A stretch of DNA of 64,000 nucleotides from Heliocidaris erythrogramma (Eukaryota; Echinodermata; Echinoidea; Camarodonta; Echinometridae): NCBI GenBank assembly GCA_025617745.1, contig CM046870.1, positions 3,663,285 to 3,727,284 on the forward strand, written 5' to 3'. Below the pieces are notes generated by a model. That model had not been told where the DNA came from. It saw only the letters and a program-made list of their open reading frames with translations, and ran no database searches. The number at the start of each line of letters is the position of its first letter. Position 1 is the first letter of the stretch. Of this stretch, positions 1-64,000 are shown piece after piece. The translations under genes and the position numbers were made by a program.

Positions 1-2807
1 AAATAAAATAAGTGTTTTGAAAACGCAGAAGTACATATAATTTACATTTCATTTGGGGGGAGGCTAAATTTGGTAAGAATGTGTCAATCATCTACTCAAA
101 TATACTGTACGATGAATTTATCATCAAATATTATATGTAGTATTCAAATAAATGATGATAAGTAAAGTGTTTCCATAACTGAAATTTCTTCAATTAAGCA
201 GCTCAGTGAGGCATTTACTGAGGACTCCTCCCCCGAAGTTCAGGCAGCCAAGGCTGTTGAGAACAGCTCCGACTAACAGCGCCGTCATGGCGGAGTATTG
301 GCGAAATAGAGAATAATTTCGTAAGTTTTGAACTAAATACAGAATAAATAGGGACAAACAAAGTCAAAAAATACAGTTTCTTACATTTTTTTGTTCTGAA
401 AAATGTCACTCCCGAGTCCCGACCAAAATCAACCCTAGGAATTAGGGGTGAGCTCTGCAAAACCGCAAGTCATGCAGTCATTTGAGTGTATGTGGAGCAC
501 CTACGAACGCATCGCAGTACGGTGGTACCACTCCTAGAACTGCCACGGGGTACTTATCACAAAATAATGTGAGATGATTATACCACAGACTTCTAATGAG
601 TCGGCAGTAAGTAACGGACATACCCCTGTCCTAATTCAGTAATTGCTTTCTTACAGGGTTCCCCCCGGTGAGAGAAGTGCGATAAACTCCCAAACTGATG
701 CTTTGTTTGTTTTATTTGTTAAAGAAAGAAAAGAAAAAGGAGGAAAAAAGATCGATTTTTTATAGGCAATATCGTATTGTCGTATTTTACTTTTTTTATC
801 GTACAAAATACGATAAAATCGTAGTAGTTTCAGTTTTTTTTCTTCTGGGAAACAGAAAAACGGAGTACTCCGTTTTTTGGCCTCTTAAAAATGTTAAAAA
901 TGGAGAAACTCCGTCTAAAACGGAGGAGTTGGCAGGTATGCAAGTACCTTAACTATACCCTCAGTTTCGAAACACAACAAAGCATATGGAAATCGTGAGA
1001 AACTCATTTTATATTTGTCAAATCAATAGTTTTCCATCCCATATATTTGTTTATAATAAATTGTTCATATTTGCACTGCTTGAATTTTCCTGATATCACT
1101 GCTTGATTAAAAAAAAATGTATACATGCCGCTTGTTATTTTTGTTTATGCATCGATTTATATTTATATGGTTATACAATCATGTACAGATAGATTTATAT
1201 ACACTTGAAATTTGTTGTAACACGTCGTGGCCTCTGGTCGAACAATAATATTAACGTACGATTTTAATATTTCAATGCAAAGTATTTTGACACATGCATG
1301 CACCTCCATGTAAATCATTAAAATTGCTTGAAATTATAATTTTAAAAACATGACAAGAAAAACACAATTTTAATGGGACATGGCGAATCTCAAATGCGAT
1401 ACAAGTTCCATTAAATAAATAAAAAACAAGTTTCTGTAACATTAACGCTAAATAAATGGGAGCAAAGAAAACCTCAAAATTATAGATTAACATCATTTAC
1501 TTGCAAAAATTATATGAACCCTTTCTTTAGAAATAAAATATTTCAAAACAATTTTTTTTAAAGAGAAATGATTTATAATTCTCAAACTAAGGAAAATATG
1601 AAAAACTGTTTTGAAATCACTTGACTTGAGTTATTTATTTCTCTCTATGATTTTTTTCTTTAAACAGAGTTACAAACTGTTTACAGCATAATAATATAAA
1701 ACAAATATTAATACATTATCAACAGGTACAGAAGTTGTATAGTTATCGTAAATGAATCATAATGAAGGAATTTCACAAGAGCATAGTTTGATGGCTTGAC
1801 AATAGTTTACAGAAAGATAATATTCCTAATTATAACAAACATATAATATCTACAAGAAGGAAGAAATGTGACACCTGTTTGCATTATGGACAGCACTGAA
1901 AAGATGACATTTCAAATATGCATATAATAATAATCACAAAGATATTCTCGTAGTATAATATTGTCCTATATTTCTTTCAATAAATACAAAATATAAAGTC
2001 TGCACTTAATTGATATAAGCATGGTTGTGGTTAATCAAACCTTTCCATTATCCCGAAGGGACTTTCCCCCCTTTAATATTATTTTGTTTTTGCCATTACT
2101 GTTGGCGATAGTTAAATAGTTCAATAGTTCAATAGTTCATAATAAATCACAAAATAACCTCCTTGCACTAAAACATTCTAATCAAAAGATATATAAATTT
2201 ACAAACTTTTCATGATCATATTAAATCATAAAAATCATTTCTCTCCAATCATGGAATGATTAATTATTAGAATGAGAAAAATACAATTTTATTTTTAATG
2301 AATATTTCGATAGGAAATACTTTTGAAGTTAAGTTATATATACCCCCACCACCCCCTGGGATCTACTCCAGTGCTTAACAACCTTTTCCCTTTCATCTTC
2401 TTCATATTCTTATTACACATGTATAATAATTATATCTTTACTAGATATATTATTATAGTTTAATTCCTCATTTTCAGCTTGTAAATTTTATTTTGAACTC
2501 GTGTCAACATTTTTTTTAACACGTCGAGGATTATCCTGTTAAAACTTACTGATCTGTTGTTCTTTGTTGTATAAACCCTTTGTCGTGTTTTGAAGGCTTG
2601 GAAAATAAAATCAATCCAACTTTCAATCAATCAATCATAATTACCATGTCCCCCACCCCCCCCCCCCCCCAACATCGGTAATTTAAAAGAGAAAAATGTT
2701 GATTCTTTTTTTTTTTAAGCACGTGCACACGAAAAGCCATACTCGGCGCAAATCATATAGCACCATCTAGTGATCGAGTTTCAGCAAAGGCGTTCGAATT
2801 CTCGCGG
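1..2807. other. intergenic, no gene seen
   Basis: AT-rich DNA without a convincing coding exon on either strand. It holds a small hairpin-forming stretch at about 860-930, where CGGAG and CTCCG motifs alternate, and poly-C/poly-T runs near 2,650-2,720. Short open frames here have no recognisable domain and no splice context. Confidence 0.6.
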
Positions 2808-2922
2808 ATGGGAAGCCTCCTGAATTCATCGCCCCACACGAAACTCCCGCACCGTGCGGATAAGTACGAGCGAATGCCAGCAGCAGGAATATCAAAATAT
2901 TGGCTTATCGCAGACATGAATG
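2808..2922 (+). CDS. candidate first coding exon, unknown protein
   Basis: An ATG at 2,808 opens 38 codons (MGSLLNSSPHTKLPH...) ending in ...YWLIADMN plus one base, followed directly by a good splice donor GTTAGT at 2,923. The 115-bp stretch and its upstream leader are more GC- and CpG-rich than the surroundings, as expected at a promoter and first exon. The peptide is polar and basic with no membrane segment, and I do not recognise its family. No downstream partner exon could be identified; a MITE starts about 80 bp into the putative intron. The open frame, codon content and donor are seen; that it is a real gene start is inference. Confidence 0.4.
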
Positions 2923-3003
2923 GTTAGTGCTAAACATTCTCATTTCGCATGTACTGTGGTATTATTCCTTGACCCGTTCAAGTTTTAGCTGATATATGGT
3001 GGT

Positions 3004-3636
3004 GTGACCATATTTCGCGCATGACCTAAGTTCGCGCACAGGGCAATATCTAAAAAACTACACAAGATTTCGAAAATCTGATAGCGCTATTAGATAGAGG
3101 AAGCTAAAATTACATATGGACTATATTTTCTTTTAAGTTGGGTGAGAAATTATGAAGATATTGACAAAATATCGGCAATTTTGCTACTTTTTGCGTCAGT
3201 TTCCGAAAAATATGAAGTTACCGACAACGGTCCAAAAATCCTCATTTTGACAGAAGATGTCATCAAAGTTGTAGGTAAAACGTGATACCAAATGATTGTA
3301 TGATATTTTGTCTTACAAATGATGCAATTATCTTCCCTTTGCTGGACCGCTACGTTGGATAACTTAGATGTTAATTTACGTGCGCGAACTTAGGTCTCGT
3401 GGTTTTTATGCCTTTATTTTTTTCAGTGTGTTGCGCGATCCGACACTGGGTTTCGAGATCGCGATATTTCCGAAATTCTTCGTCGATTAATGTTCTTGTT
3501 GAATCAAGTTTTAGTCCAGAATTTTGCTTTCCGTTTGGTATAAAACTTTATAAATAAATTATTGTAGAATATGAGAAATCAAGTATCGAATATCACATTT
3601 CTAATAAAAATTTGAATGTGCGCGAAATATGGTCAC
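3004..3636. mobile_element. MITE-like inverted-repeat element
   Basis: The 18-bp ends GTGACCATATTTCGCGCA (3,004-3,021) and its exact reverse complement (3,619-3,636) bracket about 633 bp. A second nested inverted pair lies inside: GACCTAAGTTCGCGCAC near 3,024-3,040 against its complement near 3,378-3,395. No transposase frame is present, so this is a non-autonomous DNA element. The target duplication is not clear and the superfamily is unassigned. Confidence 0.7.
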
Positions 3637-4141
3637 CCCATCATACGGTATATCCAGGTGGCGAGTCGAGCACAGAGTGCATTATTTCGGCCCACAAATG
3701 CACAAGCAAACGTGCATTGTTTGTTTTATACAACTTCCCCCCTCCTACTGAGCTTCCCCCAAAAAGCCAATGAATAAATAATTGAATTGTATTCCTACCT
3801 TCACGCTCACGCTCCATCCATCACTGTATATGAAACAAAACTAAATATCCAAAAGGAAGGAACACGAGAACAGAAAAACAATACAACATTAACAACTAGG
3901 CTAATGAATTCACAGCTAGCTAGCTGCGCTAGTCTGTCTCTCACAATCTGAATGCGCTGCGCTTATATATTTATTTTAGGACGTACGTACGTACGTAAGC
4001 GTATAAGCGCAGCTAGCTTTAATAGCTTATTTGGCTAGCTTAGTACGCGCGGGTTTTTTTTCTTGAATTTGATTATCCGAACACCATTGCGCGTACACTT
4101 CGCGCAAACTTTGACACGCCCGGTCGCGTCTTTTTTTTTTG

Positions 4142-5448
4142 TAACCAAGCCTAGGCAGATTTCGCATTTTTTCATGAATATTCATGACGCAGGGTCGGGA
4201 AACGGTTCCGATTGGTCTTCATGAAAGCACGGTCGGTGGGGGAAAAAAAAGTCCCTGGCCTGCACGCGCACGTACGTACCCATATTACGTGCAACGCTAT
4301 ATTTCGATCGTGTGTGTTCAACGTGTAGGCGCCTAGCCTACGTTCATGTATGTATTGTTTAATTCTCAACATATTCACCCCACCTATGCAATGTGACACG
4401 TAAAAAATTGGATTGAGCAGTCAATTTCAAAATCAAGTTTTGCATTAATTTATTGCATGTGCGTAGATCTAATTTAGTAATTAGCTCTTTTGAGGACACC
4501 CTCCTTTTCCGACCAAAATTGACACTGCCACTGGCATTACTCTGAAAATAGGTCTAGGCCTAGGCTATGCGTACCGTATATTGACAATTGCCCATCGTAA
4601 TGTTCTCCACAAATGAACTTTACAACAATATGCAGAATCAAGACACAGACTCTAGGCTAGGTCTAACAACGTTAGAGTCTTACTGTTCACGTTAGAAATT
4701 AAATTTCCTTGCATGCACACTGTAATTAGCACTTGCACCCTGCTCCTGTAACGCACATTGCCCTGAGTTAGAAGAACTGCAAGAGTCTTCAGGACTGAAA
4801 GAAGCAGACTACTACTAACGTTCCAATAGTAGTACTAACGTTAGTACCAAGAAAACAAATTATTTTGGTGACCTTTTAGCTGATGAAAACAAAGTGCGTA
4901 ACTAGTTATTGTAGGTAGATCTAAAATCATCTAGATGTAGATCTACCCCCATCATCAATCATTTACTAGTAGTACTGATTAGATCTAGGTCTAACTCATC
5001 ATGCTCATTGACCTTAAAATAACATTCACTTAATCTAAACTTAACTGAAATTGAAAATTGTAACAAAATTGGTCTAGTTAGAGTAGATCTAGAGTAGTTA
5101 GAGTCTTGGCTAGACATGATATCACACCATCACATTCCGATTCCATTTTGAAGTTGCGTCTACCACACGTCTATTATTAGGCCAGCATTTTGAGGGATAC
5201 GTGGAGGCAATTCTAACTGTTATATTAAGATCTAACTTAGATCGATAATAGATTCAGGGTAAAAACGTAGGCTAGGCGCCTATACGTTGAACACATACGA
5301 TCATAATATGCGTACGTACGTGCGTGCAGGCCAGGGACTTTTTTCCCCCACCGGCGACCGTGCTTTCATGAAGACCAATCGGAACCGTTTCCCGACCCTG
5401 CGTCATGAATATTCATGAAAAAATGCGAAATCTGCCTAGGCTTGGTTA
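4142..5448. mobile_element. fold-back element with ~190-bp inverted arms
   Basis: Arms at 4,142-4,344 and 5,264-5,448 are near-complementary over their length, starting TAACCAAGCCTAGGCAGATT and ending with its complement. They flank about 920 bp of AT-rich spacer rich in TAGATCTAG and CTAGGCCTAG motifs. No transposase frame is seen. Long arms around a unique loop are typical of fold-back DNA elements. A minus-strand open frame (4,172-4,399) lies wholly in the left arm and is probably not a gene. Confidence 0.75.
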
Positions 5449-5580
5449 AGCCCGCCTCACACTGTGCGATTTTTCAAGCGATCACTTGCGATGCGATGCG
5501 ATGCGATGCAAAGCGATATCGCAGGCCATCGCAGGCTACCACAGGATCTGCGATGCATGTCTCACACTGTGCGATTTTAG
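5449..5580. repeat. GCGATGC-rich element, end fragment
   Basis: Begins AGCCCGCCTCACACTGTGCG, followed by GCGAT pentamer repeats and a second CTCACACTGTGCGATTTT. The same end, reverse-complemented, closes the related stretch at 12,722-12,929. It directly abuts the right arm of the preceding fold-back. Confidence 0.6.
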
Positions 5581-5983
5581 CATTTCGCGCATGCGTACTT
5601 AATTACTGATAACGCGATTTGTAGTAGTATTAACTGACAAACGTAAACAAAATTCCTAAAACTTGAAAGGTAATTATGTTTTTTAAATAAAAATGACATG
5701 AAACGCATGTGTAACGAATATGTAGCCTATGTAGTAATTGAAATTAGTATAGAGACTTATAATTATAAATGAGGTAACCAACATTTAGGGGAGAGATACA
5801 TTTTTATGCTACGTAAAGTTATATGGATTGGAAAAGAAAAGATGAACTTCGGGTTATAGTTATTTAGTTAATCAAGTTATTTTTTTCCCCGACATCCATT
5901 TGACTTCTCTTGAACTCTGTTTATTTTGGATTCACCGATTTGTTGGTTTTTTCTTGGCAGAATGAAATATTGATAATATGAAT

Positions 5984-6162
5984 CAGGGGCGGATCCAGGA
6001 TTGAGTAAAAAGAGGGGGCACGCAAATGAAAGTTTGTCAAAAAGTAGACCCTATTTTTTTGGTTCTCGCCAGCTTCTCGAAAAGTTGCTCAGTGGAGGGG
6101 GAGGCGACAAATTTTCGCCAAACCTTCAAAATTCAGTAAGAAAAGGGCGGATCGTCTATGGT
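5984..6162 (+). mobile_element. hAT-like MITE, right end missing
   Basis: Begins CAGGGGCGGATCCAGGATT and runs parallel to the complete copy at 60,704-61,096 as far as GGCGGATCGTCTATGGT, then diverges. The right terminal repeat is absent. Confidence 0.7.
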
Positions 6163-6803
6163 CAATAATAGAATATAATAATAGAATCAGTTCATTGTTT
6201 TAATTAAGCAGTGATCCGGCATTTGCTTCTGTGACAATTGCTCTGGGCGTTATTTCATCAGAAGTATGGGTTTAATAGGGTAATGGTTTCCGAGCATTCA
6301 TCTTTTTTAAATTTTTCTTCTGTTTGATTGTCAGGTATTTTCTGTGTGTGCCCCGCCCCTTTAAAAGTTTGGATGTGCCCTGATCTTTGCCCCTCCCCCG
6401 TTCTCTATCTATATCATTCTTTCTTTGCTTCTCTTATCTTTTCTCAAATCTCCACATCACTTTCTCTCTCCTGTCCCCCGCTATTGCTCTCTTAATATTT
6501 CTCAATGACTATTAGAACTATAATTATTTCCACCCCCTCCCCCTCTCTCTCTGGAACTCTCTCACATCCCCTCTCAGTAAACAATATTCACATACCGTAG
6601 GACTGAGTGAAACACCGAGCTGTTCGTGACATAGGTATCATGCATCTTTATTGGAGACATGCTGAATATCCCTTACAATAGAGAGATGAAAGCTGCATGT
6701 TAAAGAAAAGTTATGAATGAAGAAAAAAGTTACTCTATTTTATGGGAAATACAAATGAAATGATTTTGATAAAAGAAAAGAAAAGACAGAAAGATAGAGG
6801 GAA

Positions 6804-6839
<36 letters not shown>

Positions 6840-8327
6840 TGCTTACAGTGAGTCAAGCATAGTTCCAGTAAACACACAAGGTCCATTTTCCTGAAATGAA
6901 GACACAACCCCACCTCTGTGTATGTATACATTTTAACAAACAAACCATGTGCATTACATTTAGTGGAATATCTGCTTAATAGCAAATCAATACCTCAAAA
7001 AACATTACCAATATTATAACAAATATTAGTATACAAATTACATGTATAGTAACATAATTGTCTATCTGGGGGAGCATTTCAATACATTTGTCATTGTCAA
7101 CCATTTTTTACTTGTTTTATGCACATCATGATCTTAAATAGTATCTTAACACAAATTAGCTATACAAATATAATAAAATTTCTTGATCAAAATTTACATA
7201 ACATGTATATTCACTTTCATGAGAACACACCATATATAATCGTAGATCCAGTATTAAATAAAATTCCTTCATATGTTTCTGTATCCTTTTCCCCCTCTCT
7301 CACTTTTTTCATTCTCACCTTTTTCATTATCAATGATTCGAAAATATCAAATTATATTTCTGCACAAACATGATATAAGCAATCATATCTTATGTTGACA
7401 TTTGGAGAGCACTTTTTTGAGGTCTTCTATTAGAGCGAAACTCTAAATAACCCAAATAAGGTACAAGCGGGTGAATAATACTGAGTGGATTTTTTGTTTT
7501 TTCTTTTTGCTAAAAACCAAATTGGAAATTGATTACATTTAACAAGTTGTATAAAAATATTCAGTTGTTTGTTGAAGTTGTGAATCCTTATTTAAATATT
7601 CTGGTTATGAATGAAGAAAAAAAATCGACAATTATTTATCAAGTCTATAAACATGTTTTTTTGAAGTACAGTTTATACATACATAATAGTTAACCTATTA
7701 TTAAATATGAAATACAAATTTTGTATTTTGTCACAGTGATTCCAATAAACCCAAATTTAAATTTCATTTCACAAGATTGTTAATAATTGTTAATCATTAT
7801 TATACTTGTCTGATAACTAAAGAATTACAATTCGCACTTTCTTTTTATAACAGAGGCTAAACAAAATGCATTGCATAGAATACCTTCCAGTCATTGTATA
7901 AAGGAAGTGCAAGCACACTAGAATATTTTTTTCTTCTTTCAGCAATACAAACAGAAAAGAAATTCAGTAATTATTAAAAACCTGTAACATGTAATGAAAC
8001 CATAGTTTACCCCCCCCCCCCCAACAAAAGAAAAATACATGTAATTGAAAGACAATCATTTTTCCCCTGCTCATGCATGGATTTGGTGTTGTTGTTTTTT
8101 TTCCATTTGAATCACAACTAGCTGAGACAGAGAGTTGTGCAATTAGATGTTGTTCCTGATTGTACATTTATTTCATGGATTCTCAGTAGTTCACATGATT
8201 TGTTGAAAATAAAAACGTTTCATCTCCCAATTTTCAAGTAACTACATTTTTCAAATGCAAATTTTGCTTGAATCATCAATATATAGTATACTGTATAACA
8301 AACAATACAATTATCATATAATAGAAA
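6163..8327. other. intergenic, simple repeats only
   Basis: No gene seen. There are CT-rich stretches at about 6,420-6,570 and a (GA)n microsatellite at about 6,806-6,836; the short frames over them are repeat artefacts. The rest is unremarkable AT-rich DNA. Confidence 0.6.
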
Positions 8328-8425
8328 GGTTTCCGTTCTAAAAAGGGAGGCACAATGCACATTTTTCTTCCAAAAAGGGTGGGGGTACGGGCCAGATGTG
8401 CCCCCCCCCCCTAAATCTGCCACTG
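8328..8425 (+). mobile_element. hAT-like MITE, right-end fragment
   Basis: Matches the right end of the 60,704-61,096 element: CTTCCAAAAAGGG, then ACGGGCC, TGTGCCCCCC and a terminal ATCTGCCACTG. The left part is absent. Confidence 0.55.
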
Positions 8426-8460
8426 CTTCTGTTAGCTATGATTGCACCAATGTTTACAAG

Positions 8461-8575
8461 TGGGTTTTTACAGACACATATTAATCAGACTGTTCAGACA
8501 TGATTATTTACTTTGGGGGAAATAAAAATGCCATCTGAAAGACAGGATTCATTTTTAAACCAGGGTCCGTCAAAG
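8461..8575 (+). repeat. dispersed repeat, copy 1
   Basis: GGGTTTTTACAGACACATAT...ATCAGAC...ATGATTATTTAC, then a CCATC-GAAAGAC motif and CCAGGGTCCG. The same order of motifs recurs at 24,131-24,240, so this is a dispersed family of undetermined class. Confidence 0.5.
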
Positions 8576-9219
8576 TTGGTTTGGAGGCTGTTGATCAGGA
8601 CAGTGGAATCGTCTCCAAATAGTTTGAGCCAAGGGGTATAGGCTTTCACCATATGCTGGCTATGTCACTGTCTGTGTCAAGAAAACCTTTAGTATAGGAA
8701 AGCCTTATGAACTATGAGGGGTCAAATCTGGATATTGAATTATGCTAATTGACAAAGTTTTGTGCCTGCAAAGTAATTTAACTGTAAAGTTAGTAATCAC
8801 AATTTGAATAACAACTAGAATCTCACTATTTTCAGAGATTTCATGTCCACATACATAAAAAGCTTTGAATAATGTCTCAAAAACTAGTACCGATTTTCGA
8901 AAATCAACATTGCCCTGTTTGTGAATGCTCCTATACTGATAGTTTGCATGCAGAAACCCTGGTCAGTTGTAAAAGAGTGTCTGCACTGTAAGACTACCAT
9001 ATGTCATGTACTATAGCTGCTCCTGACATGACCAGAAGGTAGCTGAATTAGGCTTCTCTCAAGACAATGATTTTCTGATTACGTGTCAAATTAGGGTCTG
9101 TGTTTGCAGACAACATAATTTCCTAGTGTGGGGGTGATTTTTTCTTTTTTTTTGGGGGGGGGGGGGGGATTGAACAAAGAAAATACCACCTTCAATCCAT
9201 ATGATCTGAAGGAGACGGC

Positions 9220-9337
9220 TCAGATATTAACGGTTTGATGTTGTAACAGTTCTGAGTAGGTATCACCAGGTATGGGATTGTGCTCCAAGTTGATTTCTTC
9301 AATGACAGACATGCCAAAGAGTTGCTTGCATCCAGAT
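9220..9337 (-). CDS. LRR gene, terminal exon
   Basis: After acceptor TTGCAG, the frame reads SGCKQLFGMSVIEEINLEHN then PIPGDTYSELLQHQTVNI and stop TGA at 9,220-9,222. INLEHNPI matches an LRR cap. The phase needed differs by one from that of the preceding exon's donor. Confidence 0.5.
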
Positions 9338-9897
9338 CTGCAAGGTAATCGAGGGATCAAAATAGATGTTCTTATTTATCAACACATTTGCTTGAAATTC
9401 ATGTACGGTATTTAATTTTTCATTGATAGAAAAACCAAATGTATTGTCATTTCATTTGTTCTTATTAATATTCAAATATGGATTTTAATTTGTGAATCAT
9501 GAAATTATGGATGCCAGAATTACTCAAACATACATGCAGGCAGATTCATGGGGTGAAGTGAAAACTGAAGAGGCCAACCCCCCTCCCCCCCCCCCCCCAC
9601 CCTTAGAGAAAAACAAAGACATAAAAGGGCTTTTTGAGGATTTTTTTTCCTGCAGCCCCCTTTTGGACTAAATAATGTTATAACCCTGGATGTAATTTAC
9701 CTGGGAAGGGCTGGCAGCTGGATTCCAAAAATCATAATTACCGGGAATAAATAGGGATTTTGTTTTGCTCGATACAAGACAGAAATCCAGCAAAGTCCAG
9801 CACAAGCTGAATTCATTCCTGGTTTTCAATCCTTATTATTCATGTATTCACATTTCATATTTATTCAGACATATGAGTGAGAAATAAGAGAACATAC

Positions 9898-9990
9898 CTG
9901 TGATTTCATTGTCACTCAAATCTAAAATTCTGAGGGATGACAGTTCATAGGGATGACAGTTCATAGAAACTCTCTGGCAAGGTGGATATT
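9898..9990 (-). CDS. LRR gene, exon with 16-bp tandem duplication
   Basis: Reads ISTLPESFYELSSL and, after a duplicated CTATGAACTGTCATCC, ELSSLRILDLSDNEIT before a donor AG/GTATGT at 9,898. The two copies of the 16-mer are in different frames, so the duplication breaks a canonical leucine-rich repeat. The upstream splice boundary is uncertain. Confidence 0.5.
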
Positions 9991-10649
9991 GGGTGAAGCA
10001 TTTATAGCTTCTATAGGATGGTCATCTGGTAGATTTCATCTGATGTTTACAGCTTCATTAATAAAACATGAGAGGTACAATGATAAGTAATAAAGAGCTA
10101 ATAATAAAAAGAAACAAAGGGTACATTAACTAAATCCATCAGTTTAGTAACACCCTTGATTACTCTACAATCAAACTCATTCTCACTGGCTTAAATCAGG
10201 GAAATGTAACTAAGAGTTAATTACATTTCCCGGCTTAAATCAAACAGCAAACAAATTATCAGCATTATACTGTACTTGAATACACTTTACTGGATAGATG
10301 TTTGACAAAGAATAAAAACTGATTAAGAGATTTCTTTGCTTCGCTCAGCCTGAATGCAAATCATTCAAAATAATTTTGTGCAATTGCAATTAAAATGAAA
10401 ATCTATTCATTTATAAAAATATGTTTTGACAGATTAAATCAAAATTAAGCATTTTATTTGAATGAAAAGTGTCGTCCCTATGATATCTGTTGTGTTCATG
10501 TCATTTCTCTGCAAATTATACGACTATCTTTTTGAACAAGTAAATTCAATCAAAATAAAAGAAAAAAGACAAGGTAAAAGTTAAAAAAAGGAACCTGCAT
10601 GACAAGTTATAATTTTCTTTAAAAGTCTGTTTTCAAAAACAATTCTTAC

Positions 10650-10785
10650 CAGTAACTTTTCCAAGGCAATTTCTTTGACATTACAGTGCGTGCATTGTGG
10701 GAAAGATCGAGGGTTGATAGCACTGCGTTTCTCATGGATGGTATACTGCTTGCAGAACAGCTTCCAAGAGACAGCTTGAAAAATC
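10650..10785 (-). CDS. LRR gene, repeat exon
   Basis: Bounded by acceptor CATAG/GATTTTT and donor CTG/GTAAGA. One frame reads KLSLGSCSASSIPSMRNAVL then STLDLSHNA, about one and a half leucine-rich repeats. The expected continuation CNVKEIALEKLL is in a different frame, so a small indel is likely between them. The frame dictated by the first exon's phase reads neither LRR core. Confidence 0.5.
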
Positions 10786-11539
10786 CTATGAAAAGATAGT
10801 AAAATAAGTTTCAATTAGAAAATGAGCTATGCAATGGGGGAACAAAAGCCAGAAACATGTTACAAACTTTCTTACATTCTTGACATCAGTAGCCAGCTTA
10901 CTTGTGATTTATGAGTGACATTTTAAAATACATTCTTAACTTATCAATATGAATATTCTGAAACAAATAGTACAACATAATCATGATCATATAAAGTAGA
11001 TCTCACAATAACTTTCAAAGTATTAACATGTAGCTGTTGACTGCTGAATTCTCTTATTCCCTAAAGTTTGCTCAAAACTTGATACAGGACCCACCTGATT
11101 CAAGAAGGCAATGGGTTAACTAAAAAAGAGATTATGTTTGAATAATGGGAAGTAAAATACATTGCAGCTATAAAAGTATTTAAACACTTATTGTTATGCG
11201 AACAAGGTAAATGATACCCAAAACCTCACCTTCAGTCCTAACAAATTGAATAATGAAGAATTCTTTGATCCTTAATCATAAATTTGAGCAAAAACCTGAA
11301 ATAAATTTGCCTGTCATCTCAACTCGGCTTAGTATTGGGTGAGCTGTGGATAATAGTACTTAGTAGAGTGCAAAAACTGAGAGGCACAATATATATCGGC
11401 CTATTAATTAATATAAATAAAATCCATTTATCCAGCATGGCAAAGAATCCTACAGTAGAAGAGAGGGGAAATTTTTATAAATATTATAGATCTAATACAT
11501 CTATATATTGAGAAAAAAAATACCGAGAAAAGCAGCTAC

Positions 11540-11604
11540 CTAAAATTTGTATGCTGTTTACGACGCATGTATAAAGCACTGATGGACATGGCTGCCGAGC
11601 CCAT
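11540..11604 (-). CDS. LRR gene, candidate first exon
   Basis: An ATG at 11,604 (reading leftward) opens MGSAAMSISALYMRRKQHTN followed by F and a phase-2 donor AG/GTAGCT at 11,540. The upstream sequence is GC-richer, with CpGs. Assignment to the LRR gene rests on strand and proximity only. Confidence 0.4.
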
Positions 11605-12721
11605 ATCTCAGGGAAGTTGAGGTACCGAAACGAGGCAAGCGTCGGTCCAGCACCCTAAGGGCCAAATAATTTTAATAACCGTACATACCGTACTTCTTCG
11701 GCCAGCTGCCAGCTGCAACTCTCTCTCTTCTAACTTAGAGTTAGACGAGGCAACTATGAACAACTTACATATTATTTATTCTTGTGCCCACAACGTAGAC
11801 TAGACCTAGACTACTAGTAGGCCTAGTACAACTCATGTCATAGCCCGACCAGACAGCGCGACAGGGATGTGTAGGGTTACTCTTGTCACTGCTTCTGCCG
11901 CTGTTGAGTGTACTTTGTGGGTTAGAATTGAGATGAAAGGACTCCGAATTTCGGGGGAATAAGGACCTTCAAATAGTAGTCCCTAAAAAAGTTAGACTTA
12001 GACTGTTTAATAGAGGTCAGTAATAAATATGCATGGGGTTTTTACATTTATTTATCTGTAAGTAATTTAAATCTAGTGCCTTGTAACTTTCTTTGTTTTA
12101 CTTTAATTTGTTTTACTTTACTATTATAGTTTTAGGTTAATTAGATTCCTTTTTAGATTTCAATTAGATTTAATTAGAATTACAAAGTAGGCCTAAGTAG
12201 TAGTACTAGTAGTAAGTCAAAGCGTCCCACAATTACCTAGTTAATCTTCATGATCTTAGGCCTAGATAATTTATAATGTACAAATGTGTGCATCAGACTT
12301 CAAGTTCTGGTATGATTTGGCAATGAGAATCCCAGACCAAATGAGGTTCGCCAAAACGATAAAGTTAAATTTTCAGGGTAAAATTCCCATCCAAAGTGAC
12401 AGCCATACTCAAGTCAGATCTTCGAGTTCGACCCATTGCATTCCTGCACTGCGCAAAACGATGAAATCACACTCCAATTAAATCCTATGTACGGGACTAC
12501 ATATGCAAAAAATTTGTGCGATAAAAAATGCATAGTGCACAATTTCATCAAATTACTTACGGTTATATCCAATCTCGTAACATGTTTCCGTCTTCATTCT
12601 GTCTTTTGTCACGCGATTGTGATAGGCAGGCAGGCTGATGTTAAATAATGATGGCCTATCCGGCTATCCTCCCACATTTGAAGGAGAACCTCCTGCCCTT
12701 TATCCGTTGTTCCTCTGTCCA
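11605..12721. other. intergenic upstream region
   Basis: No gene supported. The first few hundred bases lie just upstream of the LRR start and may hold its promoter. A CTAGTAGTAGTA-type low-complexity patch lies near 12,180-12,215. Confidence 0.5.
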
Positions 12722-12929
12722 CTAGATGGAAATCGCATCGCATCGCATCGCATCGCATCGCAACAAAATTTTTGAACATGTTCAAAACCCTGCGATGCGA
12801 GGCGATTGCTTGCGATATTGGGAAAATCGCAAGCTGTTGCGTCGCAAGACCTCTCACACTGCACGATATCGTGCGATTTCCTGCGATGCGAGGCGATATC
12901 GCAGGAAATCGCACAGTGTGAGGCGGGCT
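12722..12929. repeat. GCGATGC-rich element
   Basis: Starts with repeats of ATCGC (CGCATCGCATCGCATCGC) and holds a palindrome, CCTGCGATG...CGATATCGCAGG. It ends AATCGCACAGTGTGAGGCGG, the reverse complement of the start of the 5,449-5,580 element. CpG-dense. Both strands read open over it because of the pentamer, so the frames are not genes. Confidence 0.6.
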
Positions 12930-13016
12930 TTTTACACACAAAAAAAGACGCCTCCCGGTCATTGCCACTTGCATTGTTGACGTGAATGACGTCATTCTGA
13001 GTGCAGAAAATGCACT

Positions 13017-14348
13017 ATACCTGCACTCCGGCGAGCAATATTTTTTTTCGGAGGATGGGAAAGTCACTAGAAGAAATTCGACGCTCCGGATTGGCTTAAA
13101 AATTCGAGAGATAGGTGTGATTCAGTCACTTTGTTAAAGTGCAAAGTACAGTGAGTCTAGTCAAGCATATGCACAGTATTGGCTACACACAGTACAGGCA
13201 ATGTACAATGTTGGCGCCTACACAGTAAATATACGCAACATGTTAGCAGAGGTGACTGGGACGTCGTTCAATCTAGGTCAAGATTTTCAAAACAAAAGCT
13301 TATGGGGACGAAATCTGTGCCATTTTGTTCTTGTCCCAGAAGTTATTTATAAAACAAATCGTGCGCGGGCGGGGAGATCAAATGATCTTGTTTTTTTTTT
13401 TTACTCATTTCGACAATGTTTGAATTTCATAGAAGAAACGGGGAGGGTAAAATGTTTCCTGGAGAGAAAGAGAGCGGGCGAGGGAGAGAGAGAGGGAGAG
13501 ACTGCAAGACAGAGAGAACGAGTGAAGATCTGATAAAGAAAGACTAAGGGATAGGGGGAAGTGGAAAGTGAGATCGAGAAGGAAAGATGACAGAGAAACA
13601 GAGAGGGGGAGGGGTAGGATCATAAGAACAGCCCTAATCATGTGGATATTAAGGGGATGGCCTCAGAAGAGCAGATGATCATGAAGATAGAGTCAAACAG
13701 AGATCATTCCACAAGATAAATAATGTAGAACATCAGATACATTTTGAAAGAAGGAGATAAGGTAAATATAAGAAATGAATGATTTTTTTTTTTGGGGGGG
13801 GGGGGGGGAATCAGACCATCAATTTTATTCTTTTCATTTGAATATTCCCATGGACAATTAAGCAGGCTCATTTCTAAATAATCGTGATGTCAAACTGTGC
13901 TACCATTTTCAATTTATGATGGCAAGGTCCTCTCTTTTTTTTTCTTCTGATACTATCATTTCAACTCCCACCCTTCGATCAGTCTGAAACACGCTCGATT
14001 TTCATAACATACCAGTAATCTGCAGACTCAAATACTACATGTGCACATGTAGTGTACATATATAGCACATATATAGCAGCAACGTGGTCAACAGCAACAT
14101 GCAGACACACTAACACACACACACCATTGCGTGCTCATGTCTTGAGAGTAGTGCGATGGCTAAATGCACTGTGTGTAGCTGTACACTGTATACTGTGCAT
14201 GTGACTAGACTCACTGTACTTTGCATTTTAACAAAACGACTGAATGACACCTATCTCAAGAGTTTCTAAGCCAATCAGGAGCGCCGATTTTCTTCTAGTG
14301 ACTTTCCCATCCTCCGAAAAAAATATCGCCTCCGGCGAGTGCAGGTAT
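13017..14348. mobile_element. second fold-back element
   Basis: Arms at 13,017-13,194 and 14,167-14,348 are near-complementary: ACCTGCACTCCGGCGA, CGGAGGATGGGAAAGTCACT and GTGCAAAGTACAGTGAGTCT recur inverted. The roughly 970-bp loop holds (GA)n-rich DNA at about 13,465-13,615 and a T/G homopolymer junction near 13,785-13,810. No transposase frame. The arms are unrelated in sequence to those of the 4,142-5,448 element, but the layout is the same. Confidence 0.7.
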
Positions 14349-15577
14349 AACAATGCAAATGGATGCTACAGTGCAGTCCACTGAATGTCATGTGACACGA
14401 TTTAAACCAATCAGATTACAGAACATTCTTGGAAGTTGTATAAAACTGATTAATGTTTGCCGCCGTTGAGTGAAAGATCGATACACTAGTGAAACCATAT
14501 ATAATGCTCAAGGCAAGCACAAAAAAGGCATCAGTACAACACCCCACCGTGGCTCGCTATTTACTACTTCCAATTGGGGGGGGGGGGGGGGCGGAAATAT
14601 GGCAATAGGAGGGGGCGGGAGATAGGCAATAGGCCGCGACCCGTTGAATTGTTCCATACATGGTTTATACAAATTAATTTATATCTGCATGTCATAATTA
14701 TAATAGTAACCATTGCTTTAGACCGCTGATTGAAAAAAGGATTTAAATGTCTTCCGCATTGCACGAGAGAGGGAGAGAGGGGGAAAGTGGGGAGAGAGCA
14801 GGGCGGGCTGCAGTTTAGTAATTTGCCGTGTATACTACTTGGTCTTCTCAGAAAAGTTTATCCCATATGGTATTGTTTCAAAAGTAGCACGTGCTGCTTT
14901 TTTTCTTATCAGCTCACGCCCACCAGAAAAGTTTGTTGACGCTATACCCTCATACCTGTCTATTCTCAACGCGTATCGTAACAAATTGTTGTGCAAAACT
15001 GTAATGCAGTTGAATGCTTTCATTGGGTGACAAATCTAGTCATGTCTGTCAGCTTCTTTTTCGGACATATTTGCATTATAAAGGGCGGGGTGTACAAGTT
15101 GCTTGACACCACTCTGATGGGGTAGAGTTCTTGTAGCAAGGAAACTGATGCGATAAATACAGGTGCGCCCAACGAAAACGATGAGCAAAACAAACTTTTG
15201 AGAGCGCAAGTTCAGGAGGTGTCATATCAGACTCTTTATAAAGTCGAGTGGCAGTCAACTTCTTTCTATTTTTGTTGAGAATTGTTGACTTCATGATATT
15301 AAAATGATTTATAGATTTTATAGATCCATGATCATGATACAATACAATTACAAAGGTATAAATCCTTTCCTATTTTGGAAACAGCGCACGGTTTGTATCA
15401 TGTACGGTCTAATTGAAAATTAACTACATCGGGTTTGATGGCTTCCAAGACGTCGCCCCGCGAGCACACCGTTTAGTGGCCGGAAGTGTTGGGATAAGTA
15501 CTCCTGGCGGAATATAACTGACTTTTGCTAAATTGATGTGCACGCACTTGAACTGGGCTTATAATCCTCCTATTGTT
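14349..15577. other. intergenic
   Basis: No supported gene. A poly-G run lies at about 14,576-14,591. The last 150 bp are GC-richer and may be the promoter of the exon starting at 15,578. Confidence 0.5.
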
Positions 15578-15680
15578 ATGGCGTCGGGAACGCCACCCGA
15601 CGCAGATTCGAGTATCTCTGTTGATCCTAAGGAGATCTGGTTAATAAATGACATGAACTATTTCCATAGTCCCTATGAAT
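15578..15680 (+). CDS. candidate first coding exon, unknown protein
   Basis: An ATG at 15,578 opens 34 codons beginning MASGTPPDADSSISVDPKEI and continuing WLINDMNYFHSPYE, then a phase-1 donor GTATTT at 15,681. The peptide is acidic with a small disordered-looking head, and the preceding 150 bp are CpG-rich. A copy of the ATGCCTCCG repeat starts 21 bp into the putative intron. I do not recognise the protein. A terminal exon at 17,144-17,246 is on the same strand, but phases do not match directly, so at least one exon would have to lie between. Confidence 0.45.
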
Positions 15681-15701
15681 GTATTTCCTCCCAGGACTTT
15701 T

Positions 15702-16159
15702 TATGCCTCCGCCCACCGAAGGAGGCATTATGTTGCTAGGTTGTCCGTACGTCCGTCCGTCCATCCCATTTTCGTTCTCGCAAAATTTAGAACCGTTAGG
15801 CGTATCATACTTGAAACTTGGGTCATGTATGCATATGGGTCGGACAATGATCTGATTAGATTTTTTACTTGTGAGGTCAAAGGTAACAGAGGTCATTGCA
15901 TACATGAAAATGGATCATTCTCACAACTTAAGAACCGTTTGCAAATCGACTTTATACTTGGGTCATGTGTGCATACATGTATGTGAGGGATCTGAGTAGA
16001 TTCTAAGTTCATGGAGTCAGAGGTCAAAGTTCACAGAGGTAATTTTATTCATGACTGACGAATATCATACTTCATGTCTGCAAACGGGAGAAGTCATTTG
16101 TTTATTTTTTTCCAGTTAGGTGTGTACTATGTTTCTGATCGCGCGATGGCGGAGGCATA
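15702..16159 (+). mobile_element. ATGCCTCCG repeat, near-complete copy
   Basis: Ends TATGCCTCCG (15,702) and CGGAGGCATA (to 16,159) are inverted. Inside are GTCCGTCCGTCC, then two tandem sub-blocks each with ACTTG...GGGTCATGT...GAGGTCAAAGGT. No coding capacity. It is a dispersed non-autonomous element; a second copy starts at 17,417. Confidence 0.7.
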
Positions 16160-17143
16160 TATTTCGACCGTATTTAATACGTTTTTTTATACCCAAAATT
16201 CACCTATACATTTTCCCCATTTTAGCACAATATTTCCATACTTCAGTATACACAATCATTTCTCCATTCTCTTCACTATACGTCATAATTATTCACATCA
16301 CTGAAACTTAATTCTCCATTAAAAAATCAAGCTTTGCGACATGTTATCTTTGTGTTGGGGTAATATGTAATTTGATCATATCCTCACAATTTCCTCTCTA
16401 TGTATAATGCTATATGCATTGTAATTACTTTCAGGAAGATCCCAGACATCTCTTCCTTTCATTATAAAACATGTGGTTTAGTACTATGGAATGGCGCACA
16501 CACACTCTCCCGCTGTGACGTGCAACACAATCTCTCTCATCTTGCACATATATTGAAAGGAATCAGTCGAGCACATACGGAACATATGGACTACTTTAGT
16601 TGATGCCAAAATTACGGCAGAAGTCAGTGGATTTTGGAAAATTTGAACACTATTTTTCGCCTCTTTTGGGGATGTGGCCTTTTGTAAATCATGGCATGTA
16701 CATTGAAATCAGCACAAAGACAATCATACAAATCGTAATATACGATGCGTTGGCCCCAGCCTGCGTCCATCGGACAGGTTTCTCTGGTAGATAGACATTA
16801 GAGAGTTAAGTTGCTTGTTTTGTAATGTTGTAATTTGTCAATTGTTTTATCAGGGTAGAAATACAAAAATACAGTGAATTGGACTGTAAACTCGGTATAT
16901 CCGAGCTTGTTCTGCTGTTGTAAACAGAAAAATTCAATCCTTATATCATCAGGGGGAAAAAAGAGGTACAAAGAACTCGGACCAGCAAAATGACTTTGTT
17001 ATGATTGTTTTGTTATGATGGTTTTGTTATATCCATAACAAGGTTCACTCTAATAATTCCTGTATTCTATTCATGCTAAGTTGCTAACTTCATATGTTTA
17101 TGTTACTTAAGAATTAACCACACTATATCCTGTTGCAATGCAG

Positions 17144-17246
17144 GTTCAGCACAGGTGAGCTGGGATACGTGTTCACCAAGCATTTTGTAGACTCTCCAGA
17201 GAATATGCAGCTCCTGAAGGATCCATCTGATCTCCCTCTTCACTGA
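17144..17246 (+). CDS. candidate terminal exon, unknown protein
   Basis: After a pyrimidine-containing acceptor GCAATGCAG, one frame reads FSTGELGYVFTKHFVDSPEN then MQLLKDPSDLPLH and stop TGA at 17,244. The amino-acid mix (aromatic-hydrophobic core, acidic loop) looks like genuine protein rather than random AT-rich translation, but I cannot name the family. The exon needs two bases from its upstream partner; the exon at 15,578 supplies one. No AATAAA was found close downstream. Confidence 0.4.
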
Positions 17247-17416
17247 GTGAACAGATGCCCGGACTGACCCAGCAAAGAAAGGAGTGAATGATATACATGT
17301 AGGTTGTCCAGGTAGACAGGTGGATGTACAAGGGCATTTTTGTACACTGACTAATGACCGGCTTCCATTGATTTAGGTACCCCTTATCAGGCGTAATCGG
17401 TAAAGAATATGATTTT

Positions 17417-17855
17417 TATGCCTCCGCCCACTGAAAGTGGTGCCGGAGGCATTATGTTTCCGGGTTGTCCGTCCGTCCGTCCCGCTTTCGTTCTCGCGAT
17501 AACTTAAGAACCAGTAGGCATTATCAACTTGAAACTTGGGTCATGTTTGCATATGGGAGGGGCAATGATCTGATTAGATTTTGTACTCATGAGGTCAAAG
17601 GTCAAAGGGCATAGAGGTCATTATATGCATGAAAAGGGCTTCTTCTCGCGATAACTCAAGAATGGTTTGCTGAATCAACTTGAAACTTGGGTTATGTATG
17701 AATATGGGAGGGACAATGATGTGATTAGATTTTGTCCTCGTGAGGTCAAAGGTCAAAGGTCATAGAGGTCATCGTATGCATGAAAATAGCTCATTCTTGC
17801 AATAACTTAATGGTTTGGTGAATCAACATGAAACTTGGGTCATGTATGGAAATGG
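17417..17855 (+). mobile_element. ATGCCTCCG repeat, right end missing
   Basis: Starts TATGCCTCCGCCCACTGAAA, then GTCCGTCCGTCC, and repeats the ACTTGAAACTTGGGTCATG / GAGGTCAAAGGTC block three times. It breaks off before the inverted end CGGAGGCATA and is followed at once by another repeat family. Confidence 0.7.
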
Positions 17856-17876
17856 GAGTCACGGCAATCGGATTAT

Positions 17877-17953
17877 GTGCAAACATATGGCAGTGTAAAC
17901 AAAAATGTAATACACACCCCCTCCACTTTTGAAGACGTTCCACGGTCCCTGCA
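17877..17953. repeat. CATATGGCAGTG dispersed repeat, copy 1
   Basis: GCAAACATATGGCAGTGTAA...CCCCTCCACTT...GACGTTCCACGGTCCCTGCA. Related copies lie at 21,141-21,234 and 24,498-24,588. It joins the truncated ATGCCTCCG element without a gap. Confidence 0.65.
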
Positions 17954-19528
17954 TTCACTGAAGCATGAAAACCTATTTAGATATGATTCAATGGCTTTTA
18001 AACAAGCAGTCAACTGAATGGAAACTTTTATTTGGGCCACCCTGTAACTTGAAGAAAAACAGAATTAAAAGGGTTATCATAATTTGTTCATGCAATTTTT
18101 ACCTATTAAGCATTTGCCTTCTCCACTCCTTTTGTGCTTTGGGGGACAAGTTGTTGTGTTTTCTTGACAAATGTCGGGAAAGATTGTTGATATCCTTCTG
18201 ACATAAGTGGCAAGTCCGCAAAATCCTCCTTGTATAGAGAGTACACAATGTTCAAAATGTTGCATATCACTTTAGGTGGGTGAAACTTTTTTCGTACCTT
18301 AGACAAGAAAATACATGTATTTAAATAATAAAAGATGTAATGCTGTGACAAAGGTTCATCATTCATCTTTTCTCATTTAGGAAATATTAATGAAGCAATA
18401 TATGATACTAATAAGAGTATCACCTTAATAATGTTTATTATGCACAAATAGATGTTTCACAGTTCTGAACGTTCTCTTAACCCTAATAAACCCAAGGGAG
18501 CACAATGAGCCTCACCCCAACACATAATCAACCACCACTCCTACATCTTTTCCCGAGAATCTTGTAGGGGACGTGATACCATTTTATTTTATATTTCCTG
18601 TTGCCATGGCAACCATATGCAACATTTTAAACAAAAACAAAAATTATTTAAAACCTTTTTTGATGCTGGAGAAGCAGAGAACAGATGAAATTCAATGTCA
18701 TACTATTATTACCATTTCCAAAACTGGAAAAATAAAAATGACAAACATTTTTGTTTTATGGTTGACATGGCAACAGGTTATATACAGTAATAATAAATTT
18801 GTCAGCAATTAGATTATTGGAAAAGTCACCAAATTAGAGCATAATTGGACAAAGGATGCAAGAGTGGCTGACGATTATTTGTCCTAACACCTTGGCACTT
18901 TTAGAGTTAATATGAAGCCATGCAAGCTTGGAAGTTAACTGCTTCTTATAATTTAGCATGTACATCTGCCCCTGTGTCCATGTTCAAGTTTCCTCTGTGA
19001 TTAAACATTCAATCAAGAAAGAGTTTTCAGTAAACATGGTTGAATTGATCCCATAGTGTTCTGACGAAATCCAGGATTCTGCAGAGAAAAATGTTTCTAA
19101 TATAATTTGTCATTGGTGAAACTGCTGGAAATTACAGACTAGGAACCCAGAGGTGGTCACAAAGTTGAAGCTCACCTGCTTCATCAAGATCCATTGTTCT
19201 GGAGGTAATGGTCTGCTAGTGCAGGCGCAAGTCCATAGTTGTACAGATGTGTAAACAATTCCTCTTTTCTTAATAGGTCAGTAGTACTCTTTCCCCCTTC
19301 AATCTCCCTCCCAAGGCCCCCATCCTCTCATTGATTGGGAGCATTTCTTTCAATCGTTACAAGTTTTCCCAATTGTATTTAGCCTTTAGAACATTTAGAA
19401 TAATGTGCATACTTGAGACAAAATGAAATGATAAAATCAAATGTATTTGAGAGAGATTCAGAAGTGGACGGTTTCAGAAACGGAAACTGGGAATTGAATA
19501 CGAGAGTAAAAGAGGGCCTATAATCAAG
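17954..19528. other. intergenic
   Basis: No gene supported. At 19,176-19,194 on the minus strand, a Kozak-like ACAATGG opens six codons and runs into a donor GTGAGC. It could be a tiny first exon but is too short to rely on. Confidence 0.5.
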
Positions 19529-20541
19529 GTACTGTTGGATAATTCGTTTTTGTGTTTTCAAAAATGAAAATGCAAAAACATAACATTTACTAAAAATTCA
19601 TTCAATTTTTTTTTTTAAACAGAAAAACGATTGTTTATTTCCAAAAAATGAAATATTAAAATTTTCCTGATTTTCTGTTTTTCTGATTTCCGTTTTACAA
19701 ATGTGAAATCAAGAAAACCAAAAAACACAGGCGTTTTGAAAATTAAGAAACAAATTATCCAACAATACTATTGCACGGTTGTGTTAAGATTCATTTTTGT
19801 GTTTTCATACCTGAAAAAGCATCGAGTCAGTGTTCCATATTGCGTTTTTGTGTTTGAAGACTGCCCTCTCAAGCCAAAACAACACATCTTATAATTATTC
19901 CAGACACTGGGTTAAATATTAAATAGCCAGAGTACATTCCTACCTCCCTGAGCCACAGAGGTATGTTGCTAAAAACTTTTGTAATCGATTAACAGTTTGT
20001 AAGAAAGATTTTAGTCAACACAACCTCCAAGCAGACAGATTGTTCAGTCATGAAACTAGCCCTCTGATGAGTGATCACTCCGCTTCACACTTACATGCTA
20101 GCACTGTAATTTCTGACATGACAACAAAAAAGTGCCAAATTGCCAAGCTCAAATAAAAAAAATTCTGCTCAGTTCTGAGGCTTTAATTAGAATTAATCTT
20201 ACATAATGTTAATAGATTACCAAAGTGTTTGGAGAGCATACACCAGTGGTACAGGGAGGTAGGACTGCACGAGGTTTATTTAATATTTAACCCAGTGGAA
20301 TAATTCTATATTCTGTTTTTGCTTTTCCCCGTTTTGAAAACAGAAAACAAATTATCTAAAAGTACCGTAAGGTGGCACCGTTGGATAATCTGTTTCTCAG
20401 TTTTTCAAATCAGAATGGAATTTGATTTTTAATAATTCATTATTTCGAACAGAAAAACAAATAAACAAAAAATTGAATTAGTTTTGAGTCAATATTCTGT
20501 TTTTAAATCAGAAAAACGAATTGCCGGTATCCAACAGTACC
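19529..20541. mobile_element. palindromic MITE cluster, GGTACTGTTGGATAAT ends
   Basis: The end motif GGTACTGTTGGATAATTCG at 19,529 recurs inverted near 19,750-19,768, 20,345-20,366 and 20,525-20,541, and forward near 20,374. An inner inverted pair brackets the centre: CACTGGGTTAAATATTAAAT at about 19,905-19,950 and its complement at about 20,252-20,296. This looks like two or three related elements, nested or side by side, forming a large palindrome. No transposase. Confidence 0.6.
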
Positions 20542-20961
20542 TTAATTAACATGGTCTACCATGTGTGTGAATGAAAAAAGGGCCCTTCTTCCACACATTT
20601 GAAGATTTTAAAGGGAGAGTACATCCTAGAAATATCCTTATATTATGAAAAGCAGTGAAAGTTTGAGGAAAATCCAATAACAAACAATAAAGATCATAAA
20701 TTGACAATGTGACCTCCCATACAATAAAATAGAAAAGAAAATACACCCTGTATTAAGTTTCTATTTCCGAAGAGTTTTGAGTAAGGGTTCGAACTGTTAA
20801 CAGATTATTGGTAAAATAGTCACAATGATCATTACAGATGATGAATACAAAATGAAACCTTCAATACTGATATAACAAGCTAATTTCGTTATATTCAAGT
20901 TTTCACTGTAGTCTTCATGTATAGAAATTTCAAAACTGGCCTGAAATTCAGTCTACCAGAT

Positions 20962-21252
20962 CAGGGGCCTGTAACATAAAACATGCAATTAAACTTACGA
21001 TAAATAATTTTATGAATAAGTCTATGGTAAAATGTGTATCAAAGAGATATGATTTATTTTAAAATTAATTGCATTTCTTTAGGTCATGGAACAGGGGGGT
21101 GGCATACATTCCGACCGCGCGCGGTCGAGGATTCATCTAGTTTCAGTAAATATCTGCAAACATATGGCAGTGTAAAAACAAAATTGTATGGCACAGCCCC
21201 TCCACCCTCGCCCTCAAGATGTTCCGCGGTCCTTTTATGTCACAGGCCCCTG
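20962..21252. mobile_element. hAT-like MITE with nested repeat
   Basis: Ends CAGGGGCCTGTAACATAAAA and, inverted, TTTTATGTCACAGGCCCCTG. The second half (21,141-21,234) is a copy of the CATATGGCAGTG repeat, apparently inserted. No clear target duplication. Confidence 0.55.
21141..21234. repeat. CATATGGCAGTG dispersed repeat, copy 2
   Basis: TTTCAGTAAATATCTGCAAA, then CATATGGCAGTG...CAGCCCCTCC...GATGTTCCGCGGTCC. It lies inside the 20,962-21,252 element, so it is the younger insertion there. Confidence 0.6.
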
Positions 21253-23478
21253 TGACTAAGTGGAAACTTGGTCTCGGGAAGTCCAAAGTTACGAGATTCA
21301 AAATATAAAATCATTTTGACAGCCCCACAAAGACCTTGTTAATCCACGTTACAACTCAACATCAGTAAATTTCAATTCAACACTTCACAGCACCATTAGA
21401 TTGTATGTATTTAAAATATATAATTCAATGTAAAGTTAGTGAATACCTTGAAAAAATGTGGCAAAATTATACCAAATGAACACAAAATCTCAGAACATGA
21501 TGGTACTACATTCATAGATCAAAAATTTAATGAGATTAAACTTAAAACTTAGAGCAAATACATCTACATGTATCTTCTTTCCAAACTTTGATACAGTGAC
21601 AGTGCTTTAACAAAGAAAGTGGAGAGTCTGTGTAAATAATGAAAATTTGGATTAAAAATGCAATATTAAATCATTTTTAATTCATGGATTCTTTGGGATA
21701 TTTTAATTTTGAACATTCAATAAGATTTAGCGCCTTCTAGTGGTGAGGTTATTTTCTAAAATAACAGGGCCATTGACATCAAATATAAAGTTAAGTGAAA
21801 GTACAGTAAAACTTCTTTATAACAAGATCATGTAGGGAAGTATTGTCACCACCTTGAATTTGAATGAGTAAACTTCAAAAGAAATACTGTATGTTTAAAT
21901 GTATAACATTTCGTCATGATCCTTGGCATAATTTCAATGCATCTTGAGGTCATTCTTCAGATTCTTGCCCCCTTGAACACCACTTAAGTTTGGGGACCCA
22001 GAAGTGATGTTCGATTCCCCAATGTATAAACCCAATAGACTCATTCTTTCTGCCCTTCATTTTCTTGCCAGATTCCTATATTTTTCAATGCTTTCCTGGG
22101 TATGGAAAGTTTACTTACTCAAGTGAGTATACATAGGTGGCTATTGAAACATGAGTATGCTTGAGCCCAACACCCTGCTAGTTGCACTTATACATAAGTT
22201 TGCATCCAGTTGTTTTCTCCAGTAAAGACACATTCCAGATGGGTACTTTGCACGGGTGATAACATTTTCTACACACCCTATATTTAATTTAACAAGGTAA
22301 TTTTGCTAGTGATAACTCATCACGAGGTCCATGGGACCATGAAATTTACCTTGTTACATGTATATCAGAAATATAGCAATGGTATTCAAAGATGCTGAAT
22401 ATATCCAACCTCATTATAAGGTTCCACCATAAAACCAATTTGTATTTTTTACCCTATAACATGGAAATTGTCCATGGCCCTAAATACCTCGTAATGCTTG
22501 AATGTGCATGAAAATGTTGTATCAACTATGTAATATATAAATTAAGCAAATTGGCTGTCAAGACATACCTAAAATAAATTGAATTAATATCCTAAAATTT
22601 TAATAAAATTCTGCGGTTCTGAAAACCACATGAATTTCCTAATACATTTATTACACATACACATTTGTTTCATATCAAAACTTTCTTACATATTATGTAA
22701 TTACGTAATTATTATTGTAATGTTCAGATTAAATACTAAAACTGCATTGTATACAAATTATTTAACAAAATGATCATGACAGATGTACGAGTAACTGAAA
22801 ATATCTTGATCCGTATTTACGAATAAATCAAAATGCAATTAACATTTCTTTCTTCACCTATTCTTAAGACGTGGTTGTACAGTACCAAGTGTGTATGGTA
22901 AGAAGAGACAACTCCAAATGTTAGTAAAGATATATCACTGACATGTACATTTGATTGTTTGCTATAAAGATTGCATCACCTGCATATTGCTAGGATTTGA
23001 ATATTTCCATCTATGATATACAAAATTATTAAAAGAAAATTGTGCTCAGAAGTATTCATACCCCTACATCTTGACATTTTTCATGAAATTGAAAGGGAAA
23101 CTGCAAATACTTTTATATCAGTGGAATGTTTTGGGTCATCTTAAAAAGAAATGTTGATTCTGGTTACACATCATTTGCATAACAAAAGAAAGGGATTTAT
23201 CCAAAAGACTTGATCAATGATGAATTTTCCATTCTTTTATACTGAGGATGAAGGGTGGAAACTTGTGACAAATCTCTTGAAAGACCATTCAAAAACTTTT
23301 TTACCAGTGCGTCCGACTGGTAACTAGTTTTTAATGGCTTAAAGCTCTTGAGGATTTTGTCCTAATATGCATCAGTCCTTATTTTTACAAGTTTCTTTGA
23401 ATTTAAAGCTTAATTTGTGATTATAGAATATATAAAATGGTAGCACATAGTTTAATTTTCACATGTACAGTATTCATC
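21253..23478. other. intergenic
   Basis: AT-rich DNA on both strands with frequent stops; no exon, RNA gene or clear transposon end recognised. A TAGCGCCTTCTAGTGG stretch at about 21,728 is reminiscent of a shared motif at 2,760. Confidence 0.6.
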
Positions 23479-23836
23479 AAATAATAATAATAATAATAAT
23501 AATACCTGGCATTTATAACGCGCCTTTCCCAAAGTGGCCCAAAGCGCTCGATATATATTATTACCCCGGTCATTGGATTCTGGCACGCCCGCACACATTG
23601 TATGCACATTCTCCACTCCCTGGGGAGCATTCCAGCAATGGGCAGTACAGTGACGCTCACATGCTAAGCAAACGACATTAACTTTCGCCATCCTACCGGG
23701 TACCCATTTAACACCTGGGTGGAGAGTGGCTAATGTAGATTAACGTCTTGCCAAAGGACGCTAGTGCTGTGGTGGGATTCGAACCCCGGACCTCGTGGTT
23801 CAAAGGCCGGGGACTTATCCACTGATGGGCCAGGAA
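23479..23836 (-). mobile_element. tRNA-derived SINE
   Basis: On the minus strand the head (about 23,836-23,740) carries GGTTCGAATCCCACC, a B-box and T-arm as in tRNA-derived SINEs. The body follows (GCGCTTTGGGCCACTTTGGG, 23,545-23,526) and the tail ends in a (TTA)n run, (TAA)n at 23,481-23,504 on the plus strand. No A-box-to-acceptor tRNA fold, so it is not a tRNA gene. Frames across it are not genes. Confidence 0.75.
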
Positions 23837-24130
23837 TTATTTTACAGCAAATTCACTCACTTTTTCTTCCCCAAATTGGCAACACTAAATTTCTCTTTGT
23901 ACGATATTTAAATTATATACAATGTTACCAAATTGACTCTCCATCGCCAATTTTACGTGGAAAATAGTGATCTTTAACTGTCTATTATGTTGCCAATTTA
24001 AGTGATTATTTTCCTTTTGAAAATTCTCCGTCAAATCACAAATAGTTACACAATCACAATATAGCTTTTTTTTTTCTTTCTGCTCGTATATCTGGTATAT
24101 TTTTCAGAGCGTGTGTGTGTGTGTGTGTAA

Positions 24131-24240
24131 TTGGGTTTTTACAGACGTGTATCAATCAGATATGATTATTTACGTCTGGGACCGACCTTTAACGTCACCA
24201 TCCGAAAGACGTGACTCAGTCTCGAACCTGGGTCCGCTGA
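24131..24240 (+). repeat. dispersed repeat, copy 2
   Basis: GGGTTTTTACAGACGTGTAT...ATCAGAT...ATTATTTACGTCTGGGACC, then CACCATCCGAAAGACG and CCTGGGTCCGC. Related to 8,461-8,575. A (TG)n microsatellite (24,111-24,129) directly precedes it. Confidence 0.5.
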
Positions 24241-24497
24241 ATCAGTTTATAACTTCCACTGGTAGCTGGATAACAGGCGCACGCCACAACGCCCATTTAA
24301 AAAGAGCCCTGAGTCAAAAGGTATTTAACCAAAAAACAAAATGTGTTCAATTGTCATGAAAGGGTTAAGCACTGCATTATGGAAAATCGTGGAACTTAGA
24401 GCTGGTTTCATTCATGTTCTTTTTAATACAACAGGGGCCTTGTAATTTTTTTTTTTTTTTTTTTGGGGGGGGGGGGGGGACTGCAGCCCCACCACTA

Positions 24498-24588
24498 TTT
24501 CCAGTAAATACATGCAAACATATGGCAGTGTAAACAAAATGTAATTCACAGCCCCTCTACTTCTCAAGACGTTCCATGATCCCTGCAC
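24498..24588. repeat. CATATGGCAGTG dispersed repeat, copy 3
   Basis: TTCCAGTAAATACATGCAAA, then CATATGGCAGTG...CAGCCCCTCTAC...GACGTTCCATGATCC. A long T-run followed by a G-run (24,448-24,479) sits just upstream. Confidence 0.6.
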
Positions 24589-24916
24589 AAGTGTTTCCTT
24601 TGTGCCATTCTCTTTCAAAGCCATGTCAATTAATACTATCATTGGTATCAAATGCAAGACACTATTTATCATTGGGAATCTATCAATCCTGTTAATGCAA
24701 CATTACCAGCTGTATAAGGGCAAAATATTCTGGTAATCTACTTCATAAAACTAGATAAATTTCAGTTAAAAAATACTGTCAATGTTGCTGAAGTCGAGAA
24801 TGAAGAATTTGTATCAACTTAAAAGAATGTCGCGAAGAATGAAGACGGACATTAAATTCTGGAGAAAAATTGGAAATTCTTACTTCTTTTGCATTGACTT
24901 TGCATGGCAACAAGTA

Positions 24917-25242
24917 CTGTATAAGCTGTTATTTTCACGAGGGTTTTATTTTCGCGAATGAAAGGTCACCCGCGAATTTAACACGCGAAAATATTCTCAT
25001 ATGAACATGCATCATTACGAGAGCACATTTTTACAAGGCGAACAATACAGTGCTGTATACATGTACATACAAACCATGCGTTGTAGCTTCGCGATCCCCT
25101 AGCTAACTGGTTGATGTCAGGGAATTTCCCTAGATCTGTTGTGTGGTGGTACATGGTGAACGTGAATTTAACAACACACGAATCTGTGGCAGAGGTCGCC
25201 ATTCGCGAAAAAATCTGTACGCGAAAATAACAGCTTATACAG
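24917..25242. mobile_element. TA-flanked MITE (Tc1/mariner-like)
   Basis: Inverted ends CTGTATAAGCTGTTATTTTC and its complement are flanked on both sides by TA (24,915-24,916 and 25,243-25,244), the usual Tc1/mariner target duplication. Inside, TTCGCGAA motifs recur. The 326-bp element has no coding capacity; the minus-strand frame over it is incidental. Confidence 0.75.
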
Positions 25243-26320
25243 TAGTATGCTGAGGTTAAGCACATCTCTGCTCAAATAATGTGGGTACCAAGTTTGAGGT
25301 AGCTTATCCAAGATAGTCTGCCTATCCCATCTCACAAGCACACACTCCACAAATGTTCTTTATTCCCATTGTATCTTTCATAGAAATTCTACAAACCCCC
25401 TGGAGTGTACTTTGGAGATACAAAAGGCGTTTGAGCTATAGCCGGTCTGCATACACTATTGCTTGGGCTACACCCTAGCGATTATTATGAAATTAATTTA
25501 GCTCAAGCATACTATCTGGATAGGCTACGTTTGAGGATTACATGTAGGCAATTACCGAGAGATAGTTAGACCAGCACAATGTTTTCCTCATTTATTGAAA
25601 TACCAGGTTACCACGGGAAAGGTTTTGACACTCAAAATGGTGTATTTCACATCTACCGTGCAAGCCCAAAGTGGAGGACATGGTGCATGAGGATTTGACA
25701 AAATCTGGGGAAGTACTTTCTGTCTACAAGATTTATATTTCATCTATTCCAGCAGATTCTAATATGCTTTTTTGCACATGTTAAAGTATTTCTTAATTAT
25801 GCCTGACACCCGTTCTGTAATTGCCTCTGGTCTATTCCCAAAACACACTGTCACCAGGAAAACAGCTTCATAAACAATGTTTGATGGGGATGACACAGAC
25901 CTTCATATCGGTAACAAATAATAAAATATAATTTCCAGAGTTACCGGTTGGTTTTAACTGATTCAACTGGTTTTTCCTCCTGGGATTGTTCCTCTATTGT
26001 TCCCTGTCCGTGGACGATCAACAAAATAAGGCCCAATTTTATTCTTCGACTTCCGCAGAAAATAGATCTTTCGAAGATCATAGTTGTCATAATTAAGTTT
26101 CCTTTTGTGCTCTGCCCTCTAACATAAATCTTTACTAGTCTACACACACACACACACACACACACACCCACATGATGTTCTTACACCCATTAATGTCCTT
26201 TTCCATTCTATTAAACATTCTGTTCATCATGCGGTAGATTAGATATAAAAGGTGATGAATTAGCCACATAAATTTTATTTGTTTCTTTTCATTTTTTTTT
26301 TTTTCATTTGTGCCATCCAG
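25243..26320. other. intergenic
   Basis: No gene seen. A (CA)n microsatellite lies at about 26,141-26,168. The T-rich tract at 26,289-26,305 is the polypyrimidine tract of the following exon. Confidence 0.55.
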
Positions 26321-26434
26321 AGTCAAGCAGCTTGCTCGGATTATGGGTGCAGGGATGGAGATGGATTGGGTCAGATTCCAGCTAGAGACCAGCCTGCTAT
26401 CTGGACTGACACAAACTTAACTGATGTATCAACA
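26321..26434 (+). CDS. candidate internal exon, unknown protein
   Basis: A long T-tract and acceptor TGCCATCCAG precede exactly 38 codons, SQAACSDYGCRDGDGLGQIP then ARDQPAIWTDTNLTDVST, and a consensus donor GTAAGT follows at 26,435. Only this frame is open to the donor, and both boundaries are phase 0. The peptide is Asp/Gly-rich, has two cysteines and an N-L-T glycosylation sequon, and looks extracellular. I do not recognise the family, and no neighbouring exon was found. It might be an upstream exon of the lectin gene 2.3 kb away; that is only proximity. Confidence 0.45.
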
Positions 26435-27071
26435 GTAAGTTTTATTTGCTTTGATATTACTTGCATTAAATCTCACGTTGTTGGCTATCTGAACCATAGA
26501 CTTATTGAACAACAGAAAGCTCTGTCTTACATCAAATAACTCAACGCAGTTGTCTTATCAATCCAAAATAAGTGGCAAGAGATCTTGGGTCAAGCCAAAC
26601 CTAACACAAAATATTAATGTAACAAGAAATAGTGCTTAGTTTTGTATGGTGAGAAGTATAGTTCTACTTGAGAATGTGTGTGTGAGCGTACATCTGCGTC
26701 ATAATCCACATTTCCATCACAATACACAGAGGTCAGTGTTTGCCTGTAGAGAGATTTATAGGCTGCAATTGCCACATAAACCATGTTAGTTCAGTAATCC
26801 CTTTTTAGATTAGCAAGATGACTGTTGCTTGTACACTGTAAAGCTATAAATGTACACAGCATATGTGCATTGTACATTTTTTTTGAGAGAGGGAATGAAC
26901 TACATTAATTATCTATTTTTTTACAGAAAATCAAAGACAGAAAATGTATTTATAGCAAAGCACTAACTGAATTTTATATGGACTGAAATCCTTGCATCTG
27001 ATTGGATGAGAGCAAGTTTGTCGGTAAAAATCACTGACAAAACGCTTGATGAAACGCTCCCCAGGCTATGA

Positions 27072-27763
27072 CCGCGTTTACACAGAGTGAACTCGAGTTC
27101 AAATTCGACAGCGAATTCAATTGCGACCTTGGATTAGCATAAATTATTTTTCGGTGGGCTGTTTACACCAAGCGTTGGACGAACTCGAATTCACAAGGAA
27201 AGTGAATTCGACTTGATTACGCCCTCGCTTGGTGGGAATATCGTGATAATCAACTTCCGGGTTAAATTTGTGAAAACCCCGCGAGTGAGTTCAAAATGGC
27301 GGTAGCGAGTATTGTAAGCGCAGCCATTTTGATCTGGTTTTGTATGATTTTACGTCGGAATTACAAAATTATGAACGAATATTTGCAGATATGATGAGCA
27401 CGTGGTGGATTGAATCAAGCCAGTTCGGTGAATGTGTCGTCGTTCGTTGTGGTTCACTTGTTGAATGAAGCTTGTTTTACTGACGCGACGCTTAGCGTTG
27501 CTTAGCAGTACCGGAAATGACGTATGACGGGGTCACTGGCTGGATATTTGCTAGTCGACTTTCAATTACGTGTCCGTTCACATTGCAAATAGCGAATTTA
27601 AATTCGATAATAGTCGAGTTTGAATTCGATAAAAGTTGCTCTTGGTCGTCATTCGAATTCGAGTTTTGAACTCGAATTCTAATTGCGACTACCCTGTTTA
27701 CACACAAATGAACTCGAGTTCAAATTCGACTAAAGTCGAGTTCAGTCTCTGTGTAAACGGGGT
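27072..27763. mobile_element. 0.7-kb TIR element with short ORF
   Basis: Ends CCGCGTTTACACAGAG and CTCTGTGTAAACGGGG are inverted, and CTATGA flanks both sides (27,066-27,071 and 27,764-27,769). Further inside, GAACTCGAGTTCAAATTCGA blocks are palindromic at both ends. A 32-codon frame (27,296-27,394) begins MAVASIVSAAILIWFCMILR, a hydrophobic segment followed by basic residues. It may be the N-terminus of a lost element protein, or chance. Superfamily not assigned. Confidence 0.6.
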
Positions 27764-28761
27764 CTATGACTCTTGGCACAGAATTAGAACTCACAACACA
27801 CGCGTTGCATGTGTACGTCGCACACACGGGCACTGTGCGTATCCTGTTATCGATTGCCGAACCTTTTTTCTACAAGCCTAGGCGGTAATTCGCGGTTTTG
27901 CACCAATTCGCGGTTTTGCACCTTCACACACGTGCACGATTGAACCAAAACATGCGAATTGCCCGTTGTATTATTGAACCAATAGAGATTGTGTACGACT
28001 TTGGTTCAACCGTGCGCCCAAAACGGTTCAACCGTGCACGTTAAATATACACACACTCTCTCTCTTCCCCTTTCTCTTTACTCATTGTCCTCTCTCTCTC
28101 TCTCTCTCTCTCTCGCAATATTTCACTCACTCCCCCTTCTTGTCTTTTATACTCAAACAATCTTTCTTTGCGTCTCTCCCATCTCTATTTCAATTCAGGT
28201 GTGTCACTGAAACACTTTTTAAGGAGGAGGTGGTGTCGGACCAAAGTTCAAAGAAATAAAATAGTTGCATTTAATCTGTCATCTAGAAATTACACCTTCC
28301 TTGTTATAGTCATCTTGTTTAGGTCATATTCCCTGATCTTTTTACTTTGTACGTACAATTATTTTCAGACATGTCATGATCATCGTCCATGTTATGTTTG
28401 TTTAATTCGTTTCAGAGTCAAGAGACTCACCGAACTCAGCACCTCTAGTAAGCAATAGAAACAAAAGAAGCGACAGATATGATTTGATCATTATCATAAT
28501 GGATTAAATGTTATGGAAAAATCGCCCCCCTCTCTCTCTCTCTCTCTCACCTCCAAATGGACAACACAACTGAGAAATAACACTCTAGAAGTTAGGCTGA
28601 ATTTTCTATGTTAATGAGTATATCATTTTTTTAGACTTCACATTGATCATTACACCTGTATAATTGTTTAATGTTTGTCTTTGCATATATCCGTTTCTAC
28701 TCAATAATCGTTAATTTATCATGTTCTTTAAAATGGACCAATTCACATTTTGTTATCATAG

Positions 28762-29065
28762 CATGTACATATCCTCCGCTGGAATATCAGAATAAGCGAT
28801 CGGGTCCAAAGTGGAACAAGACTTCATTGTGAGGCATATGCAGTACCCCTAGATGGACTACTGGATCGGTCTGACCGGCAACTCTTCTACGTCACTCAGA
28901 TGGTCGGGCGGATCACGTCTTACATACAACAATTTTGCCAAGAAGGATTCGTTCAAGGAAGGAGGGGAGTGTTTTCGAATCGTGTCATTCGGGAAACACA
29001 TATGGTATGATAGAAATTGCTCCTACAATTTCAGATACATTTGCGAGAAAGAAATGGAGGAATAA
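28762..29065 (+). pseudogene. C-type lectin-like domain exon, copy A (broken)
   Basis: After acceptor TTATCATAG the exon reads CTYPPLEYQNK, then loses 85 bp relative to copy B. It resumes MDYWIGLTGNSSTSLRWSGG...NNFAKKDSFKEGGECFRIV and ends WYDRNCSYNFRYICEKEMEE then stop. WIGL, the W-Y-D/NCS region and the paired cysteines mark a C-type lectin-like domain. The EPN or QPD sugar-specificity motif is absent, so canonical Ca-dependent sugar binding is doubtful. The deletion lies between two ATCG tetramers, and a stop replaces a lysine codon before the YWIGL block. It is the last exon of a plus-strand gene whose first exons were not found. An upstream mini-exon AG/AGTCAAGAGAC...CCTCTA/GTAAGC at about 28,417-28,449 could encode part of a Ser/Pro stalk. 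Confidence 0.75.
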
Positions 29066-29218
29066 TGATTTTATCTGTTTCTTTATTCAAAGTTTTCATA
29101 CTTTCTGGTTGCATCACTGATTGCATCATGATAGCTATAGGTTTGTGGGCGACATCGGGTAAAAGAAGAACCTCCTAAAAAAAAAAAAAAAAAAAAAATA
29201 ATACAAATACCTACGAAT

Positions 29219-30035
29219 TTGAAAAAACCCAAACTTAGACAAGGTTTTGACAGAATGAAATGTAGACCTAGAGATTTTACACTTTTTGAAACTGATTTGG
29301 AATCATTTTTAGAAAATATGGCAACGAGGAAATTTTATCGCGTTCTTTTTACAAGGATCTTAGTTCCTCCAACTTCTCAAAAAAAAAATGCCAGGGAATT
29401 AGATATCGCAAAAAGTGAATGGAAAAGTATTTATTTATTACCTTTTATATCAACTCTTGATATGAAAACAATATTTCAACACAAGATTAATATGAATTGT
29501 CTGTCGACAAATTATAGACTGTACAAGATGAAACTAGTTCATTCTGATTTATTTACATCCTGTAAAAAAGTGTCTGAAACAATTTAACGTATTTTCTGGG
29601 AATGTGAGCACACAAGCCTTATTTGTTAAAATTTCAAACTTGGTACAAAGAGAATACAAATTTGGATATATGTTTGAATTATAAGGAAATAATTATTACT
29701 TGGTATTGACTGGCATTTATTTTGGTTAAAATGATTATTTACAATGTTCGATACAAAAAACACACCCCTCATTTAGTGATTTTCAGTATCGAATTAAATT
29801 TCATTATTCTTTGGAAAATAGTTGGCGTTAAAAAACAACGCAATGGAGAAATTGTTTAAGAAGTGGCAAAAGCTAGGTATGAATACACTATTAGAGTGAC
29901 GTTTATTTTTTATTATGATACAATACAATCCGTTGTGTTTTGTTGAAGTTTTTATTGTTAAATTGTTTTAATTTGTATAATTGTTTTATTACCTCCATGA
30001 TTGGGCTTTCAATAAAATATGCCTCTCCTTAGGGG
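29219..30035 (+). mobile_element. LINE 3' remnant, copy A
   Basis: The frame at 29,219-29,587 reads WKSIYLLPFISTLDMKTIFQ, NYRLYKMKLVHSDLFTSCKK and, frameshifted, RIFWECEH. This is the C-terminal tail typical of non-LTR reverse transcriptases (NYRLYKM, S-x-C, FWECE). The reverse-transcriptase core is absent. A trailing AT-rich stretch ends near ATAAAATATGCCTCTCC. The same remnant in unit B shows it inserted before the duplication. Confidence 0.6.
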
Positions 30036-32342
30036 GTTGAAATACACCCCCGCGCGCCCACAGTTACACACACGCACAAAAAGCTTTGAGTCATGCAATT
30101 GTAAAGAAGAGGGGTAGTAGTGTATATGTATGTAGATTTACTTTACTTTATCATGGCCTTGTTACTACATAGGTTCGTAAACCGTTTGATATGAACTCGA
30201 ACATTTTGTTATAAAATTATGTTAGAAGCAAGCTCAAGTGTCCCATTTAAAGAGAGCAGAATAATATTTTAGGCATAACAAGTGATTGGTTAGTTAATTC
30301 CACGATTGCTTGATTGATTGATTGACTCATTTTGATCTTTCTGTAATGGTATATATTCATAATTTGTCTGCCTAGGCCCATTTATATGATCCCTTTGTCT
30401 CTATTACCCTCTCTACTTTTCCCCTCTTGCATTCTACTGGACTCTCTCTCTCTCTCTGTCTCTCCCCCTTCCTCTCTCTGCCTATCTCTCTGTCTCTTTC
30501 TTTATACTACACACCCTGTAGGATGACCACTCTTACATACACGTCAACGCAACCCAAGTTGATATCCTCCATTAAACAGAGTATCCTACCTCTTAGTCTT
30601 ATTATGAAATCTAAATATGAAAATGCTTCACTCGTGTTTTTAATTTTGCAAATATTTATTCAATGATCATAATCATATTTAATAGAGACATAAATCATAC
30701 CATAAAGGGAAACAACTGATGGTACTAATGAAATGTCCGGGATTTCAAGTGGAAATAATGAAATTTGTAAATGATATTTTCGAAACAGTGTGCAGCAAAA
30801 ATACTACACTAAGCTAATGTGAAATCAAATTGCCTTCTGGAAACAGTGGCTCCTAAACTAAACCCAGGGGAATAGGAGAATTTGAAGCTCGCGGTAAAAT
30901 TGAAATGCAATTCTTACATACTTTCTTCACTTAATGCGGCAAAGTAAAAATATGTACGTGTAGCTGATTTCTTTACCAACAGATCAAAGTATAGTTAATT
31001 GGAACTAAATGGATGCAACTGTGTTCTGAATTCGGAACTGTTCTTTTCATCTGATATATTGTACTCAAAGTATATACTTTTATCATTTGACAAATATGCG
31101 GAACTAGAACAAACTACCAATAAGTCTATTTGAGATTGGTTGCCATTCAGAAGCAAAATTAGTGAAAGTCAAAAGCCGTTGTCAAATTGATGAAGGAACA
31201 GCTCTCCAATTGAAGCATTCCTATAGTCCAGTGTTGAGTCAACGATCTTGTGTGTTCCAATCAATCATTACTTTGGGTTCAGGGGATTCCTAGCCTGATA
31301 TAAATAGAGAGAGAGAGAGAAGGACAAAATGCGGGACAAGGATAAAGAGAAACAAAACATATTATATTTTAAGCACAAAAATTGGTTTTCGATAGTTGTC
31401 TTTACTATCTTTAGACGTAATCATCTCGGACATCATTAAGAACTTTTCATGATATGCCCATCCAAACGTGAAAGTTCAGAGCTTCATCTTAATTGATTTA
31501 GGTACAGTATTAAATAGGAAGTCCAGTCCCAAAATTACTTGGTTTTAATTGAAGCAGAAAAGCCAGACCTACTAATCAAAAACAGTTTGGGGGAAATCGG
31601 ACAACTAATAAGAAAGTTATGAAATTTGTTAGTGGCATGAAAAACTAGGGAAAATAATCAAAATCCCTAAACAAATTGGCAACTCAGTTGTCAAAGAACA
31701 TGATTTTCAGATAAAATGAACAAAGTTGTATGCATTAATGTATATAAAAAATATTTATATATGCATGTATAAAACTTTACAAGATATTCCAGGAACCTGA
31801 AAATATTGAGATTGTTTTCAAAATGTTACATTTTCATCATCCCTCATTTTCTATGCATATTACATATATTAAAAAAACAGGATATTTGTACAAACAAAAT
31901 CATTTACTCTGTATTAGTGTATATATTTAAAGAAAATATTGATATGAATATCAGTTGGTTCAAGTCATGACAAAATCACATTTTTGTACAAAATTTTAGA
32001 ATTTGTATTATGAATATAAACAATATAATTGGAGCCAATGACGTCACAAACTTATGACTGAATTGTCAACTTGTTTAGTGATTTTCATTGTTTTCCATAA
32101 TTTTACTTGCCACTAAAAAAAAGAAAAATTCTTATCAGTTGACCGATTTTCTGCTTTAATCACTTTGGACGGGACTTTCCCATTAAATTTCTTTTAATTT
32201 GATGTAAAGTTTACTATATTTTATTGACAATATATCACAATTTTGAAAAATAAAGCGTGCCCAGATTCTTTTTGCCGAGTGTATTTAATCTTCCTACATG
32301 CATAAAGTATATCATAGGGGTAGCTTGCTACTGTCCACGAGA
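30036..32342. other. unit A spacer between lectin and repeat gene
   Basis: Conserved with unit B (54,065-58,150) apart from a 2-kb block missing here. A CT-rich tract (30,442-30,505) leads to acceptor CCCTGTAG followed by ATGACCACTCTTACATACAC, which can encode a Thr-rich MTTLTYTSTQPK; both units keep it, but I cannot tie it to a gene. A (GA)n run lies at 31,305-31,320. AATAAA on the minus strand at about 32,219-32,224 could be the poly(A) signal of the repeat gene. Confidence 0.5.
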
Positions 32343-33623
32343 TCAACATGTTGGTCTCGTGGGCTGTCGGCCTACTGGGATGTCCTCGGTGTAGATATAT
32401 AAAATAATCAGCCTATCAAAAAGAGTTCTAGTCGACTTACGTGGTGCTGGAGGTGGGGCAGCAGTGCTACTGCCTTGAGGTGGTGGGGATGGACCAGAGT
32501 TGTTATCGGATTCATTGCCTGGAGGGGGTGGAGATGGACCAGAGTCGTTGCCAGATCCTTCGCGTGGAGGGGGTGGAGATGGACCAGAGCCGTTGCCCGA
32601 TCCTTCGCGTGGAGGGGGTGGAGATGGACCAGAATCGTTACCGGATCCTTTGCATCGAGGTGGTGGAGATGGACCTGAGTCGTTACCAGATCCTTCGCTT
32701 GGAGGTGGTCGAGATGGCCCAGAGTCGTTACCAGGTCCTTCGCCTGGAGGTGGTCGAGATGGACCAGAGTCGTTACCGGATCCCTCACCTGGAGGTGATC
32801 GAGATGGACCTGAGTCGTTACCAGATCCTTCGCCCGGAGGTGGTCGAGATGGACCTGAGTCGTTACCGGATCCTTCGCCTGGAGGTGGTCGAGATGGACC
32901 AGAGTCGTTACGGGATCCTTCGCCTGGAGGTGGTCGAGATGGACCTGAGTCGTCACCAGGTCTTTCGCCTGGAGGTGGTCGAGATGGCCCAGAGTCGTTA
33001 CCGGATCCCTCACCTGGAGGTGGTCGAGATGGACCTGAGTCGTTACCGGATCCTTCGCCTGGAGGTGGTCGAGATGGACCAGAGTCGTTACGGGATCCTT
33101 CGCCTGGAGGTGGTCGAGATGGACCTGAGTCGTCACCGGATCCTTCACCTTCAGGTAGTGGAGACTGGCCAGAACGCTTGACAATTATGTCAATAAGCTG
33201 TGAAGGGTTACCGGTGCCATTACCCGGTCTTGGTGATGGGGGAGGTCCTGTGCCGTTGATAGGCGGTGGGGGGTTACCGGTGCCATTACCCGGTCTTGGT
33301 GATGGAGGGGGTCTTGGTCTTGTTGGCCGAGGCCGCGGTGGACGACCACCAGATGCTAAACAGATTTTCACGGACATAAAAAGAAGAACCAATGCAGTGT
33401 TATATAGGAAGGTAAAAGTAGCATAACGAAAATTATCATCTCTTATAACCCTACAAGGGTGAGTGCAAGCAACGTTCTTAAAATATTCACTTTTGAAAAT
33501 AAAGCACCTTTGCAGGCTAGTCAACCGTGTTGAAATATACATGTACTTACGAGCTTGTGCCGCACAAATAGCAGCGAGGACCAGGATGGCCAAAAGTCCG
33601 CTGAACATAATTCGGCTTGCCAT
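32343..33623 (-). CDS. secreted proline-rich N-glyc-repeat protein, copy A
   Basis: Exon 1 (33,551-33,623) encodes MASRIMFSGLLAILVLAAIC then AAQA, a clear signal peptide, and ends at donor GTAAGT. A 195-bp intron (33,356-33,550, acceptor CTGTTTAG) separates exon 2, which starts SGGRPPRPRPTRPRP. Next come two PGNGTGNP segments, a possible dibasic cleavage site IIVKR/SGQ, and 15 tandem 15-residue repeats close to PPPGEGSGNDSGPSR. Most repeats carry the sequon N-D-S; some have D-D-S or N-G-S. Exon 2 may stop at 32,343, with AATAAA about 120 bp beyond, or splice at a conserved donor GTAAGT (32,435-32,440) to an unseen exon. No enzyme or binding domain is visible, so it is a repetitive, probably heavily glycosylated extracellular protein. 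The two-exon leader-plus-repeat plan recalls sea urchin SpTrf and spicule-matrix genes, but the sequence matches neither. Frames on the other strand are shadows of the repeat. Confidence 0.8.
   Translation of the reverse strand: MASRIMFSGLLAILVLAAICAAQARKYMYISTRLTSLQRCFIFKSEYFKNVACTHPCRVIRDDNFRYATFTFLYNTALVLLFMSVKICLASGGRPPRPRPTRPRPPPSPRPGNGTGNPPPPINGTGPPPSPRPGNGTGNPSQLIDIIVKRSGQSPLPEGEGSGDDSGPSRPPPGEGSRNDSGPSRPPPGEGSGNDSGPSRPPPGEGSGNDSGPSRPPPGERPGDDSGPSRPPPGEGSRNDSGPSRPPPGEGSGNDSGPSRPPPGEGSGNDSGPSRSPPGEGSGNDSGPSRPPPGEGPGNDSGPSRPPPSEGSGNDSGPSPPPRCKGSGNDSGPSPPPPREGSGNGSGPSPPPPREGSGNDSGPSPPPPGNESDNNSGPSPPPQGSSTAAPPPAPRKSTRTLFDRLIILYIYTEDIPVGRQPTRPTC
32476..33170 (-). repeat. 45-bp coding minisatellite, copy A
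   Basis: About 15 units of 45 bp, each encoding PPPGEGSGNDSGPSR or a variant. The variants GDD, SRND, SGND, SGND recur in that order, giving a 180-bp higher-order unit in the 5' two-thirds. The last four units switch Arg to Pro (GPSPPPP). All units keep the reading frame. Confidence 0.85.
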
Positions 33624-33723
33624 TATGATGATATCAGCTCAGAGTCAGCCAATTCCTGTGCGTTGCTTGTGATCAGTATCAGGAAGGACACTGACTATGG
33701 CCTTCATGATGTTACCAGTCCTC

Positions 33724-33731
33724 TTTATATA
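33724..33731 (-). promoter_or_regulatory. TATA box of repeat gene, copy A
   Basis: TATATAAA on the minus strand, about 100 bp upstream of the ATG at 33,623. The identical box and spacing are kept in unit B at 59,543-59,550. Confidence 0.7.
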
Positions 33732-33992
33732 CATTTTCAAACCCGAAGATCTTAAGGGTAGGTACATTAGGTTACATTAATTCTGAGTTTACTATGCGTT
33801 AGATTTCAAGGCACAGTGTTTAAACAAACCACAGATGTCCGTGTCTGATACACTTCCTGAAGCATAACACCTTACCATCCCTTCTATCTTTTGCTTAATA
33901 AATCCATGTTTCTGATCACTGTCCATCTGTTGGCGTTCTGTTTGACTGTATGTTCTAAAGTATTTTATATCGTTTGTATTGGAGTGGTGTGC

Positions 33993-34492
33993 NNNNNNNN
34001 NNNNNNNNNNNNNNNNNNNNNNNNNNNNNNNNNNNNNNNNNNNNNNNNNNNNNNNNNNNNNNNNNNNNNNNNNNNNNNNNNNNNNNNNNNNNNNNNNNNN
34101 NNNNNNNNNNNNNNNNNNNNNNNNNNNNNNNNNNNNNNNNNNNNNNNNNNNNNNNNNNNNNNNNNNNNNNNNNNNNNNNNNNNNNNNNNNNNNNNNNNNN
34201 NNNNNNNNNNNNNNNNNNNNNNNNNNNNNNNNNNNNNNNNNNNNNNNNNNNNNNNNNNNNNNNNNNNNNNNNNNNNNNNNNNNNNNNNNNNNNNNNNNNN
34301 NNNNNNNNNNNNNNNNNNNNNNNNNNNNNNNNNNNNNNNNNNNNNNNNNNNNNNNNNNNNNNNNNNNNNNNNNNNNNNNNNNNNNNNNNNNNNNNNNNNN
34401 NNNNNNNNNNNNNNNNNNNNNNNNNNNNNNNNNNNNNNNNNNNNNNNNNNNNNNNNNNNNNNNNNNNNNNNNNNNNNNNNNNNNNNNNNNNN
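33993..34492. other. assembly gap (500 N)
   Basis: Exactly 500 N, probably a placeholder of unknown true length. It removes the right end of unit A; the matching unit B sequence continues through 59,816. Open frames running through it are meaningless. Confidence 0.98.
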
Positions 34493-36274
34493 GTTTTTAT
34501 TTCAATAATACGTCATAAGACTATAGTAATGAAAAGACTGTACAAATGAAATAAGCCAACGGGAGTGGATAACTGCAAAGCAATGGCCTTTATTCTGCGT
34601 AAGTACAAAACCTATGATTCTTTTTTGTGTCTTTAAAACACTAACACGATGAAAGCCTTGGGGTAAAATAGTATCTTGAAATGAACATGGCATAAGCGAC
34701 ACAATTTCTGAATACTTGCGAGCGCGCAAAAGAAAAAAAATCGACATTTTTTAATGAAAATGTAATTTTGTTACAGATCTATACCTACATCCGGTAGGTA
34801 ATTTCAAATTGTCCCTTTTTTCCCTCCTTTTTTCTCTCCCCCTTCCCCCTTTTATTTGGCGTGGAACTGATTTTTTTAATTGGGGGGGGGGGGGGGGGGC
34901 TGCCCCCCTCCAGTACGCCAGTGGCCACAAACACAGAATACTGATAAGGGCATATGGGACTACGCAAAAATATGGCCTACTTCAATAGGCCTATAACGCG
35001 TATATAGAGAATATATCGTGTTGTATTTGAATTACAAAGACATTGCGACAGTAATCCTTTCCATAATACGATTTTTTCCACATTAAAAAGATGAAGAAGC
35101 ACATAAATGTAGCTCAAAAACTATCTGTGTACCTTCATCATTAGCATGGGCGGGGACGTCCCCCCCCCCCCCCCCCCCCGAAATTATGAAGATTGTACAG
35201 AAACCAATGGTAAAGGCTAGTCGCTTTCCGTGACAAGAAATCGCCACAAATGATCAATAGATCTACCTCTTTAACGAAAACTCCTATTTGATCCTCATGA
35301 AGAATTTATCCACACTTTCTTCACTTTGGTTAAAACAGTTTAATTACTGCAGACATATAGTGCTATCATTCATAAAGGAAATTAATATTTAATTTCTTTA
35401 ACTTCATCGTTTCTCATCTTCGCTCTTTTATACAGCTAAATGCTTTTTCATAACACAAAGTATGTAATAATATCACTTCATATTGTATCACACTGCAAAA
35501 CCACAGCAACAACTCTAATATATCCCCATGAAATAGCACTTTTGCTTACATCAGTAACAAGTTTGATAATACAACGATTATAGAAAATCTCAATTTCTGG
35601 TCATGTTACATGTACATGTTACCTTTTTGAAAGTGACTTTGAATTCGCTTCTGCTTGAACCACGGGTGGTCTCTGTGAAATTGATTTCCAATAGAAGTCT
35701 TTGGGTTTTTTTTTTTAATTGTCTTGTTTAGTAATTGATACCAAATGATACCAGGATCATGCAATTCTGATATGCCAGTTATTAATTTCTTTCTTATCCG
35801 AATAGGACGAGCTTTTCCATAAAATTACAATGGCTTATAAATTTTTAAAACTAATCCCATGACTATTGCTGTTCGATTAATTTTTGTAACGTAGAAGTAA
35901 TTTTTCCTTTCTTTTGGTTGCAAGTCTGCCATGAACAGAAATTTTCCTATTGTCCTGTGTACATGTGTCAACACGAACACACACACACAAAACAAAAAAA
36001 AATCGATACAAAATTTGTGAGAAATCGTCTGTCTGAAGCAGTCTGAAGGCTAATCCATTTCGAATGTGTCAGACAAAAAGCTGTAAATATCAATCTCATG
36101 AACAGGAATGTAGGAGAAATTTGGCCAGCTACTTAAAAAATACAAAACACACACACCAGTCAAAGAGCTTACATAAAAGTGCATACAACAGTTGTGATAT
36201 GAATAAGAGATATCCTGAATGTATTACCGTAATTCAGATATATTTGACTGACATTAAACAGAATTAGCAACGGG
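34493..36274. other. intergenic
   Basis: No gene seen. Poly-G at about 34,883-34,900 and poly-C at about 35,161-35,179 are the only notable features; both may be misassembled homopolymers. Confidence 0.6.
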
Positions 36275-36435
36275 TTTATTGCCACTTGGTCTAATGCCAA
36301 CTGGTCGTATAGCCAAATGGTCTAACATAATTTGGTCTAATATCAGTTGGTCTAATAACCAATTGGTCTAATCATCATTTCGTCCAGTTACCAGTCCTGG
36401 TGTAATTGCCATTTCGTGTAATTACCATTTGGTAA
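36275..36435. repeat. TTGGTCTAAT degenerate minisatellite
   Basis: About ten units of 14-17 bp built on GCCAATTGGTCTAAT, becoming more divergent to the right (ATTTCGTCCAGTTACC, ATTTCGTGTAATTACC). Each unit tends to be internally palindromic (CCANNTGG). Confidence 0.75.
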
Positions 36436-36604
36436 AATGATAAAACAATTGTGCGCACCCAGGTAGGGGTACGGTTTATGGTGGTTTGGTGGTTTTAACA
36501 TCTTTTATGAATTTATTCGGACCTAAATCATAAATGTCTTTTTCGAGAAGTAGAGAATAATTGTCTTTCTCGTACCAGTTAAATGTTTCAGATGCGGAAT
36601 ATAA

Positions 36605-36773
36605 AGCAAATAATTACTTTCGATTTCAGGCGATGAGACGTACTATCACTTCCTCGGCGATCTGAATGTATACGCTATCTTTCCTCAGTTTCGCTTCGGA
36701 AAGATAGCTACATCCAAATCGCCTCGGAAGTGATAGTTTGTCCCATCACCTTCACCAATGGTAATTATTTGCT
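36605..36773. repeat. long imperfect palindrome 1
   Basis: Arms of about 75 bp, from GCAAATAATTAC and GGCGATGAGACGTACTATCA to their complements at about 36,696-36,772, fold around a loop near 36,688. No coding frame conserved. Confidence 0.7.
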
Positions 36774-37175
36774 TATTATTACATATATGGGGAATTTTTA
36801 CAGGACAATTAATATTCATATTTTGCGCGGTGCGCAAATGACCTAATTCTGAGCGGTCATCATTCCCTGATATTTTCCCTGTTCCGGGTTTCACCATTCA
36901 CTTTGTGTACAAAAAGAGCGGTCAACATTGAGCCCGAGTAACATCCACCTTTTCTTGTCAGTGCGCTTTTATTAAAGTGCATACGTGCAGTATTGTGTAC
37001 GCGTTAAATTGTAGGCTTAAACAATGGATAGGCGCGGTAACAATTTACGTCACAATTGCTTGGCCAAGATTTCATACCTGCATGAATTATCTGAAATCAG
37101 AGAGACAGGCAAACAGACGTCTCCTTCATTGCTACAAGATAGGCATATACATGATATACATGATATAGGTAATAA

Positions 37176-37313
37176 TAATAATATTGACTGGCTCTACTTT
37201 AGGTTAATATCGAAAATGTTGCCCTTAAAAGAACCATATTGCCCTCGTCTTCGACTCGGGGCAATATGATTCTATTGCGGGCAACATTTTCGATGTCCCC
37301 CTCTAGGCCAGTC
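37176..37313. repeat. long imperfect palindrome 2
   Basis: AATATTGACTGGC...ATCGAAAATGTTGCCC on the left is mirrored by GGGCAACATTTTCGAT...GCCAGTCAATATT on the right, centred near 37,250. Arms are about 65 bp. Confidence 0.7.
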
Positions 37314-37411
37314 AATATTATATAAATGTTGACAATTATAAATTATATATGAATAATAGATATTGTGAAATCATTATTTATAAATTATGGAAATCGGTTA
37401 ATTCACTATAA

Positions 37412-37457
<46 letters not shown>

Positions 37458-37580
37458 CACACAATCAGGAAAAAGTAATGTGTTTAACACAGAACTAAGT
37501 ACATAATGATAATGAGCACTCTACTTAACTTTGTATTTTGATTTGTATTTGTATATATATATATATATATATATATTTAA

Positions 37581-37697
37581 TGCGAAAGGGAATGAGAGAA
37601 TAATGGTTGCGTAACTTAAATCAAAGTTCCCCAGACGACAGCTCTGGGGAATTTTGATTTAAGTTACGCAACCATTATTCTCTCATTTCTATTCGCA
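37581..37697. repeat. long palindrome 3, tRNA-repeat boundary
   Basis: Arms of about 55 bp (TGCGAAAGGGAATGAGAGAA ... GTTCCCCAGA and complement) fold around a 7-base loop. The right arm is the start of the tandem unit carrying the tRNA genes; the left arm is an inverted copy of it. Confidence 0.75.
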
Positions 37698-37934
37698 TCG
37701 TATTTATTTCCACGAGAGTTGCCAAAGCTGTTGAATATGTTTTTTCCTTACAATTGTTAATAATTATTGTAATGTATACATGTATCTCAAAGCATTCGCT
37801 TGGATCCAGCTGAGGCACGCGGCTTGTCTTTGTTCAAAACTCACCTGCCCCCGACAAAGGAATTAATTAATAAGGTTGAAGATTTGTCAAATCTGTCGGT
37901 CAATTGAATCTGGTGTCGCCGAAACCACTAACCC

Positions 37935-38006
37935 GTCTCCGTGGTCTAGTGGTTAAGGCATTGGCGTTCTAAGCCAACGACCCGGGTTCGATTCCCGGCG
38001 GAGACA
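37935..38006 (+). tRNA. tRNA-Arg(UCU) by anticodon
   Basis: Complete 72-nt cloverleaf. Acceptor GTCTCCG pairs fully with CGGAGAC. The D arm is GTCT/AGGC with an 8-base loop, the anticodon stem is TTGGC/GCCAA and the loop GTTCTAA gives anticodon TCT. The variable loop has 4 bases, the T arm is CCGGG-TTCGATT-CCCGG, and discriminator A is followed at once by TTTTTT, a Pol III terminator. A-box TGGTCTAGTGG and B-box GGTTCGATTCC are intact. The D-arm and T-arm halves resemble tRNA-Glu more than a standard tRNA-Arg, so the charged amino acid should be confirmed. Confidence 0.85.
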
Positions 38007-38351
38007 TTTTTTCAGCCTTTGCAAAAATTTCAAAAAGGGAGTACAGCTCTGGGGAACTTTGATTTAAGTTACGCAACCATTATTCTCTCATTTCCTTTCG
38101 CATTGTATATATATTTCCACGAGAGTTGCCAAAGCTGTTGTATATGTTATTTCCTCACAATATTGTTCTAATGTATACATATATTATTCTAATGTATACA
38201 TGTATCTCAAAGCATTCGCTTGGATCCAGCTGAGGCACGCGGCTTGTCTTTGTTCAAACTCACCTGCCCCCGACAACGGAATTAATTAATAAGGTTGAAG
38301 ATTTGCAATCTGTCGGTCAATTGAATCTGGTGTCGCCGAAACCACCAACCC

Positions 38352-38423
38352 GTTTCCGTGGTCTAGTGGTTAAGGCATTGGCGTTTTAAGCCAACAACCC
38401 GGGTTCGATTCCCGGCGGAGATA
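38352..38423 (+). tRNA. tRNA-like copy with UUU anticodon
   Basis: Differs from the copy at 37,935 by a few changes, all C-to-T or G-to-A. The acceptor becomes GTTTCCG/CGGAGAT with two wobble pairs, the loop becomes GTTTTAA (anticodon TTT, Lys by code), and the variable loop becomes CAAC. The A- and B-boxes and the T-run terminator (TTTTTT) are kept. It may be a decaying copy or an anticodon-shifted gene. Confidence 0.65.
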
Positions 38424-38519
38424 TTTTTTGCAGCCTTTGTTCAAAAATTTCAAAAAGGGAGTACAGCTCTGGGGAACTTTGATTTAAGTTACGCAACCAT
38501 TATTCTCTCATTTCCTTTC

Positions 38520-38564
<45 letters not shown>

Positions 38565-38702
38565 CGAATAAGATCATTATTTACCTTCATTATTTATAAA
38601 TAATAAAAATGTGTAAATCATTATTTACATAATAATAAATCATAATTTACAGTGAAAAGAATACAAATCATGATTTACAAATAATTGTTATAGTGAACTT
38701 AA

Positions 38703-39601
38703 AGGAGAATTACGCTCAAAAATAAAGACGATAGTGTTCAAAGGTGTTATTAATTCCTTCTTGTTAGACTATATGGCTTCGCGTCAAAATATACGAGATC
38801 GATACGAATCAAATTTTTCTGAGCAAAATTTACCATCTGCTAGCAATATGTATCGTCTGCTAGCAGCACATGGGGGCTGCCATTTTGTTTATGTGTACAA
38901 GAAGATTTTCTTTATCCAAATGCTCAATTGCCTTTTTCAAAAATTAAAAACCCATTTGAGATTAAAAATATAGAATAGATATGTCAATTTATTTTTAAAC
39001 TGAAGATTTCCTTCTATATTTCTGTTGAAAATCGATATTCGCTTTATAGAAATCTATTTTCTCGATACTGGACGTATGGGACGGAGCAAATTAATTCAAA
39101 TTTTATGGATGCTTCTTCCCTGAGCATCTATAGCGGCAAACTATGCATTCACCTGCTTTCGGATAATGGACTTGAAAAGTCAGAATGCATGCTGCATATA
39201 TTATGTTCTGCTCTGTTTGGCAAACCCAAGAAAATAGATTTTTGTTAAGCAAAACCAGACAATTTAAAAGTATCATTATAAAGATTTAATTTTTATAATA
39301 TATGTAAACACCCACTTTATATTTTCCGTCACATATGGGATTTTAGGTAATGAAGAAAATCAATTTCGGATTTGGATTCAAAATATCTTCCTGACTGGAA
39401 CATTTCTCAATGGTTCATGTACAACTCCAAATCAGCAAGAAAATGGCAGCCCCCATGTAAATCAGTAAGAGACGATACTGGGTGTTGGAATATCTTTATA
39501 CCCTTTTCTGATATCTTATTGGAAAATGATTTAGGCCAATAAGTAGGAAGATATTACACCTTCCAATATAAGTAAATTTGTCATCAGGGCTTAATTCTCC
39601 T
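38703..39601. mobile_element. TTAA-flanked MITE
   Basis: Inverted ends AGGAGAATTA and TAATTCTCCT are flanked by TTAA (38,699-38,702 and 39,602-39,605), as in piggyBac-type insertions. Inner arms match too: CATGGGGGCTGCCATTTT near 38,869 against AAAATGGCAGCCCCCATG near 39,441. About 900 bp, no transposase. Confidence 0.7.
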
Positions 39602-39924
39602 TTAACAATGAATTATTTTTAAATAATTGAGCTAAATTATAAATTTAGAAACGGTGCCTCATAGATCTGTGTCTCTGTATGTTAACTTGCATTTTTTTTA
39701 TTTTGTTTTGATTTTGAAAGTATTGAAGATGTTTTCCTATAGCCTTGTAGTAATGCACTTGTCATCCTTTATGCTCCATTTATGCGATATGAAATATAAC
39801 ATAAAACTAAAACTGAAAAATGGAACCGAAGTCGATTTTTTAATGTGTCAACAGCCTCACCGACTACGATAGCGACTACCATTCCAAAGACGAGCCAAAG
39901 TTATCAAGCCAGGATTCTATTTCT

Positions 39925-40195
39925 CTCCTACTCACTCTCTCCCCCACTCTCTCTCTCTCTCTCTCCCTCTTATTCTTTCTCCTGCTTCTCTCTTTCTATC
40001 TCTTTCCCCCTCCCTTCCTCTTTACTCACTGTCTCTCTCTGTCTCCCTCTCCCTCCCTCACATACACACTCTCTCTCCCTCTCTCTCTCCCCCCTCTCTC
40101 TCTCTCCCTCTCATTCTTTCTCTTGCTTCTCTCTTTCTATCTCTTCCCCCTCCCTTTCTCTTTACTCATTGTCCTCTCTCTCTCTCTCTCTCTCG
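39925..40195 (+). repeat. CT-rich low-complexity tract
   Basis: Long (CT)n-rich DNA with an internal duplication about 138 bp apart (CTTGCTTCTCTCTTTCTATC-type block). Frames through it are artefacts. Just upstream, 39,853-39,898 can encode a Thr-rich PTTIATTIPKTSQ after an ACAG acceptor, a possible stalk segment for the lectin gene, with low confidence. Confidence 0.7.
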
Positions 40196-40801
40196 CAATC
40201 TTTCACTCACTCTCCCTTCTTGTCTTTTGTATCTGTCTTCCCTCTCAAACAATCTTTCTTTGCGTCTCTCCCTTCTCTACTTCAATTCAGGTGTGTCACT
40301 GAAACACTTTTTAAGGAGGAGGTGGTGTCGGACCAAAATTCAAAGAAATAAAATAGTTGCATTTCATCCGTCATCTAGGAATTACACCTTCCTTGTTTTA
40401 GTCATCTTGTTTAGGTCATATTCCCTGATCATTTTACTGACTACGGAGTCTACGACAGCGCCCAAGAAGAGCCCTACGATGACATCGAAACCCAGCAATA
40501 GAAACAAAGGAAGCTGCACATATGATTTGATCATTATCATAATAGGTTTAATGTTATGGAAAATCCCCCCCCCCCCTCGCTCTCTCTCACCTCCAAATGG
40601 ACAACACAACTGAGGAATAACACTCTAGAAGTTAGGCTGAACTTTCTATGTTAATGAGTATATCATTTCTTTAGACTTCACATTGATCATTACACCTGTA
40701 TTATTTTTTAATGTTTGTCTTTGCATATATCCGTTTCTACTCAATAATCGTTAATTTATCATGTTCTTTAAAATGGACCAATTCACATTTTGTTATCATA
40801 G

Positions 40802-41191
40802 CATGTACATATCCTCCGCTGGAATATCAGAATAAGGGATCGTGCTATCATTTTAGCACTAGCAAGGTGAATCATGCTTCCGCAGTCTCCGCTTGTTCCC
40901 AATACGGATCGCATCTGGTCTTCATCGGGTCCAAAGTGGAACAAGACTTCATTGTGAGGCATATGCAGTACCCCAAGATGGACTACTGGATCGGTCTGAC
41001 CGGCAACTCTTCTACGTCACTCAGATGGTCGGGCGGATCACGTCTTAACATACAACAATTTTGCCAAGAAGGATTCGTTCAATGAAGGAGGGGAGTGTTT
41101 TCGAATCGTGTCATTCGGGAAACACATATGGTATGATAGAAATTGCTCCTACAATTTCAGATACATTTGCGAGAAAGAAATGGAGGAATAA
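40802..41191 (+). pseudogene. C-type lectin-like domain exon, copy B (frameshifted)
   Basis: The fullest lectin copy: CTYPPLEYQNKGSCYHFS, ASAVSACSQYGSHLVFIGSK, VEQDFIVRHMQYPKMDYWIG, LTGNSSTSLRWSGGSRL, then one extra A shifts the frame before NNFAKKDSFNEGGECFRIV and WYDRNCSYNFRYICEKEMEE-stop. All expected cysteines (GSCYHF, SACSQYG, GECF, RNCSYN, YICE) are present across the two frames, and the family's EPN/QPD motif is absent. Acceptor TTATCATAG is conserved with copy A. An upstream segment at about 40,433-40,500 can encode LTTESTTAPKKSPTMTSKPS, a possible Thr-rich stalk, but lacks clear splice sites. Confidence 0.75.
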
Positions 41192-41337
41192 TGATTTTAT
41201 CTGTTTCTTTATTCAAATTTTTCATACTGTCTGGTTGCATCACTGATTGCATCATGATAGCTATAGGTTTGTGGGCGACATCGGGTAAAAGAAGAACCTC
41301 CTAAAATAAAAGAAAATTAAAAAAAATAATACAAATA

Positions 41338-42178
41338 CCTACGGATTGGAAAAAACCCAAACTTAGACAAGGTTTTGAACGAACAAAATGTAGACCTAGA
41401 GATTGTACACTTTTTAAAACTGATTCGGAATCATTTTTAGAAAATATGGCAACGAGGAAATTTTATCGCATTCTTGTTACAAGGATCTTAGTTCCTCCAA
41501 CTTCTCAAAAAAAAAATGCCAGGGAATCAGATATCGCAAACAGTGAATGGAAAAGTATTTATTTATTACCTTTTATATCAACTCTTGATATCAGAACAAT
41601 ATTTCAACACGAGATTAATATGAATTGTCCGTCAACAAATTATAGATTATACAAGATGAAACTAGTTGATTCTGATTTATTTACATCCTGTAAAAAACTG
41701 TTTGAAACAATTTAACGTATTTTCTGGGAATGTGAGCACACAAGCCTTATTTGTTAAAATTTCAAACTTGGTACAAAGAGAATACAAATTTGAATATATG
41801 TTTGAATTATAAGGAAATAATTATTACTTGGTATTGACTGGCATTTATTTTGGTTAAAATTATTATTTACAATGTTCGATACAAAAAACACACCCCTCAT
41901 TTAGTGATTTTCAGTACGAATTAAATTTCATTATTCTTTGGAAAATAGGTGGCGTTAAAAAACAACGCAATGGAGAAATTGTTTAAGAAGTGGCAAAAGC
42001 TAGATTTGAATACACTATTAGAGTGACATTTATTGTTTATTATGATACAATACAGTCCGTTGTGTTTTGTTGAAGTTTTTATTGTTAAATTGTTTAAATT
42101 TGTATAATTGTTTTATTATATTGTTTTATTACCTCCAGGATTGGGCTTTCAATAAAATATGCCTCTCCTTAGGGGGTT
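41338..42178 (+). mobile_element. LINE 3' remnant, copy B
   Basis: Same reverse-transcriptase C-terminal tail as at 29,219 (WKSIYLLPFISTLDIRTIFQ, NYRLYKMKLVDSDLFTSCKK, then FWECE in another frame). It was carried by the duplication, not inserted independently. Confidence 0.6.
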
Positions 42179-42442
42179 GAAATACACACACACACACACA
42201 CCCCCGCGCGCCCACAGTTAAACACACACACAAAAAAAAGCTTTGAGTCATGCCATTGTAAAGAAGAGGGGTAGTAGTGTATATGTATGTAGATTTACTT
42301 TACTTTATCATGGCCTTGTTACTACATAAGTTCGTAAACCGTTTGATATGAACTCGAACATTTTGTTATAAAATTATGTTAGAAGTAAGCTCAAGTGTCC
42401 CATTTAAAGAGAGCAGAATAATATTTTAGGCATAACAAGTGA

Positions 42443-43669
42443 CAGTTGAACAACACATTTAAATACCACACAGTTCATTCTCTGTTTTTCTTGTGCCACG
42501 TTTTATTATCATTTTTTTTTGTCATTAAGATTTTGTAATGGGGCCGCACTAAAGCGTATCTGAAGAGGGCAAGGGGGTAATTTGCGCCCACCCCCTGACA
42601 AATTTCCAGCCATGTCAAGAAAATAAGTGATAACATACTTCTCAATCATTATGATTCAATTTTTATTTTTTTTCGAAGTTGATTGTATCCATATTGCTCT
42701 TACAACCGTATAAATCAATGTGCACTTTTCAAAAACTTTATCGCTCGGTCGCAAAATTAGGGACTGGAAAGGGACTTTCTCTGGATCACCATAGGCTCGG
42801 ATGTAACCCATGAAGCCAAAGTCCAGATAAGCCACCTTAGGTGGGCCTTAAAAAAATTCTTAGAGCCAAAGTGGGCCTCGAGTTTCTAACATATCCATTA
42901 AGTCATGCTTGATTAAGCAAATTAAATACTTCAATTGATTGATTTGAAATATTACTTGTTTGTGAGTTGTGACATTTAAGCTAGGTAGCTTACTTCCGAT
43001 GTTAGAAAAGGACTACAGATGATCATTAGAGAAAGGTAAATAAGCAAATTAAATACTTCAATTGATTGATTTGAAATATTACTTGTTTGTGAGTTGTGAC
43101 ATTTAAGCTAGGTAGCTTACTTCCGATGTTAGAAAAGGACTACAGATGATCATTAGAGAAAGGTAAATAAGTTGAAATCAATTTATCATTGCGACGATTA
43201 ATCGATATCAGTCAATCATACGGTATCAAGCAGATAATCATGAAATCAAGCAATAATTGCCATGGCAATATTTACTGCACTGACACACAGCACACGAAGA
43301 ATATCACATGAACACATAAATGACTATATGCATCCTATTCACCCCACTCCACCATTACCCCCACCACTAAATATTCCCGAATCTCAAATCATTATTCTCT
43401 TTCCCACCCTATCCCCAGTTAAAAACTAATCCTCATTGGCATCAATTGTGATTTGCATCCAATGATGTCTACTGACATATCCTCTGGATTAAATGAGGGA
43501 ATGATTGGTTAGTTAATTCTGTTTCGTTGAAACAGGATTTGCTTTTCAGTGAATTTAAAAACACCTTAGATTTTTCTTCAAGGACACCATGATTTTCCCA
43601 AGATTCTTCGCAGCTATAAATTTCTGACGACAAGATAACATGTTGAAATTTGTTGCGATCAAAACTACC
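42443..43669. other. unit B-specific DNA left of DIRS
   Basis: Non-coding. Contains the 127-bp tandem duplication and, at about 43,503-43,519, a short match to the unit A junction. A minus-strand frame at 43,469-43,672 has no recognisable domain. Confidence 0.5.
42914..43167 (+). repeat. 127-bp tandem duplication
   Basis: Two adjacent 127-bp copies (from TAAGCAAATTAAATACTTCA at 42,914 and 43,041) appear identical along their whole length. Either very recent or an assembly duplication. Confidence 0.85.
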
Positions 43670-43696
43670 CAAATTTACTGCAATAAATCATATATA

Positions 43697-43841
43697 CCTA
43701 CCTATTATGCCTGTAGTCTTGACTACGGGACCCCTTCGAGAATTATCACACATGTGTCACAATATTGTGCGCACCCCCCGTAATCCTATTGTCCCCTTCG
43801 CCACTCACGCGCGTCAATACGCTACGGCCATCTTCCTCTTT
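43697..43841 (+). repeat. DIRS left inverted terminal repeat
   Basis: About 145 bp, from ACCTACCTATTATGCCTGTA to ATCTTCCTCTT, matching the complement of 49,633-49,783 with only a few differences. The outermost bases differ between the two ends, as is normal in DIRS elements. Confidence 0.9.
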
Positions 43842-44265
43842 CTTGCTCGCCCCCGACGAGTTAGGACGTATAGTCACAGCGCTCCTGAAATCAGGTCGTA
43901 TAGTATCTTTTTGGTGCGCTTTTTCACATAGTTAAAGCACTTTTAGGTACCTATATTCGTTTAGATTATAGTACTTTGTGTTTTATTAGTCACTCTTGCC
44001 GATTGCAAGGGATTTTTTGATTCCCTTTCTTGGCATTTATTTTTCTCTTTCACGGTCAGCCCCACGTAGATATTTCCGTGTTTGCGGGTGTTTCCGTTTG
44101 TCACCGAGCCTTCGGGTTCGGCGTTTATTCTTACGGTTTTTAGGCTGTGAAAATTTCTTTAGTGCGTATCTCCCAAATAATTTTACCCTTATTTACTGCA
44201 TTCAGTTGAAGTATTTCTTATTTTGAAAAAAAAGTATACTTTATTGTCTGTTTTATTGCAGTGGT

Positions 44266-46487
44266 ATGGATTCGGAAGAAGAAGCAGCTAGGTCAAGGAG
44301 ACCTGCTTCTTCCGAAGAGTCGTCTAGCAAGACGACTCGGCCTTCCAGAACTCCCCCGAGTACTGCGGTACACGGGGGAGGGAGGAGGGCTAAGGGTAAG
44401 TTGCCTAGTGGTGTTTCCTTGCAGAGTTTGCCAGTCTCGGAGCTTGCGGCTTCGGGACGGGTGGCGTTAACTGAATCGGGATTGTCAACTCCGAAGCCCG
44501 TGGTTTCGGGGTGGGTGGCGTCAGATTCTAGTGGTTTGGATATCTCGAATCCAATCCCCCGGTCGCTGAGACCAGGGGGGGGGGGGGGGGGGGACTACGG
44601 TAAGGCACTACTGCAGGGCAGCCCACGGGCTTAGTCCATGTTGGTCTGGGTTCTCAAACCCTAGCCCCCGGCAAACGCCATATGGGGGAACGAGTACTTC
44701 CTGGGCTGTCTACATTGCCAGCTAATGGGAATGCTCGAGCTAACAATTATGGACGCTCTTCGGAGCAACAGGTGTTTTCACCTGAGTGCGTGACTACTAG
44801 TGCTCCCCTATTGCTGCTTTCGAGCGGTCCAATAGCGGGTTCACACGCCTTTAGTAGTCATCGGGCACATACCGAGTCATCTCGGTCTGCCCACGCACTG
44901 GGAGCTTTTAGCTCCCAACCCAAGGCTACTGCATCTTCTTGCTTAGCCAATATGGGTGATTTGGGCGATTCTCTAGGCTTACGCCATGAGCGCTCCAATC
45001 CCTTTATGGGAAGTGAACGCCCCTCCGCGGAGGGATCGGTTTGTGTTTCCGAAGAGGCTTCGGGGACCCGAACGAATCCGATTAAGCGTTCTAAGAAAAG
45101 GGTTTCGGCTACGACTTTTGTCGAGCCAGCGAAGAAAAAGGCCAAGAAGAAGGCAAAAAGTGGCAAGGCTTTGCCGGCCTCTTGCCCGTCTGGCCTGGCT
45201 AACCCAGCTAGCTCCTCTCAAGCTGACATGTTCAGTATGATGCGGGCTTTTGCTCAGAATCAGGGTTGGTCCTTTGTACCGGCTACTTCAACCCTGACTT
45301 CTGTCCCTATTCAGGGATCTCGCCTTGAGTCTAATCAGCCTTTTGTGATTGATTCCTCTTTGTCTGAGTCGGATTCGCATGTGCCTCCTATTCCCGCGGC
45401 CCTTGGGGCTCCGCCGGGCGAGGAGACTTTTGTTGAACCATGCGGGGCTCTGCCTGCGGAGGCCTTTGTTAGTGCTCCTTTGTCTCATTCCACTCGGGTG
45501 GAACCAGATTCGGATGTGGCTTCTCAAGCTTCGGTTCCCGAATCGCTTGGGCAGGCGGAGTCTCAATCGCTTGCTCTTCGCGGGGTAGAAGCGATTGCTT
45601 TGTTGTCCAAATATCTCCCTGAATTTCAGTCAACCCGCGCGCAGGGTTCGACTTCGCGTTGGAAATTTAAGCAGCAGGATTCCTCTGAGGGTATCGCTCT
45701 TGAGGAGGTTTTCAAGCTGGAGTATGACCGCATTGAGGCCGCGCTGTTGATTAAGCGCTCTAATGCGGTCAAGGGTAAGGCCTTTGCCTTTTGTTCTCAG
45801 GACCAAGACAGCTTTTTTAAGGCTAAGACTCTGTCTCCTGAGATTTTGGAGGTTGGTCGTCGCTTACGGGCGACTAATCCGCTTACCTCCGCCGCTTTCA
45901 AGGCGGAGGATAAGATCTGGTCTAATATTGAAAACCAGGTTAGGTCGGGGATGCGTTTGTCGGCGTTTCAAGGGTTTCTCTCCGACCTTAGGTCCAGGGC
46001 GGAGGAGTTGAATGTTACCGATGGTGACAAGCTGATTATTGACGACCTGTTGCATACTCTTTTTTGTCTGCAGTGGTCGCAGCTTTCCACCGCAGCTGCT
46101 TCGGTTACGTTCCGTCGCAGGACCTCGGCTCTCTCGGAACTGGGTGTTAGAGAGTCGGGCATTGCTCAACTTCTCCGAGATGTTCCGTCTCGGGGTCCTT
46201 CGCTTTTTGGTGGTAAATTCGCTACGGTTTTTCAGAGAGAGATCGATGCGCGTAAGCAGATCTTGGATATGACTAAGCAGTTTCACACTAGCTCTAAGCC
46301 AACGCGGGCCCCTGTTCAGCGTAGACCTGCTGGTCCCGTTTCGGGTCAACGCAGTCGCGTGTCTAGGGTCCCGCCTCCTGAGCCACAGCCAGCTCCTTCT
46401 CGTGGGAGAGGGAGTCGTGGCAGGGGCATGTCGAGAGGTACTCGTGGTAAGGCGATGGCTTCGCAGAAGGCCAAGCCTGGGTTTTGA
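44266..46487 (+). CDS. DIRS gag-like region
   Basis: Ser/Pro-rich N-terminal part, a lysine-rich stretch (KKAKKKAKSGK), a structured middle part (LEEVFKLEYDRIEAALLIKR, NPLTSAAFKAEDKIWSNIEN) and an Arg/Gly-rich tail (RGRGSRGRGMSRGTRGK) that probably binds RNA. Its end overlaps the start of the next frame, an arrangement the family is known to use. Not a host gene. Confidence 0.8.
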
Positions 46488-48438
46488 TGTTTTTCCCCGA
46501 GCGCTTGTTCAACCGAATGTGGTAGGTGGCCGTCTTCACGCGTTTCTCCCCGCTTGGGAGGCCATCTCCGGGGACGCGTTTGTTCTCTCCGTCGTGCGAG
46601 ACGGATTCTTCATAGATCTTTGCGCTTCGCTCCCCGGAGGGGCTATAAGAATTCGGTCACCTCCCATGTCTGCCCTGTCTCGATCTCATGCTTCAAAGGA
46701 GATCGAGTCTCTTCTGGAAAAGAGGGCTATAGAAAGGGTAAGAGACAGGCCGTCTCTTTCCCTTTCTCCAATATTTGTTATTCCCAAGCGCTCGGGAAAA
46801 CTTCGTTTGATACTGAACCTGAAAAGGATAAACAAATTTATTCCTCCGGTTCATTTTCGGATGGAGACTCTTGCCTCCATTCTTCCGTTGATCAAAAGGG
46901 AAGACTACGCTGTCTCGATAGATCTCAAGGACGCGTACTTTCACATTCCCATTCATCGCGCATCTCGCGATCTTCTGGGGTTCTCCTTCCTCTCGGAGAC
47001 TTATCGTTTTCGGGCTCTTCCCTTCGGGCTGCGCCCGGCCCCTCGGGTTTTTACTCAAGTTGTAGCGGTGCTAGCGGCCTTTCTGAGGCGTCGCGGCCTG
47101 CGGTTGTTTTGTTACCTGGACGATTGGCTTCTCCTTGCGGAGTCGCGCGATCGTTTGTTGGACGAGACTCGTTTGCTCGTCTCCCTTTCTCAAGACTTAG
47201 GTTTCCTAATAAATTGGGAAAAGTCAGAGTTAGTCCCCACTCGCAGCCCAGTTTTTCTGGGGGCGGTGTTAGACATAAGGAATCAGTTAGCTCGGCCCAG
47301 TCGAGACAGGATTCTCACCATTGTCTCTGCGGCTCGCAAGCTCTTGCTGGCCAGAAGAGTCTCGGCCAGACAGTGGCTTCAGTTTCTAGGTTATCTAGCC
47401 AGTCTCGTCGATGTTTTAGAGGACTGCCGGCTCCTCATGAGACCCTTTCAGAGACATCTCCTCAGGTTCTTCAAGCCGGGAAAAGACTCTCTTTTGGTCT
47501 GGATTCCAGTACCAGTAAAGATCAAGTCTCTTCTCTCTTGTTGGACGAGCGAGGTGTTTCTCGCGCGAGGCAGGTCCTTCTCTGCCCCTCTTCCGTCGAT
47601 ATCGTTTTCGACGGACGCCTCTCGGTTGGGGTGGGGAGGACACTGCAATGGCAGCACGGTTGCGGGGGATTGGTCTCATCTTGGGACTCTTCCTCATATC
47701 AATGTCCTGGAGTTTATGGCAGTTCTGTTGACCTTGCTCCATTTCAGAAGTCGACTTCTCAGTCGTTCGGTTCTGATTCTCACAGACAATGTTACTGTGG
47801 CGGCATATATCAATCGGCAGGGAGGCACTCGTTCGGTTGCCCTGAATGCCCTAGCAGCTCAGCTGTGGAGGTGGTGTCGTCGCATGGCAATCACACCCGT
47901 GGCCTCTTTCATCCCCGGTCGGGAAAACCTCATTGCGGATTTTCTGTCCCGGGGCAGGTATCTTCCATCGGAATGGATGCTCCATCCGGAGGTATTTTGC
48001 CGCATTCGCAGTTGCCTAGGTCCACTGGAAGTGGATCTTTTTGCGTCGGTGCTAAATCACCAGCTGCCGAAGTATTGCTCCCGTGTTCGCGATCAGGGAG
48101 CATGGGCTCTCGATGCTTTCTCCCTCAGCTGGGAGAACCTTCAGGGATTCGCCTTTCCTCCCTTCCAACTGATTCCGCGTGTCTTGCGGAAAATCAGGGA
48201 AGATCGGGCGAGGGTGCTTGTAATAGCTCCCTTTTGGCCCAGGAGGAATTGGTTTCCGGAACTTATGAGCCTTCTAAGGGCTCAACCGTTAGTTCTCCCG
48301 TTAAGAGCGGATCTGGTGTTACAGCCTCTATCGGGGATTCTTCACCACAATCCGGAGTCTCTTCATTTGACTGCTTGGCCCCTGTCAGGGAATCTGCAAG
48401 ACAGTCGGGTCTCTCTGATAGAGCCGCGGACTTTTTAA
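46402..48438 (+). CDS. DIRS reverse transcriptase, RNase H, methyltransferase-like
   Basis: A 678-codon frame. Reverse-transcriptase motifs: LRLILNLKRIN, SIDLKDAYFHIPI, FRALPFGLRPAPRVFTQ and catalytic YLDD at about residues 238-241. RNase H: STDAS, INVLEF, TDN and ENLIADFLSR. The C-terminal part (DLFASVLNHQLPKY...DAFSLSW...APFWPRRNWFP) matches the methyltransferase-like region typical of DIRS elements. The frame looks uninterrupted. Its role is reverse transcription of the element RNA. Confidence 0.9.
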   Translation: MGEGVVAGACREVLVVRRWLRRRPSLGFDVFPRALVQPNVVGGRLHAFLPAWEAISGDAFVLSVVRDGFFIDLCASLPGGAIRIRSPPMSALSRSHASKEIESLLEKRAIERVRDRPSLSLSPIFVIPKRSGKLRLILNLKRINKFIPPVHFRMETLASILPLIKREDYAVSIDLKDAYFHIPIHRASRDLLGFSFLSETYRFRALPFGLRPAPRVFTQVVAVLAAFLRRRGLRLFCYLDDWLLLAESRDRLLDETRLLVSLSQDLGFLINWEKSELVPTRSPVFLGAVLDIRNQLARPSRDRILTIVSAARKLLLARRVSARQWLQFLGYLASLVDVLEDCRLLMRPFQRHLLRFFKPGKDSLLVWIPVPVKIKSLLSCWTSEVFLARGRSFSAPLPSISFSTDASRLGWGGHCNGSTVAGDWSHLGTLPHINVLEFMAVLLTLLHFRSRLLSRSVLILTDNVTVAAYINRQGGTRSVALNALAAQLWRWCRRMAITPVASFIPGRENLIADFLSRGRYLPSEWMLHPEVFCRIRSCLGPLEVDLFASVLNHQLPKYCSRVRDQGAWALDAFSLSWENLQGFAFPPFQLIPRVLRKIREDRARVLVIAPFWPRRNWFPELMSLLRAQPLVLPLRADLVLQPLSGILHHNPESLHLTAWPLSGNLQDSRVSLIEPRTF

Positions 48439-49411
48439 TGTCCAGTCGTAGGGTTTCTACTAGGGAAATACAATTCCCGTCTCTCGGTCTTTTTCCTTTG
48501 GTGCAAAGAGAGAAATCAAACCCCTTCTAAGGCTCCTATTGGTTCAATTGCGGATTTCTTAATCTCGTTATTTGACAAAGGGAGATCTATTTCTACTATC
48601 CGAGGCTACCGTTCGGCGATCGGGGCCATTCATTCGGGTTTTTCGGATGGTTCGGGGATTTCCAATTCCCCGCTACTAAGTGGTTTGATTCGTTCGTTCT
48701 TTCTGAAACGACCTTCGTTTTCTAAGTTAGTGCCGTCTTGGAGTCTGCCTAAGGTCCTGGAGGCCTTGGCGAAACCTCCTTTTGAACCGTTAGGTGAAGC
48801 TTCGCTTCATCATCTTACGGTTAAGACGTTCTTTTTGGTAGCTATTGCCTCTGGGCAGAGGCGCAGTACTCTTCATGCTCTCTGTCTTACTCCTGGTCAT
48901 GTTCGCTGGGAGAGAAAAGGTGTTAGATTGATTCCTAGGGCTTCTTTCGTTGCCAAGAATCAGACAGCTGCCTCCGGTCCTGTTGAGATTTTTCTTTGTC
49001 CGCTTTCTAACTTTTCTTCGGTGCGTGAGGACAAAGTTTGGTGTCCTGTTAGGGCTCTCAAATGGTATATTGATAAGACTAAGTCTTATCGTAAGGATGA
49101 TCAGTTGTTCCTGATCACTAGAGAGCCTTTTTCTCCTGCCTCTCTTGATTCCATTTCTAGATGGATCGTTGAAGCTATTAGGGGCCGCTGGCACAGAGGC
49201 TCTTTTATCCGACAGTAAGCCTCGTGCTCATGATACTCGTAGTGTCAGCACTTCTTGGGCTCTGTTTCAAGGTGTGGCGCTTGTTGATATTTTGAAGGCT
49301 GCTTATTGGCGTTCGCCCAATTCCTTCATTTCTTGCTACCTTAGGGATATTCCCGCAGGTGAAGCTTTGTTTGCGTCAGCCACCTTGAAGGCCGCTGTGT
49401 CTTCTTTGTAG
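48430..49411 (+). CDS. DIRS tyrosine recombinase region (broken)
   Basis: A core-binding part near ISTIRGYRSAIGAIH, then a catalytic part with HHLTVKTFFLVAIASGQRRS, in which the Arg of GQRRS is a catalytic candidate. HDTRSVSTSWALF carries the His and Arg of the HxxR box, and the final tyrosine candidate lies in CYLRD. This enzyme would integrate the circular DNA copy. The region is broken. Confidence 0.8.
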
Positions 49412-49480
49412 TCTTTGGTGTAATCCTATTTCCTTCTGCTCGAAACATGCCTCCCGGTCTTTGAGTTGGCGCTGGTCTGG

Positions 49481-49572
49481 CATAATAGGTAGGTATATAT
49501 GATTTATTGCAGTAAATTTGTAAAATCAGCACTGATTTTCTTATTTACTATATAAATCTATATACCTACCTA
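49481..49572 (+). repeat. DIRS internal complementary region
   Basis: 49,481-49,520 is the exact reverse complement of 43,670-43,709, and 49,514-49,572 of 49,771-49,829. The two halves overlap on AAATTTG. In DIRS elements this region templates circle closure. Confidence 0.92.
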
Positions 49573-49632
49573 TGACCCTCCCTCCTTCCCCGCTCCTTGC
49601 AAGCAACATGTTTCTTCTTCGGGTTGCTCGCA

Positions 49633-49783
49633 AAAGAGGAAGATGGCCGTAGCGTATTGACGCGCGTGAGTGGCGAAGGGGACAATATGATTACGGGGGG
49701 GTGCGCACAATATTGTAACACATGTGTGATAATTCTCGAAGGGGTCCCGTAGTCAAGACTACAGGCATAATAGGTAGGTATAT
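49633..49783 (+). repeat. DIRS right inverted terminal repeat
   Basis: Reverse complement of 43,697-43,841; GACTACAGGCATAATAGGTA closes the shared part, and the unique right tail runs to 49,829. Confidence 0.9.
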
Positions 49784-49829
49784 AGATTTATATAGTAAAT
49801 AAGAAAATCAGTGCTGATTTTACAAATTT

Positions 49830-51479
49830 GTCTGATGTTACAAGTTAATATCGCCCAAAGAGTAAGTAATATGAAACTTAGATATCTGAATTCCATGTAC
49901 ATGTGAAAAAGAAGGATTTTTGATAAATCTTAATTTAGATGTTTTGTGATCAAAGTTTAATATCGAAAAGATTTATTACATACAGTTGTTATGAATGTAT
50001 TCGCTACACTACATGTGAGTTAGTGACGAGTGTTAATTTCATAAACAAATACGGTACTTATAAATGTGTATTTGGTAAAAGGAGATTATCATAAAGAAAG
50101 TATCGAAATTTGGGTGCTGTAAATGTGAGTTTTACAAAATAATTTGACACAAGGTGTATTAAAAAGTTCTGTCAGAGTGTCAGTTATGAAACTGCCAAAA
50201 AGGTTATCAGTGTAGAGCCTACTTAAACTTTAGACAGGTATTTCTGGTTAAAGGCAGTTTAGCTGTTCAAACTGTGCTTGTATTGGGTTTTCCTCTGCTC
50301 AGAATGTAGGTCGAAGTTCATATTATAGAGTATGTACGTGATTGAATACTAGTACATGTAATTTGTGTGTTTTAGAAATTAGAGCTACACAAATTGATGT
50401 AGCAATCAAGGCATTTTAATTTGGTGACTAAAAAACAGGAAACCAACCTTTATTTTATAAGGTGAAGTAATTGTAAATTTGCAGACATTTAAAGGGATAT
50501 CAGATCCACCTTGTGCTTTATGAGGCATGTATTGAATAATGGTCAGTGGTTTATTGTGGTTTAAATAGCACAAAAGCAATATACGTATTTGAGTTCATTT
50601 ATAATTAACTAGATGAATATATGCATATTCAAGAGAAACCATAGATTATTGAGTGATATCAATGTACGATTTAGATGAGGTCTGAATTTGATAAGATAAG
50701 CAGTAGCACATGTGGTTGTTTATTACAAAGGAATTTGTTTGGTATTTCTTTTGTGACATTAATTGTCAACTTATGTAGTTTTCTGATATTTGAGCTTACA
50801 AGTGAACCAAAGGAAGCTTTAATGTTCGATTCTTAAAGATGATTAATATCTGGTGTCATCAGAATGGTGAATATTTACAGTGTGTATCTGGAAAGCTAAT
50901 AGCAAACTCTTTATTCCAAGCAAGAATGATGAAAGTATCGAAGAAGTTTTGCATATTAATGTAGCTATAGCAGTTGATTATTAAGATAAGATATTTGGCA
51001 TATTGAGGACAGATTACTGTTTATTGTAAAACAAGAAGATGAGTGATTATGAACATCACTTCACTAAACTATATGTATTTTCTCTCTGTTTTCATTACAG
51101 ATTGAATAATTAGGAATGGAGTCCACATTAAACTCCAAACCTCCATACAACAAGCGATGTTAACTTTGTTTCTTCTGAGTCTACTATAACTTCAATGATC
51201 CAAATTCCACGATTGCTTGATTGATTGATTAATTGCTTTATTCATTCATTGAATGCTTTATTGAGAGACTGCTTGATGGAAGCTTTGACTGATTGTAATG
51301 GACCATGCTTGGTGATATTCCTTTTCTGACATCCATCGGTATGCCAGTTGAAAATGAAATGCTAAATCTGACCAAAAGGGTAAAATTCCAAAATAATAAA
51401 GTATTCAATTTGCTCACTCAAGCATGACAAATTGATGGGATATCTAAAAACACACATACAGCAAATTATATCATTTCAT
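49830..51479. other. unit B-specific intergenic DNA
   Basis: AT-rich, no gene seen. Near 51,209 a 20-bp stretch (CCACGATTGCTTGATTGATT) matches unit A at about 30,300, a footprint of shared ancestry. Confidence 0.55.
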
Positions 51480-53136
51480 TAGGTACGTTCACACGTAGAG
51501 CGATAGCATCGATGCTATCGAGGTGTCGATGCTATTTTGGTGAAGACCAGATAGTTTCGAAACCAAACGCTGTCTGAACGCAGATAGTCACGAGATAGAA
51601 GAGAGTTTCCAAACTATTCTTGCAGCGAGTTTAGCAGGAGTAAATCTTAGGATCCAGCGACAAAGCATCGACGCTTTGCGGTAGACCACCCACCGCGCTT
51701 GTGACTATTTGTGAGCGCAATCGCTGCTATCTTCACTCGCTGCTATTGTAATTGTGTCTGTTTCATGTGGTGCTATAATGCAATGTATGTATATGTGATG
51801 TACCCTCTTCCCTACTTTTTTCTATTATCATTCTGTCTGTTTCATCTGGTACTGTAATGTAATGTGATGTATGTAGGGGTAAGTAGGCTAATGTGTATAC
51901 TGTGTGGTAAGGAAGGGGTTGTTTTGTTGTTTGTTTTATGGGGGGTTCCTTCTTTTTATCTTTTTCTTTTTTATATATGACCAGGCACCTCAAAACCACT
52001 GAAGTCGCACTGTGTGATTTTCAGTTAGAGCTCAATTAGTTTTGGTTGGCATGCATGGTCAAATTTTAGTTTTGGGTATTTCCTGAAAGAGTATACTTTT
52101 TTCTAAGTAATCTAAAATGTGGAGGCACCAAACGATCTAGAAGTGGTATTTTTGACAGCTTTTTATCAGACTTATGTGTGTCTTCTCTGTATTTTGTTGT
52201 ATTACTTTTCTTTTTCACGACCCTGAATACTTGTCTCATTTTAATCTCCCATAAATCTCCCTGAGTAAGTTCTTGCATTGATACTTGTGCACTAAGATAA
52301 ACAGGATAGGTCTATGTAGTATGCCAAGTTTTAAGACAATCTGATAATCCCTTCATAGAAATTTTCATTGAGTTCTAATCCTCCATTTGTCACCTTAGCA
52401 CAACACTTTGCAAGTCAGAGTGCTTCAATAGACTGCAAACTTTAAACCCTTATTAAGAAGTAACATTATGAGGGACTGTGCATTCTTCTCTTTGTACATT
52501 GAGTTATGAACATCCAATGAGTTATATATCATTTTAAAGCTGAGAATCTGCTCTTTCAGAATCAGACCTTAACTAAAGTATGATGTGGTCTTTAGATATT
52601 GATTTACATGTGCTTACCAGAGAATATAGTGTGCATGCATGTGTTTTATTTTGGCATAAGATTCTCCTGACGACGGCCAGAGCATTCTGACCGGAACGTG
52701 CAGTTATTCCAACTCACATGGTTGTACCGCAAAACTTTTTTCTGAAGATTGGAGTTCAGTCAATTTTGACATGTACAAGGTTTATTTAAAATTAAGTATT
52801 ATAACACATGTATTTGCTACTTGATTGTATTATCGATATTACAAATGGATTGTTATTGTGTTATTATGTTGATTTATGAAGACAAATAAAATATTATTCA
52901 AAACAAAAGCTTCATGACCCCTGTACACAAACTTCCGCGCGTTTGACCATGCATACCAATTATACCCGGGTCACTCTGTGTGGCGCAGTAATTATTGTTT
53001 GGCAGCGGGTTAGCGATGAATAGTCACGAGTGGGTGATAGAAGCAAGTCGATCACGGCCTGTCTGAACGTACTGGAAATATTTTTGAAACTTACATAGCA
53101 TCGATGCTATGTACTACGTGTGAACATAACTATTAA
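51480..53136. mobile_element. 1.65-kb TIR element
   Basis: Ends with GTTCACACGTAG followed by ATAGCATCGATGCTAT, and inverted ATAGCATCGATGCTATGTAC then CTACGTGTGAAC. Sub-terminal motifs (AGATAGTCACGAG / GAATAGTCACGAG) lie near both ends. No transposase was recognised in the AT-rich interior, so it is probably a non-autonomous or decayed DNA element; the superfamily is unclear because the target duplication is ambiguous. Confidence 0.6.
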
Positions 53137-53562
53137 TTGTCATGAAGCCATTGGAATGTGAAAACTTCTAAGCCTTTACAGCTCACATCATTCTGAACTT
53201 TGCTGATGCATGTAACAACGAATACCAATCCTTGTCAAGCCTGGAGTTTGCACCCTTTCACATAAATAACTTTTGCACGCTCAAGTGTAACATTTTTAAA
53301 GAATTTCTTAAGTCATTTGACAGAAGAGACTCTAGGCTATACGTAGATTTAGAATCAGTTTGAAAATATTTTGAAATGTTCAGTTGGGTAGACTTTTTCC
53401 GAATGTTAACCTTTTTGGGGACACTCTGTAGAAGACATGTACTATAATTATACTGCCAATTTATTAATGAATTAATGACACAACATTCAATAAACAATAA
53501 TTCATAGCGAATGATTCCATCAGTGGTCTTCACCTCACAATCCGTTTTTGGTTATCTTTGCC

Positions 53563-53764
53563 CTTTCCTTATCACGACTTTGTATTCTTTCCCATCCCTC
53601 TCCCCACCCTCTCTCTCCCAATGTCTCATTTTTTATTGTCTCATTTTATACAAGTACAGTTCCATTTCCTTATCACGACTTTGTATTCTTTCCCTTCCCT
53701 CTCCCCATCCTCTCTCTCCCAATGTCTTATTTTTTATTGTCTCATTTTATACACGTACAATTCC
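53563..53764 (+). repeat. 101-bp tandem duplication
   Basis: TTCCTTATCACGACTTTGTA recurs 101 bp apart with few differences over the whole unit. Open plus frames in all registers reflect the T/C-rich content, not genes. Confidence 0.8.
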
Positions 53765-53928
53765 ATTTTTACTAGTTAATCCTTTTTTTATAGCAATAAC
53801 AAGATACAATAATTGTTATAATCTACTGAAATCCTTGAATCTGAATGGTTGAGAGCGAAATGGGGCAGTTGTTATTGATAAGTTTTATGAAACGGGACCC
53901 TGGTCTGCCTGACATATCAATGAAGAAC

Positions 53929-54069
53929 ACATGGGTCTCGTCTTATGAAGAGTTGCGCTTCATTCGAATCAAATTAATCACAATTGTATGCTTACGAGAT
54001 TGGAGTTGCGATTAGTTTGAAGTTGCGATAGATTTGAATCAATCGGAACTCTTTATAATACGGGGCCCT
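53929..54069. mobile_element. short hAT-like MITE
   Basis: TGGGTCTCGTCTTATGAAGA...ATTCGAATCAAATTAATCAC at the left mirrors TTGAATCAATCGGAACTCTT then TATAATACGGGGCCCTG at the right. A further isolated end, GAAACGGGACCCTG, sits at 53,892-53,905. It lies exactly where unit A and unit B resume matching. Confidence 0.6.
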
Positions 54070-55639
54070 GATATATATTCATAATTTGTCTGCCTAAGCC
54101 CGTTTATATGATCCCTTTGTCTCTATTACCTTCTCTACTTTTCCCCTCTTGCATTCTACTGGACTCTCTCTCTCTTTCTCTCTTTCTCTCTGTTTCTCCT
54201 CCCCTTCCTCTCTCTGCCCCATCTCTCTGTCTCTTTATTTATACTACACACCCTGTAGGATGACCACACTTACATACACGTCAACGCAACCCAAGTTTAT
54301 ATCCTTGACTAAACTGAATAGCCTACCTCTTCACTCGTGTTTTTAATTTTGCAAAATATTTATTCAGTTATCATAATCATATTTAATAGAGACATAATTC
54401 ATACCATAAAAGGAAACAACTGATGGTACTAATGAAATCTTTCTACATTTTTGTAAATGATATTTTCGAAATAGTGTGCAGCAAAAATATTACACAAAGC
54501 CGGTGTGAAATCTATCAAATTGCCTTCTGGAACCAGTGGCTCCTAAACTAAACCCAAGGGAATAGGAGAATTTGAAGCTCGCGGTAAAATTGAAATGCAA
54601 TTCTTACATACTTTCTTCACTTAATGCGGCAAAGTAAATATGTACGTGTAGCTGATTTCTTTACCAACAGATCAAAGTATAGTTAATTGGAACTAAATGG
54701 ATGCAACTGTGCTCTGAATTCGGAACTGTTCTTTTCATCTGATATATTGTACTCAAAGTATATTCTTTTATCATTTGATAAATATGGGGAACTAGAACAA
54801 ACTACAAATAAGTCTACTTGAGTTTGGTTGCCATTCATAAGCAAATTTAGTGAAAGTCAAAAGCCGTTGTCAAATTGATGAAGGAACAGCTCTCCAATGG
54901 AAGCCTTCCTATAGTCCAGTGTTGAATCAACGATCTTGTGTGTTCCAGTCAATCATTACATTGGGTTCAGGGGAGGCCTAGCCTGAGATAAATAGAGAGA
55001 GAGAGAGAGAGAGAAGGACAAAATGCGGGACAAAGATAAAGAGAAACAAAATATATTTTAAGCACAAAAATTGGTTTTCGATAGTAGTCTTTACTATCTT
55101 TAGACTTAATAATGTCAGACATCAGAAGCTCTTCATGATATGCCTGTCCAAACGTGAAAGTTCAGAGTTTCATCTTAATTTATTTAGGTACAGTATTAAA
55201 TGGGAGGTCCAGTCCCAAAATTACTTGGTTTTAATTGAAGCAGAAAAAGCCAGACCTACTAATCAAAATCAGTCTGAGGGAAATCGGACAACTAATAAGA
55301 AAGTTAAGAAATTTGTTAGTGGCATGAAAACTAGGGAAAATCAAAATCACTAAACAAATTGGCAACTCAGTCTTGAGTTTGAGACGTCATGGGCTCACAA
55401 ACTCACAAATCGTTTTGTTTAAACTGATAATATAAATTCTCAAAAAGTTGTCAAAGAACATGATTTTTAGATAAAATGAACCAAGTTGTAATATATAGTT
55501 ATATGCATTAATGTATATAAAAAATATTTATATATGCACGTATAAAACTTTACAAGATATTCCAGGAACCCGAAAATATTGAGATTGTTTTTCAAAATAT
55601 TACATTTTCATCATCCCTCATTTTTTATGCATAGTTAGC
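54065..55639. other. unit B spacer, conserved with unit A
   Basis: Matches 30,345-31,860: CT tract, Thr-rich segment after CCCTGTAG, and a (GA)n run at about 54,993-55,014, slightly longer than in A. No gene assigned. Confidence 0.6.
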
Positions 55640-57675
55640 AAAAATTACCCGTGGCACCATGGGGGGGGGGGGGGGGGGGGGGGTCTTCTCCTATGTACAG
55701 CCCAAGTATACCAATTCACACTGAAAGGCAATTAGTTTGTTGATGAAACATATTTGAATACTTGATTTATAGCAGACTTCTCTTTAAATATAGGTAGGAG
55801 GTTTCATTTAATTAGCATTAGGGGTTAAACTGGGGGGAAGAACTTGAATATGATTGCGGAGTGAAATCAAAATCTAACTATAGAATGGAAAAAAAAATGT
55901 ATTGTAACACAGTGTATTTAGTAAGCAGTCAAGAGGCAATTATTGTAATATAAAAGTGTCATCATTACATCTATTAAATAAATGTGTAAGTAGTTCTCCA
56001 ATTAAAGGTTGCTCAATCATATAGTGGAATGTTGAAAGAAGAGAAAGAGAGAGAGAGAGAAATACAGTGGGAAACAGTGGTGAGGAAAAAGAGTGTGTGA
56101 GAGAGAGAGAGAGAGAAATAGAAACGGTGGAAATATGAGAGTGAGAAACAGCGAGTGAGAAAAATGAGAAAGAGAGATAGAAGAAAAATAGACATGCAGG
56201 AGGATAGATAGAAATTATAAAGAACACAGGAGAGAGAGAGAGAGAGAGAGAGGATGTTTAGCTGCTGTGATGAAAAGTGATAAGATTTGTAGGGCTTCCA
56301 CTGGCATGTTTAGGTTTCTGATATTTTTTTTCCCTGGTAGGTTAAGTAGTTATACATTGAGCGAATTGATAAAAATACACATTCACTTATGGAACTCGTG
56401 AATCTTTTAAACGCCGTTATATGGGCATCTTCACTTTTTAGAATACAATATTCAGTTTCTATTCAAATAAATAACAATATTGGCAGGTGTATGTTAGATG
56501 AGTGGTGGATTTACGGGGGCACATCTAGTCCAGTCTGGCCTCTTTGAGTGAGAATCTATATACCCGAAATCCAACATAGAGGGAGACATGGTACAAGGCC
56601 TCTCAACCCGTCTCAACACCACCCAACAAAGAGTCCAGTACAATACTTTTGAATCCTGGAAATCCTAGGCATCAATCAAAACATTCTTGTCCCTGATTGG
56701 TCAAACAATCCTGGAGAGTTGGGGGAGGCGGTCTCTGGACATGCTTGTTGATCAGGAACGTTTAGTCTAGCGTACAGAACTTTTGCTTTCACCAAAAACA
56801 ACTTTACCTCAAAGATGATGAAAAATGCAAAGTTTTTATTAATTTCTACAAAATAACCATATTGTCATGACATTTGAACAGTAGCTATCCATGTTTTTGT
56901 TATGATATCGAGTTCTTTTTCCTCTCACCAAACGATTTCATCCATGAACTTAGTATTACAGTTTGGATCCTTAGACTATACCAATCAGCTGGAAGTAATC
57001 TGCTGGTTGGCATTCTTGATCTTCTTGGTTTCTACAGCGCGCTTGTTGCATTGTGTAACCTCCACACACTAGAAATCAGGTGCTGTGACTTGAAAACAAA
57101 TAACTTTTGGAAGAAAACTTCTTGCTGTTGAATTTATACCTTCGAATCTTTCTAACATTGATATTCATATTTGCAGTTTTCTTCCTTGGAATTATGTGTG
57201 TAAAAATTGACCTTCCATAATAATGGTGATCAAGGGACCCTGTTCATGCATGGTGCAAATAGATTTGTGTGGGGGGGGGGGGGGGGGGGCACTGCCTTTA
57301 CAAGTGGACATCATTGCTCGTACACAAAGCTTAAAAAGGGTTGTCTTTCATGGCCGGGTAATATATGTGCATACGGTTCGAAGGTATAAATTCAACAGCA
57401 AAAGTTTTCTTCCCAAATTTATTTCGCTGACCCGAAAAAGGTCGTAAGGACTGGGAACTTAGAAGCTTTACTCGGGGCCTGCCAAAGAAAGTTACGAATT
57501 GGAAAAAAACCTTCAAATAATACGACCAAAATACCACAAATAACCCCCTCATGACAATCTGGGCACAATTTAACCACGCAAAGTGGAAAATCACCAAAAA
57601 AAAGAAAAAAGGAAAGCGCATTCAAACAAACGGACAGACAGACAGACGGCCAAATTATAGTAAAGATTAAAAAAA
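55640..57675. other. ~2-kb block absent from unit A
   Basis: Unit A passes directly from ATGCATATTACATATATTAA to AAAACAGGATATTTG; here 2 kb intervenes. It starts with a poly-G run (55,662-55,683), holds (GA)n at about 56,045-56,115 and 56,230-56,252 and poly-G at 57,271-57,289, and ends with CGGACAGACAGACAGACGG. No terminal repeats, target duplication or coding domain found, so it may be an insertion here or a deletion in A. Confidence 0.6.
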
Positions 57676-58283
57676 AAAATCAGGATATTTGTACAAGAAA
57701 ATCATTTACTCTGTATTCGTGTATATATTTAAAAATATATTGATATGAATATCAGTTGGTTCAAGTCATGTGAGAAAATCACATGTTAGTACAAAACTTT
57801 AGAATTTGTATTATAAGAATAAAAACAAAATAATTGGAGCCAATGACGTTACAAACTCATGACTGAATTGCCAACTTGTCTAATCATTTTCATTGTTTGC
57901 CATAATTTTGCTTACTACTAAAAATCCATAACTTTCTTATTGGAAGACCGATTTTCCTCAAACTTTTTTTTTTATCTGTAGGTCTGATTTTTCTGCTTCA
58001 GTCACTTTTGGACGGGACCTTCCAATTAATTTTTCTTAAATTTGATGTAAATTTTACTATATTTTAGTGACAATATATAACAATTTTGAAAAATAAAGCG
58101 TGCCCAGATTCTTTTTGCCGAGTTAATTTAACCTTCCTACATGCATAAAGTATATCATAGGTGTAGCTTGCTACAGTCCACGAGATCAAGATGTCGGTCT
58201 CGTGGGCTTGTCGGCCTACTGGGATGTCCTCGGTGTAGATATATAAAATAATCAGCCTACTAAAAGAGTTTTAGTCGACTTAC

Positions 58284-59423
58284 GTGGTGCTGGAGATTCA
58301 TTAGCGGAGGTGGGGCAGCAGTGCTACTGCCTGGAGGTGGTGGGGATGGACCAGAGTCGTTATCGGATTCATTGTCTGGAGGGGGTGGAGATGGACCTAA
58401 GTCGTTACCAGATCCTTCACCTGGAGGTGGTCGAGATGGACCTGAGTTGTTACCGGATCCTTCCCCTGGAGGTGGTCGAGATGGACCTGAGCTGTTACCG
58501 GATCCTTCACCTGGAGGTGGTCGAGATGGACCCGAGTTGTTACCGGATTTTTCGCCTGGAGGGGATGGAGATGGACCAGAGTCGTCACTGGATTCTTCGC
58601 CTTCAGGTGGTGGAGACTGGCCAGAGCGCTTGACAATTATGTCTATAAGCTGTGAGGGGTTACCGGTGCCGTTATCTGGTCTTGGTGCTGGAGGAGGTCC
58701 TGTACCTGGAGGTGGTCGAGATGGACCTGGGTTGTTACCGGATCCTTCCCCTGGAGGTGGTCGAGATGGACCTGAGTTGTTACCGGATCCTTCACCTGGA
58801 GGTGGTCGAGATGGACCCGAGTTGTTACCGGATCTTTCGCCTGGAGGGGATGGAGATGGACCAGAGTCGTCACTGGATTCTTCGCCTTCAGGTGGTGGAG
58901 ACTGGCCAGAGCGCTTGACAATTATGTCTATAAGCTGTGAGGGGTTACCGGTGCCGTTATCTGGTCTTGGTGCTGGAGGAGGTCCTGTGCCGTTGATAGG
59001 CTGTGGGGGTTGCCGGTGCCATTACCCGGTCTTGGTGATGGAGGAGGTCCTGTGCTGTTGATAGGCTGTGGGGGTTACCGGAGCCATTACCCGGTCTTGG
59101 TGATGGAGGAGGTCCTGGTCTGTTGATAGGCTGTGGGGGTTACCGGAGGACGCGGTGGACGACCACCAGATGCTAAACAGATTTTCACGGACATAAAAAG
59201 AAGAACCAATGCAGTGTTATATAGAAAGGTAAAAGTATCATAACGAAAATTATCATCTCTTATAACCCTACAAGGGTGAGTGCGAGCAATGTTCTTAAAA
59301 TATTCACTTTTGAAAATAAAGCACCTTTGCAGGTTAGTCAACCGTGTTGAAATATACATACTTACGAGCTTGTGCCGCACAAATAGCAGCGAGGACCAGG
59401 ATGGCCAAAAGTCCGCTGAACAT
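58284..59423 (-). pseudogene. secreted proline-rich N-glyc-repeat protein, copy B
   Basis: Exon 1 (to 59,366), a 193-bp intron (59,173-59,365) and exon 2 (58,284-59,172) keep the same splice sites as copy A. The original ATG is destroyed (ATGGCAAGC becomes ATTAGGCAAGC). The next in-frame Met, MFSGLLAILVLAAICAAQA at 59,423, could still give a signal peptide. After the splice the frame reads SGGRPPRPPVTPTAYQQ and soon meets a stop, because small indels in the G-rich linker shift it. The repeat part itself encodes PPPGEGSGNNSGPSR-like units, fewer than in A, with a 285-bp in-frame duplication. Probably a non-functional sister of 32,343-33,623. Confidence 0.75.
58420..58990 (-). repeat. 285-bp tandem duplication in copy B exon 2
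   Basis: Two copies 285 bp apart (CCAGAGCGCTTGACAATTAT at 58,621 and 58,906), almost identical. Each carries several 45-bp repeats plus the unique dibasic-site segment. 285 is 95 codons, so the frame of the repeat is preserved. Confidence 0.85.
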
Positions 59424-59542
59424 AATTCGGCTTGCCTAATGGCTGATGATATCAGCTCAGAGTCAGCCAATTCATGTGCGTTGCTTGTGATCAGTATCTG
59501 GAAGGACACTGAATTATGGCCTTCATGATGCTACCAGTCCTC

Positions 59543-59550
59543 TTTATATA
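59543..59550 (-). promoter_or_regulatory. TATA box of repeat gene, copy B
   Basis: TATATAAA on the minus strand at the position equivalent to 33,724-33,731, in a conserved promoter block. Confidence 0.65.
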
Positions 59551-59816
59551 CATTTTCAAACCCGAAGATGTTAAGGTTAGGTACAATATAAGTTACATAA
59601 ATTCTGAGTTTACTATGCGTTTGATTTCAAGGCAGAGTGTTTAAACAAACCACTGATGTCCATGTCTGATAGACTTCCTGAATCATAACACCTTACCATC
59701 CCTTCTATCTTTTGCTTAATAAATCAATGTTTCTGATTACTGTCCATATGTTGGTGTTCTGTTTGACTGTATGTTCTAAAGTATTTTATATCATTTGTAT
59801 TGGAGTCGTGTGCTTT

Positions 59817-60703
59817 ATGTTGGAATGTAAGATAATTCGCTTTAATAAAGTTCATCTTTTTGTTCTGTAATAGTCACACAATTAAGTTTGAACTCATTCA
59901 CATCGACCAGACCAACACTAGAAGCACAGTATATGTAGATTGAGCACATTACCCCTAATGGATAAGAGTTTGTCGATTATCGATCTGTGAGGAATCGATT
60001 TGGTGTTAGAGGGGGTCATGAGCAGTAGAAAGTTCAAAAGTAATCTTCAGTTCTTATAAAGGCAAAATTTTTTTCTCCATTGAAACTTACTCAAGAAGTC
60101 AAATAATGATATCTACCGAACAATTTCGATAGGAAACTGTCTCGAATGGGTGGGTTGCGGGAGCGGGATGGGAGCGGGAACGGGCACACCCTTTCGAGAC
60201 AAGCCCCCCGGTTATCTCGAATGGACGCGTTCCCAGCGAGAAGTTCAATGAACGCGCCACTTCGAGACATCCGTGGGGGGGGGGGGGGGGCTTTCCTCGA
60301 ATGGGTGTGTTGAGTAGACTTTTGCAACAGACGTTTTAGAAATTTTTGAAAAATATACTCTTGCTGTTTTTTTTTTTTCGTTTTTCTTTTGTCTAAGATT
60401 TAAAAAAAAAGCTTTCGACAAGGAAATCATTATTTGTGCAAAAAAAATAGGAGAATTGAATAATTATGCATTAAAACACAAGGGGACGAAAGGGCAAGTG
60501 GCGTAGCTAGGATTTTTGTATTTATTTATTATTATTTTTGTTTGGCGTGACCTGGGCCCCGTAACATAAAGAGTGTTTAGCTGATATCGCTGAAAGCATG
60601 ACTGGAAAAATGAGGTAAGTACCAATAACAACATTCAATAGGCAGGCCCACTATGTTTAACAACAGTATTAATTGCAAGCATGTTGTTATTGGTTGGCCT
60701 TAT
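59817..60703. other. intergenic
   Basis: No gene. TCTCGAATGG and CCTCGAATGG motifs recur at about 60,131-60,305. A poly-G run lies at about 60,275-60,291, and an isolated MITE end, GGGCCCCGTAACATAAAGAG, at 60,554-60,573. Confidence 0.55.
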
Positions 60704-60812
60704 CAGGGGCGGATCCAAGATTTAGTAAAAGAGGGGGCACAAAAATGAAAGTTTGTGAAAAGGTAGACCCGTATTTTTTTGGTCTCGCCAGCTTCTCGAA
60801 AAGTCGCTCAGT

Positions 60813-60843
<31 letters not shown>

Positions 60844-61096
60844 AATCACGTCAAGGGACGAAAAAAAAAATTTCGCCAAACCTTCAAAAATCGCTTAGTA
60901 AGGGGGTTATGGGGTCCAGTTTCCCTCCATAATTCCCTGACAAGCGAAAAAAAAAAAAAAAAAAAAGGTCTTCACTCTAAAAGGGGGGGGGGGGGGCACA
61001 ATCGCAAAAATGGCGGATCGTCTATGGTAAAAATTCATACTTCTCTTCCAAAAGGGGGGCACGGGCCGGCTGTGCCCCCACCTGGATCCGCCAATG
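60704..61096 (+). mobile_element. hAT-like MITE, complete, 8-bp TSD
   Basis: Ends CAGGGGCGGATCCAAGA and (inverted) CATTGGCGGATCCAGG. The exact 8-bp duplication GGCCTTAT flanks both sides (60,696-60,703 and 61,097-61,104), the hAT hallmark. Long G-runs inside (about 60,815-60,842 and 60,980-60,994). Non-coding; truncated relatives at 5,984 and 8,328. Confidence 0.88.
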
Positions 61097-61104
61097 GGCC
61101 TTAT

Positions 61105-61430
61105 AATAGCTTGGAAAAAAATCCGGCCCCTATTTTGTGGGTTTGCCCAAGTGTGTTAAGAAATAGGAGACATGGGTCATAATAATACCATCATAACAAA
61201 TACACAATTAGTTTTACAAGCACAATGAAATTTGCATCGTCCAAGTCAGAAAAAAATTCTGCCGTACACAACCCACCGGGCAAGCAACGCGAGGTCTGTC
61301 GGAGATCACGGGCGAAGGACCCTTGGTTGTTCCGTCAGCGTGTGCTTCTTGCCACTGAAACAGGGTTGCGCGATAGGATAAAAAGGCGTCTTAATTCCGG
61401 TAAAATATCAGCTTTCATCTTTATACCCTG
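61105..61430. other. spacer before satellite array
   Basis: No gene supported; a plus frame at 61,225-61,431 (KFASSKSEKNSAVHNPPGKQ...) is Ser/Lys-rich without domain or splice evidence. Confidence 0.5.
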
Positions 61431-61439
61431 ATAGCAGAC

Positions 61440-64000
61440 GGACGTCTTAAATACGTCGTATATTGGTCGTATTCTGGTCAACTGGTCATACGTCGTATGA
61501 ACGACGTTATCACGACGTCTTCGTGACGTCTTTCTAAGACGAGTATGTATTGTCTTATTTGGATGACTAGTTTATGACGTGATTTTGTCGTCAATTATTT
61601 ACCACTTATATGAAGGATTTTTCAAGAACAAAAACGACGTAATTATTACGTCACTTCATTGCCAGCTCACGACCAGTTACGAATTGCATCATCCATGACC
61701 ATTTCTTGACGTGATTTTGACGTCAATTATTTACCACTTATAAACGATTATTCAAGACCCCAAAAAGACGTAATTATCAGGTCACTTCATTGCCATCTCA
61801 CGACCAGTTAAGAATTGCACTATCCATGACTAGTTCATGACGTGATTTTGACGTCAATTATTTACCACTTATTTGAACGATTATTCAAGACCAAAAGACG
61901 ACGTAATTATTACGTCACTTCATTGCCAACTCACGACCAATTAAGAATCGCACTATCCATTACTATTTCATGACGTGATTTTGACGTCAATTATTTACCA
62001 CTTATATGAACGATTATTCAAGACCAAAAAAAACGACGTAATTATTACGTGACTTCATTTCCAACTCACGACCAGCTAAGAATGACTATTTCATGACGTG
62101 ATTTTGACGTCAGTTATTTTCCACTTATATGAACTATTCAAGACCAAAAACGACGTAATTATTACGTCACTTTATTGCCAACTCACGACCAGCTACGAAT
62201 GACTAGTTCACGACCTGATTTTGACGTCAAGTATTTACCACTTGTTTAACGATTATTCAAGACCAAAAACCGACGTAATTATTGCGTGACTTCAATTCCA
62301 ACTCACGACCAGCTATGAATGACTAGTTCATGACGTGATTTTGACGTCACTTATTTACCACTTATGAACGATTATTCAAGACCAAAAGACGACGTAATTA
62401 TTACGCACTATCCATTACTATTTCATGACGTGGTTTTGACGTCAATTATTTACCACTTATATGAACGATTATTCAAGACCAAAAAACGACGTAATTATTA
62501 CGTCACTTCATTTCCAACTCACGGCCAGCTACGAATGCCTAGTTCATGACATGATTTCGACCTCAAGTATTTACCAACTGTTTAACGATTATTCAAGACC
62601 AAAAAAAAGACGTTAATATTATGTGACTTCAATTCCAACTCACGATCAGCTAAGAATGACTAGTTCATGACGTGATTTTGACGTCAGTTATTTTCCACTT
62701 ATATGAACAATTTAAGACCAAAAAACGACGTAATTATTACGTCACTTCATTTCCAACTCACGGCCAGCTACGAATGCCTAGTTCATGACGTGATTTCGAC
62801 GTCAAGTATTTACCACCTGTTTAACGATTATTCAAGACCAAAAATAGACGTTAATATTATGTGACTTCAATTCCAACTCACGATCAGCTAAGAGTGACTA
62901 GTTCATGACGTGATTTTGACGTCAGTTATTTTCCACTTATATGAACAATTTAAGACCCAAAAACGACGTAATTATTACGTCACTTCATTGCAAGCTGACG
63001 ATCAGCTATTTCACCATCCATGACTAATCCCTGACGTAATGTTGACGTCAATTATTTACCACTTACGAACGATTATTCGAAACCAAAAACGACGCAGTTA
63101 TCACGTCATGTCATTGCCAACCCACGACCAGTTAAGAATCGCACTATCCATTACTATTTCATGACGTGATTTTAGCGTAAATTATTTACCACTTCCATGA
63201 ACGATTATTCAAGACCAAAAAACGACGTAATTATTACGTGACTTCAATTCCAACTCACGACCAGCTAAGAATGACTAGTTCATGACGTGATTTTGACGTC
63301 AATTATTTACCACTTATGAACGATTATTCAAGACCAAAAGACGACGTAATTATTACGCACCATCCATTACTATTTCATGACGTGGTTTTGACGTCAATTA
63401 TTTACCACTTATATGAACGATTATTCAAGACCAAAAAACGACGTAATTATTACGTGACTTCATTTCCAACTCACAGCCAGCTACGAATGACTAGTTCATG
63501 ACGTGATTTTGACGTCAAGTATTTACCACTTGTTTAACGCTTATTCAAGACCAAAAATCGACGTTAATATTACGTGACTTCTATTCCAACTCACATGACG
63601 TGATTTTGACGTCAGTTATTTTCCACTTATATGAACAATTCAAGACCTATTAAAAAACGACGTAATTATAACGTCACTTCATTGCCAACTCACGACCAGC
63701 TAAGAATGACTAGTTCATGACGTGATTTTGACGTCAATTATTTACCACTAGTTTAACGATTATTCAAGACCAAAAATCGACGTTAATATTACGTGACTTC
63801 AATTCCAACTCACGACCAGCTAAGAATGCCTAGTTCACGACGTGATTTTGACGTCAAGTATTTACCACTTATATGAACAATTCAATACCAAAAAACGACG
63901 TAATTATTACGTGACTTAAATTCCAACTCACGACCAGCTAAGGATGACTAGTTCATGACGTGATTTGGACGTCAGTTATTTTCCACTTATATGAACAATT
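61440..64000 (+). repeat. CRE-motif satellite array, ~116-bp units
   Basis: About 21 units from about 61,560 to the window end, most between 95 and 135 bp. Each holds CATGACGTGATTTTGACGTC, then ATTTACCACTTATATGAACG, ATTATTCAAGACCAAAA, CGACGTAATTATTACGT and CCAACTCACGACCAGCTAAG. The blocks at 62,364 and 63,316 are nearly identical over at least 185 bp, implying a higher-order period of about 952 bp. The opening (61,440-61,560) is a CGTC/GACG-rich non-repeat, perhaps the edge of a larger element. No gene. Confidence 0.88.

Follow-up and report, generated by a model that had tools for sequence, protein, structure and literature searches.

In S. purpuratus, the SpTrf genes (formerly Sp185/333) combine a short leader exon of 51-54 nt, a short intron of 348-415 nt and a repeat-bearing exon 2 that encodes the whole mature protein, as described in the available part of PMC8634487, and lie behind a TATA plus initiator (Inr) promoter in tandem clusters with GA/CT tracts and segmental duplications (PMC8634487 and PMC3091723, both available in part). 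Their products are marked by a Gly-rich region, an RGD motif and a His-rich region in the accessible text of PMC5491942. The sea-urchin spicule-matrix proteins SM30, SM50 and PM27 unite a single CTLD with Pro-containing repeats of the Pro-X-Y type in one protein (PMC2909932, in part), and in phosphodontin a signal peptide is followed by many short Ser/Gly/Glu/Pro repeats of 11-12 residues, highly acidic and phosphorylated, a sequon array not being mentioned in the available part of PMC2830187.

The 64,000-nt window, that is, the whole stretch of Heliocidaris erythrogramma DNA analysed here, contains a proline-rich repeat gene with the same layout as the SpTrf genes: short leader exon, short intron, repeat-bearing exon 2, and TATA and Inr-like promoter elements. 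Despite the similarity, exon 1 is 73 nt and the intron 162-224 nt (splicing predicted), exon 2 ends in a conserved donor, which suggests that a third exon follows, and the copy named A encodes neither an RGD motif nor a single His residue, and hence no His-rich region, but pure proline/sequon repeats. The genes likewise form a tandem cluster; of the GA tracts that flank SpTrf genes, the counterparts seen here are CT tracts at some edges. By contrast with SM30, SM50 and PM27, the lectin-like exon and the repeats belong to separate genes on opposite strands, and the repeat spans 15 residues with sequons. The likeness that a previous sequence-only reading had drawn to the SpTrf and spicule-matrix families is architectural only, and defining features of both are absent. 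Secreted mucins also carry Pro/Ser-rich, glycan-bearing tandem repeats in variable number, whereas the repeat here centres on N-X-S sequons, with one or two to every 15 residues.

Cluster organization

The cluster map placed five pairs of a lectin-like exon (plus strand) and a repeat gene (minus strand), all in the same convergent arrangement, together with one lectin-less repeat gene, in a tandem array at 3.57-3.72 Mb of chromosome C18, and units A and B of the window are neighbouring members of this five-pair array. The two same-orientation copies described from the window alone are indeed there, A at 28057-33992 and B in two pieces, but two is the number in the window only, and the copy number had to be corrected upwards to five pairs and one repeat gene.

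28057..33992, no strand: unit A, made up of the plus-strand lectin exon and the minus-strand repeat gene, unbroken as far as the assembly gap (blastn self-comparison, cluster map)
28762..29065, plus: lectin-like (CTLD) exon A, broken; putative start, placed after the preceding AG
29200..29640, plus: ORF fragment found in both copies (ORF list, A/B comparison)
32441..33355, minus: gene A exon 2, to the conserved donor between APR and GTAAGT (ORF list; donor kept in the distant paralogue L050)
32487..33161, minus: gene A array, fifteen 45-nt units, consensus RPPPGEGSGNDSGPS
33356..33550, minus: gene A intron, predicted, GTAAGT...TTTAG, 195 nt
33551..33623, minus: gene A exon 1, coding part, leader MASRIMFSGLLAILVLAAICAAQA, near-identical in the cluster copies G2-G4 and in L050
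33692..33731, minus: TATA box TATATAAA (33731-33724) and Inr-like TCAGTG with its A at 33692, common to the copies
33993..34492, no strand: assembly gap of 500 N inside the gene A 5' flank; ~290 nt missing, judged against G2-G4
34682..36433 (C18:3697966-3699717), no strand: unit A flank resumed past the gap, matched parts 93-96% like the G2-G4 flanks
40136..42442, no strand: unit B, lectin half (blastn self-comparison)
40802..41191, plus: lectin-like exon B, disrupted by a single additional base near 41046 (A/B comparison, Pfam)
42443..54068, no strand: sequence of B that is absent from A, holding a retroelement (blastn self-comparison, Pfam)
54069..59813, no strand: unit B, repeat-gene half (blastn self-comparison)
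58284..59423, minus: repeat gene B, broken (A/B comparison)

Pieces of A and B formed kilobase-long alignments at 82-95% identity in the blastn self-comparison, so their duplication is not a chance resemblance; substitution divergence was ~6% overall and 2-10% in non-coding segments. The halves of unit B are separated by 11.6 kb of additional sequence containing a retroelement (ORFs 44604-49218; RVT_1, 8.4e-21, Pfam), which we take to be DIRS-like from its ORF order and inverted ends. The ORF fragment in both copies is presumably LINE-like, Pfam returning no match for 29141-29587 and only a sub-cut-off match for 41305-41715. CT tracts occupy 28090-28114 and 30442-30501 and are also seen where the A/B homology begins on its left side. 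An Rfam search at gathering thresholds returned two tRNAs only, and the genome contains a match to bindin, a sea-urchin marker (PF02084, 2.1e-68).

Given that copy A stops exactly at the 500-N gap and that the A/B divergence is close to urchin heterozygosity, we took seriously the possibility, raised in the sequence-only reading itself, that A and B are two haplotypes of one locus. The left flanks of A and B showed no similarity to each other, which decided nothing either way. The sequence past the gap, however, is the flank that also follows G2-G4, whose units run in tandem without a gap, making two haplotypes very unlikely.

The repeat gene and its paralogues

The reading frame of gene A is open, beginning with a 73-nt leader exon that encodes a putative signal peptide. 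The donor of exon 2 occupies the same phase in L050, and identity between A and L050 drops beyond it; unspliced, the frame would continue to a stop ending at 32343. From this conserved donor we suspect a third exon, which was not found, so that the C-terminus given here is provisional. TRF called the repeats at 32472-33173 in A and 58329-58626 in B. The predicted mature A protein is 30% Pro and 21% Gly, and its N-terminus RPPRPRPTRPRP, with the later IVKR, may recall proline-arginine antimicrobial peptides, a reading that was considered and set aside.

Five of the seven copies read (G2, G3, G4, A and L050) are open and two are broken, with introns of 200, 200, 200, 193, 224 and 162 nt outside A. 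Gene B has lost its first ATG while retaining the second at 59423, is frameshifted shortly past the start of exon 2, and carries a 285-nt internal tandem duplication and a 14-nt insertion near its end. Across G2, G3, G4 and A, 68 units succeed each other at a 45-nt spacing with no frame break, and N-X-S is present in 63 of them, counts that are not independent events because a repeat copies its own sequon; NDS, moreover, is a weak acceptor sequon. An apparent invariance of SG at repeat positions 12-13 was dropped, the units having been chosen in 45-nt steps by a pattern that contains SG.

The genome search located the 5' end of the repeat gene at 11 or more places, all on C18, five of them at 4.0-4.3 Mb, a region in which no lectin place was found. 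L050, at C18:4294150, the only one of these five that was read (the others lie at 4.001, 4.0075, 4.101 and 4.112 Mb), retains the leader and the IVKRSG block, and its promoter, leader and splice sites are conserved although its intron is merely 52% identical. Its 303 residues hold 36 sequons, two per repeat and about double the number in the cluster copies; 15 stretches, themselves selected by pattern, read NGS and then NYS, NFS or NHS, with E6 and D11 of the repeat lost. A signal-peptide-like leader and a sequon array have thus been maintained between diverged paralogues.

Pfam assigned no family to the repeat protein (queries: the unspliced A frame and the longest in-frame B piece), in agreement with its earlier description as an unnamed protein family, and no account of it was found among titles and abstract openings, a search with subscription journals mostly outside its reach. 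No homologue was confirmed in IMG/VR or GTDB contigs, as expected for an animal gene. The call of a duplicated, proline-rich, N-glycosylation-repeat gene with predicted secretion was borne out by the 73-nt leader, the intron and the 45-nt array on the minus strand.

Several codon comparisons were consistent with constraint in the sense frame. Over the leader and the start of the mature protein, L050 differed from A with pS 0.246 and pN 0.047 (P about 0.003) and from G2 by 8 synonymous and 5 non-synonymous changes (P = 0.008). The non-repeat parts of A and B differed by 7 synonymous and 3 non-synonymous changes (P = 0.005), becoming 9 and 9 when the first and last units were included (P = 0.03); these units by themselves gave no signal (pS 0.063, pN 0.068). 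Among 26 distinct units of the array, 17 of 38 changes were synonymous where 11.4 were expected (P = 0.015). Taken by itself, the array of A fell short of significance (P = 0.14), as did that of A and B together (P = 0.115), and A against G2 was marginal over 90 non-repeat codons (8 and 8, P = 0.079). With codon positions mirrored, however, the antisense frame performed as well or nearly as well in each test (P = 0.014 for the array; 7 and 2 for A versus B; P = 0.048 for A versus G2; 7 and 5 for L050 versus A).

The lectin-like exon

Both window pieces gave CTLD chains in phmmer, and the open copy L011 matched Lectin_C at 3.1e-21 (Pfam). The lectin-like exons noted earlier are present in both units, yet neither is intact: in addition to the extra base in B, exon A lacks 85 nt at about 28802 (the A/B offset changing between 12040 and 12125) and a TAG stop at 28850. 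The exon is broken in four of the five pairs, whereas four of the five paired repeat genes are open, the lectin copy C1 with G2 being the sole pair in which both are open. All 15 related lectin exons read on chromosome C9 are open. Sugar-binding C-type lectins carry EPN or QPD and WND as calcium-site motifs; neither EPN nor QPD occurred in any of seven aligned open lectin copies (16 are open), and WYD or WHD replaces WND. Thr-rich stretches were seen that may belong to upstream exons of the lectin gene. No lectin homologue was confirmed in IMG/VR contigs.

The lectin family occupies at least 22 places, 17 of the 22 on chromosomes other than C18, mainly C9. With most of the lectin places found lying elsewhere and the 11 or more repeat-gene places found all on C18, the two families are probably independent. 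Judged from sequence, the pairing of lectin and repeat gene looks incidental and the lectin neighbour is probably outside the system; the functional link raised earlier as one possibility for the two proteins is unsupported, given the decay of the exon in four of five pairs and the mostly different chromosomes on which the genome searches placed the families.

A predicted N-glycan coat and its alternatives

What the sequence itself gives is the predicted structure of the gene, the number of copies, the conserved frame, the sequon density and the lectin decay; taking these together, we favour, with a probability of roughly 0.55, a multi-copy family of secreted, N-glycan-bearing, disordered proline-rich repeat proteins that would form a protective coat. 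Provided that the genes are transcribed and spliced as we infer, the signal peptide would export a proline-rich rod of 15-residue repeats, presumably disordered, on which the N-X-S sequons, one or two in each unit, would, if glycosylated, raise a brush of N-glycans with a mucin-like but N-linked effect. A dibasic site between IVKR and SG may allow cleavage of the precursor. We propose that the product serves as a hydrated protective or microbe-trapping coat, the sites considered being mucus, coelomic fluid, extracellular matrix, tooth and test. The family may have expanded by tandem duplication of ~10-kb units and by gain or loss of whole 45-nt units, with the lectin-like exon, a member of an independent family largely decayed here, carried along as a passenger. 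More tentatively, the sequon could be the best-kept feature of the repeat in a kind of 'N-mucin', with selection acting on the N-glycan density of the disordered rod, which might make it a decoy that microbial lectins bind. Each 15 residues hold one sequon in the window copies and two in L050, which is without their acidic residues. The role of a glycan brush in animals is usually left to O-linked mucins.

Three other functions would fit a secreted repeat protein. We consider it unlikely that the protein belongs to the biomineral matrix of tooth or test and templates or hydrates mineral in the manner of phosphodontin. Phosphodontin, secreted in urchin teeth, has 35 repeats related to EISSGEGEQPK (PMC2830187, in part), and the available part of PMC2614417 suggests that disordered simple repeats are a general trait of such matrices in invertebrates, but against the strong acidity of phosphodontin, A is near neutral (32 acidic, 26 basic residues) and L050 basic (2 acidic, 10 basic), and A, with 1% Ala and no Kazal domain (Pfam), differs from the tooth proteins described in that part of PMC2614417. 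We likewise regard as rather unlikely an immune effector family acting like SpTrf proteins, whose genes are induced in phagocytes upon immune challenge, despite the shared architecture, a TATAAA-to-ATG distance of 106 nt in A within the 101-111 nt of SpTrf, and CT/GA tracts on or close to the edges of some units, in view of the missing His and RGD, the differing exon phase and sizes, a TATA-to-initiator spacing of 37 rather than 27 nt and a probable three-exon structure. A proteoglycan core, xylosylated on the serine of EGSG units to carry chondroitin or heparan sulfate chains, lost favour because L050 lacks the motif. E/D-G/A-S-G is the attachment motif in C. elegans chondroitin proteoglycans (PMC8418075, in part), and 51 of the 68 units in G2, G3, G4 and A contain [DE][GA]SG, against 3.3% of shuffled consensus units; EGSG is thus common to the window gene and its near copies, but L050 keeps only GSG, with [DE][GA]SG absent from its 303 residues while sequons about double. 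With one of five distant places read, we consider this core improbable.

Very improbable, too, is a functional partnership of lectin and repeat protein, a receptor with its decoy or ligand, held together by selection. The shared convergent arrangement of five pairs and the open C1/G2 pair would suit it, as would the low A/B divergence of the CTLD exon (3 of 301 positions against 17 of 301 in its intron, P = 0.002, and 27 of 576 in the adjacent 3' stretch, P = 0.003), but divergence is low farther downstream as well (15 of 644, P = 0.21), and the exon is mostly broken beside open partners and mostly located off C18. Hardly credible, finally, is a non-coding minisatellite open by chance. An open frame across 45-nt repeats is weak evidence alone, as stop-free units stay open in other frames too and the mirrored antisense frame has the same third-position pattern; the gene call is backed instead by promoter, splice sites and leader, conserved in L050 despite its diverged intron, and by the 68 units in register across four genes and pN below pS in the non-repeat part.

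If expressed, the N-glycan-bearing repeat family would offer a test case for the diversification of secreted repeat proteins, as array length, sequon density and charge vary on one chromosome and the leader and promoter are nearly fixed while the repeat arrays differ between copies. It would also be a second changing tandem cluster of leader and repeat exons in sea urchins, beside SpTrf, and it raises the question of whether animals make mucin-like coats from N-glycans.

Tandem lectin and repeat units on chromosome C18

A self-comparison of the window bore out the twice-present lectin/repeat locus proposed by the sequence-only reading. Unit A spans 28057-33992. Unit B, in the same orientation, is split between 40136-42442 and 54069-59813 and contains 11.6 kb that is absent from A. 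Each copy carries a C-type lectin-like (CTLD) exon on the + strand facing a - strand gene composed of a leader exon and an array of 45-nt repeats. Reading the window (C18:3663285-3727284) with its flanks (C18:3553285-3663284 and 3727285-3817284; 264 kb mapped in all, of a 1.06-Gb genome) revealed five convergent lectin/repeat pairs and a sixth repeat gene that has no lectin exon. The genome matched the model of bindin, a sea-urchin marker, at 2.1e-68, as did 0 of 14 control genomes, which speaks for a sea urchin as its source.

Features of the cluster map (C18 positions in Mb) and of the window (positions in nt)
3.574 Mb, -, repeat gene G1
3.593 Mb, +, lectin exon C1
3.608 Mb, -, repeat gene G2
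3.612 Mb, +, lectin exon C2
3.617 Mb, -, repeat gene G3
3.621 Mb, +, lectin exon C3
3.627 Mb, -, repeat gene G4
3.697 Mb, -, repeat gene A
3.722 Mb, -, repeat gene B
within the window, +, lectin exons A and B
33731, -, TATA box TATATAAA of repeat gene A
33692 (the A), -, initiator-like TCAGTG of repeat gene A
43670-49830, retroelement within the 11.6 kb specific to unit B, RVT_1 at 8.4e-21 on its second ORF

A single gap interrupts the 264 kb, a run of 500 N covering window 33993-34492. Beyond this gap, those parts of C18:3697966-3699717 that gave a match show 93-96% likeness to the flanks of G2, G3 and G4, which start ~480 nt past their homologous promoter segments. Unit A therefore most likely runs on across the gap, with ~290 nt missing there, and A and B are most likely consecutive tandem units. 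This flank, together with units G2-G4, which repeat the same pattern without any gap and are mutually 96.1-98.6% alike across 5.5-8.6 kb, makes it very unlikely that A and B are two haplotypes of one locus, a possibility that the sequence-only reading had named as a refutation. A further piece at C18:3738951-3740705 is 82-85% like the repeat-gene 5′ flank, with no repeat gene alongside on the map, and is perhaps a relic unit.

The retroelement, presumably DIRS-like, has ORFs of 627, 721 and 259 aa, the first and third without a Pfam name. Close to its ends lies an inverted repeat of 170 nt (96%), and short repeats occur in its interior. An ORF fragment on which Pfam was silent or below cut-off, and which resembles the terminal part of a non-LTR reverse transcriptase, is present in both units (29141-29587 and 41305-41715), so its insertion is probably older than the A/B split. 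A 28-nt exact match between 30296-30323, within 61 nt found only in A, and 51203-51230, in the middle of the extra sequence of B, is perhaps the original junction of two separate insertions, or perhaps merely a common simple-repeat-rich stretch. Elsewhere in the window, a ~420-bp tandem duplication holds a tRNA-Arg(TCT) and a copy with anticodon TTT (Lys) at 37935-38006 and 38352-38423, with four differences per 72 nt, every one C/T or G/A; both pass Rfam comfortably (65.5 and 59.8 bits), and neither predicted minimum-energy fold (-30.0 and -24.2) is a textbook clover leaf. A satellite-like array (61563-64000; units of ~120-133 bp, longer periods of 216-238 bp) continues past the window end.

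The repeat gene and its distant paralogue

Repeat gene A comprises a 73-nt coding leader in exon 1, MASRIMFSGLLAILVLAAICAAQA, a predicted 195-nt intron (GTAAGT...TTTAG) and an exon 2 of 15 units with the consensus RPPPGEGSGNDSGPS. Because the stop-free 45-nt unit is open in other frames too, an open frame is by itself little proof of a gene. Frames are open from leader to stop in G2 (384 aa), G3 and G4 (399 aa each) and A (361 aa), and not in G1 and B; B retains the promoter, second ATG and leader, with a frameshift early in exon 2. Copy number and unit number both vary among copies.

A genome search with the 505-nt repeat-gene 5′ end, whose counts are lower bounds, placed it at least 11 times, all on C18: the six cluster genes and five others at 4.001, 4.0075, 4.101, 4.112 and 4.294 Mb, two of them short matches. 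The copy at 4.294 Mb, L050, bears most on which repeat features are kept. Compared with a cluster gene, it is identical at 68/73 leader-exon, 92/107 upstream and 85/162 intron positions, and its unit, PPPPSNGSGNYSGPS, lacks E6 and D11, keeps N10-x-S12 and has a second sequon at N6-G-S8. The sequon is thus common to both, with N-X-S in 63 of 68 units of the four open cluster genes and 36 N-X-S/T in the 303 aa of L050, whereas the glycosaminoglycan-like motif [DE][GA]SG, present in 51 of the 68 units and absent from those 303 aa, is not. An IVKRSG block stands ahead of the array in A and within it in L050. The donor ending exon 2 (APR|GTAAGT) is kept in L050 in the same phase while identity drops to 56/114 in the stretch that follows, which makes a third exon likely; none was found.

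The 68 units, taken in 45-nt steps while ending SG[PL]S, comprise 26 distinct units, and their minor-base counts by codon position (50, 60 and 148, not independent events) make third positions the most variable. Relocating 38 distinct changes gave 17 synonymous versus 11.4 expected (P = 0.015), with an equal score for the mirrored antisense frame (P = 0.014); the arrays of A alone (P = 0.14) and of A with B (P = 0.115) were not significant. Outside the array, synonymous and non-synonymous changes numbered 7 and 3 for A versus B (P = 0.005), 8 and 8 for A versus G2 (P = 0.079), 8 and 4 for L050 versus A (pS 0.246, pN 0.047, P about 0.003) and 8 and 5 for L050 versus G2 (P = 0.008). Including the first and last units, themselves without constraint between A and B (pS 0.063, pN 0.068), gave 9 and 9 for A versus B (P = 0.03). 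The mirrored antisense frame was about as good wherever counted; what singles out the coding strand is the promoter, the leader and the splice sites.

The lectin exon

Lectin exon B matched Pfam Lectin_C at 3.9e-11 and the latter portion of exon A did so at 4.5e-10, and the best phmmer matches of the window pieces were CTLD chains. Neither exon is intact: A has lost 85 nt and carries a TAG at 28850, which could hardly be assembly errors, and B has a single extra base near 41046, which taken alone could be one. A and B differ at 3/301 sites in the exon versus 17/301 in its intron (P = 0.002) and 27/576 directly 3′ of it (P = 0.003); divergence further downstream is likewise low (15/644; P = 0.21), so that recent constraint and patchy conversion are indistinguishable here.

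Counting split matches once, and as lower bounds, the exon has at least five places on C18 (3.59-3.70 Mb), at least 16 on C9 and at least one on C4. The C9 exons, in groups at 3.3-3.6, 5.2-5.45 and 10.2-10.6 Mb with 70-77% identity to those of C18, form a sizeable CTLD expansion away from C18. All 15 fetched of the 16 known C9 places are open, versus one of five on C18 (C1), and C1-G2 is the only cluster pair with both members open. Within these lower-bound searches, the repeat-gene 5′ end had no place on C9 and the lectin exon none at C18:4.0-4.3 Mb, so the two families appear separable. EPN and QPD and WND are motifs of calcium-dependent sugar binding; as EPN/QPD is missing from all seven open CTLDs that were aligned, which show WYD or WHD where WND would stand, such binding by these domains is doubtful.

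Relation to known families and proposed role

SpTrf genes have two exons, with an exon 1 of 51-54 nt and introns of 348-415 nt (PMC8634487, Table 2), and encode proteins with Gly-rich, RGD and His-rich regions (PMC5491942); they differ from the repeat gene in size, phase and composition. Both families are clustered and TATA-to-ATG distances agree (106 nt in gene A, 101-111 in SpTrf), but TATA-to-initiator distances do not (37 versus 27). Spicule-matrix proteins join a CTLD and repeats within one protein (PMC2909932), whereas here these lie in separate genes. Phosphodontin, a secreted urchin protein with short Ser/Gly/Glu/Pro repeats (PMC2830187), is closest in style yet far more acidic, and the C. 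elegans chondroitin motif (PMC8418075) fits the window copy but not L050.

Secreted proline-rich tandem-repeat proteins are a class already known. The dense N-sequon design is, to our knowledge, unusual.

Of the unnamed secreted-protein cluster envisaged by the sequence-only reading, the tandem family stands, and the lectin is a mostly broken neighbour, probably not a partner. Judged from sequence, this is a real, tandemly duplicated and unnamed sea urchin family of predicted secreted N-glycan-repeat proteins. The signal peptide encoded by the leader would direct secretion of a proline-rich, presumably disordered chain, possibly cleaved at IVKR, whose sequons would hold N-glycans at regular spacing; its simplest role would be to form a hydrated extracellular coat or trap.
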